Source: a virus
Length of the DNA: 50,272 nucleotides
IMG/VR virus record: IMGVR_UViG_3300038441_001406
Coordinates: 1-50,272 of that record
Reading direction: 5' to 3' (one strand)
Part shown: piece after piece, positions 1 through 50,272 of the stretch
Layout of the letters: each line of letters begins with the position of its first letter
Numbering within the stretch: the first letter of the stretch is position 1
Notes under the pieces: model-generated
The model's database searches: none
What the model was told of the DNA's origin: nothing
The model's input: only the letters and a program-made list of their open reading frames with translations
Program-made: the position numbers and the translations under genes

Positions 1-36
1 CCAGAAGCTTAATCGAAAAATCGATTAAGCTTCTGG
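1..36 (+). repeat. Dispersed hairpin repeat, copy 1
   Basis: This is a perfect 16-base-pair inverted repeat (1-16 with 21-36) around an AAAA loop, the longest stem of the nine copies. The core arms are AAGCTTAATCGA and its complement. It starts at the first base of the window, ahead of the gene at 70. No T-run follows, so it is not a classical intrinsic terminator. Confidence 0.95.
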
Positions 37-69
37 CCCCAGGATGTTACTCCAACCAAAGGAGTTACT

Positions 70-228
70 ATGAGTGCAGTTAAAATTCTCTGGCTCTTGG
101 CGGTCATCGCCTTCGCCATCGGAGCGCTGGCTCCAGCTTTCTTCCTTGAAGGCGGCCCGCGCTCGATCAATTGGATCAGTCTCGGTCTCTGTTTTGCTTC
201 CGCGACCTACCTCATCCACAGTCCCTGA
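70..228 (+). CDS. Small membrane protein, 52 aa
   Basis: This short gene starts at ATG 70, nine bases after a clear GGAG ribosome binding site (61-64), and ends with TGA at 226-228. The product has two hydrophobic stretches (about residues 5-21 and 32-48) separated by a short charged turn, so it should be a small two-span inner-membrane protein. The next gene begins one base after its stop, so they are probably translated together. I do not recognise a family. A position at the head-tail junction would fit a small phage membrane protein, but no function can be given. A longer reading frame through the same DNA (from 74) is rejected because this start has the ribosome binding site. Confidence 0.6.
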   Translation: MSAVKILWLLAVIAFAIGALAPAFFLEGGPRSINWISLGLCFASATYLIHSP

Positions 229-229
229 A

Positions 230-616
230 ATGAGTCTGCGCGATAACTTCCCGACCGATCTCGCCAACATCTTCATGAACACGGGAGAGATGGCGACGAC
301 GAGGGAGTTTCGCATTGCAGACGGGCTCGGCGGTTTCACTCTCTTTGCGGCCCCGGTCATTTGGGACCAAGAAGCGAGCAAAGAGATACCGCTGGTCAAG
401 ATTCACGGCGTCTACATGGGCGACGTCCGCTGCCATATCGAGGCCAAATACCTGCCTCGGATCCCGGTGGCCGGGGAGTTGATCTACTCTCCGGCCAACC
501 AGCTATGGGAAGTGCTCGATGTGACAGACGAGGAAAGCTGCTATGTTCTGGCCTTGAGCGCCACGAGATCGCAGGCTGGCAGTTACACGCCGCCAGTGAA
601 ATTCGGTAACAATTGA
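230..616 (+). CDS. Putative head-tail connector / neck protein, 128 aa
   Basis: The start at ATG 230 follows the previous stop by one base and is preferred to upstream in-frame codons, which would overlap the 52-aa gene completely. The protein begins MSLRDNFPTDLANIF. It looks like a small soluble beta-rich protein: several alternating hydrophobic strands around residues 65-115 and no membrane segment. It lies just upstream of a tail-completion gene and the sheath gene, where P2- and Mu-like phages encode head-tail joining or stopper proteins of 100-150 residues. The connector role is inferred from that position and size only; no diagnostic motif is visible. Confidence 0.6.
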   Translation: MSLRDNFPTDLANIFMNTGEMATTREFRIADGLGGFTLFAAPVIWDQEASKEIPLVKIHGVYMGDVRCHIEAKYLPRIPVAGELIYSPANQLWEVLDVTDEESCYVLALSATRSQAGSYTPPVKFGNN

Positions 617-658
617 ACCCCTCGGACTTAACAACGAAACAATGAACGAAAGGAAAAA

Positions 659-1048
659 ATGCAAATCACAATCAGTAACGCGGTGATAACCATGGATGAT
701 GGCACGACGAAAAACGCTACCATCACGGGCGACGCAGAGCTAACGCCAGACACGGGCACAGATAAGCCCCATCCGTCGCATCCAATTCTATTGCCGCCAA
801 CTTCGGATAATCCTGAGGTTATTTTCATCCTGAGCTTCTGTCCCAATCCGCCCCCGCCGCATTGGGAATGGATCGCCTTTACACCGGGATCGCCACCCGA
901 GCGGCCAACACCCAAGCCGCCAGAGCCGCCATCCACGACCCCGCCGGGTATCAAACCGCCACCGGCTGACGGAGGTTGGGGATACTGGCCTGGTTACGGC
1001 TGGGTCTATTACCCTGCTCCCGGCGGCGAAGCGGGTCCGAAGTATTAA
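659..1048 (+). CDS. Proline-rich hypothetical protein, 129 aa
   Basis: ATG 659 is preceded by the A/G-rich site GAAAGGAAAAA. Residues 1-35 look like a small beta-sandwich edge (ITISNAVITMDDGTT). From about residue 38 the chain is very rich in Pro, with PPPP runs and PEPP/TPKPPEPP segments, and it ends with a Gly/Trp/Tyr patch (GWGYWPGYGWVYYP). Such a sequence is probably extended and non-globular. It could be a virion decoration or linker protein, but I recognise no family. It sits between the neck candidate and the minor tail protein Z gene. Confidence 0.6.
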   Translation: MQITISNAVITMDDGTTKNATITGDAELTPDTGTDKPHPSHPILLPPTSDNPEVIFILSFCPNPPPPHWEWIAFTPGSPPERPTPKPPEPPSTTPPGIKPPPADGGWGYWPGYGWVYYPAPGGEAGPKY

Positions 1049-1060
1049 CGCAACTTCCTC

Positions 1061-1621
1061 ATGGTCGCTTTGACCATAGATAGTGGACAGTTGAAGAAAC
1101 TCACGCGCGCGGTGCGCCATATTCAAGATGGTGTGCCGCGCGCTCTCTCCCCAGCGATCAATCGAGCGCTCGATCACGGACGGACCGTAGTCAAGCGTGA
1201 GATCCGCAAGGACTACATCATCAAAGCCAAGGACATCCCAGTCAGGGTGCGGGGCGCCAACCAGGCACGCTTGACCGGGGAAGTCCGACTCCAACAGGGC
1301 ATGCTCGATTTGAACAAATTCAAGGTCACCCCGCCGGGAGTCCAGAAAGCGAAAAACAAACGGGTAATCAGCGCCCAAGTCAAGCTCGCAGGCGGAGGCA
1401 GGTTAATTCCTCATGGCTTCGTTCAGCGCATGGGAACGGGCTATGTTGGCCCATTCGTGCGCAAAGGCCCGGCGCGTTTGCCTCTGAAAAAGCTGGTGAC
1501 AATCGGCGCACCAATCATGGCGAGTCAGCCGGGAGTCGGCCCCGTGGTCCAAAAAGCCATGGGCATCGCGCTGGCGAAAAACATTGACCAACAAATCGTC
1601 CGCTTTCTCGCAACGGCATGA
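1061..1621 (+). CDS. Tail completion protein (minor tail protein Z / GPZ-like), 186 aa
   Basis: The product is a basic protein whose N-terminal half (about residues 8-75) reads like the prophage minor tail protein Z family. It has helices with scattered Arg/Lys, the segment ALDHGRTVVKREIRKDYIIK, then a beta-rich region with short basic loops. In lambda and related phages gpZ helps finish the tail end that joins the head. The size (about 190 residues) and the position before the terminator-like gene and the sheath agree. ATG 1061 has no obvious ribosome binding site. The stop overlaps the next start (ATGA at 1618). The family call rests on recognition of the sequence style, not on a search. 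Confidence 0.65.
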   Translation: MVALTIDSGQLKKLTRAVRHIQDGVPRALSPAINRALDHGRTVVKREIRKDYIIKAKDIPVRVRGANQARLTGEVRLQQGMLDLNKFKVTPPGVQKAKNKRVISAQVKLAGGGRLIPHGFVQRMGTGYVGPFVRKGPARLPLKKLVTIGAPIMASQPGVGPVVQKAMGIALAKNIDQQIVRFLATA

Positions 1622-2259
1622 CCACTCCCGGCTACCTCGACATGCAACGCCTGCACACGGCGTATGATCTCGAAGTCACTCTGGTCAAGTTCCTCACCAC
1701 AATTTTCAGCGGGATGCGGCTGGACAATCCGACGCTCAATCTGGCCCAGCCCGGAGAATTAACTTACGATGTCACTGAGCGCGCCCAGACATTGATCGAG
1801 AAGCAGCCGCCGCGTGTCTTGCGCGGTCGCATACCGCGCACTGTGACGGGGGCAATCTCGCTCGACAAACTGCCGGACTGCCCCGCGATTATCGTGGAAG
1901 CTATCAGCGCGAAAGTTGAGATCACGGAAACGACCGTCACGACTCACCTGCTTTTTTCGGCCTATGATGAGAACCCCGATGGCTCGGGCTATCAGGATGT
2001 CCTCAACATGATGGAGACGGCCAGCATCGCTCTGACCAGTTTTGGACAGGGAGCGATTGACCAGGCTTATCCGATCGTCATGCCGATCAACTGGAATCGG
2101 GTCGAGCCCGATTGCTTCCCGCATCACTTGGGCGAGATGACTTGTCAATGGGAGCTGCCGAGCGCCCGACCAATGCCGGATCTAGGCCATGGGATCATTC
2201 CGGCCGAACATATCGAGCTGCGTTTACAGGAGATTGCTGCCGACCTATGGAACAGATAA
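1618..2259 (+). CDS. Putative tail terminator / neck protein, 213 aa
   Basis: The gene starts at ATG 1618 inside the stop of the tail-completion gene (ATGA), so the two are translationally coupled. The product is a soluble mixed alpha/beta protein with no membrane segment or repeat. A helical N-terminus (residues 1-35) is followed by beta-rich sequence with an ITETTVTTHLLFSAYDEN stretch. That pattern is common in phage tail terminator and neck proteins, which have a helix packed on an antiparallel sheet. Position directly upstream of the sheath supports a role closing the tail at the head-proximal end. The specific role is inferred from gene order. Confidence 0.55.
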   Translation: MTTPGYLDMQRLHTAYDLEVTLVKFLTTIFSGMRLDNPTLNLAQPGELTYDVTERAQTLIEKQPPRVLRGRIPRTVTGAISLDKLPDCPAIIVEAISAKVEITETTVTTHLLFSAYDENPDGSGYQDVLNMMETASIALTSFGQGAIDQAYPIVMPINWNRVEPDCFPHHLGEMTCQWELPSARPMPDLGHGIIPAEHIELRLQEIAADLWNR

Positions 2260-2576
2260 CCGGACAAGTCATCTACTGCGGCCCGATGATTCCTCAGCTC
2301 GGCCTGCAATACGGCGCGATCTTTCGCAACGGCATCCATGCTCATCTCTATGTGGCGATTGCAGAGTGTCCCGCGCTCGGATCATTATTCGTGAGCGTGA
2401 AAGAGTATGCCGGGGTCCGGCGTCAACTCGATTTCGACATCGCTCGAAACATGCGCGGGACGAGCGGGAAGCATGTGACTTTTTATCAGGAAGTTCAGAA
2501 CTGGCTTGCAAGAAAAAACGCAGGCGGTAAACAAGCAACAGCACCAACCATAGGAGTAACACACCATGCCAAGTAA
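2247..2576 (+). CDS. Hypothetical tail-region protein, 109 aa
   Basis: I place the start at ATG 2247 (MEQITGQVIYCGPMIPQ), which overlaps the previous gene by 13 bases and has AGGAG about 14 bases upstream. An earlier in-frame start would add 45 residues that lie wholly inside the previous gene and look like out-of-frame translation. The product is a small beta-rich protein with a basic C-terminus (NWLARKNAGGK). Its end overlaps the sheath start by 11 bases. Small proteins of unknown role are common just before the sheath gene in contractile-tail phages. No motif allows a function. Confidence 0.55.
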   Translation: MEQITGQVIYCGPMIPQLGLQYGAIFRNGIHAHLYVAIAECPALGSLFVSVKEYAGVRRQLDFDIARNMRGTSGKHVTFYQEVQNWLARKNAGGKQATAPTIGVTHHAK

Positions 2577-4065
2577 CCTCGGCCCTTTTCCACACGGTGT
2601 TAGCTGGACGGACGTTCCGACCAGTGTCATCGCGCCGGTCACTTCGTTTCCCGGCCTTAACGTCGTCTTCGGTTCAGCTCCGCTGCATCTCGTGGCAGAC
2701 GGCAAAAACCGAATCAACAAGCCCAACCTTTTCAACACCTACCAGGAGGCCGTTGCTGGCCTCGGGTATTCGACTGATTGGGAGACCTACGATCTCTGCG
2801 AGCACATGGACGCAGCCTTCGTCGAGTTCGGCGTGGCCCCGGTCGTTTACGTCCCGGTCAATAATCCGGAGAACGGTTCGACTCCTTACGTCGAAACTTC
2901 CCTGGTCCTAGTGAATGGGCAGATCGACACGCAGCAGGTGCTCATTGTTTATCTCGTCGTGGTCAAGGATAACACCGGGACCACGACCTACGTCAAAGAC
3001 ACGGATTACTTGCTGACGCTTTCGCCCGCAAACACCGTAATCATTACCCGTATCGCGGGCGGCGCGATCCCGAGCGACACATCAACGATCAAAGTGAGCG
3101 GCCAGCATCCGGGCACAGCGTCGGTGACTGCTACCGATATCATTGGCGGAATCGACGTTGACACGGGCGAGCGCAGCGGCCTCGAAGTCATCGAGGATGT
3201 ATTCCAGACGACCGGCCTCGTGCCGGGCATCATCATCTGTCCGAAGTTTTCCAGTGACGCTTTGGTCGCCGCCGCGATGGAAGCGAAAAGCGAATCCATC
3301 AATGGCTGCTTTGCTTGCACCTGTTTGATCGACGTGGATACGAGCGAGGTTACGAATGCCGCGGACGTTAACGCTTGGAAGAACACGAACAATATCGTTT
3401 TCGCGCGACAGGAATTGCTCTTTGGGATGCCCGCGCTGGTCGGTAAAGACGCAGTGAAGAAGTTTCACTTCGCCTCGCAGCAAGGCCCGCTCATCCAATG
3501 GACCGACGCTTACCGGGGCAACGGCCTGCCTTTCCATTCGCCCTCGAACAAGAACCTGCGGATGAATGCCCTGCTCTTGGATGACGACTCGGAACTGCCG
3601 ATGCACCTGCTCGACGCCAACATGCTCAACGGCCAGGGCATCATTACGGCGCTCAATTGGATCGGCGGCTGGCGGAGTTGGGGCAACCGGACCGCAGCCT
3701 ACCCGGCGAACACGGACGTCAAGGATATGTTCATCAACGTGCGCCGGATGTTCGATTACATCGGGAACACAGTCATCCTGACCATTTGGCAGAAGGTCGA
3801 TGAACCGGGGAACCGCCGCCTGATTGATGCGATCGTGAACTCGCTCCAGCTCTGGCTCGATGGGCTGAGCAATGAAGAAGCGCTCCTCGGCGCGCGCCTC
3901 GAGTTTCGGCAGGACGAAAACCCGACCACTGAACTGCTCAACGGTCATTACGTCTTCCATATTTACATCGCAGTCCCAACCCCGGCCGAGTGGCTGGACT
4001 TCCGGATTGAATACTGGGTGCCCTACATCCAGAACCTCTGGCCGCAAAGTCAAGTCGCTGCCTAA
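2566..4065 (+). CDS. Contractile tail sheath protein, 499 aa
   Basis: This is the contractile sheath subunit, which forms the outer tail tube that shortens on infection. Seen: 499 residues, typical length; an N-terminal segment typical of sheath proteins (PFPHGVSWTDVPTSVIAPV); a variable beta-rich insert (about residues 95-205); and a conserved C-terminal part with the NWIGGWRSWGNRTAAYP block, where many sheath proteins carry a WGNRT motif, followed by helices with the FINVRRMFDYI and RLIDAIVNSLQLWLDGL patterns. The ribosome binding site is TAGGAG, spaced 10 bases from ATG 2566. Hairpin repeat copy 2 follows the stop by one base. The tube gene comes next, the usual order in P2-like phages. 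Confidence 0.93.
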   Translation: MPSNLGPFPHGVSWTDVPTSVIAPVTSFPGLNVVFGSAPLHLVADGKNRINKPNLFNTYQEAVAGLGYSTDWETYDLCEHMDAAFVEFGVAPVVYVPVNNPENGSTPYVETSLVLVNGQIDTQQVLIVYLVVVKDNTGTTTYVKDTDYLLTLSPANTVIITRIAGGAIPSDTSTIKVSGQHPGTASVTATDIIGGIDVDTGERSGLEVIEDVFQTTGLVPGIIICPKFSSDALVAAAMEAKSESINGCFACTCLIDVDTSEVTNAADVNAWKNTNNIVFARQELLFGMPALVGKDAVKKFHFASQQGPLIQWTDAYRGNGLPFHSPSNKNLRMNALLLDDDSELPMHLLDANMLNGQGIITALNWIGGWRSWGNRTAAYPANTDVKDMFINVRRMFDYIGNTVILTIWQKVDEPGNRRLIDAIVNSLQLWLDGLSNEEALLGARLEFRQDENPTTELLNGHYVFHIYIAVPTPAEWLDFRIEYWVPYIQNLWPQSQVAA

Positions 4066-4066
4066 C

Positions 4067-4096
4067 GAAGCTTAATCGAAAAACGGATTAAGCTTC
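4067..4096 (+). repeat. Dispersed hairpin repeat, copy 2
   Basis: An 11-base-pair stem (GAAGCTTAATC 4067-4077 with 4086-4096) closes on the 8-base loop GAAAAACG. The right arm starts CGG instead of CCG or TCG, so the stem is one pair shorter than in most copies. It lies one base after the sheath stop codon and before the tube gene. Confidence 0.95.
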
Positions 4097-4118
4097 CAAC
4101 AATGGAAAACCCAAGCTC

Positions 4119-4646
4119 ATGAACATTCCAAACCACGTTGCCAACTACTCCATCTTCAAAGACGGCCGCCGCCTTATCGGGCTGGCGGATGTAACTCTGC
4201 CTAATCTGCAAAACCTGACCGACACCCTGAAAGGAAGCGGGATCTTCGGCGAGATCGACATGCCGGTGCAAGCGCACTTCCAATCCATGACTGCGACCCT
4301 GCGCTGGAACACGATCGTGGACGATCTCTTTTTCGCCACCGTGCAGGAAGGCGCATCGCTCCACGCCTGGGCGGCCAACCAGATGCACGACAGCGGGACC
4401 AACCGGATCATTCACGAAGGCTGGCGCTTCGTCATGGGCACTGCGCCCAAGAGCATCAACTTTGGCAAACTCGAGGTCGGGACCAAGGGCGAGGCCGAGA
4501 GCGAATACGAATTGATCTCGCTCCGGGTCATGCGCGATGACAATACGGTCATGATAATCGACAAGGAGAACGCGATCTGCCAGACTTGGGACGGCTTCCG
4601 CCTGGTGGACAACGCCCGCCGCATCCGCCAGTTAATCGGCTTGTGA
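4119..4646 (+). CDS. Tail tube protein (P2 FII-like), 175 aa
   Basis: This subunit should form the inner tail tube inside the sheath. The 175-residue length and the pattern match the P2 FII family: an opening ending NYSIFKDGRRLIGLADVTLPNLQ, where FII proteins have a similar variable-loop start, a central MTATLRWNTI strand region, and a C-terminal LRVMRDDNTVMIIDKENAICQTWDG segment. It directly follows the sheath gene, as FII follows FI in P2. The start at ATG 4119 is set by the family-like N-terminus; upstream bases are not a strong ribosome binding site. The short gap to the chaperone gene suggests co-transcription. Confidence 0.88.
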   Translation: MNIPNHVANYSIFKDGRRLIGLADVTLPNLQNLTDTLKGSGIFGEIDMPVQAHFQSMTATLRWNTIVDDLFFATVQEGASLHAWAANQMHDSGTNRIIHEGWRFVMGTAPKSINFGKLEVGTKGEAESEYELISLRVMRDDNTVMIIDKENAICQTWDGFRLVDNARRIRQLIGL

Positions 4647-4677
4647 GGTGGTCGCGTTTAGTGTTAGGGTCGCGGCC

Positions 4678-5151
4678 ATGGATACATCGCTGTTACAAAC
4701 ACGGGAGCCCGGGGCACCTCGGCAGGTGCCGCCGGCGAATAATGGGCCGAGCCTAGAACCGGCTGCGGCCGAAGCCGAGAGGCAGTATCAAGAGCACGTC
4801 GCGTCGTATCACGATCTGGCGATTGAGCCACCGCAACCCCCGTTGCGGATGCGGCTTGACCCGCCGATTGAATACGATGGGGAGACCTACAAAGAACTGC
4901 TCTTCGACTTCGACGCCCTGAACGGAAAAGATTTCCAAAACGCCGAGCGGACGTTCGCCAAGCTCTACAAGGCAGAGAAAAACGAGGTTGTTTTGCCTGA
5001 GATGAAACATCTCTACCATTGCATCCTTGCAGCGCAAACGGCAGACGTTCCGATCGGACTCATCATGAAACTACCGCGGCGGTATTATCAACCGCTGCGT
5101 ATGCAAGTCCTAAAAGCCTGTGGCAGCTCGCCGGAAGAGGAGAACGAATAA
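4678..5151 (+). CDS. Tail assembly chaperone, first frame (P2 gpE-like), 157 aa
   Basis: The protein has a Pro/Gln/Glu-rich, probably disordered first 60 residues and then a compact domain beginning near YDGETYKELLFDFDAL. That resembles phage tail assembly chaperones, which bind the tape measure protein and recruit tube subunits. Position between tube and tape measure genes is diagnostic for this role. ATG 4678 is preferred; a GTG at 4648 right after the tube stop would add 10 residues. A second reading frame (5175-5309) overlaps the end region and encodes the usual small partner. A CTA AAA site near 5110 could allow a -1 shift between them. Confidence 0.7.
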   Translation: MDTSLLQTREPGAPRQVPPANNGPSLEPAAAEAERQYQEHVASYHDLAIEPPQPPLRMRLDPPIEYDGETYKELLFDFDALNGKDFQNAERTFAKLYKAEKNEVVLPEMKHLYHCILAAQTADVPIGLIMKLPRRYYQPLRMQVLKACGSSPEEENE

Positions 5152-5174
5152 CCAGTCTCCTGCGCTCCATCGCT

Positions 5175-5309
5175 ATGCGTTTGGCGCGGGCCACTGGCTC
5201 CGGCGTCGACTACTGGATGGGGCTGCCGATATCAGAGTTAGGGGAATACATGCTGGAGTTAGCGCGCCAGCTGGAAGAAGAACACGAAGCAATCGAGAAG
5301 CGGAAATGA
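5175..5309 (+). CDS. Small tail chaperone partner, -1 frame (gpE/E'-like), 44 aa minimum
   Basis: This frame is -1 relative to the chaperone gene and extends upstream without stops to about 5019, so it could be made either from ATG 5175 or as a -1 frameshift extension of the upstream gene. The C-terminal 30 residues (DYWMGLPISELGEYMLELA) resemble the small GpE family of P2-like phages, which has an aromatic residue before a (M/L)P-x-SEL pattern followed by a helix. In P2, lambda and Mu the overlapping chaperone pair upstream of the tape measure is made by programmed frameshifting. The tape measure starts three bases later. Confidence 0.6.
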   Translation: MRLARATGSGVDYWMGLPISELGEYMLELARQLEEEHEAIEKRK

Positions 5310-5312
5310 ACC

Positions 5313-7016
5313 ATGGCGGCGGCATCTCATAAGCAATACACAGCGATCTTTGCCATTGGGGCCAAGATGCTCGGGAGCTTCCGTGGCGTCATGTCGCAGG
5401 CACAGAGCCGCCTGAATCGCTTGAGTAAAACAGCGACGACCAGTTTCCGCTCAATGGCAAAATGGGGCGCGGGATTGACCGCCGGTCTTTTGGGAATAGC
5501 GGGCATCGCAGCGCGAGGACTCTTCGGCCGCTTATTCGAGGATGGGACAGACCAGTTGATTGAGGCGAACGATCGCGCTTTCAGACTGCAAAACACGTTG
5601 ATGGGCCTCGAACAAATTCGCAAAGGCGGGATGCCATTAGCCAAGAAGCAGCAGGAACTGATAATGGCTTCCAATGATGCGCTGGCGCAACAGGGCATCA
5701 TCTCCGCTGACATGCTGGACAATATGTCGGTGCAATTGGCCTTGGCTAAGCTGCCGCCAAAAGAGATCGCCAAGACAGTGGCGGGAATGGCTGACATGCT
5801 CGCTACAGCGAAAGGCATCCGGGCCACAGAAGAGGATGCGACCGCGTTTGGATTCGCCATGACCAAAGCGCTCGCGGGTGGACCAGTCAAGGCATTGGCG
5901 AAATTCGGACTCATACTCAGCGACACTCAAAAGGCGCAACTGAAAGAGCTAAAGACATTAAGGCAACGTCACGCTTTTTTTGTCAAGATCCTGAAGGCGC
6001 AAGAGGGCTCGAACAAAGCCGCGATGAATCTGCCCGGGGCGCAAGCGGTAAAATACAATCAAGAGCTAGAAGAGATGCACGAGCGCCTAGCGAAAGACCT
6101 GCTCCCGGCGCAGGACAGATTGAACAGAGTGCTGCGGGACATGCTCCCGCGACAGGAAGAACTCCTCAAGCGCTGGGCCGACTTCAAAGCTGACGCGGTG
6201 GAGAAGTTAGCCGAGGGCTTGAAGTGGGTTGGCGACAACTCCGATTGGTTATTGCCAATTGTGACCAAACTGGCTGCGGGTTTCGTCGCGCTCAACGTGG
6301 CAATGTATGCCGCGTCCCTGCTCAATCCATTGGGGCTTGCGGCCTTCGGAATCGCAGCCGCGAGCGTAGCACTCTATGAATTGAACAAGAACTGGGCCGA
6401 GCTGGAGCAACGCCGCGATGCGATCGGCGAGACGGTGCGGGCTTTGGAGGATTTGCAGAAAGCATATGACGAGAAACTGCTTGGCAGTATCGACAAGGCT
6501 CACGACGCTATTGTTAAGCTATTCAATAAACTGGAGCCATTCCGAAACAAGGTGTGGGACATAGCCAAGGCTCTGAACGAAGGCTTCGTGAAAGCATTGA
6601 TGAAGGTCTTCGATGTGCTCAACAAAGTCATGTTGCCGATCGACCGGCTCCTCGGTTTCTCGACAATAGCTGGGCCACAAGCCGATCTTACTAACCTGCG
6701 CTCGCACATATCGAGTCCGGCGCAGGCCGCAGCACGCCGCATTCCGAAATACGCTACGGGCGGAATCATCTCGCAGCCAACCTTGGGCATCCTGGGTGAA
6801 CGCGGCCCGGAAGCAGTTATTCCTCTAAGTCGAATGAGCAAATCCGGGACGATCGTCAACTTCGCGCCCAACATCACAATCAATGGCAACGCGGGAGCAG
6901 CAGAGCAGAACGCGATGGATAGCAAGCTGCGCGCCCTCTCCAGAGATTTCATCAACCAATTCAAAGCAGCTCAACAACAAGAGCGTCGCCTTTCTTATGA
7001 GAGTGGCTACGCCTAA
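5313..7016 (+). CDS. Tape measure protein, 567 aa
   Basis: This protein sets tail length and is threaded through the tube. Seen: a basic N-terminal helical region, a hydrophobic stretch at about residues 50-68, a long Ala/Lys/Glu-rich coiled section, a second hydrophobic region at about residues 312-350 (LPIVTKLAAGFVALNVAMYAA), and the typical C-terminal tape-measure block YATGGIISQPTLGILGERGP followed by EAVIPLSR at about residues 488-510. At 567 residues it is short. With the usual rule of about 0.15 nm per residue it predicts a tail of roughly 85 nm (inference). ATG 5313 comes three bases after the chaperone partner stop. Confidence 0.92.
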   Translation: MAAASHKQYTAIFAIGAKMLGSFRGVMSQAQSRLNRLSKTATTSFRSMAKWGAGLTAGLLGIAGIAARGLFGRLFEDGTDQLIEANDRAFRLQNTLMGLEQIRKGGMPLAKKQQELIMASNDALAQQGIISADMLDNMSVQLALAKLPPKEIAKTVAGMADMLATAKGIRATEEDATAFGFAMTKALAGGPVKALAKFGLILSDTQKAQLKELKTLRQRHAFFVKILKAQEGSNKAAMNLPGAQAVKYNQELEEMHERLAKDLLPAQDRLNRVLRDMLPRQEELLKRWADFKADAVEKLAEGLKWVGDNSDWLLPIVTKLAAGFVALNVAMYAASLLNPLGLAAFGIAAASVALYELNKNWAELEQRRDAIGETVRALEDLQKAYDEKLLGSIDKAHDAIVKLFNKLEPFRNKVWDIAKALNEGFVKALMKVFDVLNKVMLPIDRLLGFSTIAGPQADLTNLRSHISSPAQAAARRIPKYATGGIISQPTLGILGERGPEAVIPLSRMSKSGTIVNFAPNITINGNAGAAEQNAMDSKLRALSRDFINQFKAAQQQERRLSYESGYA

Positions 7017-7036
7017 CCAAACAGGAGAAACATACC

Positions 7037-7462
7037 ATGGCAGTCGCAAACAAATTCAATGACTTCGTCCGCCAGCTCTGCAATAAAGAGCACGATCTGG
7101 ACACCGACGCGATCACCTTAGCCCTAACCAACACGTTGCCGGTCGCGGCTAACGATTACGTCAACGACATCACAGAGATCGTTTACACCGGCGTCAGCGG
7201 TTCGCGCGCCCTTGCCAACAAAGTCTTATCTCAGGCCGCAGGCATTGCGAAATTCGTGGCCGACGATGTAGTCTTGACCGGGACGGGAGCGGGCTTCGGT
7301 CCCTTCCGCTACCTCGTTCTATTCAACGACACACCGGGCACCGCTGCGACCAAAGGTTTGATTTGCTGGATCGATTACGGGTCTAGTATCTCGGTGGCAG
7401 CCGGAGAAATCTTCACGACCGACTTCGATCAAACGAACGGTATCCTGACTCTCGGCCCATAG
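7037..7462 (+). CDS. Putative virion protein, 141 aa
   Basis: The gene has a strong ribosome binding site (CAGGAG, 13 bases before ATG 7037). The protein begins MAVANKFNDFVRQLCNKEHDLDTD and has a DITEIVYTG strand, then small-residue-rich beta strands. Phages often encode proteins of this size starting KFNDFVxxL, found near tail or head genes and annotated as structural or hypothetical. Here it lies between the tape measure and tail protein X. No catalytic motif or membrane segment is seen. A palindromic CCTAAGCTTAG element lies just after its stop. Confidence 0.55.
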   Translation: MAVANKFNDFVRQLCNKEHDLDTDAITLALTNTLPVAANDYVNDITEIVYTGVSGSRALANKVLSQAAGIAKFVADDVVLTGTGAGFGPFRYLVLFNDTPGTAATKGLICWIDYGSSISVAAGEIFTTDFDQTNGILTLGP

Positions 7463-7488
7463 CCTAAGCTTAGTTAGGAGCAGGCTTT

Positions 7489-9231
7489 ATGGCACTGGCG
7501 GTCACAACGCGAGTCGCGCTTGGTGACACGACCGCTACTACGGTCTACACCACTGCCTCGTTTACGCCCACCGCCAACTCGCTCTTGATTGTCGCCCTGG
7601 AGACGAGCCGGGGCAGCAGTCTCACTCCCGATCTAGCCGTAATCACGAACAGCGGGATCTCGCTGACGTGGGTGCAGATGGCGGATCATATCTGGGGAGT
7701 TGGCAATCGCCTTACAATCTTCGGCGCCATAATCGGCTCGGCGCCCGCGGCCATGACGGTAACGGCGACCTTCGCCAATGCCTTAACGGCCTGCGGTCAT
7801 AGCGTTTTTGATGTAACTGGTTCGGATGCGGCGGCCCATGGCATCGCGCAAACACTCGTTCAAAGTGTCGTGACCACAGCCGGTTCCACCGGCCTGTCTT
7901 TAGCTCTTACGTTGGCAGCAGCGGGAAACGCGAACAATCGGCCTTTCCTTGCCGTGGTTCATAGCGTCAATGAAGTCTATACCTTAGAGACAGGGAACAA
8001 CTGGGCGCAGATCGGAGCACTAGCCGGACACAGCGGCCCGCCCGCAGGTTTCATCACAGCTTGGAAAAGCGACGGCTTTGATACTTCGGTCACGGCTTCA
8101 TGGGCCACGAGCACGGGTTACGGTGCGATCGCATTCGAGCTTAAGGCTCTGGTCGGCGGTGTATTCTCCGTCAGCGTCGACACCGCTAGTTATGCCTATG
8201 GGACCGGCACGGCCAGCGCCCGCTTTGATCGTAAGGTTACGGTCACACCCACAGCGAGCTTCGCTTATACCACTCAGAACATCGTCGGGCGCTTCAACCG
8301 CAAGGTGGTGGCTGCGCTGGCGAACTTTGCCTACGCGACTGGCAACATCATCGGCAAATACAGTCGCAAATTCATTGTCACACCGGCAGCGAGTTACGCT
8401 TATACAACGGGAAATATCATAGGCCGGTTCGGTCGCAAATTGGTGGTCACAGCGCCATCCTCGCCCGCCTTGACCTTCAATTCAGTCGCGCTGCGCAAGA
8501 ACGCTCAGCTCAGCGTTGGAGTGACAAACTTCTTATACACCGTCCCCACCAACATTGGGCTGCGGCTTAATCGCAAAGTCTCGGTGGTCACGCTGGCCCC
8601 GCCGCCTCTGACTTTCAATCCGGTTAACCTGCGCAAAGGTGCCTTCGTCACGGTCACGGTTAGCAACTACGCCTATGGCGTCGGGTCGGTCACGCTGCGC
8701 AAACATTACAAGCGAAGCATACAAGTCACCAGCTATGCTTATACAGTCCGGGATGTCACCTTAAGAAAAGGTTTCTATGTCAGCACTGGAGTTATCAATT
8801 TCGCCTACGCAACGAGCAACGTGCTCATGGCAAAAGTGTTCGGTCCGGCCGTCTTTGATAAGATCCATTTCCCGTTCGATCTCAATTCCGTCAATCTCTT
8901 ATACGAACCGATAGAGCCGGAGCCGGAGCCGGAACCCGAACCGATCCCGCTGCCCGGGCCAGTGTTACAGCCATCCCCGGGCGTGCTAAAACCGGGCGAC
9001 CAAGTCTATGTCTCTGTCCAAGGCGACATGTGGGACCTCATCTCACAGAAGGTTTATGGGATGCAGAGGGGCAGCGATCATTACCTGGATCGACTGATTG
9101 AAGCCAATCCGCAATTCAATTCCTACAATCAACTCCCGGGCGGTTTCTATATTCTCGTGCCACCTTTGCCAACACAGACAGAGATACCTCTCGTCCCATG
9201 GAAGCGAGCAACCATCCTGATTAAGACATGA
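7489..9231 (+). CDS. Tail protein X fused to a tandem-repeat domain, 580 aa
   Basis: Three parts are visible. Residues 1-220 form a Thr/Ala/Ser-rich beta domain. Residues about 224-450 hold about ten imperfect repeats of 20-26 residues, the clearest with the pattern SYAYTTGNIIGRFxRK. Residues about 501-570, after a Glu-Pro linker (PEPEPEPEP), form a LysM-like domain starting GDMWDLISQKVYG. That domain matches phage tail protein X, normally a 70-residue stand-alone protein. P2 gpX acts in tail-tip assembly. The stop overlaps the gpD-like gene (ATGA at 9228), which fits X and D acting together at the hub. The repeat domain may be surface-exposed adhesive structure (inference). Confidence 0.8.
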   Translation: MALAVTTRVALGDTTATTVYTTASFTPTANSLLIVALETSRGSSLTPDLAVITNSGISLTWVQMADHIWGVGNRLTIFGAIIGSAPAAMTVTATFANALTACGHSVFDVTGSDAAAHGIAQTLVQSVVTTAGSTGLSLALTLAAAGNANNRPFLAVVHSVNEVYTLETGNNWAQIGALAGHSGPPAGFITAWKSDGFDTSVTASWATSTGYGAIAFELKALVGGVFSVSVDTASYAYGTGTASARFDRKVTVTPTASFAYTTQNIVGRFNRKVVAALANFAYATGNIIGKYSRKFIVTPAASYAYTTGNIIGRFGRKLVVTAPSSPALTFNSVALRKNAQLSVGVTNFLYTVPTNIGLRLNRKVSVVTLAPPPLTFNPVNLRKGAFVTVTVSNYAYGVGSVTLRKHYKRSIQVTSYAYTVRDVTLRKGFYVSTGVINFAYATSNVLMAKVFGPAVFDKIHFPFDLNSVNLLYEPIEPEPEPEPEPIPLPGPVLQPSPGVLKPGDQVYVSVQGDMWDLISQKVYGMQRGSDHYLDRLIEANPQFNSYNQLPGGFYILVPPLPTQTEIPLVPWKRATILIKT

Positions 9232-10367
9232 TCGCCTCAGTCAGAAGCGCAAAGCCAGCCATCATCCTAAACGGAGCTGATTACTACAATCAGCTGGCAC
9301 CTTACTTCCTCAGTCTGGAATACAGTGACAACTGCGACGGCGAGAAAGCGGATGACTTGCAGATACAATTGGCTGACCGGGACAAGCGTTTCATCTCGGA
9401 CTGGATGCCAGACAAGGGCACCTTCCTCGATGTGAGCATTATCGCGGAGCGCTGGTTTGCTTTGAACGCGCCGGCGATCTCGCTGGACTGCGGCCGTTTC
9501 TGGATTGACTCGGTCGACTTCGAGCTGCCCGCGAACACGGTCTCAATCAAGGGCTGCTCTATCCCGACCACCGCGCACCTGAAAACGACGGACGAAACGC
9601 GAGGCTGGGAAGGCTCAACCCTGCGGGATATCGCGCAGCAGATCGCAGGGGAGAATGAGATGACTCTGGACTTTCAGAGCAGCATCAACCCGCGCTACCA
9701 ACGCATCGAGCAGGACGAAGAGAGCGGCCTGACCTTTCTCAAAACGCAGGCCAACGACGCGAAACTGGCGATCAAGATTGCGCGCAGCCAGATCATTATT
9801 TTCGACGAGGAAACTTACGAGGCTGCTGAGCCGCGGTTCAACATCGTCTATGGCGAGGGGCCGGTTGCTGGAAGCCTGCCGACCTACAAGATGGCGGGCG
9901 GGCATTTCGTGACTCACCTGATAGACACAATGAAAAAGGTGCGAATCAAACATAACAAGATGGAGACAGGCGAAGTGACGAGTGAGGAATGGACGGATGA
10001 GACAGACGAAGACTTAGACGAAGCGATCATTCAAAACCTCAACAGTGCTCTGGACTTCGAAGAAGGCGCAGAAGAGGAGGGCGGCGAGTTGCGCACCGAG
10101 GACGGCTTACTGGAAGGCTGGAACGCGGACGCCTCAGCTGGCGGGCAACTGAAAGCGAAAGGTTATCTCCGCGTGTTCAATAAAGACAAAAACAACGCGT
10201 CCGTAGAATTGGCGATCGGCAACCCGCTCATCGCCTCGGGGATGACCTGCAACGTGAGCGGCGTTGGGCAATACGATGGGAAATACTTTGTCGTCAGTGT
10301 CCAGCACAAGGTCGGCCCGATGTTCACGAGCACGCTGGAAATCCGCAAGTGTCTGAAAGGCTACTAA
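9228..10367 (+). CDS. Baseplate hub protein (P2 late control gpD-like), 379 aa
   Basis: This is the gpD/gp27-like hub at the tail end, on which the spike sits. The 379-residue length and the pattern fit the family: an N-terminal strand region ending LSLEYSDNCDGEKADDLQI, a GRFWIDSVDFE segment, then GSTLRDIAQQIAGENEMTL, the recognisable linker before the second barrel in gpD proteins. Residues about 245-295 form an unusually acidic insert (TDETDEDLDEA, EEGAEEEGGEL) not usual in P2 gpD. It overlaps the upstream X-fusion gene by four bases. Function is established for the family; the acidic insert is unexplained. Confidence 0.85.
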   Translation: MIASVRSAKPAIILNGADYYNQLAPYFLSLEYSDNCDGEKADDLQIQLADRDKRFISDWMPDKGTFLDVSIIAERWFALNAPAISLDCGRFWIDSVDFELPANTVSIKGCSIPTTAHLKTTDETRGWEGSTLRDIAQQIAGENEMTLDFQSSINPRYQRIEQDEESGLTFLKTQANDAKLAIKIARSQIIIFDEETYEAAEPRFNIVYGEGPVAGSLPTYKMAGGHFVTHLIDTMKKVRIKHNKMETGEVTSEEWTDETDEDLDEAIIQNLNSALDFEEGAEEEGGELRTEDGLLEGWNADASAGGQLKAKGYLRVFNKDKNNASVELAIGNPLIASGMTCNVSGVGQYDGKYFVVSVQHKVGPMFTSTLEIRKCLKGY

Positions 10368-10369
10368 CT

Positions 10370-10561
10370 ATGGCACCGGGAGGATACAAACCACCAAAGG
10401 AAGAACAGATGATAACAACGGCGAGCACTTGTTACTTCACTATGCCCTCTTGGGCGCGGCCTGACTACAGTGATTTAGAGCGCGAGAATGAGCTTCTCAA
10501 AAAGCAAGTGAAACAATTGCAGAGTGAAATCTTTCGCCTGCGGAGGATGGGAAAGAGATGA
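10370..10561 (+). CDS. Small coiled-coil protein, 63 aa
   Basis: ATG 10370 follows the gpD stop by two bases and has GAAAGG upstream. An internal ATG at 10409 with AAGGAAG upstream is an alternative. The C-terminal half is a leucine-zipper-like helix (LERENELLKKQVKQLQSEI) with heptad leucines, so it probably forms a coiled coil. The stop overlaps the gpV spike start (ATGA at 10558). Placement between hub and spike genes suggests a small assembly or bridging factor, but no family is recognised. Confidence 0.55.
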   Translation: MAPGGYKPPKEEQMITTASTCYFTMPSWARPDYSDLERENELLKKQVKQLQSEIFRLRRMGKR

Positions 10562-11148
10562 AAAACCTGCTCGCTGATACCGACTTCGCCAAGGGCAAAG
10601 ACAACCGCTTCAAGTCCTCGCTTATGATCGCCAAGGTCAGCTCGATCGAAGTCACGGACAAGGGAGCCAATGTCCGCTGCATCATTCCTGACCGGGTCGA
10701 TCATGGAAACCAGCCGCTCATCACGAAACCGATTCCGGTCCTGCAAACGGCCGCAGGCCAAAAGAGAAGTTTCGCGGTGCCACGGATAGGGACCAACGTC
10801 CTCTTGGCCAAGCTGCCCAACGGCACGAGTGACTACGCCGTCATCGGGAGCTTCTATACGACCAAGGATCCGCCGCCGGTGAGTGACCCGAACCTTGACT
10901 ACGTGGAATACGAGGATGGGAGCAAGATAACTTTCGATGCCGATAATGGGACGCTGACCTGGGACCTGACCGGCGGCATCACGCTGGAGTGCGTCGGGGC
11001 CTTCACCCTAAAAACCGCTGGCACACTCTTGGTCGATGCTGCTAACGTCGAACTCAAAGGCGCGATCAAACTGACAGGCAACGTGAGCCACACCGGAAAC
11101 ATGACGACCACTGGGACCCACACCGATGCCAACGGCGTTCACCAATAA
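10558..11148 (+). CDS. Baseplate spike protein (gpV-like), 196 aa
   Basis: This protein should form the trimeric membrane-piercing spike at the tail tip. Residues 1-30 are charged, residues about 25-110 look like the OB-fold (SLMIAKVSSIEVTDKGANVRC, then RSFAVPRIGTNVLLAKLPNG), and residues about 115-190 are short regular strands ending HTGNMTTTGTHTDANGVH, like the beta-helix of P2 gpV. The last residues carry His at alternating spacing (GTHTDANGVHQ), where gpV-type spikes have a metal-binding HxH apex, though the usual long HxH-rich tip is reduced. Hairpin copy 3 lies seven bases downstream. Confidence 0.85.
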   Translation: MKNLLADTDFAKGKDNRFKSSLMIAKVSSIEVTDKGANVRCIIPDRVDHGNQPLITKPIPVLQTAAGQKRSFAVPRIGTNVLLAKLPNGTSDYAVIGSFYTTKDPPPVSDPNLDYVEYEDGSKITFDADNGTLTWDLTGGITLECVGAFTLKTAGTLLVDAANVELKGAIKLTGNVSHTGNMTTTGTHTDANGVHQ

Positions 11149-11155
11149 GGAGGGG

Positions 11156-11183
11156 AAGCTTAATCGAAAAATCGATTAAGCTT
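11156..11183 (+). repeat. Dispersed hairpin repeat, copy 3
   Basis: A perfect 12-base-pair stem (AAGCTTAATCGA, 11156-11167 with 11172-11183) closes on an AAAA loop. It sits between the spike gene and the gpU-like gene, seven bases after a stop codon. Confidence 0.95.
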
Positions 11184-11191
11184 AACTAGCT

Positions 11192-11695
11192 ATGGTTGAA
11201 GGACTTTATGGCTCAATTTTGTTCGGTCGCACCCTTGGCCGGATCGCTACCTTCGACGATATCAGTCGCAGATACACGGGTCGTTTCGGCTCGCACATGG
11301 TGCATATGCAGAAGCCTCTCCTCGAATGGGCCGGGAGCGACCTGCTCGAAGTCACCATGCACATCGGCCTAAACGCCTCGTGGTGCGGTAATCCGAACCT
11401 CTTCCTAGCCCAGTGGCACTTCTACCATGAAAACGCGATTGCGGCCCCGCTCATCGTCGGGACGAAGCCCATGGGGCCGGGGTTAAGCCTGTTCGTCGTG
11501 ACCGACCTGAGCGAAGCGCACAAGCATTGGCTGAGTGGCGGGCAACTGATCGCGGTCGAGCTGGACGTCACCTTTAAGGAATATCTGCCTTTCGTCAGCA
11601 GCGGCGGCGCTCTGAGTGCGCTCGGCATCCCTGGGTTCAGTCTGCCCAATCTACCCGGTCTGCCCACAATAAGCCTGCCGGGGCTAGGAGGTTAA
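11192..11695 (+). CDS. Tail protein U-like, 167 aa
   Basis: The N-terminus (MVEGLYGSILFGRTLGRIATFDDISRRYTGRF) and the central HMGKP/LEWAGSDLLEVTMHI-type block, here HMQKPLLEWAGSDLLEVTMHI across residues 36-56, match P2 GpU proteins. These have a short strand start, then KP-x-LE-x-xG and E-x-x-LxI. P2 gpU is a tail protein needed for tail completion. A Pro/Leu-rich tail (residues about 145-167, with LPNLPGLPTISLPGLGG) is an extension beyond the usual domain. The order differs from P2, where U follows T; here it lies between V and W. Confidence 0.75.
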   Translation: MVEGLYGSILFGRTLGRIATFDDISRRYTGRFGSHMVHMQKPLLEWAGSDLLEVTMHIGLNASWCGNPNLFLAQWHFYHENAIAAPLIVGTKPMGPGLSLFVVTDLSEAHKHWLSGGQLIAVELDVTFKEYLPFVSSGGALSALGIPGFSLPNLPGLPTISLPGLGG

Positions 11696-11699
11696 CGCT

Positions 11700-12383
11700 A
11701 TGCCGATCGTGACGAACATCCTCGCTGAGCAGCCGGATGTGAACCGTTTCGGGGCCAACTGGCAGATCCAATTCCGTGACGCTAACGGCAACCTGCTCAA
11801 CATGGGCTCGTTCGATGAGATCGACTTTGGCGCCATCTCTTACAAAGAGATTTTCCAGAATGTCAAAACGATTCTGGCCACCCCGATTTTCTCCTGCCCA
11901 CTCGAGCGCACGCTGGGCGTTGACCAGACGGTCGTCGACCAGCCGATGAATCAGGCGACCGGAGCCACGATAGCGATTCTCGACGCTATTTACTTTTGGG
12001 AGCCGCGGGCCGAAGTAGTGAGCGTAGATTTTGAGCCGGACATTTTGACCGGCCACCTTGCGGTTAACGTGCAGTTGAAAATCAAGAACTTCGTTTATGG
12101 AACCACGGACAATTATCTACTCACGAACGCTTTCACACCGCCACCGGCGACCAGAGGAGGCTTGCCGCAGATGAATGTCCCAGTTCCAGGCCCGCCCGGA
12201 CCAGCCGGGCCAGAGGGACCAGAAGGGCCAGCAGGCGAACCGATCATTCCCGACCCGCTAACTCTGAACCAGTTGTTTATCGGGGCGAAGTCGCGGGTCA
12301 CAGCCTTGCCCAATGGTTGCATCATCGAAGTGCAAGACGGAACCGGCGCATGGATACCGCAACAGCAATACACCGAGTCATGA
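11700..12383 (+). CDS. Baseplate wedge protein (gpW/gp25-like) with collagen-like tail, 227 aa
   Basis: This is the conserved gp25-like wedge protein of contractile tails. Residues about 40-145 show the family pattern: KTILATPIFSCPLERTLGVD, where gp25 proteins have a (L)xTxxGxRPxxPxxG-like block, then a helix, then EPRAEVVSVDFEPD with the usual E-P-R. The start has GGAGG eight bases upstream. Unusually, about residues 160-180 are collagen-like Gly-X-Y triplets (PGPPGPAGPEGPEGPAGEP), followed by 45 residues of beta-like sequence. P2 gpW has no such extension. It overlaps the next gene by four bases (ATGA). Confidence 0.8.
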   Translation: MPIVTNILAEQPDVNRFGANWQIQFRDANGNLLNMGSFDEIDFGAISYKEIFQNVKTILATPIFSCPLERTLGVDQTVVDQPMNQATGATIAILDAIYFWEPRAEVVSVDFEPDILTGHLAVNVQLKIKNFVYGTTDNYLLTNAFTPPPATRGGLPQMNVPVPGPPGPAGPEGPEGPAGEPIIPDPLTLNQLFIGAKSRVTALPNGCIIEVQDGTGAWIPQQQYTES

Positions 12384-14239
12384 AAACTCTACTGATTACC
12401 CTGGTCGCTCTCTGGCTTTGGCTCTGTGGGGTTCAAGCTGACCAGACGATCTTTCAACCGACGACCTACGCTTTTCCAGCCAGCCTAACCATCCAGACCG
12501 GGGTCCCGCTGGCGGGCACATGGGACTTCACGGGCGCAACCGTAACCGGCCTGACAGTCGTAGGAACAGGAGATGTCGTCGGTCCAGCGAGTGCAGGCGA
12601 TAACCGAGTCGTTTTCTTTGATGGGACAACCGGCAAGCGAATCAAAGACAGCGGCCTTTCTCTAAGCGGGATCAACACCGGCGACCAGACCAGCGTAACC
12701 GGCAACGCCGGGACCGCGACGCTGCTCCAGAATGCGCGGACGATCAACGGAGTGAGCTTTAACGGCGGCGCGAATATCATTGTCCCGGCTGCTGGCTCAA
12801 CGCTCACTGATACCGTTCCTTTCACCAAGGGCGGCACCGGCCTGATTGCGCTCGGGCTGCCTCTGCAAGTTTTGCGGACCAATAGCGCAGCGACCGGGAT
12901 GGAATGGGGCACGGTAGGGAGCGGCAGCGGCATTGGTGACTTCGTCGGCCCGGGCAGCTCGACGGACAACGCCATCATCAGGTTTGATGGAACGACCGGC
13001 AAGACCGGCCAGAATAGCGGCATCACGATCGCTGACGGAGCTACCGGGACGTTGAGCGGGACGAATAGTGGGGATCAAACTTTCACATTAACCGGACCTG
13101 TAACGGGAACTGGCTCGGGTTCAATCCCCACCAGCATCACGGACGGATCGGTTGTGCTAGCCGACCTGACGAACATGGCGACAGGCAGCGTCTTCTATCG
13201 CAAGACGGCAGGGACCGGCCCACCCGAAGTGCAACCGCTCTCGGCACTCAAGCTCGATCTTGGCCTGACCGGCACGAATAGCGGCGACCAGATCAACATT
13301 ACGGGCAACGCAGGCACGGCCACGATCTTGCAGACGGCCCGGCTTATCAATGGCATCAGCTTCAACGGGTCAGCCAACATCACAATCCAAGTCCCGGTCT
13401 CTACCGGCATCACTGGACTTGGGACCAATGTCCCGGCGCTCTTAGCCACGGCCTCACCTGCGCTCAATTTCAACGAGTTCGCGCTTAATGTTAACCTCGG
13501 CAACCTGGCTTTCACTGACTCACTCGATTTCAGCGCCATCACAGGCTTAGTGCCGCCGAGCCAGATTGATCGCACCGTCGATGTTGTAGCTCAGACAGCC
13601 ATCGTCACGGTCCCGGCAGATGACCCAAAGAAAACAACGGCCAGTGGCGTCCTGACCACCTTGGCCTTTACCGGGACAAGCGGCTCGCCCGTAACGAAAG
13701 AATGGCGGGTTGACATTGATGTGACCGCGCCGAGCACGCTGAGCTTTACGGATGGGACCAACCCGCTGGCGGTGCGCCGACTCGGGAGCGCGGGCAGCGT
13801 CACTGCATCCCTGTTCACCAAAGGCTATCACGAACTGTCCCTGCGCTTGATCGGGACGGAGTTCATCATGGCGGATTCACTGCCAGCCAATGATCCGGTG
13901 ATTTGGGTCGCCATGTCCGATGAGGTAACGGCGATCACAACCGGGACGAACAAATTAACCTGCCGCGCCCCTTATGCGTTCACCGTGAGCGCGGTCCGAG
14001 CGAGCCTGAAAGTCGCCAGCATAAGCGGCATCCCAACGGTGGACATTAACGAAGCCGGGACTTCAATCCTTTCAACCAAGCTAACTATTGACGCTGCGGA
14101 AAAGACATCGAGAACTGCGGCCGTGCCTGCCGTCATTAGTGACACAGCCATAGCGGACGACGCGGAGATGACTTTCGACATAGATGTAGCGGGCAGTGGA
14201 GCAGTAGGATTGAAGGTATGCGTTTACGGTTATCGTTAG
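12380..14239 (+). CDS. Exported fibre-like repeat protein, 619 aa
   Basis: The start at ATG 12380 lies inside the gpW stop (ATGA). Residues 1-20 form a clear signal peptide (MKTLLITLVALWLWLCGVQA, cleavage after A20 likely). The rest is Gly/Thr/Ser/Asn-rich beta sequence with recurring units: DGTTGKRIKDSGLSLSG and DGTTGKTGQNSGITIADG; GTNSGDQ repeated; GNAGTATLLQNARTINGVS and GNAGTATILQTARLINGIS. Such repeats occur in phage tail-fibre shafts, yet fibres are not normally secreted. Residues about 420-619 form a non-repetitive C-terminal domain. The protein could be a tail appendage or an exported, surface-binding protein. Confidence 0.7.
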   Translation: MKTLLITLVALWLWLCGVQADQTIFQPTTYAFPASLTIQTGVPLAGTWDFTGATVTGLTVVGTGDVVGPASAGDNRVVFFDGTTGKRIKDSGLSLSGINTGDQTSVTGNAGTATLLQNARTINGVSFNGGANIIVPAAGSTLTDTVPFTKGGTGLIALGLPLQVLRTNSAATGMEWGTVGSGSGIGDFVGPGSSTDNAIIRFDGTTGKTGQNSGITIADGATGTLSGTNSGDQTFTLTGPVTGTGSGSIPTSITDGSVVLADLTNMATGSVFYRKTAGTGPPEVQPLSALKLDLGLTGTNSGDQINITGNAGTATILQTARLINGISFNGSANITIQVPVSTGITGLGTNVPALLATASPALNFNEFALNVNLGNLAFTDSLDFSAITGLVPPSQIDRTVDVVAQTAIVTVPADDPKKTTASGVLTTLAFTGTSGSPVTKEWRVDIDVTAPSTLSFTDGTNPLAVRRLGSAGSVTASLFTKGYHELSLRLIGTEFIMADSLPANDPVIWVAMSDEVTAITTGTNKLTCRAPYAFTVSAVRASLKVASISGIPTVDINEAGTSILSTKLTIDAAEKTSRTAAVPAVISDTAIADDAEMTFDIDVAGSGAVGLKVCVYGYR

Positions 14240-15720
14240 TCTCACTTGTATTGTCATTGGTTGCGTCCGCGCATGGCGTGACGCAGTTGCTTAACCCCTA
14301 TAGCCTGCAAGTTGTAGGCGGCACCCCGACCCCCACTCCGACCGCAACCCCAACGCCGACCCCGGCAGGACTCAAACCTTTGGTCGGCGGGATCATTCAC
14401 TTGATCGGCGGCTCGACGCCGTTCTGTGATAAGATCGACTCAGCTGTTTCCTTGGATTACCCGTGGGTCGATGGCTACCGCGGACGGACCACTTGGAAAG
14501 CGGTGCAGCCCAGCGCGCCGCCCGCAGAGTTGCAATGGGAGTGCATCGACCGAGCCTTGGCGACCTGCGCAGCTCACGGAAAATTCCTAACTCTATCCAT
14601 AGGGGCAGGAATCAACACGCCGGATTGGGTCTATGACAGTGCGCCAACCGTGCCGCGATTCCCTTGCGACAATGATACCGTCCCCGGCAACGAAAGTAAC
14701 ATGCCGTGGTCGGCCAATCTCAATTACCTGGCTAAATGGAAAACCTTCATCGCTGCCTTTGCGGCGCGCTACGATAACAACCCAACTCTGCGCGCCGTGT
14801 TCTTTACTGGCCAAGGGCAGCAGATTGTCGAGTATCACGTTACGGCCACAACGGAGAACTTCGACCGCTGGCGAGGATTAGCTGTAGCTGACGGCCGCTT
14901 CCCTGATGACACCGGCCCGCCTAACCTCAAGGCGGAAGATAAAGCCTTGCGCTTTGCCACCAAAGAAGTCATCGACGCTTACCAATTGGGTTTCCAAAAG
15001 ACGCCCCTTCATGCGACCGGTGGCAATCCATGGAGCGGCGGTCAAGCGGGGAATGACACAGAGGCTTACCAAGAGTCACTGAGCACTACGGCGCGGAGCG
15101 GCCTGTCCAACTCCACGTTGAAGGCTACCCTGACTCATACCAACATCCCGCAACTCAGGACCTATCCTTGGGGCAGGCAAGCCATCTTTTCCAGTGCGGA
15201 TCATGGCCGTTTTTACTCACCCCCGATTGACGATCGTGTTTACACGGATGCAACCCTTACAGTTGGCTCAACCACGATCACATTCCCCACCGGCGCAGAT
15301 GGATTCACTCCACCGGGGACGCGGGATGTGGGTCATGTCATAGCAGGCTCAGGTATCCCGAACACGCCGCCTTCGACCATCGTCGCGGTCAACAGCACGA
15401 CCAATATAACTATTTCAGCAGCGGTAACGAGCAATGCCGGGACAGGAAAGACGATCAATGTCGTGGACCAACCGCCGCCGCCGCAGTGCATTGACGATTA
15501 TTTGCGGAACGCTTTCGACACAGGCTGCCAATATACCGAGGTCTATGAGTTCGACATCGAAGGGAGCGGAGTCAATCCCACAATTAACAACGCCACCTTC
15601 ACAACACATCAGCCCCGTCTGAAAACCAACATACCAGGCGCGCTGCGCAAGGTAACACCGACGCCATCACCAGCAGCTAAAGGAAAGGCTAGTCCGAAGC
15701 CGAAAGGTAAAAAACCATGA
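14218..15720 (+). CDS. Exported glycosidase-like protein, 500 aa
   Basis: Residues 1-20 are a signal peptide (MRLRLSLVSLVLSLVASAHG). Residues about 35-48 are a Thr-Pro linker. Residues about 55-350 look like a TIM-barrel glycoside hydrolase: a WVDGYRGRTTWKAVQPS start, GKFLTLSIGAGINTPDWVYD with the typical strand-then-TPxW pattern of family 42-like barrels, and a later ATGGNPWSGG loop. The candidate acid residues cannot be assigned by eye. A beta-type insertion follows (about residues 340-420), and the C-terminus is Lys/Pro-rich ([13 protein letters not shown]). It overlaps the upstream gene by 22 bases and the next by four. A polysaccharide-cleaving role is inferred. Confidence 0.6.
   Translation: MRLRLSLVSLVLSLVASAHGVTQLLNPYSLQVVGGTPTPTPTATPTPTPAGLKPLVGGIIHLIGGSTPFCDKIDSAVSLDYPWVDGYRGRTTWKAVQPSAPPAELQWECIDRALATCAAHGKFLTLSIGAGINTPDWVYDSAPTVPRFPCDNDTVPGNESNMPWSANLNYLAKWKTFIAAFAARYDNNPTLRAVFFTGQGQQIVEYHVTATTENFDRWRGLAVADGRFPDDTGPPNLKAEDKALRFATKEVIDAYQLGFQKTPLHATGGNPWSGGQAGNDTEAYQESLSTTARSGLSNSTLKATLTHTNIPQLRTYPWGRQAIFSSADHGRFYSPPIDDRVYTDATLTVGSTTITFPTGADGFTPPGTRDVGHVIAGSGIPNTPPSTIVAVNSTTNITISAAVTSNAGTGKTINVVDQPPPPQCIDDYLRNAFDTGCQYTEVYEFDIEGSGVNPTINNATFTTHQPRLKTNIPGALRKVTPTPSPAAKGKASPKPKGKKP
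14321..14364 (+). repeat. Thr-Pro codon repeat
   Basis: Tandem ACC/CCG-type codons encode a short [12 protein letters not shown] linker after the signal peptide of the glycosidase-like protein. It is the first of four such linkers in the window. Confidence 0.85.
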
Positions 15721-18700
15721 ACCGACGCCTTCTCTTTTTTCTTCTGGTCATAGGCTTAAGCATCGGGCAGGTCTGGCCCCAAGCGCCACCGACGATCATC
15801 AACATCCCGGTCGTAGCGCACCCCGCGGGCGATCCTACCGCGACTCAGACAGGCGTTCTCTATGTGCCTGACCCAGTGTTCTTCCCCGGCCCTCGACCTT
15901 GTGTTGTGGGAACCAAAGCAGGACACTTCCAAGATGGCGGCCTCAACACTCTCACTACTTCGTTTACTGACTTAGCCAACCGCGGTTATCTCTGTCTGGC
16001 CTTTGATGTTCGGTTGCTCAATCCACCGGGGATAACTGGACAAACCACCTCTGGCAAATATCCAGAACAGACCGATGACATGAGGGCCGGGATTCTCTAT
16101 ATGCGTCCCGGCCACGAGATTCAAACCGTCCACGGTAAAGCTGTCAACGGATTCGTAGCTACGTTAGGCGGCAGCGGCAGCGCTCACCATGCCATCTACA
16201 AAGCAATGAATGGAGTAGTCGGTTTGGATAGGGCGGACGCGTGCATCGCTATGTCTCCGGATGTGGACTTCTCAGACCGAACGCCACCGCTTACCGATGC
16301 TGACCCGTTTGCTACAAAGAGTGCGGAGTATGCCAACGAACTCGTGACGAATTATCCGGCCCTCTTAGCCAAGTCACCGATCGCGCTCATCTCGAAAAGT
16401 AACAAACCTATTTGGCACGGCAACGGCGACAACGAAACCATGCCGTTGTCACAGCAGACGCGCTTCAAAAACGCAATCACAGCTGCGGGTGTCACTAACT
16501 ACACATGGAAGACGAACGGCGGCCCGGGCGTGGGCAACCAGCATTCCTTTGCCATGTGGCCCTTCATCAAAGTGGAAGCCATGAACTGGCTCGATGCCCG
16601 CGTAGCTGAGTTCAAAGAGACCCGGATTTGCGCTGACCTGTCTTACGCTGAGGTGAACAATGCAGTGAATGGGGTGGTGACAACGGGCCACTCGACTTGG
16701 ACAACGGTGGCACCAGATGGCGCAACGGTCATGCTTCCGGCCGGATCATCTACTTGGGCAGTTGGCTCCCTGCTCACGGTAACGAAAGACATCCAGATCA
16801 TTGGCGCAGGAATAACTAACACCATCATCAGTGGGAAAAATCAGATAATCAAACTCACTGGCAACAACACCAACTTGGTCTCGCTGCCCTACACACAGCG
16901 CCTAAGCGGACTGACGTTGACTTCGACGGCACCTTCAACCTTGGAACCTCTTATCATCAACGGGACCAATGTGATTATCGAAGGCGTTGGCGGCAGCTTA
17001 ACTGGAGGCTTCAGAGTCGACCACGTTTTATTCAATGGCGATTTCGCTAACCGGAAAACCATCAACATCCTGGGATGGAATGAGGGCGTGGTCGATCACT
17101 GCATTATTGATACAGATGTTTCCATCAGCGCGGGAGAACACGTTATCATCAACCATGCCACATCGCCGAGTGGAACGGGCGGCTATGGTGACTGGTCATG
17201 GGCTAACCCTTACACCTTGGCGGGTCCGCATCAGGTTTATTTTGAGGATTGTATCTTCAAACGCTCTCCCGGTGGCACTGATACGGAACAGTGGGCCGCA
17301 GCATTACCCGGTGGCGGTCGCTACACGGCTCGTCATGTCACCAGTTGGGGACAGTTAGGCGGTGGACATGGTGCCCGCGAAACAGGGGCAGTCAGAGGCA
17401 CCGGACAGCGGGCAGGAGAGGCATACAAGAATCTCTTTATTCGACAGATAGAAGCCCCTGCCCAAAGCAGTAATTTCAACGCTCCTCGTGCTGGTGAAGG
17501 TGTAACTTGGGGCAATCGTTGGATTCGCCCCGGTGCCACTGTGCAGTCCGGCATCCCACAAACCCCGCTAGCTATCTATGCTTACACTATCGGAGAATTT
17601 AGTGGGACTAACTGGGGTCCTGCCGATTCTCTGAACCCGTTCGATCAGAACCAGAAAGGAACTTTCACTTTTAATACTCATGGTCAGGACACCAACCCCA
17701 TCTACACGCACACTTATTCGCCGGATGCCTCTTACACTAATGGAACCGTGGTCGCAGGCGTGGATTCTATTTCCACCAATGGGGATGTTTACGCGCATGG
17801 CGTGGGTGGCTCTAACTGTAAGGGCACGGCTTGTGGCGAGCCGGGAGGTTTTGCTTCCTATGAGTATCTGTTAGGCACTGGTTTGGACATGCACGGTGTG
17901 ATGGATTATTGGAGAGGGTTTGTAATTCGCAACTTGAACACTCCAAGGTTGGCGCAAGAAAACATCAGTTGGGCCTACATTCTGAAATCGAATCCCACGA
18001 CTGGAATTTTGACTATCATACAAGCTAACGATCATACGGATTCGTCGATACATCACAGAATGAATCTTGTTCCCGGTGACCCATGGGAGATTAGAAAAGT
18101 CAAATCTTACTGGAACGTTCCCGGTGGTGGATCAATGGATACGTCTCTTGATAGTAATGCCTTTAATCCACCTCTATTGGTGAGTGGCAGTCCAAATCCT
18201 AGATGGACAAATGAGCCAGCCGTAGGCAATCATCAATGGGACAATAAATACACGATTACGACCGGCGCTCCCTTCGCACTTGTCGATCCTTATAACACTG
18301 ACACGGGGGATTATTCTTTAGCTATTCGCGGGACCACGAACGCTGCCAAGGTCGGTTATCCCTATGACCCTGCCACCCTTGCAGGCAGTGCCGGCCCGCC
18401 TGAAATCAGACCTGACACTCGTGTTGGGGCCGATGCGGAAGCGTGGTCATTGGTTCCTAGTTCATGGGCTTCTGGCACCGGAGCAAATTCTCTGGCCGGT
18501 TCCGCTTCTGTTTATGAGCCGGGAAGTGGCGGTTACAAATACCCGCATCCATTGGTTACAGTTCCAGCTGCAACACCAACACCAACACCAACGCCCACAC
18601 CTACTCCGACGCCCAGCCCGACACCTACACCTACGCCTCAGCCCCCGGGCTGTCCGCGCACTTGTGCTGACTTGTCTTTCGCCGAGGTCAATAATGCCGT

Positions 18701-21700
18701 CACTGGAGTTACGAGCACCGGCCACACGACTTGGACAACACCCGCGCCGGATGCCTGCCATGTTATCCTGCCCGCAGGGACAGCGGACTGGGGCACGAAC
18801 AGGCTTCTGGTTAACAACCTCATCACGATCAAAGGCGCGGGGATGCTCCTAACCAACATAGATACCTCGTTCAGTTTCAATGGCACACCGCCGACCTTGC
18901 GCGGGTCCTTCGGCTTCATCATCGCCAACGCTTCCAGCCCAACTGTCACTTGGGGATTGCAGGGCCTGACCATTCATCAGGTCACAGCGGTTAACGGTTC
19001 GCAGACATTATATGTGCAAGGCGGGAGCACAACAGCGAACCCGATCAAAGGAATCAGCGCAGGCTGGCGCATGAGTGACGTAAAGATTTACTCGCACAAC
19101 TTCGGTGGACCGCTCATGAGTTTCCGCGACACCATAGGGGTAAACGATCACTGCATCTTCGACAGTGGCGGAGACACAAGTCAGTGGGCCGACTTCCAGA
19201 ACGAGCACTGGGGCGGCCACCAGAACTCGCATGGGGCTTGGATGGAACCGATCCAATATGGCACCGACCGTTTTATGTATTTCGAGGATTGCCTCATGCT
19301 ATGGGGCCGGTGCGACTCGCACGAGGGCGGCATGTTCGTGGTCAGGCATTGCCGGTTTAAGAACGCGGCCGGAGCCACCGATCACGGGACCGAAAGTCAT
19401 CCCCACGGAGTGAGAGCGCAGGAAGTCTATAACTGCTGGTATACGGAGCACCCGGGCCCGGGCACGGAGAATCGGTCCGGCACCTGCATCATGCACGACA
19501 ACATTCAAGAGCCAGCGACAGGCATCACGAATCTTTTCCATCGGCGGCTGGTCAACCACCGCAACCGGATCATCAAGAACGCAGGCAGTCCGGACGGGAA
19601 CAATCCACACTGGAATAGAGCGCCCGCAAGCTTCACCGCGCCCGAAGATCAAAACTCAGAGTTAGCTAACCCGCTGGCTCTGCCGAGCATTACGAACGAG
19701 CCGATCAATGGCAACGTGTCGCCCGATCTTTTCACCGGCACAGTCACTAGCGCGATGCTGGTCAACACCACACTAATGACTGACACAGCCGCTAATGGCG
19801 GGGCAGGCTGGGCCGTTAACCAATTCCTCTGTGCGCCGCTCGACGGGACCGGATTGAATAGTTGCGGTTTCACTTACACCCTGGTCAACACGGACCATCC
19901 TGATATGTCAACGGCCTATATCGTGAGTAACACGGCCACGACTCTCACCGCTGGGATCAACGTCGGGGGCGGCAATGATCCGCCGATTAGCTTTGCCTTG
20001 GGCGAGCACTACGCCATTCGCAAGACTTTCGCGGCATTGGACCAGCCGGGAATGGGCATGATGGAGATGAGCAATGCGGATGCGGATGGCATCGGCGACG
20101 TATTTACATTGCCCAATAAGAACACCACGCCCGGGACCTGCACAATTCCCAATGTCAATAGTCCCGCAGGAGCCAAGGCTATCGGCTGGCAGAATCAGAA
20201 GCTTGATCCTTGCTACGGCTGGAACAACTGGAGCGGGCCGGGCTTCACTCAAGGGCGCGAGCTAAAATTCAAGAGCGAGCAAGGCCAGATAAAACAAGGC
20301 CGCGACTTCTTCAACACACAGAAGCCAGCCCCGGGCTACGGCTCATTGTTAGGCGGTTTGATTAGTGAGACCTATTCGCCCGGATATCCAGTCATCACTT
20401 CGCCAACCACAGCGCAACGGCAGGTTGGAGCCAAGGGCATCAGCGGGATTCTCGACAGCGAGATCCTGAATACGAATACAGTGACAGGCGTTGTCACAGG
20501 GTTCACTTACCCGCACCCTCTGGCGGGCGGGCCTGCGCCGACCCCGACCCCAACTCCAACACCTACCCCAAGTCCAACCCCGACGCCCACGCCGACTCCA
20601 ACTCCAACCCCGACGCCCACGCCGACCCCGACGGCGACTCCAACACCTACGCCCCCGCAATGCGTGCGCAATAGTGTTGATGTCTCTTACGCGGCAGTGA
20701 ACAACGCGGTTAATGGAGTGGTCTCAGGCAGCTACAACACTTGGACAACTCCAGCACCAGACGGTTGCACCATCGTCCTGCCGGCAGGCACAGCTACTTG
20801 GACAACCTCACTCATCGTAACTGCCAATCTAACAATAATGGGCCAGACCATGGTTACAGGAGCAGGCGGCCCCGTGGCTTCGGTTGTGGTTAACGATCAG
20901 ACCATCATTATCGACGAAGTCACTCCGCGGAAGCAAATCATCTACATGCAGGAGACAGACGAAAACGAGCCAGTGCGGATTACTGGGATCACCTTTCGCA
21001 AAGGCGTCGTCCAAACCGGCCAATCCTTCGACGGCTTAGTTAGGTTTTCCGGTAACTGTAAGAAGGCCAGAGTCGATCATTGCTTCTTTGACACATTGTA
21101 TGGCGTCGGCGTGAGCTTCTTTGGCTGGATGTATGGCGTAGTCGATCACTGTTATTTCAAGGAGTTGTTAGCCCATCCGGTTATCGTGGAGCACCAGACT
21201 TGGAATGGCGCTGACTGGGGCCATGGTTCTTGGGCCGATGATCCTTGGTGGGGCAGTGACAAATTCATCTTCATCGAAGATTGCACGGCCACAGCGCAGA
21301 AAGCGATAGGCGATGGCTTCGATTCTTTTGAGGGCGGCCGCTATGTCATTAGGCATTGTGACCTGACAAGCTTGCGAGTTGGCAACCATGGCACTGAAGG
21401 CCAAGGTCGCAGTGGGAAGCAAATTGAGTGTTACGAAAACGCTTTCCACTTACGGACCGATGCCACCAATAAAACAAGCGGCCAGCTGCGCGGCGGCTCG
21501 ATGCTGCAATGGGGCAACACATTCGATCCAGCATGGGTCAAGGGCACAACCTTGCAGGTCTATCGGCCTTATAAGCCTTCGCCTCACTACGGCCCGTCTG
21601 ATGGCCTGAATCTCTGGGATAAGAACCATTGGAACCCGGCCGCGAGCGTTGATTATTACGCGATTGGGACGCACACCGGAGCGGTAGATGCAGCTAACCT

Positions 21701-22586
21701 AACAGACAGCAACCCTTCCAAAACATGGTGGGATAACGACGGCACGCCGCGCACTGGTCCATGGACGATCAATCGATGGTTCCAGCAAGGGGTAAATTAC
21801 ATGGTGCGAAATGTGACGAAAGAAGTCCCGGGCGATGCGGCAGAGAATCATGTTTGGTCTGTGGCCAACTCCGGCGATACAGTCACTGTTTCAACCACAA
21901 GCTTCAATGGCCAGCACGTTCAGTTTGATCCGGGTGACGTTTACCAAATTTGGCGCGTGGACCAAGTTTTGGATTCACCGGGCACGGGCAGGAGTGATCT
22001 TATGCAAGGTCAAGGCACTTGGACGCCAACCGGACCGGACGGCGGCATCACTCCTTATGCCGACCCGCATCAAGTGCTGGAGCCTTCTTATTGTTGGAAT
22101 CAAAGTTTCTGCTACGAAGCGAGTGGCACCAATCTCTTAGAAGGCCGCGACTATTTTAACAACATACCCAAACCGGGTTACACGCCGTTCCTTTACCCGC
22201 ATTACTTGGCTTCGAGCGGTTCAGGCCAGCAGATCGACGTCCCAATCAGCCATGACTTCGGCAACGTGATTATTGGCACCTCAGTGATCTATGACATTCC
22301 GGTTAGGAATGGGGGCAACTCTACAACCACAGTGAGCGGCGTCAGCTATCCCCCGCCTGCCTATAGCGGCCCCACTGACGGCTTCATTATTCCCGGCGAT
22401 CTGGAAGCAACCATCACCAAGACCATGACTTTCAATCCTCTGACTGCCGGCACTTTCGATGGGGATGTTATCTTTTTTAGTGACGGTGTCGGGAACGGCA
22501 CCATGCACGTTACCGGGGTCGGTGTAGCCCCGCCCGCACCGCCCGCCGAGTTGAATGTTATCCCGATGATTATACTTCGACGATGA
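15717..22586 (+). CDS. Giant exported esterase plus triple beta-helix protein, 2289 aa
   Basis: Signal peptide at residues 1-22 ([20 protein letters not shown]). Residues about 25-300 form an alpha/beta-hydrolase esterase domain with the nucleophile elbow G151-G-S153-G-S (last Gly replaced by Ser), an Asp in GNGDNETMP and a His in GNQHSFAMW. Then come three related right-handed beta-helix modules starting near residues 305, 983 and 1652. Each opens with a (D)(L/V)S(Y/F)AxVNNAVxGV block, carries VDHC or NDHC turns and a (F/I)EDC turn, and ends YPHPL or YPHYL. Modules 1-2 and 2-3 are joined by Thr-Pro linkers. Residues about 2165-2280 form an Ig-like domain of the SPD-2/Hydin kind ([20 protein letters not shown]). 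It is probably a polysaccharide lyase/esterase or adhesin; which is not decided by sequence. Confidence 0.75.
18571..18645 (+). repeat. Thr-Pro codon repeat, linker between beta-helix modules 1 and 2
   Basis: About 75 bases of degenerate six-base units (ACNCCN) encode a (TP)n linker. Similar linkers at 20536 and 48766 share near-identical units, which makes them possible sites of recombination between modules. Confidence 0.85.
20536..20658 (+). repeat. Thr-Pro codon repeat, linker between beta-helix modules 2 and 3
   Basis: About 120 bases of ACNCCN units encode the longest (TP)n linker of the window. Within it a longer unit (CCAACCCCGACGCCCACGCC) occurs twice, so slippage or unequal exchange has probably acted here. 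Confidence 0.85.
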
Positions 22587-22924
22587 ACTCGAGTGCTCCC
22601 AAGAACGGCAGCAAAACACAATGGAGGTTTGATCTTGGAAAACAGATTCTATCGTTTGCTGTCGGCGTCATTGTGTCCGCGTATGTCATCGGTGGAGCCC
22701 GGCAGCGTGTCCATGACTTGGGTGTCTGGCGTGACACAGTAGCTCCGAAGATTGAGCGCATGGATACGGTTGGGACGTTATCATTCGAGCACTGGAAAAA
22801 CGCCCACGACAAAGAGAGTGATAACTGGAAAGCGGCTCACGCCCAAGAGCAGGCGCGGAATGATGAACGCCTGAAAGAATTAGAGCAGGAAGTGAAACAA
22901 TTACAAAGGAACCCACACCCATGA
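22583..22924 (+). CDS. Single-span membrane protein with coiled coil (spanin- or holin-like), 113 aa
   Basis: ATG 22583 lies in the stop of the giant gene (ATGA). One hydrophobic segment is seen at about residues 20-40 (ILSFAVGVIVSAYVIGGA), followed by a long charged helix rich in Glu/Lys/Gln (residues 60-110, ending LKELEQEVKQLQ). The arrangement of an N-terminal membrane span and coiled coil is that of inner-membrane spanins and also of some tail-associated membrane proteins. No Lys/Cys lipoprotein partner and no endolysin is seen nearby, so the lysis role is only a possibility. The stop overlaps gpJ (ATGA at 22921). Confidence 0.6.
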   Translation: MNSSAPKNGSKTQWRFDLGKQILSFAVGVIVSAYVIGGARQRVHDLGVWRDTVAPKIERMDTVGTLSFEHWKNAHDKESDNWKAAHAQEQARNDERLKELEQEVKQLQRNPHP

Positions 22925-24117
22925 GCAATGGCTTAACACCGCCACCAGAGTTCGGTGTCGCCCTCGTCCCCGAGGTTGACTTCGCCGTCAAAGACCCCGC
23001 GGTCATACAGAGTGAAGTGCTGGCGAATTACGAGGCCGAGTTTCTCCGGCTGACCGGAATCGTGAAGAACTTGGCCCCGGGCGATCCGGTTAGGCTGCAT
23101 CTACTGGTGGTCTGCAACTGGCTGAGCCACCAGCGCACCATTATTGACTTCACCGGGAAACAGAATCTGTTGAAGTATGCGAGTGGCGATTTCCTTGATA
23201 ACCTTGGGGCGCTCTATGGTGAGCGAGCCTTGCGTTTACCGGCTGCGGCTGCCGTCACGACCTTGCGTTTCACGCTGCCGATTGCGCTGGCCTTCGACGC
23301 AGTCATTCCGAGCGGCACGCAAGCACAGGCACCAAACTCGATAATCTTTGCCACGACCGAAGATGGCATCCTACCCGCTGGCGTGCTCACAGTCGACGTT
23401 CCAGCCGAAGCCACACTCGAAGGCTCAATCGGCAACGACCTGGCTCCGGGCCAGATCAATAGTCTAGTCAACTGGAACCAGCCTTTCTCGGTCACGGTCT
23501 CCAATACGACGACCACGAGCGGCGGCGCAGACGAGGAGAGCGACGACCAATATCGTTACCGGATCTGGCTGGCACCGGAAAGCTTCTCGACCTGCGGCCC
23601 AAAGGAAGCCTATGAGTTTTGGGCACTCTCAGCCCATCCTGACATCATCCAGTGCGTCGTCTATAGCGCCCCGGCGATCGCGGGCGAGGTCTGGCTCTAC
23701 CCGCTCCTGCGCAATGGCGAGATACCTAGTCCCGAGATTCAAGCTTTGGTCTTGGCCGCTTGCAGCGCAGAGGACCGGCGACCAATCACGGATTACGTCA
23801 GCGTGAAAACGCCGAGCCTGGTCAATTACTCGCTCAACATGACTTACTACATCCTGCGCACGAACGAGGTCCTCTTTACCACGATCAAGGCTGCGGTCGA
23901 GCAAGCGGTAGCGGACTGGATCTTGTGGGAGCGCTCCTTTATCTCGCGCGATCTCAACGGCGACGAGCTGCGCAAGCGTTGTCTGGCTGCGGGCGCGAAA
24001 CGCATTGTCATCACGACACCCAATCCAAGTTTTGTTGTGCGGGCCTACAACGAGTTGGCGGTCCACACCGGGACTCCTGCGCCCATCATCACCTTTGGAG
24101 GTTTCGAGGATGAGTAA
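22921..24117 (+). CDS. Baseplate protein J-like, 398 aa
   Basis: This is the gpJ wedge component of contractile tails. The family pattern is visible: a helical start with LVPEVDFAVKDP, the YASGDFLDNLGALYGERALR block at residues about 80-100 (gpJ proteins have G-x-x-LDxLGxxxGxxR here), a beta domain with PSGTQ, a second GSIGNDLAPGQINSL stretch, the GGADEESDDQYRYRI block, and a C-terminal helix plus TTPNPSFVV. The 398-residue length is usual for the longer members. It overlaps gpI by eight bases. In P2 gpJ follows gpW; here 10.5 kb of exported-enzyme genes lie between them. Confidence 0.87.
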   Translation: MSNGLTPPPEFGVALVPEVDFAVKDPAVIQSEVLANYEAEFLRLTGIVKNLAPGDPVRLHLLVVCNWLSHQRTIIDFTGKQNLLKYASGDFLDNLGALYGERALRLPAAAAVTTLRFTLPIALAFDAVIPSGTQAQAPNSIIFATTEDGILPAGVLTVDVPAEATLEGSIGNDLAPGQINSLVNWNQPFSVTVSNTTTTSGGADEESDDQYRYRIWLAPESFSTCGPKEAYEFWALSAHPDIIQCVVYSAPAIAGEVWLYPLLRNGEIPSPEIQALVLAACSAEDRRPITDYVSVKTPSLVNYSLNMTYYILRTNEVLFTTIKAAVEQAVADWILWERSFISRDLNGDELRKRCLAAGAKRIVITTPNPSFVVRAYNELAVHTGTPAPIITFGGFEDE

Positions 24118-24724
24118 CGTCCTGCGCGGCAGCCGACTAATCGAAGTGACTCCGCCTTCGCTCAGCTATGACGCGCAGGTCCAATCGGCATCCTATGCTT
24201 TCGACCAAGAGATGTATTCGATCATCGACGACACAGGCCAAGTCGTCATCCTGCCGAGCATCCTTGAGCTGACCGATCCCGACCTGATTGATGCGCTAGC
24301 CTGGCAGTTGCATGTGGACGGCTACGACTCGACCAAGTTCCCCAATTTCCGCAAACGGCTCATTCAAGATTCGTTGAACTGGCATGTGCGCAAAGGAACG
24401 GTGGCACTCATACAGGAAGTCATCGATCTCTACTGGCCGGGCGGCGCGACCTTGCAGGAATGGTTCGAATACATGAGTCCGCTCCCGCCCAATTATCCCA
24501 CGGCAGGCTGGCACAATCGTTACCTCTTTCGCATCCTTATCAACGCTGATGTGATTCCGCCCGAAGATGAAGTGGCGGTGGTCGAGTTAATCAATCGTTA
24601 CAAGCCAATCTCGCGCTGGCTCGATACCATCCTGAGAAGCCGACCGAGCCATGGCATTTGTTTTGCGGCCGGATACGCTCAGTTCTACACTACCCGGGCC
24701 TCAGCCGGCGCCATCATTAGATAA
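24110..24724 (+). CDS. Baseplate protein I-like, 204 aa
   Basis: ATG 24110 follows GGAGG by 9-10 bases, so the longer upstream frame (from about 24005) is rejected. The product starts MSNVLRGSRLIEVTPPS and carries the gpI pattern: ILELTDPDLIDALAWQLHVDG, then a region with RKRLIQDSLNWHVRKGT and VIDLYWPGGATLQEWFEY, ending in a helix with RYKPISRWLD. P2 gpI works with gpJ in baseplate assembly. Length and position right after J agree. Confidence 0.87.
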   Translation: MSNVLRGSRLIEVTPPSLSYDAQVQSASYAFDQEMYSIIDDTGQVVILPSILELTDPDLIDALAWQLHVDGYDSTKFPNFRKRLIQDSLNWHVRKGTVALIQEVIDLYWPGGATLQEWFEYMSPLPPNYPTAGWHNRYLFRILINADVIPPEDEVAVVELINRYKPISRWLDTILRSRPSHGICFAAGYAQFYTTRASAGAIIR

Positions 24725-24733
24725 CCAATCCTT

Positions 24734-26449
24734 ATGAGCCTAAATCAACAAGTCTTCACGAACGCGGGCATCAACATGCTCGGACAAGCCAATGCAGGCA
24801 GCCTGCTGACGATTACAAAGATTGTCGTCGGTGCCGGGAGCGCAGGCAGCAACGCGGACCTTTATCCTTTGACCGCTCTCATCACTTTCAAAAACAATGT
24901 CACGATCACGCGCAAGACAGACTTGGGCGGGGGCAAACTCATTGTGTCTGGTGCGCTGGTCGAAGCACTGATTGCGGGCGCGCCTTACTCTTTGCGGGAG
25001 CTGGGAATCATGGCCAAGATCGGGACCGGGACGGAGCAGCTTTATACCGTGGCCAATGTTTTCGCCGACGTGCCCGACACGATCACCCCGGGCGGCACGA
25101 GCACGCACGCCTTTGATATCACCGTCGTAATCGACCAAGCGTCCTCGATCTCAGTCACGATTGGCAATCCCAACACAGTTGATTGCCAGAACATCCCAAC
25201 GACGCCTGCGACGGGGCCGGGACTCTACGCCCAACGCGTGGGCAATGTCTTTCAGTTCAAGCGCCTGGTGGCGGGGCCGGGCATCGCTTTCACGGAAGCA
25301 AGCGACCGAGTCACAGTCAGCGTGAAAGTAATAACCGTTGACTTGAATCTCTATGTCCCAGCCAGCCATCCCGACGCGCCCGGGCCGGAAGTGGCCTTCG
25401 CTACCCTGCAAGCGGCCTTCGATTACTTGGCGGAAATCCGCATCCCATTCGATAAGAAAGTCACAATCCATATTTACCGGGGCGTGTTCACCACCACCAG
25501 CGGGATCATTTGTTCGCATCCTAACTCCGCCCGAATCTTTGTCGTGGGCGACAACCCGATTATCAAAACCGTTTCTGCGATCACGCACTTCGACGCCACC
25601 CATAAGAAAGTCACGGTCAATAACACAACCGATCTGGCTGTAGATCATCATGTCACGATCGTGGATTCACCCGCAGGCTTTGCCGGTGGCTGCAAGATCA
25701 CCGCGATCGCGGGCAATGTCCTCACGGTCACAATCGAGAAGCGCGACTCTCGGGTAGCTTATACGACGCCGGCGGGATCCGGCTCGCGTCTCATCCGTTA
25801 CCCGACAGTCCTGGTCTGCGATGATCCGCCGAAAAACAATACGGCGCTCTGGTGCCCGTTCGGGCTGGGTGCGCTGCAATGGGTAACCATGCTGGGCGGC
25901 CGCGAATCTCTCTATGCGGAGAACTTCGTCTGGATCATTGGCTGTCTCTTTCGAGATAACACGACCGGCCTTTTCCTTTATCAATGCTCGGCCTTGCTGC
26001 AAGATGAAGTCACCTTCACGCAGTGTGACGTCGCGATTGACGGCGACGAGCTGGAAGCGCAGAAGCTTTACATCAATGGTTGCGAGCGCGGCATTCAAAC
26101 CAAGCACTCCAAGGTGGGCAATTACAAAGCAGGCTTATCCGTGGGTTTTTACGGTTACTTCTCGCACTGCATCTTTGCCATCAACATTTCGCTCAACGCG
26201 GAGTTGCAGGGCGGCAATCTGAAAGCATCGAGCAACGAAAGTCTAATCAACTGCGGGTTGGGGTCCACCGCTACGATCAACCATCCAGCTGGACCGCAGA
26301 CCACCTTCGACAACATGCCCGCGGTGACGGCGCAGGCCGCGATGAACAGTTTCATTCTCTGGTATAGGAACGGCGGGCCAGTGCCAATCTGCCAGCCACC
26401 AGCCGAGACGGTCGGCATCTTCGAATCACTCATCCACGTAGAACCATGA
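24734..26449 (+). CDS. Tail fibre with collar-type N-terminus and beta-helix, 571 aa
   Basis: Residues about 1-150 match the phage tail-collar fibre N-terminal domain: MSLNQQVFTNAGINMLGQA, then KIVVGAG, then ITRKTDLGGGKLIVSGAL and YSLRELGIMAK. This part attaches fibres to the baseplate after gpI, as P2 gpH does. Residues about 195-540 look like a right-handed beta-helix: many short strand turns with Asn/Gly/Asp corners, YAENFVWIIGCLFRDN, SHCIFAINISLNAELQGGN. It is therefore a receptor-binding or depolymerase-type tailspike. Unlike the exported proteins at 12-22 kb it has no signal peptide, which is normal for a virion fibre. The stop codon TGA overlaps hairpin copy 4. Confidence 0.8.
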   Translation: MSLNQQVFTNAGINMLGQANAGSLLTITKIVVGAGSAGSNADLYPLTALITFKNNVTITRKTDLGGGKLIVSGALVEALIAGAPYSLRELGIMAKIGTGTEQLYTVANVFADVPDTITPGGTSTHAFDITVVIDQASSISVTIGNPNTVDCQNIPTTPATGPGLYAQRVGNVFQFKRLVAGPGIAFTEASDRVTVSVKVITVDLNLYVPASHPDAPGPEVAFATLQAAFDYLAEIRIPFDKKVTIHIYRGVFTTTSGIICSHPNSARIFVVGDNPIIKTVSAITHFDATHKKVTVNNTTDLAVDHHVTIVDSPAGFAGGCKITAIAGNVLTVTIEKRDSRVAYTTPAGSGSRLIRYPTVLVCDDPPKNNTALWCPFGLGALQWVTMLGGRESLYAENFVWIIGCLFRDNTTGLFLYQCSALLQDEVTFTQCDVAIDGDELEAQKLYINGCERGIQTKHSKVGNYKAGLSVGFYGYFSHCIFAINISLNAELQGGNLKASSNESLINCGLGSTATINHPAGPQTTFDNMPAVTAQAAMNSFILWYRNGGPVPICQPPAETVGIFESLIHVEP

Positions 26450-26477
26450 AGCTTAATCGAAAAACCGATTAAGCTTC
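26448..26477 (+). repeat. Dispersed hairpin repeat, copy 4
   Basis: A 12-base-pair stem (26448-26459 with 26466-26477) closes on loop AAAAAC. Its first two bases are the last two bases of the fibre gene's TGA stop. Confidence 0.95.
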
Positions 26478-26495
26478 CCTAACGAAAGGAAAGAC

Positions 26496-27278
26496 ATGGC
26501 AGAAGTAGAGGAAATCAAAGAGGAAACATTGGGAGTCAATCCGCCGGTCGATCTCATCGAGTTCGGCCAAGCTAAAGATGGGACCACTCTGCATTGGGCG
26601 GTCAAAGAACCAGACAGAGACCAGTTCGCGCCACCTTGGTATTGCGTCCTCGCTGTGCACGGCGGCGGCTTCACTGGCGGGACACCAGGCACGCCGATTG
26701 GTGTCGCTGGGCCGGATCTCGCAGCGGCAGGCTTTATCGCTTTCTCGCCCGAGTATCGCTTAGCGCCGCCCGGAAAGATCGCAGGGCAGACATCGCTCGG
26801 CCGCTATCCGGACCAGACGGATGACTTGGCCGTGGCCATTGATGCCGCGACCAAAGACGATCGAGTGAAGGGCAATCCGCAAATGGTCGGCGGCAGCGGC
26901 GGAGCTTATCAGACAGCGTTTTGGGCAGCGAAGGGCGTGCTCACGGGAGTAGCTCTCTCGCCTTGCTCGCAACTCGATGATGCGATTGATCGGCGGAACT
27001 TCCCAACCTTTGCGGCTAAGTGCGACAACTACGCTGCGGGCCAATTGAGGGAAGCCTCGCCCAACACCTATGTGAATGAGGCTTCCAGACCGCTCCTGGT
27101 CGTGGCTTATTCAAGTGACCAGATGCCGCCCCGGCAATACAGCCGACTCGTGGAAGCCCTAGCTGCTTTCAACATCGAGCACGGCGCCATCCTGCTGCGA
27201 GGCAAAGGGCACTCATGGGATGCGTGGGTAAAGGTGAAAGCACAGGCCATCGCTTTTCTGCAAGAGCATAAAGCATAA
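26496..27278 (+). CDS. Alpha/beta hydrolase (carbohydrate-esterase-like), 260 aa
   Basis: ATG 26496 has GAAAGGAAAG upstream. The protein carries the hallmarks of an alpha/beta-hydrolase esterase: an oxyanion HGGGF motif at about residue 55, YRLAPPGK after it, the nucleophile elbow G132-G-S134-G-G136, an acidic site in YSSDQMPP and the catalytic His in GKGHSWDAW near the C-terminus. No signal peptide is present, so it acts in the cytoplasm or as a virion part. It shares the motifs G(R/K)YP(D/E)QTDD, GGSG, D-x-MP and GHSW/QHSF with the N-terminal domain of the giant exported protein, so the two are paralogues. A substrate such as acetylated polysaccharide is inferred. Confidence 0.75.
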   Translation: MAEVEEIKEETLGVNPPVDLIEFGQAKDGTTLHWAVKEPDRDQFAPPWYCVLAVHGGGFTGGTPGTPIGVAGPDLAAAGFIAFSPEYRLAPPGKIAGQTSLGRYPDQTDDLAVAIDAATKDDRVKGNPQMVGGSGGAYQTAFWAAKGVLTGVALSPCSQLDDAIDRRNFPTFAAKCDNYAAGQLREASPNTYVNEASRPLLVVAYSSDQMPPRQYSRLVEALAAFNIEHGAILLRGKGHSWDAWVKVKAQAIAFLQEHKA

Positions 27279-27303
27279 ACGAGCGAGAAAGCGTTTTGAT
27301 GTG

Positions 27304-27987
27304 ATGAGCGCAAGCAAGAGAGCAGCGAGCAAGAAAAACGATGGAGAGGCGTCGCAGCGCTCGCGCCCGCGCCGTTCCAATGGTGAGCATGAGGTCGAAA
27401 TGCTCAACCCTGCGAAGCTCGTGCCTTATGAGCGCAACCCGATGCAGCATCCGCCCGAGCAGATCGACCTTATCTGCCGCTCGATTAAGGAATACGGATT
27501 CACGATCCCGCTCCTGATTGACGAGAACAATATGATCCTCGCCGGTCATGGGCGGCAGACGGCCGCATTGAAGATGGGCCTGACTCAGGTGCCCGCAGTC
27601 CGCAAATCCGGACTGAGCGAAAACCAGAAGCGGGCCTATATCATGGCGGATAACAAGATCGCCCGGAACGGCGAGTTTGACTGGCGCTTAATCAGCGAGG
27701 AATTGAAAGCGCTGGATGAGGCTGGGTTCGATCTCGCTCTGACCGGCTTCCGTGACTTCGAGTTTGGCCCGCTGATTGAAGCGGACTGGACACCGCCACC
27801 CATTCACGAGAGCCAACTGGGCGAGCTGGACGTTTATCACATCACGGTAACGGGCCTGCAAAAACAATGGATCGACCAGGCGCATACCAAGATGAGGAAC
27901 GAAATGAAAAAACGCGAGCTACCGCTGCCCGAAGCTCTGGAATTGATATGCCAAAAGTATCTCGGGAAAGTCGCAGTGCGAAAATAG
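27304..27987 (+). CDS. ParB/Srx-fold protein without methylase domain, 227 aa
   Basis: Residues about 30-115 are a ParB-type N-terminal domain: LNPAKLVPYERNP, then EQIDLICRSIKEYGFTIPLL, then the ILAGHGRQTAALKMG motif (GHGR is the ParB/Srx signature). The following YIMADNKIARNGEFDWRLI block is the part that in many phage and plasmid proteins precedes a DNA adenine methylase domain, but here the chain ends after a charged helix. ATG 27304 is preferred over GTG 27301. The end overlaps the DpdA start by 40 bases. In bacterial Dpd clusters a ParB/DndB-superfamily protein (DpdB) partners with DpdA; position here suggests a comparable helper role (inference). Confidence 0.75.
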   Translation: MSASKRAASKKNDGEASQRSRPRRSNGEHEVEMLNPAKLVPYERNPMQHPPEQIDLICRSIKEYGFTIPLLIDENNMILAGHGRQTAALKMGLTQVPAVRKSGLSENQKRAYIMADNKIARNGEFDWRLISEELKALDEAGFDLALTGFRDFEFGPLIEADWTPPPIHESQLGELDVYHITVTGLQKQWIDQAHTKMRNEMKKRELPLPEALELICQKYLGKVAVRK

Positions 27988-28886
27988 CAGCGCCGACTAT
28001 TCGGCTGGCTGCGACTTGCGCGCTCATGGGGCACAACAACGAAGCGAACATCACTGCGCGTTATCCTTTTCACCGCAACAACATGGAAGGCCCGACGGTG
28101 CGCCTCGCTCATGTGCCGGGGGCGCAGGGCGACAACTGTTTGCTTGGTCAGCGCGGGACCAAAAAACTTCCAGCAACCAGTGCGCCGGCGCTGCTCGTCA
28201 GTTATTTTTATCTGGAAGACTGGTTAAAGAACCGGCACCGCTACATTATCCGCGACTGGGTGCTGGACTCGGGCGCTTTTTCCGCGCGGGAAAAAAACAT
28301 TGAAATCAACCTGACCGATTACATCGAGACCTGTAAACGACTCATCGACGAGGAAGATCAGTTAACAGAAATCTTCGCTCTCGATGTCATTGGCGACTGG
28401 AAGAAGTCGCTCTCCAACACAAAACGGATGTGGAAGGCAGGCATCCCGGCCATCCCCTGCTATCACCTGGCTGAGCCATGGGATCATCTCCTCGGCCTCG
28501 CCAAGGATTATCCGAAGATCGCCATTGGTGGCATGTCGCGGCTGCGCGGCAAAGCCATCACGACTTACATCGAGCAGTGTTTCGCCCGCGTCTGGCCCAA
28601 GCCGGTGCACGGTTTTGCCGTCGGTGGCCGCGATCTCATCATGCGTTTTCCGTGGCACTCGGTGGACGCGACAAATTGGGAATTAGGCCCGTGTGGATTC
28701 GGACGCTGGAATGCCTTTGGGCAGTTGAGTGTTCGGGGCTCGAAACAAAATCTTCGCTCCGAGATAGAATTTTATTTGGCTCTCGAACGGGAAGCGCGCT
28801 CCCGATGGTCAAAAGAAATGGCGAAGCTTGACGGGCTTCCATCGTTGCGCGAACAACGAGACGCGCTATGTCCTCGACGATCCTGA
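27948..28886 (+). CDS. dpdA: DpdA-type DNA 7-deazaguanine transglycosylase, 312 aa
   Basis: DpdA is a DNA-acting relative of tRNA-guanine transglycosylase that swaps guanine for preQ0. Key features seen: VLDSGAFSA with Asp107 (TGT enzymes have DSGGFQ here), FALDVIGDW, a KIAIGGMSR turn, HGFAVGG, and HSVDATNW with Asp240, where phage DpdA proteins have SVD(S/A)T-x-W, the likely nucleophile region. About 310 residues is usual for phage DpdA and shorter than tRNA enzymes. ATG 27948 is chosen; ATG 28026 or 28083 are also possible because the first 45 residues look poorly conserved. It overlaps the ParB-like and QueC genes. Neighbouring queC, queD, queE and folE genes supply the substrate. Confidence 0.8.
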   Translation: MPKVSRESRSAKIAAPTIRLAATCALMGHNNEANITARYPFHRNNMEGPTVRLAHVPGAQGDNCLLGQRGTKKLPATSAPALLVSYFYLEDWLKNRHRYIIRDWVLDSGAFSAREKNIEINLTDYIETCKRLIDEEDQLTEIFALDVIGDWKKSLSNTKRMWKAGIPAIPCYHLAEPWDHLLGLAKDYPKIAIGGMSRLRGKAITTYIEQCFARVWPKPVHGFAVGGRDLIMRFPWHSVDATNWELGPCGFGRWNAFGQLSVRGSKQNLRSEIEFYLALEREARSRWSKEMAKLDGLPSLREQRDALCPRRS

Positions 28887-29536
28887 TTTATAGCGGTGGT
28901 TTGGATAGCACAGTCCTGCTTTACCGGCTGCTCTTCTTGAAAGAAGATGTTCGCGCTCTGAGCATCAACTATGGGCAACGGCACTTGAAAGAGATCGCAG
29001 CGGCCCGCATGATCGCGGTCAGAGCTGGCGTGACGCACAAGGTAGCGGATCTCTCCAGTGTGCGACAATTTCTGCGTGGGAGTAGCCAGACTGATCCAAG
29101 CGTGGAGGTGCCACACGGGCATTACACGGACGAGTCGATGAAACAGACCGTGGTCCCAAACCGAAACATGCTCATGCTTTCAGTGGCGCTCGCGTGGGCT
29201 ATCAGCGAAAAAGCAGACTCTATCACTTACGCGGGGCACTCCGGCGACCGCGCCATTTATCCTGACTGCCGGGAAGAGTTTGCCAGTGCCTTCAACACCG
29301 CAGCCCTTTTGGCCGACTGGCATCAAGTCAGACTGGAACGACCTTTCATTGATATGACCAAGGCTGAGATCGTGACCATGGGCAATGAGCTTGATGTGCC
29401 CTTCGGTCTGACCTGGAGTTGCTACGAAGGGCGTGCCCAGCATTGCGGGCGCTGCGGCACCTGCGTCGAACGACAGGAAGCTTTCCGAGAGGCGAACGTA
29501 AAAGACCCAACCGAGTATGACCTGATATGTTGTTGA
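28868..29536 (+). CDS. queC: QueC, preQ0 synthase
   Basis: QueC converts 7-carboxy-7-deazaguanine to preQ0 using ATP and ammonia. Seen: the PP-loop SGGLDST at residues 9-15, SINYGQRH at about 36-43, PNRNMLMLSVALAWA, a YAGHSGDRAIYPDCR block, and the zinc site C185, C193, C196, C199 (CYEGRAQHCGRCGTC). The 222-residue length is typical. The gene overlaps dpdA by 19 bases and the P-loop gene by 10, so the operon is tightly coupled. There is no amidotransferase-type QueC extension, so the base made should be preQ0. Confidence 0.93.
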   Translation: MSSTILIYSGGLDSTVLLYRLLFLKEDVRALSINYGQRHLKEIAAARMIAVRAGVTHKVADLSSVRQFLRGSSQTDPSVEVPHGHYTDESMKQTVVPNRNMLMLSVALAWAISEKADSITYAGHSGDRAIYPDCREEFASAFNTAALLADWHQVRLERPFIDMTKAEIVTMGNELDVPFGLTWSCYEGRAQHCGRCGTCVERQEAFREANVKDPTEYDLICC

Positions 29537-30156
29537 TTACCGGGATGCAACGCTGCGGCACTTCGCTGACGGCCGACTTTGTTCGGGCTTGCGGCTATCC
29601 AATGACCGGACCCAACGATGCAGTGGGCAAATATGAGGATCCGGAAATCACGATGGCGTATCGCTACATCCTGAAAGATGAAATGTTTCCTTGGGACGGC
29701 TACCCGTTTTACATCCCGAAGCATCTGAGTCAGCCGTTGCACGACATCGAGCGGCCCGCAGCCAAGTTCGCCTACTTGATGATGGACCCCGTCTTCATGC
29801 AAATCTGGATTGAGCACCGCGGTCACAAACACGATCGCATGTTGATCCTGGCCCGGGAGACGGAAAAGATCGTGCGGAGCAAAGCCAACACTCCAGAACG
29901 TGCCCGCCTGTTCGCTCTTGACTCGCACCGGCTGCGCTTGACCGCAGAGCAACTGAAACAGAACTGGTTCGACTCCTTCATGCTTCTCCTCAATAGCGGC
30001 ATCCCTTATCGCGTCCTCAAGTTTCCAATCTTCCTCGACGACTACGATGCAGTCCGCGGGGCGCTGCAAGAGTTCGGCGGGCTGGAAAAGATTCCCAATG
30101 ACGCGGCGCTCTGGCGGACTATGATCGACCGCAAGAAAGTGACGGCGGAAACATGA
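29527..30156 (+). CDS. Sulfotransferase-like P-loop protein inside the preQ0 operon, 209 aa
   Basis: The N-terminus ITGMQRCGTSLTADFV has the P-loop style of PAPS-dependent sulfotransferases (R-x-GT-S/T), and MLILARETEKIVRSKAN at about residues 101-117 resembles their 3'-phosphate-binding segment with Arg and a later Ser. The rest is helical with a KFPIFLDD segment. Length is short for a sulfotransferase (usually about 250-300). It overlaps queC by 10 bases and queD by four, so it is part of the modification operon. It might sulfate or phosphorylate a precursor or a modified base (inference). A related nucleotide kinase cannot be excluded. Confidence 0.6.
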   Translation: MLLITGMQRCGTSLTADFVRACGYPMTGPNDAVGKYEDPEITMAYRYILKDEMFPWDGYPFYIPKHLSQPLHDIERPAAKFAYLMMDPVFMQIWIEHRGHKHDRMLILARETEKIVRSKANTPERARLFALDSHRLRLTAEQLKQNWFDSFMLLLNSGIPYRVLKFPIFLDDYDAVRGALQEFGGLEKIPNDAALWRTMIDRKKVTAET

Positions 30157-30587
30157 TCACCTGCGCCAAACGTTACGAGAACTTCCCCTGCGCGCATCGA
30201 GCGCCCGATCATGACGGCCACTGCAAATTGATTCACGGCCACAACTGGGCCTTCGATATTGTTTTCGCAGCAGAGCGGCGGGACCAGAATGGATTTGTCG
30301 TCGACTTCGGCAAGCTCGGACCGCTGAAAGAAAAGCTGACGGAGTATTTCGACCACACCTTACTCTTGAATGAGAACGATCCGTTAAGTGCCTCAATCGA
30401 CTTGTATCTGACGGCGCACAATATCGGGAATGTCGTGCTCGTGCTTGATTGCTCTTGCGAAGGGATCGCCGAGCTTGTCTTCAATCTGGCCGACGACATG
30501 GTGCGCGGTCTGACAAGAGGGCGGGCCGGGGTCGTGCGGGTCACGGCGCACGAGGACACAAAGAACTCTGCCACCTATCGGCCATGA
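30153..30587 (+). CDS. queD: QueD, 6-carboxytetrahydropterin synthase
   Basis: QueD makes 6-carboxy-5,6,7,8-tetrahydropterin from dihydroneopterin triphosphate, the second step to preQ0. Seen: zinc His15, His28 and His30 (CAHRAPDHDGHCKLIHGHNW, residues 13-32), the catalytic Cys24 four residues before HGHNW, VVDFGKLGPL for the next strand, and an FDHTLLLNENDP segment with the usual DH. At 144 residues it is a little longer than the common 120. A short insertion follows DCSCEGIAELV. It overlaps the P-loop gene by four bases and queE by four. Confidence 0.92.
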   Translation: MITCAKRYENFPCAHRAPDHDGHCKLIHGHNWAFDIVFAAERRDQNGFVVDFGKLGPLKEKLTEYFDHTLLLNENDPLSASIDLYLTAHNIGNVVLVLDCSCEGIAELVFNLADDMVRGLTRGRAGVVRVTAHEDTKNSATYRP

Positions 30588-31300
30588 TTCGGATATCAGA
30601 AATCTTCGGCCCAGTGATACAAGGTGAAGGCATCCATATCGGCGAGCCCACAATTTTCGTTAGGGTCGGCGGCTGCGACTATCGCTGCTCATGGTGTGAT
30701 ACGATGTATGCCGTCGACCCCATTCACCGCGCCGACTGGCATCCGATGAGTGACGCAGACATCTGCGCTGCGGTGCAAGAGTTAAGCAGTAAGCCCATCC
30801 TAATCACGCTCTCCGGCGGCAATCCAGCGCTCTACGACTTCGCCAATGTCATCGCCCACATGCAGGCCAGCGGTTATCACTTCACGATCGAGACGCAAGG
30901 CAGCATCGCGGCCAACTGGTTTCGCCTGCTCGATTCCATGACGCTCTCACCAAAACCGCCAAGCTCGAATATGCCGACCGATTACCAGAAGCTCGAACGC
31001 TGCATGGACTTTCTTGAACCCGACCGGATCAACCTAAAGATCGTGGTAGCCGATCAAGAGGACTATGAGTATGCGCGCCAGACCGCAGCGCGCTTTCCGC
31101 ATCTGCGCTGCTTTCTTCAGGTCTGCAATCCCAACCCGACCAGTGACACGTCACATCCATTCGATTTGGAACGCGAGCGCGACCTGCTCTTAGCCAAACT
31201 GCAATGGCTGACTGAGTTGGTTCTAGCGGATAGCTGGTTCAAAGCGACAGTGCTCCCACAACTGCACGTTCTAATTTATGGCAACCGGCGCGGCGTCTAG
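30584..31300 (+). CDS. queE: QueE, 7-carboxy-7-deazaguanine synthase (radical SAM)
   Basis: QueE is the radical SAM enzyme that contracts the pterin to 7-carboxy-7-deazaguanine. Seen: FGPVIQGEG at residues 8-16, the cluster motif C31-x3-C35-x2-C38 ([10 protein letters not shown]), [10 protein letters not shown] at about residues 84-93 where family members have TGGEP, and SPKPPSSN for the later SAM-binding strand. ATG 30584 overlaps the QueD stop (ATGA); a longer upstream frame runs wholly through QueD and is rejected. Length 238 is usual. The gene overlaps the FolE fusion gene by 23 bases. Confidence 0.92.
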
Positions 31301-32126
31301 GAAGGTTCTCTGGCCCGAGATCATCAGTCGCGTTGACGCACTGCCCCGCGATCACATCTACTACGGCATCCCTCGCGGGGGCACGATTGTGGCAGGGCTG
31401 GCTGCGTCGCGAGATTTAATCGTGACTGACAATCCAGCAGAGGCCACCGCTTATCTCGACGATATCGTTGACAGCGGCGCCACCAAAGCCAAATGGGTCG
31501 GCAAACCTTTCTTCCCACTGTTCGAGCGCGACAGTGCCTGGTTGGTCTTTCCTTGGGAACAGGATATGCAGACCGACGCGGAAGACATCGTCCGCCGCCA
31601 ACTCGAACTGATCGGCGAGAACCCAAACCGCGAAGGATTGAGCGCCACACCGCGGCGCGTCGTGGCTAGCTGGAAAGAGTTGTTCGCAGGATATCAACAG
31701 ACCGCCGAGGAGGTTCTGCGAAGCGACTTCGACGCAGACGGATACGACGAGATGATCGTCTGTCGGGACATCCAGTTTTATTCAACTTGTGAACATCACC
31801 TACTGCCCTTCTTTGGCCGCGCTCATGTCGGGTATCTGCCAAACAAACGAGTCGTCGGATTATCCAAGCTGGCGCGCCTGGTCGAAGTGTTCGCCCGCCG
31901 TCTCCAAATTCAGGAACGATTGACGCAGCAAATCGCGCAAGCACTGAACGAGCAGGCCCGACCGCGCGGCGTCGGCGTGATCTGCGAAGCGACGCACTTC
32001 TGCATGTTGTGTCGCGGGGTGCAAAAGCAGGAGTCAACCATGGTAACATCCGCGCTGGTTGGTCTCTTTCAAAAGCCCGCAGTGCGCGCCGAATTTCTCC
32101 GGCTGGCGCGGCGCTGCGAAGCTTAA
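31278..32126 (+). CDS. folE: Phosphoribosyltransferase-like domain fused to GTP cyclohydrolase I, 282 aa
   Basis: Residues about 95-282 are GTP cyclohydrolase [38 protein letters not shown] (Cys and His zinc ligands in CEHH), [19 protein letters not shown], and [19 protein letters not shown] (third zinc Cys). The enzyme makes dihydroneopterin triphosphate from GTP, the first step to preQ0. Residues about 10-90 are an added domain with [14 protein letters not shown] and the PRPP-binding-type loop [10 protein letters not shown] at residues 60-69, as in phosphoribosyltransferases. It ends WLVFPWEQD. The stop TAA is the left arm of hairpin copy 5. What the extra domain does is unknown; nucleotide handling or GTP supply is plausible. 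Confidence 0.88.
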
Positions 32127-32145
32127 TCGAAAAATCGATTAAGCT
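32119..32145 (+). repeat. Dispersed hairpin repeat, copy 5
   Basis: An 11-base-pair stem (32120-32130 with 32135-32145) closes on an AAAA loop, with one extra left-arm base unpaired. The left arm holds the TAA stop of the FolE fusion gene. It closes the modification operon. Confidence 0.95.
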
Positions 32146-32579
32146 CCCCGATTGTTGCCTCAGGGGCACGCGTTTGCCTTCTCTCTATTAGAGGAGCAGC
32201 GCAGAGCGAAGCGGATAAACGCTTGATTTTAGCTGCTTTGCGAGGGGTGATTTTCTTCTTGCGCTTGCTGCGAGGTCTGCGATCTTGCTGCTCGGTTCTC
32301 TTTTGAATCGGCTCGCTGAGAGATGCGAGCAGTTGTTCTCTGAGATTGCAGATTGAAGAAGGCGGTTAGCGCAGCAGTGAGTCGAAGCGGTAAAGTCAGA
32401 GCGCTCAGAAATCGAGCAGTTCGCGCATACAGCGAAAGCAGATTCTAAGGAGCGGTGGAGAGCAGATCGCGGGAGTAGCTCGCAGAGCGGGGCAAGCTTT
32501 CAATCGAAGAAAAATCAGAAGATGAGGCGGGGCGATAGCAAGCGCTCGCGCATCTTTTTGGATGACATAAAAAATTGCT

Positions 32580-32600
32580 CCCGAGCTTGCAACGCTCGGG
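32580..32600 (+). other. Hairpin in the non-coding region
   Basis: CCCGAGC (32580-32586) pairs with GCTCGGG (32594-32600) around loop TTGCAAC. It is preceded by an A-rich run and is not followed by a T-run. Confidence 0.6.
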
Positions 32601-32874
32601 GATACACGATTGCGCTTGGTGAAAACCACAAAGGAAATTCATCGAGGAATCAATGCAGTAAGATCGAGCGCTACTTTTTTCCGCTGTGGGTTAACACAGA
32701 GGCTCGCGAGTAAGTCCGTCCGCCCTTCCGGCGCACGGCATCACTGAACCGATCAAAGTGAAGTAGCAGCCACGCGAACAGACCAAGCTTCAATGCACCG
32801 GTCGTAAATAAGCGGATGTAAAATCGAACTTGCTCGAATGAAGTCGAAACGAGCGAAAGAAATTTCGTCTCGTC

Positions 32875-32896
32875 AGCGCCGATTGGTCCCGGCGCT
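32875..32896 (+). other. Hairpin before the small-gene operon
   Basis: AGCGCCG (32875-32881) pairs with CGGCGCT (32890-32896). It lies about 45 bases before ATG 32942, ahead of a TAACCACTAAGAAGAAAG leader, the same order as at several later genes. Confidence 0.6.
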
Positions 32897-32941
32897 CAGA
32901 TGATGACAGACCACTAACCACTAAGAAGAAAGAAAAGAACA

Positions 32942-33091
32942 ATGACACAAACACAGCTCGGACAGAAATTGGCCCTCGTGTGGCTCAACGCAGAGATCGG
33001 TAAGGATGGACGCAGCCCGCTGAAGCAGCTCCCGAAAGATTGGTGGCGTCTGCACGGCGCGACTTGGATGAAGGTCGCGAAGTCGGCCTAA
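32942..33091 (+). CDS. Small hypothetical protein, 49 aa
   Basis: ATG 32942 follows an A/G-rich leader (AAGAAGAAAGAAAAG) and a GC-rich hairpin, the arrangement used by the next genes. The 49-residue product begins MTQTQLGQKLALVWLNAEIG and has a Trp-rich centre (PKDWWRLHGATWMK). No family is recognised, but the start context and the following regular operon make it a real gene. Confidence 0.55.
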   Translation: MTQTQLGQKLALVWLNAEIGKDGRSPLKQLPKDWWRLHGATWMKVAKSA

Positions 33092-33127
33092 CGAGAACCA
33101 GCAATCAACCAGAAAGAGAAAAACAAA

Positions 33128-33376
33128 ATGAGCAACATCACCTACAAACTGAAACGCAAATCGGAAACGAATGAATGGCTCGTCGTCGCCTACGTGGACG
33201 GCAAGCGGAACGAAGACATGACCTACTACACGGACGACAAGCAGGACGCGATAGACACGCTCGCAGCGATGCAGAAGCCTGCGCTCGATCTCGAAACCAT
33301 CCCCGCTCCTTGGAAGCTCGCGCAGTTCTCCGAAGAGGATATGAGGGACGCGAGAGCGAACGCATGGATTGAATAG
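33128..33376 (+). CDS. Hypothetical protein, 82 aa
   Basis: ATG 33128 is 10 bases after AACCAGAAAGA (33107-33117). The small acidic protein has two or three predicted strands (TYKLKRKSETNEWLVVAYVDG) then helices (DKQDAIDTLAAMQ). A domain with this mix of strand and charge is common in phage early proteins. A strong hairpin follows its stop at 33381-33415. No function is known. Confidence 0.6.
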   Translation: MSNITYKLKRKSETNEWLVVAYVDGKRNEDMTYYTDDKQDAIDTLAAMQKPALDLETIPAPWKLAQFSEEDMRDARANAWIE

Positions 33377-33380
33377 TGGG

Positions 33381-33415
33381 CAGAGCGAGCAGCGTCCCCC
33401 AACGCTGCGGCTCTG
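33381..33415 (+). other. GC-rich intergenic hairpin
   Basis: CAGAGC (33381-33386) pairs with GCTCTG (33410-33415), enclosing GCAGCGT/ACGCTGC (33389-33395 with 33402-33408). It follows a stop codon by five bases and precedes the AACTAGAAAGA leader at 33452. There is no T-run. Confidence 0.7.
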
Positions 33416-33472
33416 GTCGCAATGACGCGGTCAGTAACAACAAAGCAGAGTAACTAGAAAGACAGATACAAA

Positions 33473-33826
33473 ATGAAATCAGTAATCAAGAACAGCAAAA
33501 GCAATGGCGGCGCGAAGACTCAACCGGCCAAGGTCCCGGCTAAGAAGGCCCCGGCCAAGAAAGCACCGGCTAAGCCAGCGCCGAAAAAGAAAGCAGGCAA
33601 GGGCCGCACGGCCGTCGAGTTCATGGGAAGCTCAGCGAGCGCGGTTGCTCGCGCTCTCGGCAAGATTGGGTGGGAGTCGAGCGCGGTTGTGAAAGCGCTC
33701 GCCAAGACCGCGCTGGAGCCCCGAACGATCCGCAGCTTGGTCTCACGGGGCAAGCTCGGGCTCGGCGCTGCACCGGCGGACCTGAACAAGGTGCAGCTTT
33801 CGCAACTGCGGAAGCTCGCGGCTTAA
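33473..33826 (+). CDS. Histone-H1-like basic protein, 117 aa
   Basis: ATG 33473 lies 10 bases after AACTAGAAAGA. Residues about 15-45 are a Lys/Ala/Pro tail with repeated AKKAPAK units, as in histone H1-like bacterial and phage proteins. Residues about 46-117 form a compact helical domain (TAVEFMGSSASAVARALGKIG, then AVVKALAKTALEP) like a small DNA-binding fold. DNA compaction or nucleoid binding of phage DNA is inferred. The low-complexity tail may also cause false matches, so the family is uncertain. Confidence 0.65.
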   Translation: MKSVIKNSKSNGGAKTQPAKVPAKKAPAKKAPAKPAPKKKAGKGRTAVEFMGSSASAVARALGKIGWESSAVVKALAKTALEPRTIRSLVSRGKLGLGAAPADLNKVQLSQLRKLAA

Positions 33827-33860
33827 TCCCCCGGTCTACCCCCTTAGCGGTTGGAGGCGG

Positions 33861-33898
33861 CGGCAGTCGGAGCGATCTGGCTGCCGCTTGCTCTGCCC
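33861..33898 (+). other. Intergenic inverted repeat
   Basis: Within the gap between 33826 and 33937, CGGCAG pairs with CTGCCG around a 14-base loop. It precedes the AACCAGAAAGA leader at 33917-33927. Confidence 0.45.
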
Positions 33899-33936
33899 GC
33901 ATGATGCGAAGCAGATAACCAGAAAGAACACAAACC

Positions 33937-34287
33937 ATGAAAGATAGTCAGACAATCAAGAACGAAGTGGCCGAGCACATCTCCGGGTCGGTCCTGAAGG
34001 GCTGGAAGCTCACGCAAGACGAGATCGCTTTTGCGATGCGCGTTTTGCAAGTGGTCTCTTACCGCGTGCGGAAAGAGAACGAAGATCGCTACGAAGATGA
34101 TCCGCACTTCCGCTTTTATGCGGACACGTTGCAGAGCGCTCGCAATTTCCTCTGGACCTATGGCGACCAGTTGCTGAACGAAGAGACAGTCAAGGCCGCG
34201 AAGCTCGAAAAGCTTCCTGTGAAAGTCCCAACGGTTATCCCTGAGACTCTCGGGTTGCTCTTGCTGCTCGCAATGGTTCACCCCTAA
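33937..34287 (+). CDS. Hypothetical helical protein, 116 aa
   Basis: ATG 33937 is nine bases after AACCAGAAAGA (33917-33927). The chain is predicted helical throughout: a basic/acidic N-terminus (MKDSQTIKNEVAEHISGSVL), a central IAFAMRVLQVVSYRVRKENEDR helix and a hydrophobic tail (LGLLLLLAMV) that may insert in the membrane. No family recognised. Confidence 0.6.
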   Translation: MKDSQTIKNEVAEHISGSVLKGWKLTQDEIAFAMRVLQVVSYRVRKENEDRYEDDPHFRFYADTLQSARNFLWTYGDQLLNEETVKAAKLEKLPVKVPTVIPETLGLLLLLAMVHP

Positions 34288-34319
34288 CGAAGAAAGCAAA
34301 ACCAGAAAGAAGAAAGACA

Positions 34320-34676
34320 ATGAAAATCAAAGTATGTCGAAACACCAGTAGTAAGCAATGGGGCTACGCAACGCTCCCGCCGTCTCAGAAACTTATCTGG
34401 GCCGGGCCGTTGTTCGTTCTTATCCAGCTCGGCAGATCACTCCGTGACAGCTGGTCGCTCTATTGTATGGGCTGCGGACCGAGTTGGGAGAGCGGCTACG
34501 TCAAGCCGACCATCCTCGGGTTCGCAGCAGAATGGATCATGCAAGCAACCAATCGCTTGCTCTGCCGTCTGCGCGGTCATCACTGGCATAACGAGGGCTA
34601 CGCCAATAGCGATAGCGGCGGAGAAAGCTTTCAATGTCTGCGCTGCGGTGAGTCGCATGATGTCACCTATTACTAA
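34320..34676 (+). CDS. Hypothetical protein with zinc-ribbon-like C-terminus, 118 aa
   Basis: ATG 34320 follows AACCAGAAAGA at 34300-34310. The middle is moderately hydrophobic (KLIWAGPLFVLIQLG at about residues 24-38). The C-terminal part carries Cys/His pairs: CRLRGHHWHNEG and CLRCGESH, which could bind a zinc ion. Such CxxC/HxxC arrangements occur in phage zinc-ribbon proteins. No partner or function is known. Confidence 0.6.
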   Translation: MKIKVCRNTSSKQWGYATLPPSQKLIWAGPLFVLIQLGRSLRDSWSLYCMGCGPSWESGYVKPTILGFAAEWIMQATNRLLCRLRGHHWHNEGYANSDSGGESFQCLRCGESHDVTYY

Positions 34677-34677
34677 G

Positions 34678-35079
34678 ATGAGAACCAGAAAGAGAAAGAT
34701 ACTGACCCCGAGGCTGCGCCGCTCGACGGCGAAAAAGCTGGCGGTCATTTTAGAGCAGCGAGCAGAGCAAACGCCAGAGTCGAGCGAGAAGCGCGCCCCC
34801 TCGCTGCTCAATTACGGCACCGCGCCGAAGCCGTTCTACATCGCCGTCTGCAAATACGGCTACGGCGTCGACAAGGTCGCAGCGATGGCTATACGTCTCG
34901 CTCAGACTGAAGTGGCGATCCATGCGGAGCCCTCAGCGCTGCTCGTCTATCGCTCGGATGAATACATCGAGCCGATTGGATTCAAAGCAGGAGCGCCGGT
35001 CTGGGAGAACGGAGACAAGCCGACGCTCTGCGCGCTGACGAACACGCATCAAGGCTACCGGCAGAGGATGAGGCTATGA
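34678..35079 (+). CDS. Hypothetical basic protein, 133 aa
   Basis: ATG 34678 overlaps no stop but follows the previous TAA by one base. Its own sequence begins with AACCAGAAAGA at 34683-34693, so either this start is right or the true start lies later in frame (no good ATG is seen nearby). The N-terminus is very basic (MRTRKRKILTPRLRRSTAKK). The rest is a small alpha/beta protein (FYIAVCKYGYGVDKVAAMAI). The stop overlaps the next gene (ATGA at 35076). Confidence 0.55.
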   Translation: MRTRKRKILTPRLRRSTAKKLAVILEQRAEQTPESSEKRAPSLLNYGTAPKPFYIAVCKYGYGVDKVAAMAIRLAQTEVAIHAEPSALLVYRSDEYIEPIGFKAGAPVWENGDKPTLCALTNTHQGYRQRMRL

Positions 35080-35261
35080 GGTTGAAGGTTCACTACTATA
35101 CAGCGATGACTCGAACCCCATCCGAAGCCATCCTTGAGACCCATCAATGGATAGAGATAAGAGGTCAGACGGTCCTGCGCGGTCAGCAAAAGATCAACAA
35201 GCGTTTAGTCAACCGGAGCATCGCTAAGGATGAGATCATCAAGACAGAGGAGGTCCGATGA
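35076..35261 (+). CDS. Hypothetical protein, 61 aa
   Basis: ATG 35076 lies inside the previous stop (ATGA). The small protein is basic with a strand-rich centre (KVHYYTAMTRTPSEAILETHQW). The stop overlaps the next gene (ATGA at 35258). It belongs to a chain of coupled small genes; no function visible. Confidence 0.55.
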   Translation: MRLKVHYYTAMTRTPSEAILETHQWIEIRGQTVLRGQQKINKRLVNRSIAKDEIIKTEEVR

Positions 35262-35515
35262 GTTGCGGCTCCGGCTGGATAGGGACGCACCGGCAAGTTG
35301 CCTACTATCTCAGCGTCGTCGGCGCAGACCGCGATGAGCAGGGCCGCTTTCTGATTGTCTCTGGCGGCATCTACTCGTTGTTAGGCGACACGAGAGAAGA
35401 TAGCGACGCGGTGATTGACAGTGAGACCTGCTACCTCATCGGCGGCAAGCCGGTCAATCTCGCGGCGGGACTCGGGACAACATCCTACGGGATGCGAGTC
35501 ACAGTGATAGCATAA
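35258..35515 (+). CDS. Hypothetical protein, 85 aa
   Basis: Coupled to the gene before by ATGA. The sequence is Gly/Ser/Thr-rich and strand-like (VAYYLSVVGADRDEQGRFLI, GGIYSLLGDTREDSD) with no repeats. It contains three Cys residues but no recognisable metal motif. No family identified. Confidence 0.5.
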   Translation: MSCGSGWIGTHRQVAYYLSVVGADRDEQGRFLIVSGGIYSLLGDTREDSDAVIDSETCYLIGGKPVNLAAGLGTTSYGMRVTVIA

Positions 35516-35530
35516 GCGATAACGCCGATG

Positions 35531-35574
35531 TCCGGCGTCTGTCACGCGCAACGGTTCAGCGTGGCACTGATGAG
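35531..35574 (+). other. Intergenic inverted repeats
   Basis: Between 35515 and 35611, ACGCC(GATGTCC)GGCGT and CACGC(GCAACGGTTCA)GCGTG can each form a short stem. They precede the leader AACCAGAAACA at 35580 and an AGGAGG site, so this gene has both leader types. Confidence 0.5.
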
Positions 35575-35610
35575 CAGAGAACCAGAAACAAACTAGGAGG
35601 TAAGTTAGTT

Positions 35611-36357
35611 ATGATATTGGCAGCCAAAAAGACAATGAAGATACATCCGTTTGCGCGGATGTTCAGTCAGGTCGCGCCGCTCTCGAAAGAGAAGCGCGAC
35701 GAGATGGTGAAGAGCATCGAGAAGAACGGGATACTCATTCCGATGTTGGTCAACAAGAAGAAGGATACGATCTACGACGGGGCGACCCGTTGGGGCATTG
35801 CCTACGACTTGAAGCTCAAACTCGAGGATGACCGCTTCGAGGTTTTTCCGAGCGAAGACGAGGACGATATTCGGGAAGCGATCGCGGCCCGCAACATCGA
35901 CCGGCGGCAGTTGACTGATAAAGAGCGCTCCGATCTCATCTCAAAACTCTTCGGGCCGAAGCTCGAAGAGGAAGCAAGACAGCGGCAGAGCAAGGCGGGG
36001 AGCTTCAAGGGGGCGACCAAGCTCGATGGCAAAGGCAGCGTGGCGGAGAAGATCGCGACCATGGCTGGTGTAAAAAAGAGCACAGCGCAGCAGTCAGAAA
36101 AGTTGCGCAAGGCTGGCGTGCTTGATGATGTGCTGCAAAAGAAAACAGCTCGGACGGCAGCACTCAAGAAAGCGCCGACCAGGAAAAAGGCCGCGAGCAA
36201 GTCAACGATTCCTTTTCCCGACCAGGTCTATAAGAAGTGGAGTCAGTTCGTGGCCCGCTTCCCTCACCCTGTCCGGCGCGAAGTGATCGAGCTGGTGCAT
36301 GGCTGGACGAAGCCGGGCGCGGCGGTCCCGAAGCCCTCAACTCCGGCCAAGAAGTAG
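35611..36357 (+). CDS. ParB-like nuclease-domain protein, 248 aa
   Basis: ATG 35611 has GGAGG 10-12 bases upstream plus the AACCAGAAACA leader. Residues about 5-100 are a ParB N-terminal domain: KIHPFARMFSQVAPLSKEKRDEM, then VKSIEKNGILIPMLV, then DGATRWGIAYDL. A basic/acidic middle follows (EAIAARNIDRRQLTDKERSDL), where ParB proteins have an HTH, and the C-terminus is Lys/Ala/Pro-rich (KKAPTRKKAASKST). It is a second ParB-fold protein, unlike the one next to dpdA. A role in regulation or DNA binding is likely but unproven. Confidence 0.75.
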   Translation: MILAAKKTMKIHPFARMFSQVAPLSKEKRDEMVKSIEKNGILIPMLVNKKKDTIYDGATRWGIAYDLKLKLEDDRFEVFPSEDEDDIREAIAARNIDRRQLTDKERSDLISKLFGPKLEEEARQRQSKAGSFKGATKLDGKGSVAEKIATMAGVKKSTAQQSEKLRKAGVLDDVLQKKTARTAALKKAPTRKKAASKSTIPFPDQVYKKWSQFVARFPHPVRREVIELVHGWTKPGAAVPKPSTPAKK

Positions 36358-36368
36358 GCTGGCAGAGC

Positions 36369-36421
36369 GCGAGCAGTCAGGCAGGGTTCAAGCCCCGGTC
36401 TGACTGTTCTGCTCTGCTCGC
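36369..36421 (+). other. GC-rich intergenic hairpin
   Basis: GCGAGCAG (36369-36376) pairs with CTGCTCGC (36414-36421), enclosing TCAG/CTGA (36377-36380 with 36400-36403). It follows the ParB-like gene and precedes AACCAGAAAGA at 36438. Confidence 0.7.
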
Positions 36422-36452
36422 AATCAAGCAAGCAGCTAACCAGAAAGAACAC

Positions 36453-36638
36453 ATGAACAAAATCGACCAACTGCGAATCGCTTATACCCTTCGCTTCTGC
36501 GCCCTGAGAGCGAAGCGAGCGGGATGCCGCTATCATGAGGCGGGCGTGATGATTCGGGACATCATACGCGCCCAGCAACTGCCAATGACAAACAGAGAGA
36601 TCACCACATCGATCAAGGAGGCGTATGGCCGAGCCTAA
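36453..36638 (+). CDS. Small helical protein, 61 aa
   Basis: ATG 36453 is four bases after AACCAGAAAGA (36438-36448). Longer frames upstream run through the hairpin and ParB-like gene and are rejected. The helical basic product (KIDQLRIAYTLRFCALRAKR) may bind nucleic acid, but no family is seen. The stop overlaps the next gene by 14 bases. Confidence 0.6.
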   Translation: MNKIDQLRIAYTLRFCALRAKRAGCRYHEAGVMIRDIIRAQQLPMTNREITTSIKEAYGRA

Positions 36639-36837
36639 AATGACATTCAGAAAAATGGTTCTCGGATATCACTACACCGACGGAGAGACGGTGGGTGTCT
36701 ACACAGTGGACTGCGAAAATTGCGCAACCAGCGGCGCTCATACGCAGAGACCAATGGTGCAACTTGCGGTCACGCATCAAGATTCGCAAATCATCAGGGA
36801 ATGGTTCGCGGTCGCTGACTTAAAGGAGGTCGATTAA
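36625..36837 (+). CDS. Hypothetical protein, 70 aa
   Basis: ATG 36625 has AAGGAGG upstream. A small beta-rich protein (KMVLGYHYTDGETVGVYTVDC) with two Cys at ENCATSG and DCEN that could be a tiny metal site. No family recognised. Confidence 0.55.
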   Translation: MAEPKMTFRKMVLGYHYTDGETVGVYTVDCENCATSGAHTQRPMVQLAVTHQDSQIIREWFAVADLKEVD

Positions 36838-36843
36838 ACACCC

Positions 36844-37086
36844 ATGAAGAAACTAGACTGGTCAATTATCGCGGTCGTCATCATGTTCATTGTCTATTGC
36901 CTCGCAGTGAACGCTGACGGGGCGGAGCCAAAGAAGAAAGCGCAGCGCGACCGCAATTACATCCTGCGTCGTCAGTCCGCCTATCAGGTGCAAGGTCCGC
37001 CGGTGCGCCGTCTCATCATCGGGAAGCGCGAGGTTGACATCTACCGCGACGGGAGCGCCTTCGAGAAAGACAGGAGGGCACGATGA
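36844..37086 (+). CDS. Small exported or membrane protein, 80 aa
   Basis: ATG 36844 is close to the previous stop. Residues about 5-24 (DWSIIAVVIMFIVYCLAVNA) form a membrane span or signal peptide, possibly cut after ADGA. The rest is basic (KKKAQRDRNYILRRQSAYQV). It could be a periplasmic or membrane-anchored small protein. The stop overlaps the next gene (ATGA at 37083). Confidence 0.6.
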   Translation: MKKLDWSIIAVVIMFIVYCLAVNADGAEPKKKAQRDRNYILRRQSAYQVQGPPVRRLIIGKREVDIYRDGSAFEKDRRAR

Positions 37087-37298
37087 CTGGCGAGCAGATT
37101 AAGGCGCACACGCTGGGCATCATCCGACAAGCTCTCGAAGTGCAGGACGCTCTCGATGCTGAACGGTGGACGGCAGCGCAGATGATCCTGACTGGCATCC
37201 GCACTGACAGCAAGCGCCTGCAGGAGCACTGCGCGGAAAAGGTCGAACAAATCGCGGGCAAGCTTTCAACCGCGGTCGAGCGGCATGGACGAAGATGA
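37083..37298 (+). CDS. Small helical protein, 71 aa
   Basis: Coupled by ATGA. A mostly helical sequence (HTLGIIRQALEVQDALDAER, then AAQMILTGIRTDSKRLQEH) with no Cys cluster or membrane segment. It overlaps the next gene by 14 bases. No function visible. Confidence 0.55.
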   Translation: MTGEQIKAHTLGIIRQALEVQDALDAERWTAAQMILTGIRTDSKRLQEHCAEKVEQIAGKLSTAVERHGRR

Positions 37299-37479
37299 TG
37301 ATGGGCTACCAGCAGATCAAGTGCGGCGCTGCGGCCGCTGCCGAGAAGACTTCGAAAGCATCGTGCAGCGCGGACGCCCAACCTTCGTGCCGCTCTTCTG
37401 CTCGGACTGCGATGAGATCATGGCGAACGAGCTGCAATGGCGAGAGCATCGAGAGAAGCTTAATCGAAAAACCGATTAA
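37285..37479 (+). CDS. Zinc-finger-like protein ending in hairpin repeat, 64 aa
   Basis: The product carries two Cys pairs, CGRC near residue 16 and CSDC near residue 39, suitable for one zinc ion. The final residues EKLNRKTD and the TAA stop are encoded by hairpin copy 6, reading through its left arm and loop and stopping in the right arm. Its natural end was probably near residue 57 before the repeat (inference). Confidence 0.6.
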   Translation: MDEDDDGLPADQVRRCGRCREDFESIVQRGRPTFVPLFCSDCDEIMANELQWREHREKLNRKTD

Positions 37480-37485
37480 GCTTCT
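37454..37485 (+). repeat. Dispersed hairpin repeat, copy 6
   Basis: A 13-base-pair stem (37454-37466 with 37473-37485) closes on loop AAAAAC. The upstream gene ends in its right arm (TAA 37477-37479). A 335-base non-coding segment follows. Confidence 0.95.
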
Positions 37486-37584
37486 GCTGCCCCTCGCAGC
37501 GCCAGAGGGGCAGCGCAGAGCGCAAGGGGCAAGAACGCAGCATCGAGCAGCGCAGAAATGCTCAAATCCGAGCCCAGGCGAGCC

Positions 37585-37651
37585 CCTAGGACGTTTTTCG
37601 ATAGCGAGCAATGATCTTGTAGCGCTCGCACCCATAAAAACGCTGCCTAGG
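37585..37651 (+). promoter_or_regulatory. Nested stem structure, candidate anti-terminator form
   Basis: CCTAGG (37585-37590) pairs with CCTAGG (37646-37651), CGTTTTT (37592-37598) with AAAAACG (37636-37642) and GCGAGC (37604-37609) with GCTCGC (37624-37629). Forming it would use bases needed by the terminator-like stem at 37640-37664. Confidence 0.5.
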
Positions 37652-37670
37652 CGATCCTGAGCGTCTTTTT
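37640..37670 (+). terminator. Candidate intrinsic terminator
   Basis: ACGCT (37640-37644) pairs with AGCGT (37660-37664), and CTTTTT follows at 37665-37670. The stem is short, and the loop contains GCCTAGGC, which can pair with itself. It competes with the nested stem upstream. Confidence 0.45.
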
Positions 37671-37820
37671 CTGCTCTCTCAGAGCGAAAACCCCGCTTTT
37701 CCCTCTCTGCGCGCTCTGCGCTCTCTTGCATCGAGCAGAGCAGCGCGACGCCGCAGGGGCGCTCCCAGTGCGATTTTCAACCCCTTCCAGAGCGCAACCA
37801 GAAAGAGAAAGGAAGAGAGA

Positions 37821-38168
37821 ATGAACGAAGAGCAAATCAAAGAGAGAGCGACCCGTTGGGCCGCGCTCTACCGCAATCCGAAATCGCGCCCACAGATGGA
37901 CGATGTTTTGCGCGGCTTGAATGAAGCCGGTCGAACACTGGTCATCCTCGGCGGCCAGCGGATTGCGGGTGGCCTGCCGTGGCGACTAGCAAGCCTGACA
38001 GAAAGAAAGGAGGTTGAGACAAATGGGAACAGCAATAAAACAAAAGGGCGACGACCGGCTTCCGCTACAGCTGGCGCTAAAACAGCTAAAGCGAAAGTTT
38101 CCGTGGGCGCCCATAGCAGCCCTCAGAAAACAAATCACCGCCGGACTAATGCCGGTCACAAGAAGTAG
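37821..38168 (+). CDS. Hypothetical basic protein, 115 aa
   Basis: ATG 37821 is 14 bases after AACCAGAAAGA (37796-37806). Residues 1-65 look folded (RATRWAALYRNPKSRPQMDD, LNEAGRTLVILGGQRIAGG). The last 50 residues are Lys/Ala/Ser/Thr-rich and probably disordered. The last 145 bases overlap the next gene in another frame. The disordered tail may therefore exist only because of that overlap. Confidence 0.55.
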   Translation: MNEEQIKERATRWAALYRNPKSRPQMDDVLRGLNEAGRTLVILGGQRIAGGLPWRLASLTERKEVETNGNSNKTKGRRPASATAGAKTAKAKVSVGAHSSPQKTNHRRTNAGHKK

Positions 38169-38244
38169 CTTTGCAGAGAAGAGCCGCATCTATGTGCGGA
38201 TGGAGGACCTAGAGAAATTACTCCTCAGAGCAGAAACAAAGTAA
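38023..38244 (+). CDS. Putative small DNA-binding (excisionase-like) protein, 73 aa
   Basis: ATG 38023 has the long ribosome binding site AAGAAAGGAGG just upstream, so it is favoured although it lies inside the previous gene. The sequence (FPWAPIAALRKQITAGLMP, then RIYVRMEDLEKLL) has the look of small winged-helix/excisionase domains, which end in (V)R-x-xDLE-x-L. A regulatory role is inferred. Confidence 0.6.
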   Translation: MGTAIKQKGDDRLPLQLALKQLKRKFPWAPIAALRKQITAGLMPVTRSSFAEKSRIYVRMEDLEKLLLRAETK

Positions 38245-38252
38245 GAAAAAAA

Positions 38253-38303
38253 TCGCTGGCCGCGACTGCTCCCAAATATGAAAAAGAGCGCCACGACCAG
38301 CGA
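38253..38303 (+). other. Intergenic hairpin before the ERF gene
   Basis: TCGCTGG (38253-38259) pairs with CCAGCGA (38297-38303). It follows a stop codon and precedes AACCAGAAAGA at 38309, repeating the arrangement seen at 33381 and 36369. Confidence 0.65.
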
Positions 38304-38328
38304 GAGTTAACCAGAAAGAACTATAAAC

Positions 38329-39387
38329 ATGGAAAAGAAAAGTGGTTTAGTCAAGAAGCTCATCGAGATCCTGAAAGAAGTAGGACCGATCGAGAAGGCC
38401 GAGCGCAACGCGCATTTCGGCTACAACTACACTGGCGAAGGCCAAGTATTGGCGGCGCTCCGCGGCAGACTCGCGGAGCGGAACATCCTTCTCATCACGA
38501 GCGTCTCAACCTGCGTCCCTGAGTATGGGGAAGGCGGGCATGGCGTTTATGTCTGCGTCACGACCAGGCATAAATTCATGGATGGAGAGACGGGCGAAGA
38601 GTTAGAGCTTCAAGGTGCTGGTCTCGGTTGGGACTCCGGCGATAAGGGCGTTTACAAAGCGATCACCGGCGCGGTCAAATACGTCCTGATGAAAAACTTT
38701 CTCATCACGGACGGTCAGGATCCGGAGTCGGGCGAGCAGCGCAAGCCGGCTGCTGAGCCCGGTCAAGCGCCAGCTGGCGCGCCGCACCGGCGGACGCGGG
38801 ACTATGAGAATGAGACAGGCAAGGGAGACAAAAAAGTCGAGACAGACTTCGCGGCCCTGGATGCCTTTCTGCTCGAAAATAACATCCCACAAGGGTTCGT
38901 TATCTTGAGGCTGAAAGAGAAAGGACTCATCGATGCGAGAGCGACGAAGCTCGATAACATCAAACCGGGCATCCTGAAGCGCTGCATCCAACCGGCAGCG
39001 AAGGCGACTCTGCTCAAGGCATGGGCCGATCAACAAAAAGACGATGAAGGACAGAGCGGCACTGAGACCAAGGTCGCGCCGCGCGAGAAGAAAGAAGTGC
39101 GGACCAATGAAGGCGACCAGACGCGAGCAGGAACAAGGCGGCAACCGTGCGCCGGTCAGGACCCAAAAGCGGTAGTCGAGGAAGCAGGCCACAAAAACTG
39201 GCGGACAGTCAAGATCCATTGGGGCCGAGATAAAGGAACGCCGTTAGGCAAAGTCTCGAAGAAGTCGTTAACCGGATATTGGATCAGCCAATGGCATCCC
39301 GAGTTGTATCGCAACAAATGGAATAAGGATGACGTCCTCTTGGACAGCGCGATTTGTCTGGCCAGTGAAGAGATTGGAGGTGAGTGA
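38329..39387 (+). CDS. ERF-family single-strand annealing protein, 352 aa
   Basis: ATG 38329 is nine bases after AACCAGAAAGA. Residues about 1-130 match ERF annealing proteins: IEKAERNAHFGYNYTGEGQV, LAALRGRLAERNI, then GAGLGWDSGDKGVYKAITGA followed by VKYVLMKNF, the most conserved ERF block. ERF proteins pair complementary strands in phage recombination. A charged linker (about residues 145-240) and a C-terminal module with WRTVKIHWGRDKGTPLGKVS and GYWISQWHPEL follow. The next-but-one gene encodes a PD-(D/E)XK nuclease, the usual partner. Confidence 0.85.
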   Translation: MEKKSGLVKKLIEILKEVGPIEKAERNAHFGYNYTGEGQVLAALRGRLAERNILLITSVSTCVPEYGEGGHGVYVCVTTRHKFMDGETGEELELQGAGLGWDSGDKGVYKAITGAVKYVLMKNFLITDGQDPESGEQRKPAAEPGQAPAGAPHRRTRDYENETGKGDKKVETDFAALDAFLLENNIPQGFVILRLKEKGLIDARATKLDNIKPGILKRCIQPAAKATLLKAWADQQKDDEGQSGTETKVAPREKKEVRTNEGDQTRAGTRRQPCAGQDPKAVVEEAGHKNWRTVKIHWGRDKGTPLGKVSKKSLTGYWISQWHPELYRNKWNKDDVLLDSAICLASEEIGGE

Positions 39388-39684
39388 ATGAGCGGACTAA
39401 CCTGCCGCAGTTGCGGCGCTGAAGTCATCGTCGCGCAGACATCCAATAACAAGCGGATGCCAGTCGACCGGCGAGCATCTCCGAAGGGAAATATTCTGCT
39501 GGTTCATCAACCGAACAACATCCCTCGGGCCGTGGTGATTAAAGCTGAGGCGCGGGAACGTTATGCGGGCAAGCTGCGGTTGAGTCACTTCGCCACTTGT
39601 CCGAACGCGGCGCAGCATCGGCAGCCGAAAGAAAGGAGGCATCATGGCGACCAGAAAGAAACGAGCCAGACCGGACAAGCCTAA
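39388..39684 (+). CDS. Small zinc-finger-like protein, 98 aa
   Basis: ATG 39388 starts directly after the ERF stop. CRSCGAEV near residue 6 gives one Cys pair. HFATCPNAAQH near residue 67 offers His/Cys for a second site. A region of low complexity (RRHHGDQKE) ends it. It overlaps the nuclease gene by 41 bases. No family given. Confidence 0.55.
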   Translation: MSGLTCRSCGAEVIVAQTSNNKRMPVDRRASPKGNILLVHQPNNIPRAVVIKAEARERYAGKLRLSHFATCPNAAQHRQPKERRHHGDQKETSQTGQA

Positions 39685-40798
39685 CCAACATGAGATCGAG
39701 AGCGAAGGACTGCCGAGCGGCAGTTGCTTCGACTCTTGCTTCCGGTGCCCGGGGAAATGGAAGATAACGCGCCGTTTGCCCAAAGAAGATGACACCGTCC
39801 ATACCCTGAAAGGAAAGCGGATTCACGAGGCAATGGCCTCTGGTGACTTCTCCACCTTGCCGAATAAAAGCGAGCGAGACATTGCCGCGCGCATTGCTTA
39901 CGCTGAGGGAGAGATCGTCAATGAGTATAACTTCGAGGGCGCGGAAGTCGAGTTCGAGCAGCGCATCTGGGACTTCGACTTCAACTTGAACAAGACATGG
40001 TCGATGCAGATGGATCGCTACGACTGGCAACCGGACAAGCGTCGGCTCTTAGCCATCGATGACAAGAGCGGTTGGACCTTGGTCCCGCCGGTGGCGCGCA
40101 ACTGGCAAATCAGAAGCGGCGGCGCGCTCTTAGCGGAGCAGCTGGACGCCCTAGAGCTAGTCTGCGCGCTTATCCATCCGTTCAGTCCCGAGAGCTTATG
40201 GGAAGCCAAAGTCTATACGCGCCAAGAGAGCGACGCGCTCTTATCCGTGACCAGGCATCTCGTGCAACAGATCCAGCTGCCCAATCAGCGCCGCATCGTC
40301 GGCGGGATCCAATGCGAGTGGTGCGCAGCCAAGCAGGTCTGCCCCGAGTTCATTGCGAGCGAAGCGGCGCTAGACCAGAAGGTCGACGACTGGATTCAGG
40401 ACGAAGGCTTCACGGCGATCAACCGGCAGTCACCAGAAGAGCGAGCCGAGACCGTCCGAAGTTTGAAGCAGCGGTTTCGGAATATCGAGTTCGTCCTCGA
40501 TCAATACACGGAGTTAGCCAAGCGAGACGAGAGCGCCATCCAAGGCTATCGACTGGCGCGCAAATACAACGTGACGGTGGCGAACGAAGCGACAGCGATG
40601 GAGATAGCGAAGAAAGAGTTCGGCGACGAGGCCATGTATTCGGCGCTGAAATTCTCCGTTGCGGCGTTGATCGAGGAAGTGCAGACAAAGACGAGGACGG
40701 GGAAGAAAGAAGCGAAGGCAGCGGTCGAGCGAGTCTTAGGACCGCTGCTCCAATATAAGGCGTCGAAGCATTTCCTTGAGGAAGCGAGGTCCGCATAA
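39644..40798 (+). CDS. PD-(D/E)XK nuclease (DUF2800-like), 384 aa
   Basis: ATG 39644 has GAAAGGAGG upstream. Motifs seen: CFRCPGKWKITRRLP with the Cys and start of the fold, GKRIHEAMASG, QMDRYDWQPDKRRLLAIDDKSGW with the nuclease D and the D-x-K-S-G active site, and a late CEWCAAKQVC Cys group that may hold a metal cluster. Such proteins resemble phage RecB/Cas4-type exonucleases. Neighbouring ERF suggests a single-strand-annealing recombination module in which the nuclease makes 3' ends. Confidence 0.8.
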   Translation: MATRKKRARPDKPNQHEIESEGLPSGSCFDSCFRCPGKWKITRRLPKEDDTVHTLKGKRIHEAMASGDFSTLPNKSERDIAARIAYAEGEIVNEYNFEGAEVEFEQRIWDFDFNLNKTWSMQMDRYDWQPDKRRLLAIDDKSGWTLVPPVARNWQIRSGGALLAEQLDALELVCALIHPFSPESLWEAKVYTRQESDALLSVTRHLVQQIQLPNQRRIVGGIQCEWCAAKQVCPEFIASEAALDQKVDDWIQDEGFTAINRQSPEERAETVRSLKQRFRNIEFVLDQYTELAKRDESAIQGYRLARKYNVTVANEATAMEIAKKEFGDEAMYSALKFSVAALIEEVQTKTRTGKKEAKAAVERVLGPLLQYKASKHFLEEARSA

Positions 40799-41023
40799 AT
40801 GGACGACTGGGAATGGGAGTTCTTTATCGGCCGCTGGGAAGGGTTGGAGTATCCCAAGCCAGAGGATTACATGAGCCTAACCGATGATGAGCTACGCGAA
40901 GGCACAGCCAGAGCAAGAAGCGAAAAGATTAAAGGTATCCGGCGCTGGCCGTCACCACTGAGCGAGAAGCAACGGTGGTGCCTGGCCTTCTGGATCGCTG
41001 AGAACGAAGCACAATACGTATGA
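40799..41023 (+). CDS. Hypothetical protein, 74 aa
   Basis: ATG 40799 comes directly after the nuclease stop. The acidic, Trp-rich N-terminus (DDWEWEFFIGRWEGLEYPKP) and helical rest have no recognised family. The stop overlaps the next gene (ATGA). Confidence 0.55.
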   Translation: MDDWEWEFFIGRWEGLEYPKPEDYMSLTDDELREGTARARSEKIKGIRRWPSPLSEKQRWCLAFWIAENEAQYV

Positions 41024-41208
41024 CACACGACTGGAAAGACCTGACGCAAGAGTGGGCTACACCGCATGGCCGCTACTGCACGAAATGCAGGAAGCGGCAG
41101 TTCCATATCAACATGCACAACGGCCGCGGCGGCAGGTCGCGTTTTGTCTGGAGACCAAAGGTCGGTCTCTGCACCGGGAAGCCTAACCATGAGAAAAAAG
41201 AAACCTGA
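41020..41208 (+). CDS. Small Cys-pair protein, 62 aa
   Basis: Coupled by ATGA. CTKCRKRQFHINMHNG gives one Cys pair plus His. The final stretch contains another Cys (KVGLCTGK). It may be a tiny zinc ribbon. The next gene starts 20 bases before its stop. Confidence 0.5.
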   Translation: MTHDWKDLTQEWATPHGRYCTKCRKRQFHINMHNGRGGRSRFVWRPKVGLCTGKPNHEKKET

Positions 41209-41497
41209 CAAAAAAACGATAGAGAGCGTGGCCGAAGAGATCATCGGCATCGCGACCGGAGCGTTCATCAGCGCTTATATGAAACACCGGCGCGGCGAAA
41301 GTCTTGAGGCCATCCTAATCGATCTGGATATTCGCGGGGCTTACCACTCCACGGATAAAGAGACCATGAACATCATGCGGGCGGCGAGCAAGGCGGGCGT
41401 CTCTGCGCTGAAGGCCAACCTAGGACTCGATCCGGCGCTCAAACGTTTACAGTCCAGATTGGAAGCGCGCTACCAACAGGTCTTACGCGACTTATGA
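41189..41497 (+). CDS. Hypothetical helical protein, 102 aa
   Basis: ATG 41189 overlaps the previous stop region; a longer upstream frame is rejected because it runs through that gene. The chain is basic at the N-terminus and helical (TIESVAEEIIGIATGAFISAY, YMKHRRGESLEAILIDL) and ends ALKRLQSRLEARYQQVL. No family recognised. The stop overlaps the next gene (ATGA at 41494). Confidence 0.55.
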   Translation: MRKKKPDKKTIESVAEEIIGIATGAFISAYMKHRRGESLEAILIDLDIRGAYHSTDKETMNIMRAASKAGVSALKANLGLDPALKRLQSRLEARYQQVLRDL

Positions 41498-41829
41498 GAG
41501 AGAGAAACTGGCAAGAGAAGTGGGCCGAGTATCAGCGCTCGAAAGCGCGGCCTTTGAAGCCGGGCAAGCAATGGCGCTTTACGCATCGCCTCGAGATCGA
41601 TCGGAAGCAGCGCTGGCGCTGCGCCTGCGGCTATCAACTGGGAGACGGCCGCCAGCAGTTTCTGGCGCGCTGTTCCTTATACAAGGAGGACGAAGCTTAT
41701 TCGAAAAACCGATTAAGCTTAGGCACTCATGCTAAGAAGAAACAAAAAACTGCGCCAAGTCAGCGACAGGCGAGCGCTCGAACTGGCAAAGTATCGACGG
41801 AGACGACCGATCTTTTTAGGCTTGAATAG
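41494..41829 (+). CDS. Cys-bearing protein extended by a lost stop codon in hairpin copy 7, 111 aa
   Basis: ATGA-coupled start at 41494. Residues 1-68 end YKEDEA. In other repeat copies the next codon is TAA, but here the left arm has TAT (41698-41700), so the frame runs on through the hairpin and into the next gene's coding region, adding 43 residues. The final 34 codons overlap the HNH-like gene. The original end was most likely at 41700 (68 aa). One WRCACGYQ segment suggests a Cys pair. Confidence 0.6.
   Translation: MRERNWQEKWAEYQRSKARPLKPGKQWRFTHRLEIDRKQRWRCACGYQLGDGRQQFLARCSLYKEDEAYSKNRLSLGTHAKKKQKTAPSQRQASARTGKVSTETTDLFRLE
41693..41720 (+). repeat. Dispersed hairpin repeat, copy 7 (mutated left arm)
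   Basis: A hairpin with arms 41693-41703 and 41710-41720, loop AAAAAC. The left arm has T instead of A at 41700, which breaks one stem pair and destroys the in-frame TAA stop of the upstream gene. Confidence 0.95.
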
Positions 41830-42025
41830 CATCTGTGTCGCCTGCCGAATCATGGCCGCGACTCAGATTCATCATGCGGCGGGCCGGGAGGGCTGGCGCT
41901 TGCTTTACGAACCATGGTGGCGGGCGCTCTGCCATCTCTGTCATGACTATTTCACCCGACACAAACAAGAAGCAATCGAGCGCGGCATTTCACTGCCGCG
42001 CGCAACCAGGAGACCAGAGGAATGA
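41729..42025 (+). CDS. HNH endonuclease-like protein, 98 aa
   Basis: The start is ATG 41729 behind hairpin copy 7. Motifs fit a small HNH fold: CVACRIMAATQIHHAAGREG with the H-H pair, WRALCHLCHDYFTRH with CxxCH. Such HNH proteins nick DNA and occur free in phages. The N-terminus is basic (MLRRNKKLRQVSDRRALEL). There is a chance it is an inactive relative; the catalytic His and Asn cannot be confirmed by eye. Confidence 0.7.
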   Translation: MLRRNKKLRQVSDRRALELAKYRRRRPIFLGLNSICVACRIMAATQIHHAAGREGWRLLYEPWWRALCHLCHDYFTRHKQEAIERGISLPRATRRPEE

Positions 42026-42285
42026 AAGGCAGATCGAAACACAAACCAACGACAGTCAAAGAAGTCATAAGGGAATTACGAGCCGAGCAGCGCGAGAAGC
42101 GAGGGGCAGCGTTTCAAGCGCACTGTGACGGCAATTACATCCTAGAAGATTCGCTGACTTACTCAGCATGTGCGCTTCTCTTCGCAGCGCGCTTCATCGA
42201 AAGACATAAGGTGACAGCGACGACTTTGCAGCGTGCTCTGGATGAGCAGACAGCGAGGAAAGGAGCGCTGGAACACTACCGATGA
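42022..42285 (+). CDS. Hypothetical helical protein, 87 aa
   Basis: ATGA-coupled to the HNH-like gene. Mostly helical with basic ends (TVKEVIRELRAEQREKRGAA). No family or motif identified. Confidence 0.5.
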   Translation: MKGRSKHKPTTVKEVIRELRAEQREKRGAAFQAHCDGNYILEDSLTYSACALLFAARFIERHKVTATTLQRALDEQTARKGALEHYR

Positions 42286-42695
42286 ACGAACTTTTATTTC
42301 CCTGGCAATATGCCGGGATGAGTAACACAGAGCGGACCAAAGCTTACTTAAAGCATCATGGCTGGGAGTGCGAAGTGACCGAGCGCTGGAATCCCTTTGC
42401 CAAGGTGCGACAGGACTTGTTTAAGTTCATTGACGTCCTCGCGGTGCATCCCAAGGGCAAGCTGCTCGCTTTGCAGACTTGCAGCGGTGACGGCGGCGAC
42501 CCTGCGGCGCGAGTCCGCAAGATCAAGGCAAATAAGATTGCCAAACTGCTGGCGGCACACATGGAGATCGAGGTTTGGTCATGGGCCCGGCGCGGTCCCT
42601 TGAAGCGTTTCGAGGTGCGGAAGCAATCGCTTACGGCAAAGCTTCTGCCCAAGAGATCGCTGCTACGAAAGAAGATTGAGGAAGGAGAGTGGTAA
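42282..42695 (+). CDS. Resolvase/nuclease-fold protein, 137 aa
   Basis: ATGA-coupled at 42282. The stretch DLFKFIDVLAVHPKGKLLAL at about residues 45-64, followed by QTCSGDGGDPAARVRKIKAN, resembles small PD-(D/E)XK nucleases found in phages and helpful in recombination (pattern (D)-x-x-x-(F)IDxLA ... LALQxxS). The expected Glu/Lys of the active site is partly replaced (QTCS). It may still bind DNA. Neighbouring HNH and ERF genes agree with a DNA-metabolism module. Confidence 0.65.
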   Translation: MNELLFPWQYAGMSNTERTKAYLKHHGWECEVTERWNPFAKVRQDLFKFIDVLAVHPKGKLLALQTCSGDGGDPAARVRKIKANKIAKLLAAHMEIEVWSWARRGPLKRFEVRKQSLTAKLLPKRSLLRKKIEEGEW

Positions 42696-42709
42696 CTAGA
42701 AAGGAAAAT

Positions 42710-43261
42710 ATGTCGAATGAACAACGTGAGTTAGAGCTGCCCGGGGCTCGCTATTTGCTAAAGAAAGAGAAAAGAAATGAGAGAAAGAAAGAGAAAGAAG
42801 CAAAGAGAAAGAAAGAGAGCAAAGGAAAAGAGATAGAAAAAGAAAAAGTTTTTTCGCGGGCGCGAGGCCGTGGCCGGAAAAAAGACTGGGAAGCGTCCAT
42901 TGACTATGCGGACGAAGAGTTACAAGCCGAGTGGGCTGCGTTTCAGCTAAGTCGGCACCAGATGCGAAAAGATATTACCGACATCAGTCGAGGCCGCTTT
43001 ATCATGAGGCTCAGTCGCTGGACGAAAGAGAGAGCGATCGCTGCGCTGCGTTACTCAACCGAGAATGGTTATCAAGGAATCTTTGAGCCGCCAGCAGAGC
43101 GCAGAGCAGCAATGTTAACAAAACCCAATCTGCCTTGGAGCATGCGGGAACGAAAGATCAACAAACTGAATGAGCGCAAGGCAGAGCTTATGCGAGAAGA
43201 GCAAACGCCTCGAGTTGTGGCTGAGTTGGCTCGAATCCAAACTGACCTACTAGACTTATGA
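42710..43261 (+). CDS. Lys/Glu-rich protein, 183 aa
   Basis: ATG 42710 follows AACTAGAAAGG (42694-42704) by five bases. A GTG at 42689 would start earlier. Residues about 17-55 are an extreme Lys/Glu/Arg run (EKRNERKKEKEAKRKKESK), encoded by A/G-only DNA. The remaining part is helical (ADEELQAEWAAFQLSRHQMR). The charged tract may be disordered or coiled coil. No known family. The stop overlaps the next start (ATGA). Confidence 0.6.
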   Translation: MSNEQRELELPGARYLLKKEKRNERKKEKEAKRKKESKGKEIEKEKVFSRARGRGRKKDWEASIDYADEELQAEWAAFQLSRHQMRKDITDISRGRFIMRLSRWTKERAIAALRYSTENGYQGIFEPPAERRAAMLTKPNLPWSMRERKINKLNERKAELMREEQTPRVVAELARIQTDLLDL

Positions 43262-43791
43262 AAGGCAAAATACCAGAAAGCAAAAAACATCCAATGCCGC
43301 CAGAGTTTTCCGACTGGTGGTATCCGACCAATGTCGATCCAAAGACCGGGGTCAGTATCGGCGGCCATCCCGAAGCGAGCCGCATCTGGGCGCGACCATG
43401 CCCCGATGGCTACGAGCGCCGGCGCTACGGCATCACAGCGCAGCTCGCTTGGAATTGCCAAGCATATCGGATTGAGTATGACGAATGGCTGCTCATGGGG
43501 TCGCCGCCGCTGACCTTTGAGAGCTACAGCTTGCCGCTGTCGGAACAAAAGAAGCGCTGGGCAGAAGTGACTGCGCTCTTGCGTAAGATCGGTCGGGTGG
43601 CTCCGATACATCCAAAAGAGTTGCAGGACGCCAAGCTGAGCGGCGAGCGGCGGACCTTGATTGACGTCGAAGATTTACCAGAAGAGAAAACCAACAAACC
43701 AGAAAGACCAAAAGACAATGAGCAAACAGAAGAGGAAGGATATCTCCCCGGAGACGACAGCGACATCGAGCCCATCGACTTCAGCCCTTGA
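43258..43791 (+). CDS. Hypothetical protein, 177 aa
   Basis: ATG 43258 lies in the previous stop. A leader-like ACCAGAAAGC occurs 14 bases after this ATG, and an in-frame ATG at 43294 (MPPEFSDWWYP) follows it, so that start is an alternative. The chain is rich in Trp, Pro and charged residues. The last 50 residues are acidic (KDNEQTEEEGYLPGDDSD). The next gene starts inside it. Confidence 0.55.
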   Translation: MKGKIPESKKHPMPPEFSDWWYPTNVDPKTGVSIGGHPEASRIWARPCPDGYERRRYGITAQLAWNCQAYRIEYDEWLLMGSPPLTFESYSLPLSEQKKRWAEVTALLRKIGRVAPIHPKELQDAKLSGERRTLIDVEDLPEEKTNKPERPKDNEQTEEEGYLPGDDSDIEPIDFSP

Positions 43792-43981
43792 CCTGAGCGC
43801 AAGCGACGACCCGATGGGGCTGACCGGAGCGGATCACAATTACAAGCTGCTCAACCCCGAGTGGTGCCAGTGCAGCAACGTGGACCATGACATGAGCAAG
43901 ATCGCTTACTACCGAAGCGCAGAGAGCGGGATGCACGGTTGGATGTGCACTATCTGCCGGGGGATCGTGCAAACAGGCTAA
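43718..43981 (+). CDS. Cys-pair protein nested in the end of the previous gene, 87 aa
   Basis: ATG 43718 is 10 bases after AACCAGAAAGA (43697-43707), which lies in the coding part of the previous gene, and it overlaps that gene by 74 bases. The acidic start is followed by CQCSNVDHDM and a CTICRGIVQTG end, which may form one zinc ribbon. The leader within coding DNA supports the start. No family named. Confidence 0.6.
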   Translation: MSKQKRKDISPETTATSSPSTSALDLSASDDPMGLTGADHNYKLLNPEWCQCSNVDHDMSKIAYYRSAESGMHGWMCTICRGIVQTG

Positions 43982-43986
43982 CCCCT

Positions 43987-44166
43987 ATGGCAAAACACCA
44001 CGAGAAGAAACCGGAGTTAGAGCGGCCGCTGGCAGAATACGAACGAGCCTACAAGGCAGCGGAGCGCCGCTTCAACGAGACCGGCAGCTCAGCCGCTCAC
44101 AAAGAGATGTTACAAACCTTCGCCGATTGGAGGGCCGCAGCTTATGGCAAAAGATTACCCGTTTGA
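43987..44166 (+). CDS. Small helical protein, 59 aa
   Basis: ATG 43987 is chosen close to the previous stop. A helical, charged protein (LERPLAEYERAYKAAERRFN) that overlaps the YkgJ-like gene by 23 bases. No motif found. Confidence 0.5.
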   Translation: MAKHHEKKPELERPLAEYERAYKAAERRFNETGSSAAHKEMLQTFADWRAAAYGKRLPV

Positions 44167-44629
44167 GCGCAGCACCTGCGCCTGCCGGGAGTGCGTCCGC
44201 TGCTGTCATCGGCAGCCTGGTCCACTCGACAACAAGGACTTCGAAGAGATCGTTCGACATATCGCCAAAAAGCAAGGAGCGAGCCTCGAAGTTGCTTTTC
44301 AATGGGTCAAAAGCCGACTTTGCGCCAGTCCCGGTGCGGTCGTGCGAATGCCGGGCGGCGCGGTCATGCGGATTGGCTCGATTACCCCGCAGATGCGAAA
44401 GCGGAGCGACGGCGTGCGCTGCTGCGTCTTTCTCGATGAGAACGACCGCTGCACGATTCACGAAGTCTCGCCCTTCGGTTGCCGGATGTTCGATACCCAC
44501 ATGGATGGCAAGCGCGCCATGCCGCGATCAATCGCGCTGGCCCGAGCGCAGTTGGATCCGGAATACAAAGCGCTGCGGGACACACTGCCCTACGCCCAGA
44601 GTTACAGGCCGCAGAGATACCAAGCTTAA
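44144..44629 (+). CDS. YkgJ-like Cys-cluster protein, 161 aa
   Basis: The product has the YkgJ family layout: CACRECVRCCHRQPGPLDNK near residues 12-31 and CCVFLDENDRCTIHEVSPFG followed by CRMF near residues 93-115, with conserved Cys that bind zinc or an iron-sulfur cluster. The family is widespread in bacteria and known in phages, with no clear function. The TAA stop lies in the left arm of hairpin copy 8. ATG 44144 is inside the previous gene. Confidence 0.75.
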   Translation: MAKDYPFERSTCACRECVRCCHRQPGPLDNKDFEEIVRHIAKKQGASLEVAFQWVKSRLCASPGAVVRMPGGAVMRIGSITPQMRKRSDGVRCCVFLDENDRCTIHEVSPFGCRMFDTHMDGKRAMPRSIALARAQLDPEYKALRDTLPYAQSYRPQRYQA

Positions 44630-44649
44630 TCGAAAAACCGATTAAGCTT
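44622..44649 (+). repeat. Dispersed hairpin repeat, copy 8
   Basis: An 11-base-pair stem (44622-44632 with 44639-44649) closes on AAAAAC. Its left arm supplies the TAA stop of the upstream gene, and the next ATG follows three bases after the right arm. Confidence 0.95.
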
Positions 44650-44651
44650 CT

Positions 44652-44888
44652 ATGAGCAAAGCGACCAGAGCACTGAGGCAGGAACAATTGCGCCGCTTAG
44701 CGGAAGAGGCGGGCTGCGCCATCCAGCATGACTGCGGCGGTTATAGAGTCGTGCGCGAGATCGAGGGCGGCTGGCGCTACCTTTATCCGAACAGCGGCAT
44801 CTGTCCGACGCAACCGCGAAAAGCTTGCGAAGCCTTCCTGCTCGGGATGCTCTGCGAGCGGCGCGAGAGAAAGGAACAAAAACCATGA
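44652..44888 (+). CDS. Hypothetical protein, 78 aa
   Basis: ATG 44652 lies directly behind hairpin copy 8, so the ribosome binding site would be inside the repeat. The small protein has three or four Cys (EEAGCAIQHDCGGY, SGICPTQPRKACEAF). No family is recognised. The stop overlaps the next gene (ATGA at 44885). Confidence 0.55.
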   Translation: MSKATRALRQEQLRRLAEEAGCAIQHDCGGYRVVREIEGGWRYLYPNSGICPTQPRKACEAFLLGMLCERRERKEQKP

Positions 44889-45175
44889 TTGCAACCATAA
44901 CGAAGCTACTAGAGCAAAAATACGGCAACGGAGCAGAATATGTCCGCGTCACGTTTGCGGTCGCGGAGAGCATTGGCGAGAAAACGAGATGGGCCAAGAC
45001 AGACCTATGTCCGACCTATCGGAACTGGCATTACTGGAAAGACCGTCTCGAAGTCGGCGCGCAATTCATTGTCCGGATGAAAGACGACACGACAGTCGAT
45101 GCAGATTGGCGTCCGAAATATCTCGGCCAGAAACCGCCGCCCCCGCCCGATCCGCAATTAGGACTTTTCCCCTAG
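44885..45175 (+). CDS. Hypothetical protein, 96 aa
   Basis: ATGA-coupled at 44885; longer upstream frames are shadows. A compact alpha/beta protein (VRVTFAVAESIGEKTRWAKT, VGAQFIVRMKDDTTVD) with a Pro-rich tail (QKPPPPPDPQLGLFP). The tail ends QLGLFP, similar to clamp-binding Q-x-x-(L/I)-x-(L/F)-F peptides, so sliding-clamp binding is a possibility only. Confidence 0.55.
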   Translation: MIATITKLLEQKYGNGAEYVRVTFAVAESIGEKTRWAKTDLCPTYRNWHYWKDRLEVGAQFIVRMKDDTTVDADWRPKYLGQKPPPPPDPQLGLFP

Positions 45176-45227
45176 GACATAAAAACAAAACCGGAGCAAC
45201 ACGCTCCATAACTAGAAAGAAAAAAGA

Positions 45228-45920
45228 ATGAGATACATGATAGGAATAATCGCACTCTGTCTGAGTGCAACGGCATGGGCCGATACGTTCACAGGAACAG
45301 TGAATAAGTCAGCCGGGGGTGGAACATCGACCACCGCCTCGACTACGAGCACGACTGATGATTGCGTTATACTCAAGGGCACGTCTCTTGGCACGACAGT
45401 CATCAAGGCCTGCCGAGGGTCTCACCAAACCTATGCAGATGACGGTTCACTGGTAGGCACGGTGACCAAAACCGGAGGCAGCGGCGGAGGCGACCCGGGC
45501 GGTAAACACCAGAACGGTCCTGTAACCAGAGTCCGGCACATTCTGGATATGGGCGACGGTTCAGAGCCAGTAGGTATTCCTGACTGGCTTTTTGTCACCA
45601 AGGGTGATCCGAGAATCAGCGATGGTATCCATCCTTGGTCGCAGTTACATGAGATCAATGGCTGGTGGGTGTTACCTGATGGCTTCATGCTTCCCGATGG
45701 CACCACTCCCACTGGCATCACCTTCCATTGGTATAACACCATTACCAACTCCGAGGGCATATACGTTTGGGCCAACCCACTGGCAACGGGTGAGATTTGG
45801 TTCTATGGCAACGATACGGCAGGCTTCACCCTGTATAGTTACGATGTTCACATGGGCGTGTTCAGCATGGGCGGTAAAATGCCGCAAAAGAACCCGCAGG
45901 TGATGAGAGCACTGCCCTAA
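45228..45920 (+). CDS. Exported protein of unknown function, 230 aa
   Basis: ATG 45228 is seven bases after AACTAGAAAGA. Residues 1-18 are a signal peptide (MRYMIGIIALCLSATAWA, cut before D19). A Ser/Thr/Gly-rich linker (TASTTSTTDD, GGSGGGDPGG) is followed by a beta-rich domain (about residues 105-225) with WWVLPDGFMLPDGT and YDVHMGVFSMGG strands. It should act outside the cytoplasm, possibly on the cell envelope. No family recognised. Confidence 0.6.
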   Translation: MRYMIGIIALCLSATAWADTFTGTVNKSAGGGTSTTASTTSTTDDCVILKGTSLGTTVIKACRGSHQTYADDGSLVGTVTKTGGSGGGDPGGKHQNGPVTRVRHILDMGDGSEPVGIPDWLFVTKGDPRISDGIHPWSQLHEINGWWVLPDGFMLPDGTTPTGITFHWYNTITNSEGIYVWANPLATGEIWFYGNDTAGFTLYSYDVHMGVFSMGGKMPQKNPQVMRALP

Positions 45921-45932
45921 CTAGGACTCGTG

Positions 45933-45961
45933 GCCTGTGCCCCCACTCGCTCCACACAGGC
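45933..45961 (+). other. Intergenic hairpin
   Basis: GCCTGTG (45933-45939) pairs with CACAGGC (45955-45961), just after the stop of the exported-protein gene. No T-run follows. Confidence 0.6.
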
Positions 45962-45977
45962 TGCTAACCCATAAACA

Positions 45978-46190
45978 ATGAAACTAACAATGGGACAAAC
46001 AATAGTAGCATCGCTCATGATCGGCTTAGGAATCGGCCTTTTACTTGGCTTATATGTCGGCCAATACAAGCCAAGCAAGCCGACCGGAGTAAGGATAGAC
46101 AAGGCGGAAACGTGGGTGCCGCGTTACCGAATAGAGCAGCCAAGGCCGAAACCTTCACCTTACCCATCCCCAACCAGAAGGCCGCTCTAA
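45978..46190 (+). CDS. Small membrane protein, 70 aa
   Basis: ATG 45978 follows the hairpin. Residues about 6-28 are one membrane span (GQTIVASLMIGLGIGLLLGL), then a basic Pro-rich tail (RPKPSPYPSPTRRPL). It may anchor in the inner membrane. It ends two bases before the next start. No family named. Confidence 0.55.
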   Translation: MKLTMGQTIVASLMIGLGIGLLLGLYVGQYKPSKPTGVRIDKAETWVPRYRIEQPRPKPSPYPSPTRRPL

Positions 46191-46192
46191 CT

Positions 46193-46363
46193 ATGGCAAA
46201 CATCGAGACAGACCATGAGGAGATCGAGCACGGGGATTTGGTTAGGCGCAAACGATTGCTCCTAACCGCCCTGCGCGTTTGGGAATTGAAAAACGGCATT
46301 AACCAGCCTAACCACGACAGACTTAATCCCCTTGGACTACCAAGAAGAAAACGCAAGCCTTAG
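46193..46363 (+). CDS. Small hypothetical protein, 56 aa
   Basis: ATG 46193 comes directly after the membrane protein stop. The product is charged and helical (ETDHEEIEHGDLVRRKRLLL). The following gene's leader starts 11 bases after its stop. No motif found. Confidence 0.5.
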   Translation: MANIETDHEEIEHGDLVRRKRLLLTALRVWELKNGINQPNHDRLNPLGLPRRKRKP

Positions 46364-46392
46364 TGGCTTGCCTAACCAGAAAGAAAAAACCA

Positions 46393-46614
46393 ATGAAAAC
46401 AGTGAATGAACTGCGCGAGATGCTTAGTGAACAGCTCGACGCGATCAAGAACGGCACCACCACGGTGCAGAAAGCGCAGACGGTGGCAAACATCGTCGGA
46501 AAATTCCTGCACACCATCCGGTTACAGATGGACTATGTGAAGATGAAGCAAACCGTGGGCGGGAGTTTCCACATCCCGGCTTTGGATGACAAAGAGGAAA
46601 TCAAGCAGGCGTGA
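46393..46614 (+). CDS. Hypothetical helical protein, 73 aa
   Basis: ATG 46393 is eight bases after AACCAGAAAGA (46374-46384). Helical (VNELREMLSEQLDAIKNG, TVANIVGKFLHTIRLQM). Small phage proteins of this type often bind DNA or regulate, but no family is seen. The stop overlaps a GTG start (46611). Confidence 0.6.
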   Translation: MKTVNELREMLSEQLDAIKNGTTTVQKAQTVANIVGKFLHTIRLQMDYVKMKQTVGGSFHIPALDDKEEIKQA

Positions 46615-47213
46615 GAAGAAAGGGAGCGTCGCCGTCCTTATGGCTAACCGAGAAGGCGCGGAAACGAGTGGTTAGTTTGCGACGGCGGCGCTACCGCTCA
46701 CAAGAAGCGGAGGTGCGGGCCTACTATCGGCATGTCTGCAAGATCGGCTGGTATGAGCCAATGCAGAAAATACCGGCAAAGAACTTCACCGGCTGGTGCT
46801 TCGCGGCTGAGGGTGACTTCGTCTACCTGCGTCCAGCTTGTCAGGGTTACCGCAATGGTTATCCAGTGCACCATAGCCGGAGCGGCAATAGCCGAGTGAC
46901 TTTGATTGAATCGGCATGGATCGCGCAAAGTGAGGAAGCTTGGGCAAAACGATTCGTGAAAAAGTTTCACGAGCGGGCTGATGAATACGACCGCCAGTTG
47001 AAGCGCTACGACAAGCGGGGCCGCATTATAGAGTTGTTGATTAAGAAACGTTGGCGGCGCTATGGGGCAAGCTTTCGGGCAAACTTTCGCGGAACCGAGA
47101 TCAACATTGAGGAATTACCCAACGCCGTTTTGCAGTTAGCAGAAGAGTTGACCGCCCTCAGAACAGCGATAAGGAAAGTAACCAAAAAACCAGAAAGGAA
47201 ACAGATAGTATGA
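46611..47213 (+). CDS. Hypothetical basic protein, 200 aa
   Basis: The GTG at 46611 lies in the previous stop (GTGA). The protein is strongly basic (RRKGASPSLWLTEKARKRVV, SLRRRRYRSQEAEVRAYYRH) and contains CFAAEGDFVYLRPACQG. A nucleic-acid-binding role is possible. The stop overlaps the DUF932 gene (ATGA at 47210). Confidence 0.55.
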   Translation: MRRKGASPSLWLTEKARKRVVSLRRRRYRSQEAEVRAYYRHVCKIGWYEPMQKIPAKNFTGWCFAAEGDFVYLRPACQGYRNGYPVHHSRSGNSRVTLIESAWIAQSEEAWAKRFVKKFHERADEYDRQLKRYDKRGRIIELLIKKRWRRYGASFRANFRGTEINIEELPNAVLQLAEELTALRTAIRKVTKKPERKQIV

Positions 47214-48265
47214 AAGAAGGAAGATCGTTAGCCACGGTGCTAACACAGGTGAAAGAAGAGCAGAAACAGAAGCGGGACTTTATCGTCCCGACCTCTAAGC
47301 TCAGATTCGACCCGATAGACGAAGGCCGTATCGCCTTCAAGATCGGGAAAGAGGAACATAGGACAACGCCAACCAGGCATTGCCTGAGACAGATAGCGAC
47401 GCAGGCGCACATCCCGGCGACTTACGTTGACCGGATGCAGGGCGAGCACGCGGGCTTGCTCGCGCAGAACATTAACTATTGGTGGAAGAACACGCCTAAG
47501 AGGCGGATGCTGCGGACCTTGCTCAACGGCGAGCACAAGGCCCGCGCTTTTCTCTCGGACGGTTATCGGCCGCTGGAGAACAGCGATCTGGCAGCCATCA
47601 TCCTACCCAAGCTCGAGGCGCTCAACTGCAACATCCTCTCCTGCGAGATGACGGAGACGCGGTTCTATATTCAAGCGGCGAGTCCGAAGGTGCAGGCCAA
47701 AGCCGTAGGCGATGTCGTGCAGGCAGGCGCAGTCATTGGGAACAGCGAGGTTGGCTTGGGCCAGCTTTTTCTCGACCCGATGATTTACACCTGTAGCTGC
47801 ATGAACGGGGCCATCATGCCGCGAGCCATGGGGCGTTATCACATCGGGCGGCGCAAAGACGCAGAAGAGGACTTCGACAAAGCGCGCGAGTATTATACCG
47901 ATGCGACAAAAGAGATGGATGACCGGGCCTTCTGGATGAAGGTCAACGATGTGGCCGACGGCCTCTTCGACCGCGATCGATTCAAGGCCATGGTGGAGAA
48001 GTTCACGAGTTCAGCGGAACAGCGGATCAAGCCGGTGGAAGCGGTAGAAGAAGTGACAAAGCGCTTTCTCTTCAGCGAGAAAGAGAGCGACGCAATCCTG
48101 AATCACTTCATCGAAGGCGGGCGGCCTAACGTTTACGGCCTCATCAACGCCGTGACGCGAGCCGCGAGCGATGTCGAGAGTTACGACCGCTCGATTGAAA
48201 TGCAGCGCGCTGGCGGCCAGATTCTGGAACTGCCGAAGAGCGTCTGGACGGGCTTGGGCAAATAA
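47210..48265 (+). CDS. DUF932 phage/plasmid-type protein, 351 aa
   Basis: ATG 47210 follows AACCAAAAAACCAGAAAGG (leader at 47188). It matches DUF932 proteins carried by phages and plasmids: HCLRQIATQAHIPATYVDRM, then LNGEHKARAFLSDGYRPLEN, and the later VGLGQLFLDPMIYTCSCMNG segment. These proteins are widespread in mobile DNA and their role is not settled; some lie next to ERF or RecT proteins. Length is usual. A G-rich repeat unit GGGCGCGTCC occurs twice after its stop. Confidence 0.75.
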   Translation: MKEGRSLATVLTQVKEEQKQKRDFIVPTSKLRFDPIDEGRIAFKIGKEEHRTTPTRHCLRQIATQAHIPATYVDRMQGEHAGLLAQNINYWWKNTPKRRMLRTLLNGEHKARAFLSDGYRPLENSDLAAIILPKLEALNCNILSCEMTETRFYIQAASPKVQAKAVGDVVQAGAVIGNSEVGLGQLFLDPMIYTCSCMNGAIMPRAMGRYHIGRRKDAEEDFDKAREYYTDATKEMDDRAFWMKVNDVADGLFDRDRFKAMVEKFTSSAEQRIKPVEAVEEVTKRFLFSEKESDAILNHFIEGGRPNVYGLINAVTRAASDVESYDRSIEMQRAGGQILELPKSVWTGLGK

Positions 48266-48356
48266 GTTAGGCTCACCAAGCGAAGCATAGAACGGGGCGC
48301 GTCCTTGATGTAACGGCGTTGAGGGCGCGTCCCTAACCAACAGAAAGAAAGAACCA

Positions 48357-49211
48357 ATGAAAAAAGTATACGCAGTCATGATCGCCGGTGGCCTAACCTT
48401 GCTCGTTTTCAATCTCGGCCGGTTCGCCGTCTTGCACGCGCAGCAAGATGAGGCGCCATCAGCGCCAGTCACGCAAGCAGAGCCCAGAGCTACGCCGCAG
48501 CCAGTCGGCCAGAGTTTCACCCTTGGGTGGACCGACCCCAATCCGCAAGGCAAGGTCGCTGGTTACAAAGTGAAATACGGCCCGACGAGCGGAAGTTATC
48601 CGACCGTCGTGGATGTGCCGGGTCAAGCGGCTCCCCCGCCGGCGATGAAAACCAAAGCCTTCACCGCCATCCCAGTCGGCCCGCAGTTCTTTATCGTCAC
48701 GGCCTACAGTCCAACCAATGTGCAGAGCGCGCCCTCGGCAGAACTGCCATTGATCGTCAGCATCCCGACTCCGACGCCCACAGCGACGCCCACAGCGACG
48801 CCGACTCCGACACCAGAACCGACTCCGATACCGCCGACTAACTTTGGCGTCGTGCAGATGAGCACGCGAGCCAAGGTAGGCTCAGGGGATGAACAAATGG
48901 TGGCGAGTTTCAAAACCGATCTCAAAAGCAAGGTGGCAATCCGCGCCTTAGGTCCATCGCTCCCGGCCAGCTTGAAGCCAGTAAAAGGCACGACTCTGGA
49001 GTTACGCGACACGAACGGCGTCTTCATGGAAGCGAACAGCGGCTGGCAGACTGGCCCCGATGCAGCGGAACTGACCGCGGTCCATCTAGCCCCGCCCGAT
49101 GCCGCAGAATCCGCTTTGATTGCGACCGTGAATCCCGGGACCTACAACATCTTTGTCGGCTATACGAGCCGGACCGGGATCGGCCAGCTCGAAGTCTATA
49201 GGCTGGAGTAA
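48357..49211 (+). CDS. Exported protein with FnIII-like and verrucomicrobial-type domains, 284 aa
   Basis: ATG 48357 follows ACAGAAAGAAAG. Residues about 5-28 are a signal peptide or anchor (MIAGGLTLLVFNLGRFAVL). Residues about 50-138 fit a fibronectin type III domain (FTLGWTDPNPQGKVAGYKVK, then FFIVTAYSPTNVQSAPS). A Thr-Pro linker follows (about 140-162). Residues about 165-284 (MSTRAKVGSGDEQMVASFKT, IRALGPSLPASLKPVKG, PGTYNIFVGYTSRTGIGQLE) resemble a C-terminal domain frequent in Verrucomicrobia exported proteins, which use RALGPSL and PG-x-Y patterns. A host-derived surface protein is likely; its role for the phage is unknown. Confidence 0.7.
   Translation: MKKVYAVMIAGGLTLLVFNLGRFAVLHAQQDEAPSAPVTQAEPRATPQPVGQSFTLGWTDPNPQGKVAGYKVKYGPTSGSYPTVVDVPGQAAPPPAMKTKAFTAIPVGPQFFIVTAYSPTNVQSAPSAELPLIVSIPTPTPTATPTATPTPTPEPTPIPPTNFGVVQMSTRAKVGSGDEQMVASFKTDLKSKVAIRALGPSLPASLKPVKGTTLELRDTNGVFMEANSGWQTGPDAAELTAVHLAPPDAAESALIATVNPGTYNIFVGYTSRTGIGQLEVYRLE
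48766..48840 (+). repeat. Thr-Pro codon repeat
   Basis: Units of ACGCCC/ACAGCG encode the [16 protein letters not shown] linker between the two domains of the exported protein. It is similar to the linkers at 14321, 18571 and 20536. Confidence 0.8.
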
Positions 49212-49232
49212 ACAGAGAAAGAGAGGTAAACA

Positions 49233-49490
49233 ATGCAAGATCAAGAACGGAAGAGAAGTGTCCGCTGCGGAGCAATCAAGCTGGATCGATTTAGTGGCGA
49301 GAAGATCCAGTGCGAAGGCTTGCGTGGGCATCACAGCGCTCATTACAGCAACGATGAGTGGTGGCCGAACCCGAACGGATACCCGAATAACATGGGCCAG
49401 ATGCACCGCGGCTATAGATGGCTCGCGCTGGGCTTCGCAGCCTTCTGCCTGGCTGTCGTCATCTTGGCCTTCTGGATCGCGTTGCGATGA
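49233..49490 (+). CDS. Small membrane protein with Cys/His head, 85 aa
   Basis: ATG 49233 has GAGAGG upstream. The first part has CGAIKLDRFSGEKIQCEGLR followed by GHHSAHYS, which could bind zinc. Residues about 63-84 (LALGFAAFCLAVVILAFWIA) form a membrane span. The stop overlaps the next gene (ATGA at 49487). Confidence 0.55.
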   Translation: MQDQERKRSVRCGAIKLDRFSGEKIQCEGLRGHHSAHYSNDEWWPNPNGYPNNMGQMHRGYRWLALGFAAFCLAVVILAFWIALR

Positions 49491-49663
49491 GCGAGGAAGA
49501 GTTCGTTGAGGCAGTGCTCACCATCACGCAGCATGATACAGGTGCCAGCCGCCGAGCCAATCTTAGAGCATTGCACAAAAAACTGCGCGAAGAACTGGCA
49601 TACGAACTCTCGCAGTGGGTTGACAAGCACAGCAGTAAGGCCGTCACTACTGCGGACCAATAA
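49487..49663 (+). CDS. Small helical protein, 58 aa
   Basis: ATGA-coupled to the membrane protein gene; a longer upstream frame is a shadow. Helical and charged (EEEFVEAVLTITQHDTGASR, LRALHKKLREELAYEL). No function visible. Confidence 0.5.
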   Translation: MSEEEFVEAVLTITQHDTGASRRANLRALHKKLREELAYELSQWVDKHSSKAVTTADQ

Positions 49664-49791
49664 GGCTCCGTCGATCATTGAGGCCGATGTGACTGAGATC
49701 ACTTGCTGGCGCGAGTAATGTCGGGCCAGAACGGACAGCGTGACCGGCGGAGCCGACCACCCCTTCAGAGCAACTCGTTTCGACTTCCAAG

Positions 49792-49819
49792 AAGCTTAAT
49801 CGAAATACCGATTAAGCTT
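49792..49819 (+). repeat. Dispersed hairpin repeat, copy 9
   Basis: An 11-base-pair stem (49792-49802 with 49809-49819) closes on loop AAATAC. It lies in a 209-base gap after the previous gene and is the only copy far from a stop codon. Confidence 0.95.
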
Positions 49820-49872
49820 GCGCACACTTAAGCGCTTGCCGCCCCTCGCTCACCCTGTCAAGGTGGCTGTCT

Positions 49873-50211
49873 ATGGCAAAACCACAACCAATCGAAAAGC
49901 GCAAAGTAGCAAGGCGCAGCAAGAGACAAGCAGAACTCCAGATTGAAGGCCCCGGCGTCAGCCCACTTCATCTGCCCGAAGTCGATGATCTGGCCCAGCG
50001 CTACATCAAAGAGCGCGACAAGCGCCTCATCCAGACTCCCAAAGAAGTAGCAGCCAAACGGATGCTCATCGATGCCTTGCACAACCACGAGAAAGAGATC
50101 ACACAGCCAGACGGCCAATTGGTCTATCGCTACGACGAAATGAAGATCACTCTTATCCCCGGCAAAGAAAAGCTCAGGGTCGAAGAGATCACCACGAGCG
50201 AGCCCGAATAA
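49873..50211 (+). CDS. Hypothetical phage protein, 112 aa
   Basis: ATG 49873 is read behind hairpin copy 9 and a short CTATGG context. The product is basic at its start (PQPIEKRKVARRSKRQAELQ), helical in the middle (LAQRYIKERDKRLIQTPKEV) and ends with strands (LVYRYDEMKITLIPGKEKLR). Proteins of this size and shape are common in phages and not functionally known. The window ends 61 bases later with GC-rich DNA and no further gene. Confidence 0.6.
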   Translation: MAKPQPIEKRKVARRSKRQAELQIEGPGVSPLHLPEVDDLAQRYIKERDKRLIQTPKEVAAKRMLIDALHNHEKEITQPDGQLVYRYDEMKITLIPGKEKLRVEEITTSEPE

Positions 50212-50272
50212 GCAGAGCGCCCCGAGATCAAGCGAGCGCAATCAAAACGAAGCAGCACCCCCGCAGCGCTCG

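Follow-up and report, generated by a model that had tools for sequence, protein, structure and literature searches.

Dispersed phage-specific palindromes as candidate recognition sites of a ParB/KorB-like protein in a group of tailed phages

Conserved inverted repeats are dispersed in the genome of phage phiC31, whose repressor is not ParB-like, and the inverted-repeat centromere sites of phage N15 are presumably dispersed over its genome as well, while the classic ParB site, parS, is 16 bp long. KorB, from plasmid RK2, is a ParB-family CTPase clamp that slides from its OB operators and silences at a distance (PMC11790492), and N15 encodes a ParB-type protein, SopB, with four separate inverted repeats (IR1-4) and the ATPase SopA (PMC7205306). 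Sets of sites that span a genome and are read by a single protein are known from phages as well (PMC6550527, PMC10516654). The stoperators of cluster A mycobacteriophages are asymmetric 13-bp motifs found genome-wide, which are specific to each phage, diverge with their binding protein, lie mostly in one orientation and are tied to the direction of transcription (PMC6550527); the SPBRE of SPbeta is a repeated intergenic element with a 15-bp motif, located in promoter regions and bound across the prophage by one phage protein, MrpR, a repressor with a tyrosine-recombinase fold (PMC10516654). Moreover, ParB-fold proteins that lack a ParA partner occur widely on mobile elements, few of them having a known role on DNA (PMC12704722).

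We analyzed a viral contig of 50,272 bases (the window, that is, the whole stretch of DNA), in which nine near-identical palindromes are dispersed, and we propose, with a probability of roughly 0.7, that they are double-stranded DNA recognition sites of a putative ParB/KorB-type binding protein, P0001, encoded in the same contig. As in the KorB/OB system, a ParB-fold protein with a helix-turn-helix is present, with KorB ranking among the top structural matches to P0001, and multiple palindromic sites are scattered over a mobile replicon, at 6-16 copies per longer site-bearing contig. Unlike in that system, the replicon is a tailed-phage genome, the sites measure 26-28 bp (longer than parS) and differ from phage to phage, silencing is putative, and neither a ParA (IncC) nor a KorA-like helix-turn-helix partner was found. 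The phage-encoded ParB-type protein and the several separate inverted repeats recall N15, but the number of sites here reaches 16, their spacing is often even, and no ParA was found. The dispersed inverted repeats are shared with phiC31, and the genome-wide, phage-specific motifs, which diverge with their putative binding protein and lie mostly in one orientation, with the stoperators, from which the present sites differ in being palindromic, in having an orientation independent of gene direction in two phages (G010 and G008), and in the protein family involved; with SPBRE they share the repeated intergenic element. A ParB fold lacking parA is a trait common to the orphan phage ParBs, for which the passages on them in PMC12704722 report no dispersed site set, unlike what is found here.

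Palindromes of the window and of related contigs

AAGCTTAATCG-N6-CGATTAAGCTT occurs nine times in the window, with no tenth copy (Table 1); six copies are exact and three have one arm mismatch, the maximum per copy. It was never obtained in 100 shuffles of the sequence. All nine carry the A-rich centre on the plus strand, which confirms the sequence-only reading of nine near-identical repeats in one orientation; the starts it gave were right for five copies and off by 1-4 nt for the other four. Its view that these are not ordinary terminators is also borne out: the stem is AT-rich and no copy is followed by a T-run (0/9), so that the GC-rich stem and U-tract of intrinsic terminators are both missing. 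No tRNA or Rfam family was found in the window, and the 28-mer had one match only in public genomes, a chance-like one in an unrelated marine bacterium.

A public contig of 8,531 bases (L010, or L012 in gene orientation) overlaps the start of the window by 69 identical nucleotides and extends it to the left with the capsid, protease, portal and terminase genes; based on this overlap and on a gene order matching that of relatives, both were treated as one phage. Besides the first copy of the window (at L012:8463-8492), this contig holds a further one downstream of the terminase gene (L012:2734), in the opposite orientation and with a T-rich centre on the coding strand. The one-orientation rule therefore stands within the window (9/9), but not for the phage. 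At the very start of the window, bases 1-4 (CCAG) mirror CTGG at 33-36 and disagree with the L010 sequence, for which reason the palindrome extended to 1-36 probably arose in assembly. Megablast found no match to the left half among cultured phages, and the nearest cultured terminases, less than 50% identical, are too distant to indicate a host.

Table 1. Palindromic sites and associated genes in the window.
Feature	Coordinates	Strand	Description
Site 1	5..32	.	AAGCTTAATCG-AAAAAT-CGATTAAGCTT, exact; between capsid gene (on L012) and first neck gene
Site 2	4068..4095	.	After stop of tail sheath gene (4065), before start of head-closure gene (4119)
Site 3	11156..11183	.	Between AAGGAGG and ATG of tail gene at 11192
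Site 4	26449..26476	.	Begins at last base of tail-fibre gene stop (24734-26449); gene 26496 next
Site 5	32119..32146	.	Overlaps stop of GTP cyclohydrolase gene (31278-32126)
Small conserved protein, about 100-130 aa	34690..35079	+	Co-occurs with ParB-like gene; start codon uncertain
ParB/KorB-like P0001, 248 aa	35611..36357	+	Proposed site-binding protein; predicted ParB N-terminal fold and helix-turn-helix
Site 6	37456..37483	.	Early region, small genes, upstream of ERF/nuclease module
Site 7	41693..41720	.	Between AGGAGG (41684) and ATG at 41729
Site 8	44622..44649	.	Overlaps stop of gene 44144-44629; next ATG 44652
Site 9	49792..49819	.	Intergenic; after 49506-49718, before 49873-50211

Searches with the capsid and sheath proteins gathered about 90 related contigs, most with proteins 55-78% identical. 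Many of these relatives lack such a repeat, and others carry a dispersed palindrome of their own: CCCTTATATTGAATTCAATATAAGGG in G005, AGCTTATCATGAATTCAAGATAAGCT in G007, AAGGTTAATTAAATTTAGTCAAAGCT in G008, AGCTTATCTGCATTTGGTGATAAGCT in G010, AGCTTAGCGTGAAAACACGCTAAGCT in G011, CAACTATCTTGAATTCAGGATAGTTG in G016 and CAGTTATCCTGAAAACGGGATAACTG in G017. Repeated 12-mers in the site-free contigs G001, G002 and G004 were set aside, being promoter-like motifs beside early genes and not dispersed palindromes. The common layout spans 26 bp: an AT-rich centre lies between outer half-sites, which usually have TTA at positions 4-6. When 26-mers that carry TTA/TAA at fixed positions and pair at 9 or more of 11 arm positions were counted in the window and its relatives, 47 distinct ones were obtained; other trinucleotides gave a median of 2. 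The palindromes are near-identical within one phage and different between phages, also where they occupy equivalent gene junctions; before the tail gene at 11192, for example, at least seven related contigs carry a site syntenic to site 3 with a diverged sequence. This points to the reading of sequence and not of structure alone, and is the pattern that would be expected from a sequence-reading factor evolving together with its sites.

Regarding placement, 64 of the 91 sites in eleven contigs lie at gene junctions, as opposed to 10.0 expected, on gene calls from a simple script that account, through calling errors, for some of the in-gene cases. Sites follow one another at intervals of 2-6 kb in most relatives, reaching 15 kb across very long genes. 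The spacing is more even than random junction placement, which gives a coefficient of variation (CV) of about 0.7-0.9, in G005 (0.17), G019 (0.23), G008 (0.24), G017 (0.27), G010 (0.35) and G007 (0.36). Evenness by CV is not significant in the window, G011 and G016, and the smallest gap between sites exceeds expectation in the window and in G016. The idea that the copies mark functional units holds loosely, insofar as they lie at gene junctions, while the striking feature of the relatives is their even spacing. Such spacing would be surprising if operators were placed by regulatory need alone and hints at a function in covering the genome. Selfish or mobile palindromic repeats of the REP/MITE kind, without function for the phage, might also leave near-identical copies at a large number of junctions. 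That origin seems to us extremely improbable, given that a site persists at orthologous junctions even as its sequence diverges along with the phage, that spacing is even, and that presence is tied to one gene module; the copies had rightly been judged not to be random insertions.

Orientation and folding of the palindromes

Processing sites, protein-binding sites and RNA 3'-end elements had all been offered as roles for the repeats, of which the second is supported and the other two are not. If the palindromes acted as RNA hairpins in processing, 3'-end stabilisation or termination, their A-rich loop being on the sense strand, the strong folding of the window copies (-13.1 and -14.1 kcal/mol) and their common strand (9/9) would be accounted for, and the sites of most other relatives fold as RNA too. 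However, the copy at L012:2734 is reversed within the same phage, and orientations are mixed in G007 (3/3), G011 (3/2), G017 (5/3) and also G016, so that the earlier argument leading from orientation to RNA fails on its own terms. Moreover, orientation is constant along the contig in G010 (16/16) and G008 (10/10 scorable) despite early genes located on the opposite strand, which indicates that it follows the genome and not the transcript. The commonest site of G008 forms no RNA fold (-0.3 kcal/mol, z 0.5), and the identity of sequence within a phage and its difference between phages, together with the lack of an Rfam match and of a T-run, also speak against hairpins. Overall, the palindromes are best read as DNA and not RNA elements, and we consider the RNA explanation quite improbable.

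At the 11192 junction, the palindrome stands between the Shine-Dalgarno sequence and the ATG in eight contigs, where its folding as RNA may restore the normal Shine-Dalgarno-to-start spacing, a local role. Translation control was rejected as the role of the palindromes, as most sites elsewhere lack this arrangement, which is taken as a tolerated consequence of palindrome placement.

The ParB-like protein and its association with the sites

P0001 matches the ParB-like partition family of PHROG (1.6e-9) and, below the curated cut-off, Pfam ParB_N (0.0023). Its predicted structure, of moderate confidence (pLDDT 71.5, pTM 0.54), finds its best matches in ParB, Noc and KorB, across both the N-domain and the helix-turn-helix. 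Residues 6-98 of the model align with ParB N-domains (ParB/Srx fold; Z about 10.5 over 85 aa) and residues 6-189 with pNOB8 ParB (Z 10.7 over 166 aa), with KorB reaching Z 9.1 over 153 aa; at this moderate confidence, the central helix-turn-helix is included in the structural alignment, which runs through residue 189-193, to pNOB8 ParB and KorB 8qa9. The predicted N-terminal fold and helix-turn-helix would thus place P0001 in the ParB superfamily. The ParB-like proteins share the conserved stretch GSVAxxIAKxAGVSxHKxxQAEKxRK, and the GxxR and N..RR motifs are present in their alignment, CTP binding and clamp closure being predictions. No full-length relative of P0001 was found in cultured phages or plasmids, and a scan of viral contigs with the single protein gave no match, whereas an alignment-based scan did. 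Distant ParB homologs (L165-L168, 25-31% identity) have no such sites. The ParA-binding motif (L/F/I)G(K/R)G(L/F/I), as defined in PMC12704722, was absent, by reading, from the N-terminus of six aligned ParB-like proteins. In addition, no ParA (PF13614) was found in the window and 13 relatives, on contigs that may be incomplete, and ParABS partition is therefore unlikely in these phages.

Among 20 relatives searched, orthologs of P0001 occur in G005, G007, G010, G011 and G016 only, and all six ParB-bearing contigs, the window included, have sites, while nine long contigs without the gene show no comparable palindrome family (Fisher 0.0009, counting G008 as a site without gene and with relatedness uncorrected). 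The sites of G005, G007, G010 and G011 had been found beforehand. Two predictions came true: ParB-bearing G016, at first without obvious sites, turned out to have six variant ones, and L159, found by the six-protein ParB profile alone, carries five. G008, G017 and G019 have sites and no ParB gene on the contig; those of G008 and G017 end before the expected ParB locus. A site lies no more than 40 bp downstream of the ParB gene in G007 and G011, and within about 220 bp of it in G005, G010, G016 and L159.

Sites and ParB-like proteins also diverge in parallel, as the divergence of the sites is correlated with that of ParB (r 0.59, p 0.04 by exact permutation), compared with r -0.31 for the sheath and 0.04 for head closure. 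Covariation between helix and site, as read from seven protein sequences, is suggestive: the helix-turn-helix pattern xHK goes with an inner TG..CA in four phages, and the three without xHK lack that inner sequence; RKG goes with CACC/TGC in two phages, and KST with the CGA..TCG of the window.

The ParB-like gene is accompanied by that of the small conserved protein (Table 1), predicted to be alpha/beta and with no helix-turn-helix seen, and by the ERF/nuclease early module, and co-occurrence alone thus cannot set ParB apart. The sites co-occur almost as well with the ERF and nuclease genes, and a polar process would be in keeping with the constant orientation along the genomes of G010 and G008, as if the palindromes served this module in replication, recombination or packaging. 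We regard this as very improbable: orientation is not fixed in other site-bearing phages, spacing is even genome-wide with no clustering at an origin, and no ERF protein is known to read a 26-bp palindrome. Another explanation is that the sites act like stoperators or the CIR of phiC31, allowing an immunity repressor that is not ParB-like to block transcription across a temperate-phage genome. Their layout, number, phage-specific motifs and co-varying reader do resemble cluster A stoperators (PMC6550527) and SPBRE/MrpR of SPbeta (PMC10516654). Nevertheless, the site-bearing contigs searched contain no tyrosine or serine recombinase and no CI/HTH_3-type repressor above cut-off, a tyrosine integrase being found in G009 only, which has no sites, and the sole helix-turn-helix gene seen tracking the sites is the ParB-like one. 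A repressor of unrecognised fold may read the sites, but we find this type of explanation unlikely.

Proposed mode of action and its meaning

According to the ParB/KorB-type reading that we prefer, P0001 would recognise both inverted half-sites as a dimer, by means of its helix-turn-helix. In the manner established for ParB and KorB, a clamp closed by CTP could then move out over the few kilobases on either side of each site; at intervals of 2-6 kb between sites, as in most relatives, the clamps, once loaded, could extend over much of the genome. We infer physical binding, CTP-dependent sliding and a biological output, which would likely be KorB-like genome-wide transcription control or the organisation of phage DNA. 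ParABS partition would not be the likely output, because neither a ParA nor a ParA-binding motif was seen. A bolder version, which we find possible though rather doubtful, is that an orphan ParB-type clamp without ParA coats the whole phage genome from an evenly spaced lattice of phage-specific sites, as chromatin or a global silencer, with site and helix-turn-helix co-diversifying as an identity code.

The proposed system stands out for a ParB-type reader that has no ParA beside it, for even spacing and for phage-by-phage co-divergence. The clade offers seven natural pairs of a ParB-like protein and its putative cognate site set, with relatives lacking both as controls. These pairs make it testable what a ParB-type clamp may do on a whole small genome, be it silencing, organisation or protection, and which residues set its choice of site.

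Palindrome position and translation start

At window positions 11156-11192, a 28-bp palindrome lies between the Shine-Dalgarno sequence and the ATG of a tail gene, so that normal spacing requires the palindrome to fold in the mRNA. The same arrangement of Shine-Dalgarno, site and ATG was found at syntenic junctions in related phages (G007, G008, G011, G017, G019, L064 and L100).

Repeated motifs at gene starts

The window has a repeated leader, AACCAGAAAGA, present in about 14 copies with at most one mismatch each (33107-47188), only on the + strand and mostly directly 5' of early-gene ATGs, which we regard as an unusual ribosome-binding motif or an early control motif. In relative G016 (L107), AGGAGACACCTATG occurs seven times within 8950-12875, in one region whose genes have both their ribosome-binding site and their start codon covered by it. 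The site-free relatives G001, G002 and G004 carry a repeated, promoter-like TTCCACTTGYGC-type motif adjoining early genes, which may indicate the host promoter type.

Contig start and other gene features

A palindrome (1-36) opens the contig; the initial CCAG is the mirror image of the CTGG found at 33-36 and mismatches the sequence of L010, the contig continuing this phage leftwards. The start is probably an assembly break with an artefact at this repeat, and the frame conflict close by, in the first neck gene, possibly reflects a frameshift or sequencing error. Proline-threonine linkers (PTPTPT-like) occur in the 2,289-codon gene and others (15717-22586 and 48761-48837). Finally, the operon at 26496-32126 resembles those for 7-deazaguanine (queuosine-like) DNA modification.

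Window coordinates of the neck-gene region and operon genes
Feature	Position	Remark
First neck-gene region	70-616	52-codon frame starting with the ATG at 70; conserved neck protein from 74, different frame
Second ParB/Srx-like protein	27301-27987	Inside operon
TGT-like gene	27867-28886	Operon
QueC	28868-29536	Operon
PTPS/QueD	30153-30587	Operon
GTP cyclohydrolase	31278-32126	Operon

Follow-up and report, generated by a model that had tools for sequence, protein, structure and literature searches.

The principal finding lies in the setting of the giant gene, a slot between gp25 and baseplate J, and in the exported content that this slot appears to hold, rather than in the triple module of the gene product. 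The window, the whole 50,272-base stretch of a virus record analysed here, carries among its tail genes a single ORF for a 2289-residue protein, found exactly where the initial annotation had placed it (15717–22586), with an ATG start and a frame open throughout (Table 1). On balance, the giant is probably a late-expressed, Sec-exported, multi-catalytic exopolysaccharide (EPS) or capsule depolymerase, produced from the tail operon and acting outside the virion. More tentatively, the gp25–J junction may serve a clade of soil myophages as a hypervariable slot whose products, fibre-like proteins and EPS-degrading enzymes of several domains, are exported by Sec and provide a matrix-opening release step, with an undescribed beta-helix family among them and with similar sets assembled independently beside structural genes by unrelated uncultured phages.

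Table 1. Features of the gp25–J slot, the giant gene and the adjoining genes in the window
Feature	Position	Strand	Basis or remark
gp25-like baseplate wedge, left slot border	11700..12383	+	Pfam GPW_gp25 E 2e-4, below cut-off; blast relatives
Fibre-like protein with signal peptide (MKTLLITLVALWLWLCGVQA/DQT)	12380..14239	+	PHROG tail-fibre matches; ATGA start overlapping gp25
Signal peptide and Thr-Pro linker protein, weak GH42/beta-galactosidase similarity	14218..15720	+	Pfam below cut-off; PDB
Giant protein, 2289 aa	15717..22586	+	Single uninterrupted ORF, ATG start
Sec-like signal peptide (giant)	15717..15785	+	MNRR and 13-residue hydrophobic core; passes crude signal-peptide rule
Alpha/beta-hydrolase (esterase-like) domain	15786..16616	+	Residues 24–300; paralogue alignment, fold
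Beta-helix module 1, N-cap and body, terminal KYPHPLVT	16623..18560	+	BLASTP, alignment, tree
Thr-Pro linker 1	18573..18638	+	Residues 953–974; sequence
Beta-helix module 2, terminal TYPHPLAG	18657..20528	+	BLASTP, alignment, tree
Thr-Pro linker 2	20541..20654	+	Residues 1609–1646; sequence
Beta-helix module 3, terminal LYPHYLAS	20667..22214	+	BLASTP, alignment, structure prediction, VIA-align
HYDIN/ASH (choice-of-anchor D-like) domain, weak	22236..22499	+	Residues 2174–2261; Pfam and NCBIfam below cut-off
Small protein, one membrane segment	22583..22924	+	Relatives in other slots, often beside wall-hydrolase gene
Baseplate J, right slot border	22921..24117	+	Pfam Baseplate_J E 2e-54
Ordinary tail fibre without signal peptide, outside slot, downstream of J	24734..26449	+	PHROG 7037
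Second alpha/beta hydrolase (BD-FAE) without signal peptide	26496..27278	+	Pfam; distant paralogue of giant's esterase domain

The slot between gp25 and baseplate J

The contractile-tail cassette of the window was recognized by Pfam and PHROG matches, the gpI gene by position only, and consists of sheath, tape measure, LysM-type hub, gpD-like hub protein, gp25, baseplate J, the gpI-position gene and fibre. For comparison, 54 loci were fetched using baseplate J as the query. In all 26 distant loci in which both genes were present gp25 and J were spaced by −31 to +36 bases, while the gap measured 1.9–9.4 kb in the clade (15 de-duplicated loci in which the slot was intact) and 10.5 kb in the window. 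Vibrio phage X29, Pararheinheimera phage KLER1-1 and Acinetobacter phage HFM1 have the tail gene order of the window, with sheath proteins 41–45% and baseplate J proteins 42–45% identical to those of the window; however, in these phages gp25 and J overlap directly, leaving no slot and no exported cargo.

The clade slots contain fibre-like genes, a small membrane protein and usually a wall-hydrolase-like gene, the last being present in 14 of the 15 (Amidase_3 and/or GH75-like domain, homology to locus L010). No wall-hydrolase gene was found in the window by tblastn. Compensation by the giant for a lost clade wall hydrolase was considered and not adopted, as in locus L032 the hydrolase is present together with a beta-helix gene. 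Upstream of the giant in the window are the fibre-like protein, whose N-terminus is common to L010, L025, L020, L018, L004 and L032, and a protein with similarity to GH42 (Pfam E 0.0085, below cut-off) and to a PDB beta-galactosidase (E 0.0055), for which no viral relative was found. Of the 54 J loci, 26 carry a relative of the ordinary tail fibre that lies downstream of J.

ATGA start/stop overlaps join gp25 to the fibre-like gene, the GH42-like gene to the giant (15717–15720), the giant to the membrane protein gene (22583–22586) and the latter to J, and the slot block is therefore probably translated as one late operon. A scan for promoters and terminators performed no better than on shuffled sequence. 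This arrangement bears on a role as an auxiliary metabolic gene, in which the exported giant would provide carbon during infection by degrading polysaccharide of plants or soil. The esterase, GH42-like and pectate-lyase-like parts found together would suit such a role, but we regard it as very improbable, given the location inside a baseplate operon with overlapping starts, the membrane protein and wall-hydrolase genes that adjoin in relatives, and bacterial relatives that lie in loci for EPS synthesis, not utilization.

Signal-peptide-like starts are enriched in the slot

Signal-peptide-like starts were scored by a crude home-made rule, not SignalP, with cut-offs slightly different between scans. 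Six near-identical loci (L015, L021, L024, L026, L027 and L030) were dropped before the signal and slot counts, and ORFs of <150 aa or without a start inside the locus were also left out of the enrichment count. Counted as proteins and not as independent events, 12 of 52 slot ORFs in the de-duplicated clade loci and the window passed the rule, against 6 of 168 elsewhere (Fisher p 6e-5). Of the six non-slot passes, two lay in the window, at its far end, and two in genes that we read as apparent tape measures. In the controls the rule was passed by 4/158 ORFs of distant relatives (20 of the 26 loci, six apparent near-copies being omitted) and by 1/53 ORFs of the three cultured relatives, the single pass being annotated as an i-spanin. 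Among carriers of the beta-helix module outside the clade 7/46 ORFs passed, including fibre-size neighbours in L077 and L080.

In the window, a signal-like start is found on each of the three large slot genes. Besides the window, a signal-peptide gene was present in 5 of the 15 intact de-duplicated clade slots (a count that excludes a rule-flagged 155-aa membrane-protein relative in L017), and this minority tells against export. Within the slot the signal tracks protein family, and it was found in 4/4 fibre-like proteins of one C-terminal type and in 0/9 of the other. The N-terminus of the fibre-like protein is common to seven sequences (the window and six loci) just past the signal, while the signal sequence itself varies.

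The main rival to an exported enzyme is a virion tailspike or accessory fibre, its hydrophobic start being either unused for export or the relic of a captured bacterial secreted protein. The gene does lie between gp25 and J, and virion parts are the normal content of such a baseplate region; phage tailspikes have the same beta-helix fold, hydrophobic starts could be membrane anchors, and the clade slots retain signal-less fibres as well as a Pect-lyase tailspike-like protein (L018, 6226–7530). A tailspike would be cytoplasmic with no export signal, whereas the giant has a signal-peptide-like start by the rule. The enrichment of such starts in the slot, their retention by the fibre-like proteins of seven sequences despite variation of the signal itself, the ordinary fibre gene already present in the window and the lack of a detected tail-anchoring N-terminal domain in the giant all argue against a virion part, which we consider unlikely.

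Anatomy of the giant protein

The order first proposed from the sequence, with a signal peptide and an esterase ahead of three beta-helix modules and two Thr-Pro linkers joining these, was supported in silico. Three VNNAV blocks are present as described, but at residues 313, 991 and 1661; the positions given initially (305, 983 and 1652) were 8–9 residues too low. DHC turns were located at residues 460, 1144, 1787 and 1810, and the YPHPL endings (942 and 1598) and the YPHYL ending (2160) were also recovered. The signal peptide (residues 1–23) has candidate cleavage sites after G17 or A23, the −3 residue being poor in the case of A23. The C-terminal HYDIN/ASH domain (Pfam PF22544 E 5e-4, 20.6 bits against a cut-off of 25.5; NCBIfam choice_anch_D E 0.0023) and the position of the gene between gp25 and J were absent from the initial annotation. 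Pfam, PHROGs and NCBIfam revealed no N-terminal domain for virion anchoring in the giant, whose N-terminus is filled by the signal peptide and esterase, and PHROGs matched the protein solely at a low-complexity linker.

The combination of parts had been described as unlike that of other phage proteins, and the same architecture was not found in the viral and phage searches run. The viral relatives search gave no close relative of the whole giant, of the three modules searched as a profile or of the esterase domain, and tblastn with the giant or with the second hydrolase gave no match among cultured phages.

The esterase-like domain had no Pfam match at the gathering score, and its identity is taken from a fold match together with the second hydrolase of the window, which is 29% identical to it (E 1e-14) and alone passes BD-FAE (28.1 against 26.8 bits). 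The domain was assigned as an alpha/beta-hydrolase by Foldseek (E down to 5e-8, from a weak model with pLDDT 46). By alignment, the putative triad is Ser153 in GGSGS, the acid D238 or E240, and His276; Ser153 and His276 are retained relative to the paralogue, while its oxyanion motif HGGG is replaced by TKAGH. The contig L022 carries a relative of the esterase (33% identity) in the equivalent gp25–J slot. The missing HGGG, and modules that belong to no Pfam, PHROG or PDB sequence family, count against a depolymerase.

The three modules are old and strongly diverged

The modules are truly homologous (best BLASTP E of 1e-18 for 1/2, 5e-32 for 1/3 and 3e-31 for 2/3; 25–29% identity). Their bodies are only 22–25% identical among themselves, and 24–32% identical to those of the L032 and L065 modules. 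The N-caps (first 45 residues) share 62–69% of residues, but their synonymous codons are saturated: same-residue codons agreed at 10/29, 12/27 and 9/26 positions, where 9.9, 9.1 and 8.4 were expected from codon usage. Such agreement indicates that the cap is selected at the protein level or is old, and that no recent DNA exchange is visible. The full-length tree groups the three window modules with support of 90/91, while without the N-cap they were grouped in 0% of 200 bootstrap trees; long branches weaken both results. The three modules are thus old and have diverged strongly, with conservation of the cap.

It had been argued that matching module ends pointed to triplication by unequal exchange between the linkers. 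However, YPHP(L/F), YPHAL or YPHYL terminates all nine aligned phage modules, and the two bacterial relatives terminate in YPHPV and YPHPL, so that the ending is nearly family-wide and says little about triplication. The longest exact match between linkers 1 and 2 is 11 bases, which, with the divergent bodies and saturated cap codons, fails to bear out exchange between them. Recent triplication was rejected, the similarity among the bodies being no greater than that to modules of unrelated phages.

An assembly artefact, in which unrelated genes were fused at the Thr-Pro repeats, might be suspected from the low complexity of the linkers. Every 31-mer of the window is unique, the exact matches shared by the linkers are as short as stated and the reading frame is open throughout; chimeric assembly at the linkers was rejected, and an artefact of this kind is exceedingly improbable. 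The longest exact repeat inside the giant gene is 24 nt, within linker 2.

Predicted fold and conserved residues

Module 3, the one module modelled, was predicted with modest confidence to be a right-handed beta-helix (mean pLDDT 58, pTM 0.68, nine-row alignment; pLDDT ∼70–80 across much of residues 1–280), in keeping with the fold assigned initially. VIA-align matched the model to solved beta-helix proteins at Z 20–24, including PfbA, polygalacturonases, alginate lyases, RbmB, chondroitinase B and tailspikes. The best PDB match in Foldseek was the Sf6 tailspike; no PDB match reached E ≤ 0.001, and seven viral matches did. Seven residues (R135, D160, H161, E204, R229, H241 and R275) are invariant in the alignment of nine modules, and the hallmarks of the family are the N-cap, a G(V/L).DH turn and the YPHPL-type end.

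The giant could also be exported but mainly bind, as a secreted or surface-held adhesin or decoy; receptors would then be shielded from superinfection, or virions glued to the matrix. PfbA, a pneumococcal surface protein and adhesin, heads the VIA list (Z 23.6), the C-terminal end is HYDIN/ASH-like, the fibre-like neighbours appear to be exported, and that of L025 has a lipobox-like LVAC (by eye). Nevertheless, the invariant charged residues across the nine modules, the attached hydrolase domain with its retained Ser and His, and the relatives in EPS loci favour catalysis over binding, and a mainly binding role is improbable.

Distribution of the module family

To judge from the libraries searched, the module family appears to be undescribed: no model of Pfam, NCBIfam or PHROGs scored above cut-off, Pfam gave no family on any of the nine modules at E ≤ 0.1, and NCBIfam gave only beta_helix_1, below cut-off, in 3 of the 6 family proteins scanned. 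A PDB sequence search of the modules gave no family match, with no PL6 chain among the three matches at E 10. The family was absent from the records of 50,697 phages, tblastn with the L078, L080 and L032 modules found no match among cultured phages, and plasmids searched with module 3 and the L078 module gave none. Outside the window it was found in six uncultured phage contigs, L032, which is a member of the clade of the window, and L065, L066, L077, L078 and L080, which have different neighbours. A scan of a genome collection with baseplate J recovered seven contigs (≤47% identity), and none of their genomes carried the module (0/7). Of the six phage contigs with the module, L032, L065, L066 (via an upstream segment) and L080 passed the signal rule; L077 and L078 failed it and have a hydrophobic run directly ahead of the module.

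Bacterial copies were found in 2 of 297 genomes of one phylum (L073 and L074), both with signal-like starts (by eye) and both inside exopolysaccharide loci. L073 is surrounded by Wzy_C, glycosyltransferases, a polysaccharide deacetylase and Polysacc_synt_3, and L074 by Wzy_C and asparagine synthase. The phage copy itself, unlike both of these, does not lie in an EPS locus. Among 398 genomes of a second phylum none had the module, which might be held against a depolymerase; that search had no known positive, so the empty answer shows nothing. An undescribed family with bacterial relatives in exopolysaccharide loci offers a concrete source of candidate matrix enzymes.

Proposed role of the giant protein

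A secreted depolymerase made during infection, as the initial annotation suggested, is the best reading in silico, because export signals cluster in the slot clade-wide and the bacterial relatives lie in exopolysaccharide clusters. From the observed architecture, homology, slot and signal enrichment we infer export, catalysis, substrate and independence of the virion. The overlapping ATGA starts indicate that the giant is co-translated with virion genes; its signal peptide would then direct export through the inner membrane of the infected cell, and the esterase-like domain could strip acyl groups from host matrix polysaccharide. The three diverged modules, predicted beta-helices, may bind and cut different linkages or substrate variants while stiff Thr-Pro linkers would keep them apart, and at a guess the HYDIN/ASH-like domain tethers or spaces the protein. 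Slime would thus be loosened around the dying cell and its neighbours, and progeny could leave and reach new hosts, the giant acting alongside the wall hydrolase and membrane protein usual in the slot.

The phage depolymerases known are mainly tailspikes of the virion. If the proposal is correct, in some phages the attack on the host matrix would start from the infected cell as well as from the particle, which would account for signal-peptide-bearing fibre-like genes in uncultured soil phages. Literature searches on signal peptides in phage tail proteins and depolymerases, among open-licence PMC papers, listed no work that appears to describe an exported depolymerase from a tail operon.

Comparison with known systems

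The tailspike depolymerases of Sf6, HK620 and K2-2 (TSP) resemble the giant in fold and in tail-gene neighbourhood, but they are virion parts, whereas the giant begins with a signal-peptide-like segment, and searches for a tail-anchoring domain in it gave none. PL6 lyases have a catalytic Lys/Arg and a Ca2+ site in the beta-helix groove. Members of this family (chondroitinase B, 1ofm and 1dbg; alginate lyase, 5gkq) share the beta-helix with module 3, with a Foldseek probability of 1.00 for 1dbg and, for 1ofm, 17% identity, the highest among the best 50 VIA rows; at the sequence level the modules matched neither a Pfam family (E 0.1) nor a PL6 PDB chain.

The giant is best read as an exported matrix-degrading enzyme of the kind represented by RbmB and WceF. 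WceF of Pantoea stewartii is described as an exported EPS-cluster enzyme with a tailspike-like beta-helix that acts on the cell's own EPS and, unlike the giant, is bacterial, a native trimer and exported by a Tat signal (PMC7949094). WceF was not among the module 3 fold matches listed. RbmB of Vibrio cholerae is described as a secreted VPS lyase with a predicted signal peptide, encoded within the matrix-polysaccharide gene cluster (PMC11637428). It shares a predicted signal peptide with the giant, a right-handed beta-helix (PDB 9ozl, 9ozd) with the module, and its location in a matrix-polysaccharide cluster with the bacterial relatives of the module; it differs from the giant in being single-domain, bacterial and of characterized activity. 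RbmB chains matched module 3 at Z 21.3 over 272 residues, with 13–15% identity in the VIA structural alignments.

Wall-hydrolase-like and signal-peptide-like genes

A wall-hydrolase-like gene (Amidase_3 and/or GH75-like) was identified in 18 of the 22 de-duplicated clade loci and in 14 of the 15 intact slots, the slot being the variable interval between gp25 and baseplate J, and was located there immediately upstream of the latter. A tblastn search of the window gave no match to this gene, and no endolysin was found in the window.

Five slot ORFs in a row in L032, a contig of the clade, were flagged as signal-peptide-like by a crude sequence rule, and these include a 1105-aa Laminin_G_3 protein and a beta-helix/fn3 protein. 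Some slot proteins may be lipoproteins, since the signal of a fibre-like protein in L025, also of the clade, terminates in LLVAC, which by eye resembles a lipobox. Two more signal-peptide-like ORFs in the window were distant from the tail genes; the second had a weak fn3 match and Thr-Pro/Thr-Ala-type repeats around 48764. Outside the clade, a relative of the beta-helix module in contig L066 carries a hydrophobic, membrane-like stretch at its C-terminus, and the same contig encodes portal and major head genes.

Repeated sequences and possible base modification genes

A 28-nt palindrome, AAGCTTAATCGAAAAA(T/C)CGATTAAGCTT, was present with small variants in nine copies, mostly intergenic. The consensus pattern had no matches in other loci, the one matching locus, L002, being the window itself. 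No copy lies between 11156 and 26449, therefore two copies frame the operon of the 2289-aa protein. A leader, AACCAGAAAGA(A/C), recurs a short way upstream of start codons and is possibly a ribosome site or an early promoter element.

Genes resembling QueC, QueD, QueE and FolE, of the 7-deazaguanine pathway, were recognized by eye, which suggests that the phage DNA may be modified.

Coordinates of the features described
Feature	Sequence	Position
Palindrome	window	5, 4068, 11156, 26449, 32119, 37456, 41693, 44622, 49792
Leader	window	33913, 34296, 36434, 38305, 43695, 46372
7-Deazaguanine-pathway-like genes	window	28868-32126
Signal-peptide-like ORFs	window	45228-45920, 48357-49211
Five slot ORFs	L032	635-9219
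Fibre-like protein	L025	7338
Module relative	L066	9752-11803

Follow-up and report, generated by a model that had tools for sequence, protein, structure and literature searches.

The viral genome represented by IMG/VR record IMGVR_UViG_3300038441_001406 carries a series of near-identical 28-bp hairpins that are probably evenly spread sites at which a single dimeric DNA-binding protein of the phage binds, most likely the orphan ParB-like protein encoded at positions 35611–36357. In the window (the whole stretch of DNA that was analysed, 50,272 nt), the 28-letter hairpin AAGCTTAATCGAAAAA(C/T)CGATTAAGCTT is present in nine copies, starting at positions 5, 4068, 11156, 26449, 32119, 37456, 41693, 44622 and 49792. 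The assignment of the ParB-like protein to these sites is our best reading of the distribution of its gene and of its predicted fold.

Repeat copies and dyad families

A tenth copy is located at position 5772 of L001, an 8.5-kb IMG/VR contig that encodes the terminase, portal and capsid proteins. L001 shares 69 identical overlapping bases with the start of the window and supplies the upstream end of the genome; judging by these sequences, the two must belong to one genome or to near-identical ones. All window copies are on the plus strand. The first (5–32) follows the capsid gene, itself on L001, and the orthologous junction is occupied in the relatives G001, G002, G003, G004 and G019. The second (4068–4095) lies at the junction of the tail sheath and tail tube genes, as in G002, G003 and G019, and the third (11156–11183) between a Shine-Dalgarno (SD)-like AAGGAGG and the ATG (11192) of the next tail gene, a junction also occupied in G001, G002, G004, G008, G009 and G019. 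The fourth copy (26449–26476) is at the end of the tail fibre gene, where G002, G003, G004, G008 and G009 also carry a site, and the fifth (32119–32146) at the end of the FolE gene, where sites are present in G008 and G009 as well. The sixth (37456–37483) ends a small ORF (37285–37479), the seventh (41693–41720) lies within an ORF (41494–41829), the eighth (44622–44649) is at the end of a YkgJ-like gene, a junction occupied in this phage only, and the ninth (49792–49819) is intergenic.

Altogether, four of the ten copies hold a stop codon, one overlaps a stop codon, four lie between genes and one is inside a gene. Eight of the ten are no more than 40 bp away from the start or end of a gene, compared to 22% of random positions, so that their placement at gene boundaries is far from chance; the genes were called with a simple, purpose-written caller, and for small genes the exact start is uncertain. 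The copies are mostly 3–7 kb apart, with a single 15-kb gap. In all ten, the A-rich strand coincides with the coding strand of the gene upstream, a uniformity not demanded of a pure DNA dyad.

A tail-sheath search identified 61 relatives, many of them with repeated dyads of their own, and 16 genomes were compared for dyads. Eight of the 16 possess a 28-bp dyad family of their own, with 6–15 copies each after filtering, and in seven the dyad search detected no family. The remaining genome, G017, is represented by a 27-kb fragment that contains two copies of a dyad of related appearance; in the 16-genome trees, it counted as site-less. The dyads of the relatives are spelled differently, for example, TCAGTTATCCTGAAAACGGGATAACTGA, ACCCTTATATTGAATTCAATATAAGGGT, AAGCTTATCTGCATTTGGTGATAAGCTT and CAGCTTAGCGTGAAAACACGCTAAGCTG, but all families share the frame (C/G)TTA-N14-TAA(C/G), with the partial exception of G002, where one half-site reads CTTT instead of TTA. 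The distance of 14 between TTA and TAA is constant even in dyads with a palindromic, loop-free centre. Within each genome, the letters are nearly uniform, which points to one trans-acting reader. When dispersed intergenic 12-mers were searched for blindly, the genomes fell into the same site-bearing and site-less groups; the site-less genomes contained no comparable 12-mers, except for one 4-copy motif in G007.

Shared junctions and even spacing

The site-bearing phages share many more occupied junctions than expected: summed over all genome pairs, which are not independent, there are 67 shared junction families versus 19.7 expected. In particular, the junction between the baseplate gene c15 and the tail gene c16 contains a site in seven of the eight site-bearing genomes, and in the site-less relatives, the stop codon of one gene and the start codon of the other overlap or adjoin each other. 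The spacing of the sites is too even for chance. The coefficient of variation ranges from 0.23 to 0.55, against 0.73–1.02 when positions are chosen at random among the same junctions; the p-values for even spacing range from <0.0002 to 0.057 and are nominally below 0.05 in seven of the eight genomes.

The early module and the ParB-like candidate

Three gene families are shared by all five of the fullest site-bearing genomes and absent from every site-less genome: Erf (38329–39387, plus strand), the ParB-like family and a family of unrecognised function. In the site-bearing phages, the Erf-like and ParB-like genes are members of one early module, and both Erf and the third family are distributed exactly as the ParB-like gene is; among the three, a region recognisable as binding DNA sequence-specifically is confined to the ParB-like protein. 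Six site-bearing contigs extend to the locus of the ParB-like gene, and the gene was found in every one of them; it was found in none of the seven contigs without sites. Three site-bearing contigs that lack the gene end short of the locus, as judged by gene order. The sixth ParB comes from L103, the one additional IMG/VR contig that wider ParB searches yielded, which has five sites with the same letters as those of G004 and also has the stretch AGVSQRKGEQAEKVRK in common with G004. In five of the six cases, a site adjoins parB, the exception being the window's own genome, but because many junctions are occupied, such proximity weighs weakly. A profile search for Erf yielded no further site-bearing genome. 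It revealed, in two contigs, an unrelated palindrome in dispersed copies.

The ParB-like protein (248 aa, plus strand) appears to combine a ParB N-terminal fold that includes the GxxR motif with a stretch resembling a helix-turn-helix (HTH), the latter judged by eye. Its similarity to known ParBs is weak: it matches the profiles TIGR00180 (7.4e-6) and PF02195 (0.0023), both below the curated cut-offs of NCBIfam and Pfam, and a profile of a ParB from the PDB (7e-5); its AlphaFold model is poor (pLDDT 51). The protein has no homologue in an INPHARED search, the ParB of G009 produced one partial match across INPHARED, and a further ParB search gave two weak plasmid matches; a sheath search of GTDB genomes detected no relative. 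Across five genomes, the distance between ParB sequences does not convincingly follow the distance between sites (rho 0.52, rank 4 of 27 families), and the corresponding value for the HTH part alone is 0.22, likewise with n=5.

In the trees of the sheath, capsid and baseplate proteins, site-bearing and site-less phages are intermixed, and a single clade of site-bearing phages is rejected for the sheath (p-AU 9e-5) and the capsid (p-AU 3e-11). ParB and the sites agree in every independent pair, 4 of 4 and 3 of 3, numbers with which a sign test cannot reach significance. This mixture in the late-gene trees, together with this agreement, implies that the sites follow the early-gene module rather than the late genes that harbour them.

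Another DNA-binding protein might be the reader. In the cluster A mycobacteriophages, such as L5 and Bxb1, stoperators occur in many copies genome-wide, mainly between genes, and their letters differ between related phages along with the binding protein (PMC3029335). By analogy, a small HTH or other early-region DNA-binding protein could bind the dyads and block stray transcription, with ParB as a mere neighbour. The sites described here resemble stoperators in being phage-wide, mainly intergenic and spelled differently in each phage; all ten copies are oriented with the upstream gene, as would suit such operators, and the early region encodes many small proteins without a family match. However, stoperators are asymmetric 13-bp sequences bound by an HTH immunity repressor, whereas the present sites are evenly spaced 28-bp dyads, often with stop codons, and their orientation, one way in 10 of 10 copies here, varies within G001 and within G008. 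Among the proteins scanned, neither a classical repressor nor an integrase was recognised, and a ribbon-helix-helix (RHH) protein encoded beside the terminase gene was rejected as the binder given that site-less phages encode it as well. With the ParB-like protein being the only one of the three co-distributed families that resembles a sequence-specific DNA binder, we consider stoperator-like operators of an unrecognised classical repressor unlikely.

Operators scattered over a phage genome are represented also by the conserved inverted repeats of phiC31 and the c1 operators of P1. As far as is known, the binder and the spacing in these systems differ from those of the dyads described here.

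DNA dyad or RNA hairpin

A role in RNA, that is, in 3'-end processing, RNA stability, termination or translational coupling, with stop codons supplied on purpose, could account for several features of the window copies. As RNA, they fold well (-13.1 kcal/mol, z -8.9); they are all oriented the same way with respect to the gene upstream, frequently contain stop codons and, in some cases, separate an SD-like sequence from its ATG. Yet none of the window copies is followed by the U-run of an intrinsic terminator, and the folding is not maintained among the relatives: the conserved copies in G002 fold poorly (mean MFE -4.5 kcal/mol, 6.9 of the 11 arm positions paired), and those in G004 and G019 fold only moderately. 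Furthermore, the dyads in G003 and G009 have palindromic, loop-free centres, G001 and G008 carry dyads in both orientations, and the fixed quantity is the TTA-to-TAA distance, not a loop. The weak folding in G002 and the loop-free centres in G003 and G009 indicate that it is the double-stranded DNA dyad, rather than an RNA structure, that is conserved. The RNA hairpin was rejected as the main reading, and we regard such a role as quite improbable.

Stop codons and gene ends

The preliminary description of this genome proposed that the hairpins bring their own stop codons, have probably replaced gene ends and look able to spread with little harm. The supply of stop codons is readily apparent. 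The element contains TAA at its positions 6 and 22 and hence, as had been noted, in two of the three forward frames. The FolE gene (31278–32126) and the YkgJ-like gene (44144–44629, with a CxxCxxCC domain), both on the plus strand, indeed stop in the left arm of their sites (TAA at 32124–32126 and 44627–44629, respectively), and so does an ORF of L001 (5561–5779) at the copy at 5772. The small ORF reads through the left arm and stops in the right arm of the copy at 37456 (TAA 37477–37479), gaining the residues KLNRKTD, and the TGA of the fibre gene (26447–26449) shares its last base with the first base of the copy at 26449, both at the coordinates originally given. The same holds in the relatives: of the 77 sites in eight genomes, 14 hold a stop codon and 12 overlap one, the others being located between genes (43) or inside called genes (8).

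The replacement of gene ends, in contrast, is not supported by the comparison with repeat-free homologues, whose ends agree with the refuting condition set beforehand. The native C-termini are uncut, and the FolE and YkgJ homologues without a site end within 0–3 residues of the same place. FolE proteins end in ...FLALVAR or ...FFALVARS where there is no site and in ...FFRLVNRSG where the stop precedes the site; in this phage, the end is ...FLRLARRC followed by EA, the only two residues derived from the site. Similarly, YkgJ proteins without a site end in ...YKPNAY or ...YKPSRYR, and the protein of this phage ends in ...YRPQRY plus QA from the site. The copy at 41693 differs by one A-to-T change, which turns the in-frame TAA into TAT and removes the stop, so that the frame stays open and the site is read through; G009 reads through its own, differently spelled site at the same place and in the same frame. 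In our best reading, the supply of stop codons is a by-product of the placement of the sites at junctions.

Nor does the idea of a selfish, mobile hairpin spreading by way of gene ends fit the pattern well. The copies are nearly identical and supply their own stops, and the presence of the YkgJ-end site in this phage only suggests that a site was probably gained at the end of a gene and that new copies do arise. A spreading element, however, leaves unexplained the differently spelled, same-frame dyads at orthologous junctions, the even spacing and the association with the early module. The positions of the dyads do not vary freely among relatives as those of a mobile hairpin would (67 versus 19.7 shared junction families), the letters change in all copies of a genome together, the read-through site is kept inside the gene both in G009 and, with one base changed, here, and no element-encoded enzyme was recognised. 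A mobile element was rejected as the main reading on the gene ends, the shared junctions and the even spacing, and appears very improbable.

Centromere-like sites for true partition of an N15-like plasmid-prophage are similarly improbable: a ParB-like protein and multiple dyads do coexist in one genome, but a motif search of W+, G004, G008 and G009 found no Walker motif fitting the ParA that accompanies ParB in ParABS systems, and prophage functions were not recognised.

A putative genome-coating system

If the ParB-like protein is the reader, its dimers would load at each dyad, possibly close as a nucleotide-dependent clamp and then slide, such that the whole phage DNA becomes coated between the sites. 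The outcome would be KorB-like silencing or genome organisation rather than ParA-driven segregation. The sites would occupy gene junctions as the places where an extra 28 bp is tolerable, and at a site that parts an SD-like sequence from the ATG, the transcript, being self-complementary, may fold out.

In its likely binder, the set resembles KorB of plasmid RK2, a ParB-family protein that acts from dyad OB operators on one replicon as a sliding clamp and silencer (PMC11790492). As in RK2, several dyads and a ParB-like gene are found together on the same replicon. However, OB operators are 16 bp long and located upstream of promoters, whereas the phage sites are mostly at gene ends inside operons, and KorA, the partner of KorB, was not found in this phage. 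Orphan phage ParB-like proteins with a CTPase fold are a recognised group, described in a survey as mostly lacking an assigned function so far (PMC12704722). The protein analysed here resembles them in its predicted ParB N-terminal fold with GxxR and in having no ParA partner; the survey, in the passages considered, gives no site sets (PMC12704722), whereas here a candidate set can be read from the genome.

More tentatively, with somewhat less than even confidence, we propose that the orphan ParB coats the whole phage genome without ParA by means of evenly tiled, dedicated 28-bp loading sites, that the sites have been gained or lost several times at the same junctions with the exchange of the early module, and that their letters diverge in each lineage as a self-recognition code.

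Repeats that apparently supply stop codons may be protein-binding sites fitted into the narrow space between genes. Many phages encode orphan ParB-like proteins, most of which have no assigned function; here, one of them is paired with candidate binding sites that are readable from sequence in six contigs and five spellings. Such dyads enable direct tests of the pairing of each protein with a dyad, of sliding and of the effects on transcription or packaging.

Dispersed dyads in other contigs

A further set of dispersed dyads is found in two IMG/VR contigs that were detected through a distant match to Erf, the early-module protein. With at most one mismatch allowed, the perfect palindrome CCCATAACGTTATGGG occurs in 9 places across 17.7 kb of the stretch from one of these (L114, contig G021) and in 19 places across 39.8 kb of that from the other (L115, contig G022); neither stretch encodes a ParB like the window protein at 35611-36357. 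In the short contig G017, a dyad with a frame resembling that of the sites, GACCTTGGGGTCAAATGACCCCAAGGTT, is present twice (L101 5987 and L102 7323, the latter being G017 27323), and the second copy is directly preceded by a fibre-type gene.

At the window start, the four bases CCAG (1-4) prolong the perfect palindrome beyond the first hairpin. The contig from the upstream end of the same genome, L001, has GCGG at this place, and CCAG is probably a fold-back or assembly artefact of the contig end.

Other features of the genome

Many early genes (window 32900-48400) share a long motif immediately 5' of the ATG, AACCAGAAAGA..., which corresponds to repeat families D3-D7 and is possibly an extended ribosome-binding site. 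Repeat family D1 consists of tandem coding repeats of the Thr-Pro type, located in the genes for a 2289 aa protein (20520-20667) and a 284 aa protein (48747-48840). Adjoining the terminase gene, an antisense gene of the ribbon-helix-helix type (L001, around 5243-5463) occurs in almost every phage of this set, whether it carries sites or not. Finally, genes for a TGT-like transglycosylase, QueC, QueD, QueE and FolE are clustered at window 28026-32126, and this 7-deazaguanine gene set suggests that the phage DNA contains modified guanine.

Follow-up and report, generated by a model that had tools for sequence, protein, structure and literature searches.

A putative phage operon for preQ0 modification of DNA, with a Gpt-like phosphoribosyltransferase domain fused to FolE

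Escherichia phage CAjan and Mycobacterium phage Rosebush, which form the second group in PMC6884629, carry FolE, QueD, QueE, QueC and a phage DpdA, with no amidotransferase seen, and there are published dPreQ0 and restriction data for this gene set. The same five genes are present in the window, which is the whole 50,272-nucleotide stretch of IMG/VR virus record IMGVR_UViG_3300038441_001406. The window differs from CAjan and Rosebush in an extra gene (P0003), a ParB-like gene upstream and a remote DpdA. The FolE of the window carries a phosphoribosyltransferase (PRTase) domain. We read the locus as a phage DNA-modification operon (probability roughly 0.77): FolE, QueD, QueE and QueC would convert GTP to preQ0, DpdA would exchange guanine in phage DNA for preQ0, and the resulting dPreQ0 would block restriction enzymes. 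This reading draws on family matches, the Tyr/Arg positions of QueC, signature residues of DpdA, syntenic operons and the published dPreQ0 data. All five enzymes are encoded on the + strand, and the locus is arranged as follows.

27301..27987, + strand: ParB-like gene (phrog_620, 2.3e-44), directly 5′ of dpdA
28083..28886, + strand: dpdA, DNA-guanine transglycosylase of the TGT superfamily (phrog_887, 3.7e-31); start inferred
28868..29536, + strand: queC, preQ0 synthase without amidotransferase domain (PF06508, TIGR00364)
29527..30156, + strand: P0003, 209-aa ORF without family (codon-usage score)
30153..30587, + strand: queD, 6-carboxytetrahydropterin synthase (PF01242, phrog_2389)
30584..31300, + strand: queE, radical SAM 7-carboxy-7-deazaguanine synthase (TIGR03365, phrog_2076; CDYRCSWC cluster motif)
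31278..31571, + strand: Gpt-like PRTase domain, N-terminus of FolE (profiles; RGG loop, [18 protein letters not shown])
31572..32126, + strand: FolE, GTP cyclohydrolase I domain (PF01227, structure model)

The sequence-only reading had named the five enzymes, and Pfam, NCBIfam and PHROGs matches bore this out; it had overlooked P0003 (29527-30156) and the PRTase part of FolE. Its statement that all genes overlap by 4-40 bases held from dpdA through folE, where the overlaps are 19 (dpdA/queC), 10 (queC/P0003), 4 (P0003/queD), 4 (queD/queE) and 23 bases (queE/folE). It failed at the parB/dpdA junction: depending on the dpdA start, this is a gap of 95 bases (ATG 28083) or an overlap of 121 bases (ATG 27867). 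The dpdA ORF is open from the latter; the conserved N-terminal motif PTxRLAHxPGAQG begins directly after ATG 28083, and the start was therefore placed there. From the overlaps, we infer that the operon genes are transcribed as one unit, possibly including the ParB-like gene. Syntenic operons were found in many viral contigs. Among 115 sources (114 loci plus the window, a non-random sample fetched by DpdA, QueE, FolE or PRTase similarity), FolE was present in 104, QueE in 101, QueD in 100, DpdA in 94 and QueC in 77; of the 94 sources with DpdA, 26 had a ParB-like gene no more than 400 nt from dpdA.

Family matches established the identities of the operon enzymes at the level of sequence. QueC matched PF06508 (1.1e-61) and TIGR00364 (190.9 bits; cut-off 150.3), and contained SGGLDS, YGQRHLKE, VPNRN, YPDC and a CY...CxxCxxC cluster. 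It thus has the canonical PF06508 cluster 1 motif set described in PMC13329287 (SGGxDS, YxQxHxxE, VPxRN, YPDC and a Cys zinc motif plus Tyr), with a first Cys spacing of x7 in place of the canonical x8. Four Tyr/Arg positions reported there to be essential in E. coli QueC were all kept. QueE matched TIGR03365 (295.4 bits; cut-off 206.1; 3e-88) and phrog_2076 (3.4e-38), and FolE matched PF01227 (2.3e-72) and TIGR00063 (231.7 bits; cut-off 181.6); the FolE model aligned with 1wm9_E over 181 residues (Z 24.8, rmsd 1.7). QueD matched PF01242 above the Pfam cut-off (1.4e-25) and phrog_2389 (1.7e-30). Its TIGR03367 score (61.5 bits) was below the cut-off of 89.25, and the lack of an NCBIfam call above cut-off for both QueD and DpdA counts against the preQ0 reading.

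DpdA had no Pfam family above cut-off and no NCBIfam match; its phrog_887 match is that of a phage-type DpdA homologue. It is remote from the DpdAs of cultured phages (26-33% in the 40 matches listed); D134-S-G-A and D267 are invariant across distant phage DpdAs. The phrog_887 profile had no match in 14 control genomes, several of which presumably carry ordinary TGTs. It also missed the annotated DpdA of Flavobacterium immuto, so that its silence cannot prove the absence of a DpdA. Since preQ0 is a queuosine precursor too (PMC6884629), the operon could instead feed host tRNA queuosine synthesis; however, the transglycosylase matched phage DpdA families and phrog_887 was silent in the control genomes, making this alternative highly improbable.

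Under the DNA-modification reading, the reactions, product and protective role are proposed by homology to phages with measured data, and the product is most likely dPreQ0 in phage DNA, as in CAjan and Rosebush. The tail is contractile, as proposed earlier: a tail sheath gene (phrog_23, 5.4e-66) and baseplate and neck families were found. Among the 48 ORFs scanned, none matched a family of terminase, portal, capsid or DNA polymerase, indicating that this 50-kb record probably covers only part of the genome and that the absence of other enzymes is valid for this contig only. QueF, ArcS and Gat-type QueC were not seen in these 48 ORFs (PHROGs) or in 28 window ORFs (Pfam), and QueF models were matched weakly by the FolE T-fold only. 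The description of the operon as complete and as lacking QueF and amidotransferase-type QueC thus stands for this contig and does not reach beyond it. The suggested verrucomicrobial host found no backing: the nearest cultured tail sheaths were those of Pararheinheimera and Vibrio phages (43-45% identity), and a bacterial genome scan with the DpdA clade gave nine loci, none titled Verrucomicrobia. Eight of the nine were MAG contigs, and no host was inferred from them.

The product is made less certain by P0003, which lies inside the operon and could change it, and by its relatives, in which differing genes separate dpdA from queD. P0003 reads as coding, with a codon-usage score of 0.215 per codon, on par with its neighbours (antisense ORF, -0.025). 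It had no credible relative in PHROGs, Pfam, NCBIfam, solved structures, phages or plasmids, none in IMG/VR by an 8-mer scan or with one degenerate DNA pattern, and none in the 114 viral and phage loci. A search of 5 + 246 + 299 genomes also gave no credible relative and, having no positive control, shows little. The N-terminal GMQRCGTS of P0003 resembles what we take to be a sulfotransferase phosphate loop; no Pfam or NCBIfam sulfotransferase model matched, and the single-sequence AF2 model was unusable (pLDDT 37). The possibility that P0003 tailors preQ0 and that the final base is a derivative of preQ0 would fit the gene's place in the operon, with overlaps of 10 and 4 bases, and the other genes carried by relatives in the dpdA-queD stretch: a QueF-like gene (PF14489, 5e-16; L022), a DUF6884 gene (1e-17; L010) and a Methyltransf_23 gene (1e-9; L012). 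We consider this improbable, however, because P0003 has no detectable family or useful model, its sulfotransferase reading comes from a motif resemblance, and it was absent from all 11 related records searched (a sister phage and 10 others).

This sister phage (IMG/VR 3300036846_000250, locus L089) has a tail sheath 73% identical to that of the window. Its QueE is 58% identical, and QueD and the PRTase-FolE fusion are kept (65% in the FolE domain). It differs in that its DpdA-like protein is divergent and that no QueC turned up anywhere in its 57.8-kb record; the lineage may therefore not always make preQ0.

The N-terminus of the window FolE is a Gpt-like (xanthine-guanine) PRTase domain of ~98 aa. 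A profile built from fused versions only matched xanthine and xanthine-guanine PRTases (6.9e-8 to 5.9e-7), and a wider PRTase profile reached Gpt 1a95 at 6.5e-21. A direct Pfam scan of this part gave no match, and the assignment thus needs a profile built from relatives. Because a fold search with the whole FolE-PRTase model returned only FolE and other T-fold chains among the matches listed, the assignment rests on the profile matches. AF2 pLDDT block means in the region were 64-97, mostly >85. The domain shares with Gpt (1a95) the PPi loop RGG, the PRPP motif DDxxD[ST]G and the W..PW end; unlike Gpt, it is fused to FolE, is shorter and lacks the insert that forms the flexible loop. D65 and the acidic pair that binds PRPP were invariant in the alignment; most relatives also keep the RGG loop and the W..PW motif. 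D65 occupies what is presumably the position of the acidic residue contacting N7 in 6-oxopurine PRTases. At a purine-site position where most relatives have Lys, the window has Arg. Given the missing loop and this replacement, activity is not assured, and we class the region as a Gpt-like domain rather than a proven Gpt enzyme.

Of the 92 distinct phage FolE sequences examined, 37 came with a PRTase, which was fused to FolE in 29 cases and encoded at the same locus in 8. Well-supported branches of the FolE tree forced at least 8 changes between presence and absence, so that the association was gained or lost at least 8 times. The cultured Queuovirinae phages PaMx25 and VpKK5, and also Stenotrophomonas phage ply2008005c, likewise have DpdA, and their FolE begins with the same PRTase; they differ in gene order (queE-queC-queD-folE-dpdA), and the PRTase part is not named as such in their annotation. 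In the open-licence literature we found no paper on phages that connects a PRTase to FolE and DpdA.

The most likely job of the domain, proposed tentatively, is to convert free guanine, some of it set free by DpdA, to GMP and thence to GTP, the FolE substrate. A stronger version is somewhat doubtful: the pathway would feed itself, with guanine expelled by DpdA being caught by the fused domain and returned through GMP, GTP and FolE to yield more preQ0. The domain may alternatively have lost catalysis and serve FolE in regulation or assembly. Its ~98-aa length, the missing insert and the Arg in place of Lys fit this idea, whereas the invariant acidic pair, the mostly kept RGG loop and W..PW motif, and full-length stand-alone PRTases in other phages' loci, some with the insert, argue against it; we regard it as somewhat unlikely. 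A 7-deazaguanine base (preQ0 or CDG) could also be joined to PRPP, giving a nucleotide that would be reducible and polymerisable, beside or instead of exchange by DpdA. A CDG phosphoribosyltransferase is proven in tubercidin synthesis, namely TubE (PMC6112128); it too is a PRTase in a pathway with FolE/QueD/QueE-type enzymes, and differs in belonging to a bacterial antibiotic pathway. Moreover, PRTase genes occur in the phages Campylobacter F379 and Cellulophaga phiST, both without a phrog_887-type DpdA, and lie near ribonucleotide reductase in Brevundimonas MaInes and phiST, with a dNMP kinase close by in MaInes. (A DpdA2-like gene suspected by eye at 57861-58661 of MaInes matched neither the immuto DpdA query nor phrog_887 and remains a guess.) However, the window and most fused cases encode a DpdA, which needs the free base, the PRTase profile is nearest to guanine/xanthine enzymes, and D65, the presumed N7 contact, is invariant whereas 7-deaza bases have no N7. 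This role is therefore unlikely.

The preQ0/DpdA anti-restriction system of phages is known; what is new here is the PRTase domain fused to FolE and the extra no-family gene P0003, and because of the fused domain we class the locus as a variant of that system. With the operon, this known strategy against restriction is extended to a myovirus-like lineage that is uncultured. In relatives, the varied genes of the dpdA-queD stretch offer a lead to 7-deazaguanine tailoring that has yet to be described. FolE-PRTase bears on the fate of guanine removed by DpdA and on the supply of GTP to the pathway in phages, subjects on which we found no paper in the open-licence literature. If the pathway does feed itself, repeated gain or loss would mark the PRTase as a general component of 7-deazaguanine systems in phages that has gone unrecognised.

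The window spans a whole IMG/VR virus record (50,272 bases) and carries genes for FolE, QueD, QueE, QueC and DpdA in one predicted operon, as the sequence-only reading had noted. The gene layout is as follows:

27301-32126, + strand: seven genes, in the order ParB-like, DpdA, QueC, P0003 (209 aa), QueD, QueE, FolE

The junctions from dpdA to folE overlap by 19, 10, 4, 4 and 23 bases. A 95-base gap separates parB from dpdA if the latter starts at 28083, the start predicted from an N-terminal stretch conserved in relatives; no clear ribosome-binding site was seen upstream of it. QueC, QueE and FolE showed strong family matches, each above the cut-off of an NCBIfam equivalog model; the match of QueE to the generic Radical_SAM Pfam family was below cut-off. 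QueD scored above the Pfam cut-off and below that of TIGR03367. DpdA was recognized solely through PHROGs (phrog_887, 3.7e-31) and its similarity to annotated phage proteins. Its DSGA motif (D134) and D267, which in TGT enzymes act as acid and nucleophile, were kept in 7 of 7 aligned distant phage DpdAs and in 12 of 12 members of its own clade. QueE carries CDYRCSWC. QueC has no amidotransferase domain and contains SGGLDS, YGQRHLKE, VPNRN, YPDC and a cysteine cluster starting CY; these motifs hold the residues at which, according to PMC13329287, alanine substitution abolished the activity of E. coli QueC. Compared with the E. coli enzyme, window QueC has one residue fewer between the first two cysteines. 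The main proposal, that preQ0 is made and put into DNA by DpdA, is likely right. This system is already known; the new points are P0003 and a phosphoribosyltransferase (PRTase) domain fused to FolE.

The contractile tail proposed earlier was borne out by a tail sheath (phrog_23, 5.4e-66) and by neck, baseplate and tail fibre proteins. A 2289-aa protein among the tail genes (15717-22586) gave a weak Ig-like match alone, and an alpha/beta hydrolase gene (BD-FAE/Abhydrolase_3; 26496-27278) separates the tail genes from the operon. Erf-like and exonuclease genes are located to the right in the window, and relatives of a phrog_1362 protein (47210-48265; 3.3e-50) turned up in 227 phage records, most of them from mycobacteriophages. 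Scanning 48 ORFs with PHROGs revealed no family for terminase, portal, capsid or DNA polymerase, so the record is probably a partial genome. No evidence was found for the suggested verrucomicrobial host; the nearest cultured tail sheaths (43-45% identical) belong to Pararheinheimera and Vibrio phages.

IMG/VR scans revealed at least 107 loci via DpdA and QueE and 2 more via FolE. With five annotated phage loci these gave 114 loci, and with the window 115 sources, which were annotated by phmmer. FolE was present in 104, QueE in 101, QueD in 100, DpdA in 94, QueC in 77, PRTase in 40, ParB in 33, QueF in 6 and P0003 in 1; these counts are not population frequencies, since they include near-copies (e.g. 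L057, L058, L059 and L063) and one contig twice (L002 and L101), and since the DpdA scan sets only a lower bound on the number of its loci. The nearest relatives repeat the order ParB-DpdA-(QueC)-QueD-QueE-FolE. In 26 of the 94 DpdA-bearing sources, dpdA has a ParB-like gene no more than 400 nt away; such a neighbour could guide DpdA to DNA sites. The window has two ParB-like genes (27301-27987 and 35611-36357). One viral contig (L002, 905-1789) has a QueD with, by eye, an apparent HNH-like N-terminal fusion. A DpdA-like gene on a contig of the sequenced isolate Thalassobacillus pellis (L123, 8584-9627), whose flank has no other pathway genes, is possibly a prophage gene.

The sister phage (L089) has a tail sheath 73% identical to that of the window and a divergent DpdA-like protein (6.4e-19 against the DpdA profile built here); QueC was not found over its 57.8-kb record. 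Divergent DpdA-like proteins (IDSG...SCDSSTW) are encoded directly 3′ of a ParB gene in L089 (2811-3779) and in another phage, L090 (3393-4331), also with no QueC found. These proteins may insert a base other than preQ0. A PF06508 search of six whole records seemingly without QueC, all of which may be fragments, gave no match (0/6).

The dpdA-queD interval varies among loci, holding P0003 in the window and the following genes elsewhere:

L010, 9514-9957: DUF6884
L012, 1186-2001: methyltransferase
L022, 5971-6357: QueF-like

The interval is a possible tailoring slot. P0003 (29527-30156) is very likely a real gene, because its coding statistics match the quality of its neighbours whereas those of the antisense ORF do not. 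It is an ORFan, with relatives in none of the collections searched; no search supported a family, and the predicted model was unusable. Its N-terminal GMQRCGTS presumably resembles a sulfotransferase loop.

The first ~98 residues of the window folE product lie outside FolE. tblastn found this part in 35 phage records (E ≤0.1), mostly under genes labelled GTP cyclohydrolase; 4 of the 35 matches were weak (E 0.07) and corresponded to stand-alone phosphoribosyltransferases of Flavobacterium phages. The window part alone matched no Pfam family. A fused-only profile matched xanthine and xanthine-guanine PRTases (6.9e-8 to 5.9e-7), with the alignment extending to the W..PW motif, and a profile including stand-alone copies reached 1a95 (Gpt) at 6.5e-21. 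The stand-alone copies matched Pribosyltran in 4 of 4 cases tested (1.9e-14 to 1.2e-8). AlphaFold2 with 15 sequences gave an overall pLDDT of 89.8 for the folE product with PRTase. In PaMx25 (L004, 5914-6813), the annotated folE start excludes the domain, yet the frame is open through it; this start appears to be annotated too late. A hypothetical protein in a different frame is annotated there over the domain. Among 92 distinct FolE domains in a tree, 29 were fused and 8 came from loci with a separate PRTase; for the other 55, none was seen. The fused label required 18 changes (shuffled mean 25), at least 8 of them forced by well-supported branches. Thus, the fusion was gained or lost repeatedly and is no oddity of the window phage. 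No paper describing a PRTase link to the phage pathway was found in the open-licence literature; annotators had made a PRTase-queuosine link before, since the label "purine phosphoribosyltransferase / queuosine biosynthesis protein" is attached to one gene from a Campylobacter phage.

As a rival to guanine recycling, the PRTase might phosphoribosylate a 7-deazaguanine base, for which TubE is a proven precedent (PMC6112128). F379 and phiST likewise have PRTases, and no DpdA was detected there with the phrog_887 profile; however, the annotated immuto DpdA also escapes that profile. In a third reading the domain is a regulatory remnant, consistent with the missing flexible-loop insert of the fused PRTase and with the window copy having Arg where Lys is usual. 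Guanine recycling ranks first, tentatively, with a probability of roughly 35-40%. In this reading the fused PRTase would recycle the guanine that DpdA releases, in keeping with its likeness to Gpt, its fusion to an enzyme that consumes GTP and the DpdA present alongside.

Follow-up and report, generated by a model that had tools for sequence, protein, structure and literature searches.

A divergent sulfotransferase-like gene between queC and queD in the preQ0 cassette of an uncultivated virus

Introduction

In other phages, a gene set comprising dpdA, queC, queD, queE and folE makes preQ0 and exchanges it into DNA, and no sulfotransferase is named among the phage preQ0 systems described in that work (PMC6884629). 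The cassette of Arthrobacter phage Sonali places ParB, DpdA, QueC, QueD, QueE and FolE in this order on one strand; its queC directly overlaps queD, and no sulfotransferase gene is found there.

Sulfotransferases themselves share a small set of active-site elements. Across diverse members, a positively charged residue in the 5'-PSB, an invariant serine in the 3'-PB and a histidine or glutamate base are essential (PMC6637879). Among small sulfotransferases of phages and Proteobacteria, the Sulfotransfer_3 type (PF13469) presents its motifs in the order GMxRxGTS, G-x-aromatic-E(D), DP and R-x7-S; KDP also occurs in TPST. Here, we describe a virus in which a divergent protein with this motif order is encoded inside a preQ0 cassette, and we weigh what it might do there.

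Results

The window (the whole stretch of DNA analysed, 50,272 bases) is the record of an uncultivated virus. Its tail module is of the contractile type, with genes for tail sheath, tape measure, baseplate and tail fibre. Between the tail fibre and baseplate genes, positions 15717-22586 encode a 2,289-aa protein for which a weak HYDIN-type Ig-like match was all that came up. The preQ0 cassette lies on one strand, downstream of a tail-fibre gene and of an alpha/beta-hydrolase-like gene (BD-FAE/Abhydrolase_3-like, 26496-27278) that directly precedes it, and runs ParB-like, DpdA-like, QueC, sulfotransferase-like protein, QueD, QueE, FolE (Table 1). With dpdA, queC, queD, queE and folE in one operon, this is a phage preQ0 DNA-modification cassette, which differs from that of Sonali by one additional gene, placed between queC and queD. 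For the DpdA-like protein, an internal ATG was chosen as the start over that of the longest open reading frame (27867). The N-terminal extension of FolE (31278-31592) holds a phosphoribosyltransferase-like motif of 14 residues and gave no match in a Pfam search.

Table 1. Genes of the preQ0 cassette and motifs of the sulfotransferase-like protein, in window coordinates.
Feature	Position	Strand	Basis or remark
ParB-like protein, first gene of the cassette	27301..27987	+	phrog_620, E 2e-44
DpdA-like (TGT family) base exchanger	27948..28886	+	phrog_887, E 4e-31; relatives
queC	28868..29536	+	PF06508, E 1e-61
Sulfotransferase-like protein gene	29527..30156	+	209 aa, ATG to TGA
5'-PSB P-loop GMQRCGTS, residues 6-13 (Arg9)	29542..29565	+	profile alignment
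GKYED motif, residues 34-38, putative catalytic base Glu37	29626..29640	+	Glu in 57/57 relatives
MDP, residues 86-88, degenerate KDPR	29782..29790	+	K in 57/57, R in 56/57 relatives
3'-phosphate-binding segment RETEKIVRS, residues 110-118 (Arg110, Ser118)	29854..29880	+	R and S in 57/57 relatives
queD	30153..30587	+	PF01242, E 1e-25
queE	30584..31300	+	phrog_2076, E 3e-38
folE, GTP cyclohydrolase I, N-terminal extension of ~100 aa	31278..32126	+	PF01227, E 2e-72

The open reading frame between queC and queD is a genuine gene. Its codon-position GC (0.57/0.38/0.73) and its codon usage resemble those of its neighbour genes, and codon-usage log-odds are highest in its own frame (+0.36), compared with about -0.4 to -0.5 in the other plus-strand frames and +0.15 in one minus-strand frame. 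The gene overlaps queC by 10 nt at its 5' end and queD by 4 nt (ATGA) at its 3' end, which suggests that it is translationally coupled to both; overlaps this tight could reflect coupling that is functional, beyond shared transcription. A first-pass annotation of this DNA had delimited exactly the same frame, had reported overlaps of a few bases with queC and queD and had argued that the gene is not a random neighbour, and these points agree with the overlaps measured here and with the gene's true integration into a complete preQ0 operon.

Searches with the protein itself were uninformative: Pfam (including PF13469), PHROGs, NCBIfam and PDB sequences gave no credible match, and direct protein searches of 50,697 phage records, 72,556 plasmids, IMG/VR and GTDB genome contigs yielded neither a credible match nor a close homologue. 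DNA patterns for GMQRCGTS picked up chance matches and, besides these, one unrelated sulfotransferase (L087), which was rejected. Within one bacterial phylum, about 300 genomes returned weak matches only, two of which are true sulfotransferases of the same family, matched over residues 2-49.

Profiles were more sensitive. A hand-written consensus bait, partly inspired by the query, served solely to reach one real sulfotransferase, and the profile statistics rest on real sequences with the query excluded. Against a first profile, built from small sulfotransferase domains of plasmids and one phage record, the query scored 17.3 bits, compared with at most 6.2 bits among 2,000 shuffles; with five phage sulfotransferases added to that profile, its score was 24.5 bits. 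A profile of 77 sulfotransferases from phages and bacteria (61 phage sequences and the 16 earlier ones) matched residues 2-187 at 36.0 bits (E 6e-10), whereas no shuffle out of 2,000 came within E 1. The relatives so collected match PF13469, several of them over its cut-off, and a profile from a 58-row alignment, which includes the query as one row and is therefore not query-free, finds tyrosylprotein sulfotransferases among the PDB sequences (E 3e-10). These results support the label "sulfotransferase-like" for the protein.

From the sequence alone, AlphaFold gave an unusable model (pLDDT 37). The model on the 58-sequence alignment reached pLDDT 82 and pTM 0.79, on an alignment that consists of sulfotransferases, leans the model to that fold and makes it dependent on the sequence result. 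Its best solved matches in Foldseek were human TPST1 and TPST2 with PAP, and its top viral structure match was a phage sulfotransferase family protein. In VIA, rows 1-35 were all sulfotransferases (Z 11.9 to 10.1), with the N-sulfotransferase NDST among the close folds; the first kinase stood at row 36 with Z 10.0, a score near the last of the sulfotransferases because the folds are related. The fold search proposed with the first-pass annotation has thus returned a sulfotransferase and not a different fold, and the alignment-dependent model supports this predicted fold. In comparison with TPST1 and TPST2, whose sequences the family profile also matches, the query lacks the KDP lysine, is shorter by about 60 or more residues and is 9-14% identical.

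The motif order of the Sulfotransfer_3 type is found over the whole length of the query. The two segments that had been read on first pass as resembling PAPS-binding parts, GMQRCGTSL (residues 6-14) and RETEKIVRS (residues 110-118), both occur in the protein, and the sulfotransferase profile pairs them with its 5'-PSB and 3'-PB far above chance. The positive 5'-PSB residue, the Arg and Ser of the 3'-PB and a Glu between the two motifs are all retained, so that Arg9, Ser118 and Glu37 account for the three residue types described as essential (PMC6637879), with Glu37 the putative catalytic base. Invariance of the P-loop among the 57 relatives is partly built in, as RSGTS was demanded by the pattern used to find them; no such selection applied to the other columns.

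The query differs from the Sulfotransfer_3 type in its low identity (about 12-24%), in 13 residues that the alignment shows as inserted behind the 3'-PB, and in the loss of three residues. In its degenerate KDPR, Lys86 is replaced by Met and the Arg is deleted, and Arg122, present in 55 of the 57 phage relatives, is absent. Judged from its KDPR motif, the protein is a divergent relative within the superfamily and not a typical member of the KDPR subfamily. The lysine of human TPST2 that matches the Lys86 position helps to stabilise the transition state. Since all three lost residues are near-invariant in the relatives, the protein may be altered, weakened or inactive.

The gene was found in no other preQ0 operon when about 75 other virus records that encode relatives of QueC or DpdA (49 + 26, many of them fragments and a few perhaps near-duplicates) were searched over their whole length with the family profile. 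Two of the preQ0 records carry a distant sulfotransferase-like gene elsewhere, and neither was counted: in G022, a 196-aa protein with a degenerate P-loop (SPRGGSS) is encoded on the minus strand outside the preQ0 region (G022:C1:63687-64277, L203), and in G352 a C-terminal match lies far from queC. A match in G036 was too short to count (10 residues), and a weak profile match at L023, a preQ0 locus, was discarded as a short internal stretch without a P-loop. In the reciprocal search, only one of 45 sulfotransferase-bearing virus records, G406, had a QueC-like match; it spans 56 residues within a frame of 498 aa and probably belongs to a different PP-loop enzyme. No preQ0 gene was recognisable within 6 kb of 70-odd sulfotransferase loci, and scanning viruses with QueD brought up no relatives. 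Around five of the sulfotransferase loci, where ten neighbours were scanned, GT2 glycosyltransferases, a methyltransferase and a polysaccharide deacetylase adjoin three; the scanned neighbours of the remaining two had no Pfam match.

The queC-queD junction is variable in its own right. Among 37 loci with queC before queD (the window included), 15 leave little or no room between the two genes, and in others the space is taken up by further genes, among them a thioredoxin and a Vut_1/YhhQ-type transporter. In one virus contig (L035:2678-3337), the intervening gene is Vut_1 (YhhQ/VUT-type, of the preQ0/preQ1 transporter family), and in a group of virus contigs it is a thioredoxin-like gene of 80-84 aa, at L039:7113-7358 and at equivalent positions in many of L040-L059. 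The junction thus takes different accessory genes in different phages, the sulfotransferase-like protein being one of them. Its insertion was seen once and is without precedent in the collections searched.

Discussion

The link of the sulfotransferase gene to preQ0 is not conserved. The first-pass annotation had taken the absence of any such conserved link as counting against its own proposal, and neither the other preQ0 records nor the Sonali cassette shows one. The rarity of the gene in preQ0 operons, together with the non-preQ0 context of its relatives, makes it look like an accessory insert. With moderate confidence, we favour an accessory sulfotransferase, inserted in the preQ0 cassette, that acts on an acceptor other than preQ0, consistent with phage relatives that have no preQ0 gene within 6 kb and with a junction that takes other inserts. 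A small, divergent gene of the PAPS-type sulfotransferase fold would have been inserted between queC and queD of a ParB-DpdA-QueC-QueD-QueE-FolE cassette, and its product would be co-translated with the cassette. The protein would bind host PAPS via Arg9, Thr12 and Ser13 of the 5'-PSB loop and the 3'-phosphate pair Arg110/Ser118, use Glu37 as base and pass sulfate to a non-preQ0 acceptor, for example a host or virion glycan, a peptide or a small molecule. The identity of this acceptor is a guess by analogy with the context of relatives.

Alternatively, the protein may have the sulfotransferase fold but be catalytically dead or repurposed, keeping the ability to bind PAPS, PAP or another nucleotide in an accessory, regulatory or counter-defence role. 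Loss of the KDPR Lys and Arg and of Arg122 makes catalysis itself uncertain, and the phosphate-binding anchors stay in place while these residues are gone; strong divergence and the lack of a close homologue in our searches point the same way. However, Glu37, Arg9 and Ser118 remain, and an intact frame with normal codon usage speaks against decay; we consider loss or repurposing of the activity somewhat unlikely.

A role in the 7-deazaguanine pathway, in which sulfate would be placed on preQ0, a derivative or the modified DNA (e.g. by N-sulfation) to give a new anti-restriction hypermodified base, is suggested by the position of the gene within a complete preQ0 operon that it overlaps on both sides, by its sulfotransferase homology and by NDST among the close folds. 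The chemistry is less accommodating: preQ0 offers a nitrile, ring nitrogens, a ring oxo group and a 2-amino group, without a hydroxyl or aliphatic amine, so the base could be sulfated directly only by an unusual N-sulfation. Searches of Pfam and PHROGs recognised no QueF-like or Gat enzyme in the cassette that would make an amine, amide or amidine, which further lowers this reading. The absence of the gene from the operon in about 75 other preQ0 virus records and from the Sonali cassette, and a homologue family that is not linked to QueC also count against it, and we regard a role in the pathway as improbable. More doubtful still is the specific claim that sulfate is put on a 7-deazaguanine base or its precursor by the protein, giving a phage with sulfo-modified DNA; we know of no other case of a sulfo-modified nucleobase or of enzymatic DNA-base sulfation. 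The first-pass proposal of sulfate added to a modified base goes beyond the evidence.

Its other option, transfer of phosphate, is unlikely, with Thr12 of GMQRCGTS at the position of the Walker A lysine. That the protein is a P-loop kinase with a nucleotide or DNA as substrate is very unlikely: the fold is also that of nucleotide and shikimate kinases, which stand further down the structure lists (in VIA from rank 36), but the Walker A motif GxxxxGK[ST] is absent, and the succession of 5'-PSB, Glu and 3'-PB is that of sulfotransferases.

If the gene were to act on the base, it would mean enzymatic sulfation of a DNA base and a new anti-restriction chemistry. Even otherwise, a preQ0 cassette with a sulfotransferase-fold protein is unprecedented in the collections searched.

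Follow-up and report, generated by a model that had tools for sequence, protein, structure and literature searches.

The window, the whole 50,272-nt stretch of viral DNA analysed here, carries 14 copies of the motif AAC[CT]AGAAAG on its plus strand and none on its minus strand. Thirteen of these lie within 33.1-47.2 kb, and the remaining copy, at 17649, lies inside a virion gene. The motif copies, their variants, and two AACC sites joined to other Shine-Dalgarno (SD) sequences are as follows.

33107..33116, plus strand: leader AACCAGAAAG, before ORF 33128-33376 (82 aa)
33452..33461, plus strand: leader AACTAGAAAG, before ORF 33473-33826 (117 aa)
33917..33926, plus strand: leader AACCAGAAAG, before ORF 33937-34287 (116 aa)
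34300..34309, plus strand: leader AACCAGAAAG, before ORF 34320-34676 (118 aa)
34683..34692, plus strand: motif copy, probably no leader, in ORF 34678-35079, directly 3' of its ATG
35580..35589, plus strand: degenerate copy AACCAGAAAC, 21 nt to ATG 35611, with GGAGG intervening
36438..36447, plus strand: leader AACCAGAAAG, before ORF 36453-36638 (61 aa)
37796..37805, plus strand: leader AACCAGAAAG, before ORF 37821-38168 (115 aa); second GAAAGG at 37807
38309..38318, plus strand: leader AACCAGAAAG, before ORF 38329-39387 (352 aa, ERF recombinase)
42694..42703, plus strand: leader AACTAGAAAG, before ORF 42710-43261 (183 aa)
43697..43706, plus strand: leader AACCAGAAAG, before ORF 43718-43981 (87 aa), within the 3' part of ORF 43258-43791
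45210..45219, plus strand: leader AACTAGAAAG, before ORF 45228-45920 (230 aa)
46172..46181, plus strand: near copy AACCAGAAGG, before ORF 46193-46363 (56 aa)
46374..46383, plus strand: leader AACCAGAAAG, before ORF 46393-46614 (73 aa)
47188..47197, plus strand: leader AACCAGAAAG, before ORF 47210-48265 (351 aa, phrog_1362), within the 3' end of ORF 46611-47213
48335..48347, plus strand: split form AACCAACAGAAAG, before ORF 48357-49211 (284 aa)
2546..2556, plus strand: AACC with another SD (AACCATAGGAG), before tail sheath gene 2566-4065
7015..7027, plus strand: AACC with another SD (AACCAAACAGGAG), before virion-region gene 7037-7462

The 13 copies in the early region compare with a mean of 0.07 and a maximum of 2 in 300 dinucleotide shuffles. 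An ATG follows 15-25 nt downstream of 12 of these 13 copies; when only ATGs opening ORFs of 50 aa or more and lying 14-26 nt 3' of the motif were counted, 12 of 13 copies had one, against a background of 9.4% (p about 5e-12). The distance from the end of the motif to the start codon is 5-15 nt, mostly 8-12. Furthermore, the leaders stand apart as a discrete class, with all ten letters matched at 12 early genes, nine at one and at most eight at the others. Variation among the 10-mers is restricted to C or T at a single position, and their flanks hold no conserved letters. Gene starts were picked by hand from mechanical ORFs, without a gene caller, and the lists vary slightly by analysis (36 early and 27 late starts, or 41 early and 29 late).

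The motif, exact or nearly so, is present at all 14 places listed by the sequence-only reading: nine have exactly AACCAGAAAGA, those at 33452, 42694 and 45210 have the AACTAG spelling, those at 42694 and 47188 end in G, and that at 35580 reads AACCAGAAACA. The list had overlooked the near copy AACCAGAAGG at 46172, before ATG 46193, and it included 34683, which on the preferred reading precedes no start. A CTG start at 34702 served by this copy is possible; it was dropped in favour of ORF 34678-35079, which starts just 5'. The proposed spacing of mostly 4-14 bases fails at 35580, where 21 nt and a GGAGG separate the copy from its ATG. Leader genes had been described as small genes only, yet these non-structural genes range from 61 to 352 aa, the 352-aa ERF recombinase and another protein of 351 aa being among them. 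The exact leader is used in the non-structural half only, and precedes none of 29 late (virion) starts; the claim that virion genes lack it thus holds for the exact form, although AACC joined to another SD stands before two virion-region genes. The use of GGAG by virion genes instead was borne out only in part, since GGAG lies near 13 of 36 early starts as well as 6 of 27 late ones. Early or middle timing of the leader genes is suggested by gene position only.

The AGAAAG half probably acts as an SD sequence for a 16S tail ending in CUUUCU, as its complementarity and spacing suggest. In related phages the spacing before ATG peaks at about 4-11 nt for GGAGG and about 7-14 nt for AGAAAG, a shift of about 3-4 nt away from the start, where pairing to CCUCC versus CUUUCU predicts 4. 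Because this relative position matches CUUUCU binding, we infer that AGAAAG is an SD, in agreement with the earlier proposal of pairing to a long 16S tail. The predicted duplex energy of the leader is -7.1 kcal/mol with the CUCCUUUCU tail and -3.2 kcal/mol with an E. coli-like tail. For most leaders the energy lies near -5.6 kcal/mol, whereas values of -10 or better are found at 12 of the 29 other early starts. A rather than G follows AGAAAG in 10 of 12 leaders, and SD pairing is therefore not maximised. In searches for the host, none of 49 stretches matching the prophage search pattern encodes a relative, the search for near phage DNA gave none, one tail protein matched phages of many hosts at below 35% identity among the matches listed, and a second tail protein gave no match.

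The AAC[CT] half is conserved beyond what 16S pairing explains, as had been noted from the sequence: it precedes AGAAAG at 12 of 24 sites with a start, compared to 2 of 32 without. Across 16 contigs of related phages, the sequence upstream of the SD is generally A/C-rich, and the commonest 4-mers within the 10 nt 5' of SDs that have a start are ACAA, AACA, CAAC, CAAA, AAAC, ACCA and AACC. In these relatives, AACC precedes the SD at 41 of 362 sites with a start versus 25 of 752 SD-like strings without one, and AACCA lies within 14 nt 5' of GAAAGG at 17 of 93 sites with a start versus 2 of 274 without. The relatives are metagenomic fragments, some of which look near-duplicate (G005/G015, G007/G012), and only identical sites were removed from the 4-mer counts. 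Before the other SDs of the window, A/C enrichment is weak (p at best 0.06 over 29 sites). The distance from AACC to the SD is variable in relatives (AACCAAGGAGG, AACCAACAGAAAGG), and their column composition predicts AAC[CT] at about 0.5 of 24 AGAAAG starts where 12 were observed; a loose enhancer thus does not explain the fixed spelling. Among 25 related records, four hold a single copy of AACYAGAAAG each and none repeats it. Elsewhere, 96 viral stretches matched TAACCAGAAAGA N7-10 ATGA, and none of the 80 fetched has two same-strand copies of AACYAGAAAG. Searches with early proteins for closer relatives led from the ERF protein to one contig and from gene 47210 to six loci; genes 39644, 33128 and 45228 led to none.

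We consider it probable that the leader combines an A/C enhancer with an SD, that its spelling became fixed in this phage and that it serves non-structural genes without translational coupling. It would be a two-part translation-initiation module, in which AGAAAG pairs as an SD with the CUUUCU terminus of a long 16S tail and AAC[CT], directly 5', is the phage's fixed form of the A/C-rich enhancer of its relatives. The A/C stretch would keep the initiation site unfolded and may also contact the ribosome, for example protein S1, as ACA enhancers may in enteric bacteria; enhancement by AAC[CT] is thus suggested by analogy. Each leader would give its own initiation site to mainly non-structural genes uncoupled from the gene upstream. 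A gap of at least 10 nt lies upstream of 10 of 12 leader genes compared to 8 of the 29 early genes that lack the leader (p=0.0017). Leader starts are also predicted to be less folded (MFE of 60 nt, -2.3 for 12 genes versus -8.8 for 43 others); as the leader is itself rich in A and C, this result is in part circular. The repetition, orientation, place, spacing and low predicted structure of the leader, the restriction of its exact form to the non-structural half, and the A/C enrichment in relatives are all shown by the sequences.

A dedicated trans-acting factor is the strongest competitor to this enhancer-plus-SD reading, though we hold it to be rather unlikely: a phage or host RNA-binding protein, or a small RNA, would bind the leader and switch the non-virion genes together at translation. 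The near-identity of the 10-mers, with C/T variation at one place and a discrete class of genes, a spelling well beyond the family's A/C bias, and the absence of the exact leader from late starts all fit such a factor. However, PHROGs and Pfam scans of early proteins revealed no RNA-binding or translation protein, such as the phage-encoded translation factor or regulator suggested from the sequence, though most of these early proteins match nothing. A window-encoded small RNA with a complementary seed was rejected, as the complement TYTTTYTGGTT, wobble allowed, matches nothing there but the reverse strand of the leader sites themselves; known RNA families gave no hit at gathering score. Moreover, because AACC with other SDs occurs outside the leader set, before virion-region genes, and the A/C trait is found in relatives, a special factor is not required, although the fixed spelling would allow for one. 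The proposal that the leader defines a private translational regulon, in which AAC[CT] sits beside a deliberately weak SD and is read by a phage or host factor that times about a dozen non-virion genes, is slightly less likely again; such a role has been left open for the SAS elements discussed below, though not shown.

The other alternatives are much weaker. AACC could pair with a further-extended host 16S tail (CCUCCUUUCUGGUU) in one long anti-SD helix, AACT being accommodated by G-U wobble; the full leader reaches -14.5 kcal/mol against such a tail, by construction. Yet GGATCACCTCCTTTCTGGTT occurs in only two stretches of the genome collection, neither within a 16S gene, whereas in a control from one phylum 27 of 30 GGATCACCTCCTTTCT loci lie in 16S and continue with AAGG (23) or TAGG (4). 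No true 16S gene ending CCTCCTTTCT-GGTT was found in this collection, where many metagenome-assembled genomes have no 16S and the host is possibly not represented. As the AACC-to-SD distance varies in relatives, AACC also cannot pair there in a single register, and after the scan the longer (GGUU) tail was rejected as a likely cause; we regard it as very improbable. Barely more credible is a role in transcription, with the motif belonging to a phage-specific promoter and lying near starts by chance: the majority of copies are intergenic, and other repeats of the family (palindromes, and TTGACT-like repeats in contig G009) may be transcriptional, but the motif-ATG spacing is tight, AGAAAG is an SD complement and the flanks hold no conserved letters. 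Copies occur near starts in intergenic settings and also inside the last part of the preceding ORF in overlapping gene pairs (43697, 47188), and translation therefore fits better than transcription. Sigma-70-like promoters numbered 3 in 32-50 kb versus 6.6 in shuffles. Least likely of all is conservation by ancestry rather than function, through recent spread of a gene cassette with its leader. The first 30 nt of leader genes are slightly more alike than controls (0.395 versus 0.341, sd 0.013), but the 12 proteins are mutually dissimilar at E up to 0.1 and identity in the 20 nt upstream is near control (0.273 versus 0.254, sd 0.011), and cassette duplication was rejected on these grounds.

The leader resembles, without being one, the start-associated sequences (SAS) that the papers found report from two groups of actinobacterial phages, with no function assigned: Cluster K mycobacteriophages (PMC3203893) and Cluster EF Microbacterium phages (PMC7302621). 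Both are short asymmetric repeats, SAS occurring in 10-19 copies almost all in the same orientation (PMC3203893, PMC7302621); against the 11-19 copies in one orientation described for Cluster K, the leader has 14 plus and 0 minus, with 10 letters rather than 13. Both lie at the ribosome-binding site and add conserved letters without an rRNA partner to an SD. Cluster K SAS stand at gene starts in the non-structural half, as do 12 of 13 early leader copies, with one copy in a virion gene (17649). The letters, however, are unrelated (AAC[CT]AGAAAG versus GGGATAGGAGCCC or GGGAAAGGACCCC): the Cluster K consensus GGGATAGGAGCCC has an AGGAG core and the leader AGAAAG. The distance to the start codon is typically 3-7 bp for Cluster K SAS and 5-15 nt for the leader. 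About half of Cluster K SAS are linked to 17-bp inverted repeats (ESAS), whereas none of the nine palindromes in the window lies directly upstream of a leader copy and the leader has no linked repeats. The Cluster K SAS are common to the phages of that cluster, while the leader is repeated in none of the 25 related records. A literature search found no further reports of repeated phage start motifs. The presence of such a look-alike, with letters unrelated to SAS, in a P2-like myovirus family suggests repeated emergence of over-conserved leaders at gene starts, and because the relatives carry a looser combination of A/C stretch and SD, the family offers a natural series for the role of the extra letters.

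Two further systems were compared. Like the ACA enhancers of yifK and dppA (PMC3879156), the leader has an A/C-rich element directly 5' of the SD, and the ACAA, AACA and CAAC enriched in relatives are akin to these enhancers; the leader itself has AACC and no ACA in its 10-mer, and it is fixed in both spelling and spacing, while strict positioning was not needed for the ACA enhancer. The extended SD pairing of S. aureus (PMC13009471) likewise goes beyond the core, but that extension is start-proximal, whereas the leader would pair with the 3'-terminal CUUUCU of the tail, at a greater distance from the start codon.

The leader AAC[CT]AGAAAG occurred 14 times on the plus strand of the window and never on the minus strand. 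Thirteen copies lay in the early, non-virion region (early by gene position) against 0.07 expected and a maximum of 2 in 300 shuffles, and 12 of them were followed 14-26 nt downstream by the ATG of an ORF encoding 50 aa or more, as were 9.4% of background positions. The two other copies and two variant forms were as follows:

34683, plus strand: the 13th early copy, just past the ATG of ORF 34678-35079
17649, plus strand: the 14th copy, within a 2289-aa virion ORF
46172: near copy AACCAGAAGG, serving ORF 46193-46363
split form AACCAACAGAAAG, serving the ORF starting at 48357

Early starts (n = 36) fell into discrete classes, matching all ten leader letters in 12 cases, nine in one and at most eight in the others. 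When the 12 leaders were compared, with the ten motif letters invariant by selection, their flanks were unconserved, save for a T 5' of the motif in 7/12 and A-richness 3' of it.

We found an upstream gap of at least 10 nt at 10/12 leader genes but at only 8/29 other early genes (p=0.0017), most of which overlap or abut a neighbouring gene. The sequence-only reading had held that the leader is lacking before virion genes, and this was borne out for its exact form: all 27 late starts matched at most eight of the ten letters, and among genes with such a gap the exact leader preceded 0/10 late and 10/18 early genes (p=0.004). Thus, the leader marks uncoupled non-structural genes. Its starts also had lower predicted folding, partly owing to the leader's own letters.

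The AGAAAG half lay mostly 8-12 nt before the ATG. In 16 related contigs, the distance from the ATG peaked at about 4-11 nt for GGAGG strings and at about 7-14 nt for AGAAAG, a shift close to the 4 nt predicted by pairing with CCUCC versus CUUUCU, as expected of Shine-Dalgarno (SD) sequences. The computed leader duplex energy was -7.1 kcal/mol with a UUUCU 16S end and -3.2 with an E. coli-like end; predicted pairing is modest: the duplex could be extended by a G at a position where 10/12 leaders have A, and the mean for the remaining early genes is -8.4 kcal/mol.

The AAC[CT] half, likewise claimed to be conserved, abutted AGAAAG at 12/24 sites with a start and 2/32 without. The simplest cause would be a longer host 16S tail pairing with it. 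The proposed comparison with the host tail was made across a genome collection, and there, in a search blind to genomes without 16S, GGATCACCTCCTTTCTGGTT occurred in only 2 stretches, neither a 16S end (wrong context, no 16S match in either genome). By contrast, the control GGATCACCTCCTTTCT was present in 38/144 genomes of one phylum, and 27 of 30 loci read were true 16S ends, continuing AAGG (23) or TAGG (4). Furthermore, a survey of 6457 organisms gives the unstructured bacterial 16S end as 15 nt with few exceptions, which also counts against a long extra tail (PMC10783764).

Among 25 related records, AACYAGAAAG was single-copy in 4 and repeated in none; among the sequences examined, AAC[CT]AGAAAG in its exact, abutting form is specific to the window phage. 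Exonuclease (39644) orthologues in related contigs G004, G002 and G011 had GAAAGGAGG forms as leaders; among relatives of the 47210 protein, several had A/C-rich leaders with AAGGAGG or GAAAGG. In the ten bases 5' of the SD in the 16 contigs, A/C tetramers were abundant where a start exists (ACAA, 59/362 with a start vs 24/752 without; AACC, 41/362 vs 25/752), AACCA preceded GAAAGG at 17/93 starts vs 2/274 non-starts, and the AACC-to-SD distance varied. AACC also preceded other SDs in the window, for example at the tail sheath gene and at 7037. Thus, A/C-rich stretches are usual in this family. The relatives' composition predicted AAC[CT] at 0.5 of the 24 AGAAAG starts, against 12 found.

These comparisons suggest that the leader is probably a predicted SD joined to a putative A/C enhancer: the stretch directly 5' of the SD would enhance translation, its spelling fixed in the window phage. 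In enteric bacteria, translation is increased by ACA motifs placed immediately 5' of the SD, at times by over tenfold (PMC3879156). What this reading does not explain is the fixed spelling, which speaks most strongly for a trans-acting factor reading the leader, an alternative that we consider unlikely; the earlier proposal of a phage-encoded translation factor or regulator gained no candidate among the early proteins, though most of these match nothing.

The nearest precedent is the Start Associated Sequences (SAS) of Cluster K mycobacteriophages; there too, additional conserved letters with no partner in rRNA were described, and the authors do not settle on a factor (PMC3203893). A second set is described from Cluster EF Microbacterium phages (PMC7302621). 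The leader resembles the Cluster K SAS in layout but differs in consensus, spacing, linkage to 17-bp inverted repeats (ESAS) and cluster-sharing, and therefore we do not file it as a SAS.

The 50,272-base virus record carries myovirus tail genes on its left (sheath, tape measure, P2-like tail protein, baseplate) and non-virion genes on its right, including an ERF recombinase, exonuclease, ParB-like protein and HNH endonuclease besides many unknowns. It had no near DNA relative in the phage collection searched; its tail sheath had relatives at 61 IMG/VR loci. Proline/threonine-rich coding repeats (ACNCCNACNCC) at 18561-20660, within the 2289-aa ORF, recur at 48761-48833 in the 284-aa ORF 48357-49211. 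Two further features were:

27867-32126, left part: adjoining QueC, PTPS (QueD-like), GTP cyclohydrolase I and tRNA-ribosyltransferase relative, which we take to be a likely 7-deazaguanine DNA-modification cluster
5, 4068, 11156, 26449, 32119, 37456, 41693, 44622 and 49792: palindrome AAGCTTAATCG-AAAAAN-CGATTAAGCTT, nine copies, mostly at gene boundaries

In palindrome copies 4068 and 41693 the stem is broken with no compensating change, a hint that the element is a DNA site and not an RNA hairpin. Related contigs G002, G011, G022 and G023 have dispersed palindromes of their own, which differ from the window's and often lie beside gene starts (AAGCTTATCACCAAACGCAGATAAGCTT, CTTATATTGAATTCAATATAAG, ACTTATCTTGAAATCAAGATAAGT, GGTTATATCGAATTCGATATAACC); we would guess that these are rapidly evolving operators bound by a phage regulator. 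Promoter-like repeats precede ATG in two other relatives, with 6 copies on the minus strand of G009 (CTTGACTC-TTTTTCTACTTGTGCAAT) and 7 on the plus strand of G001 (GGTTAATTAAATTTAGTCAAAGCTT).
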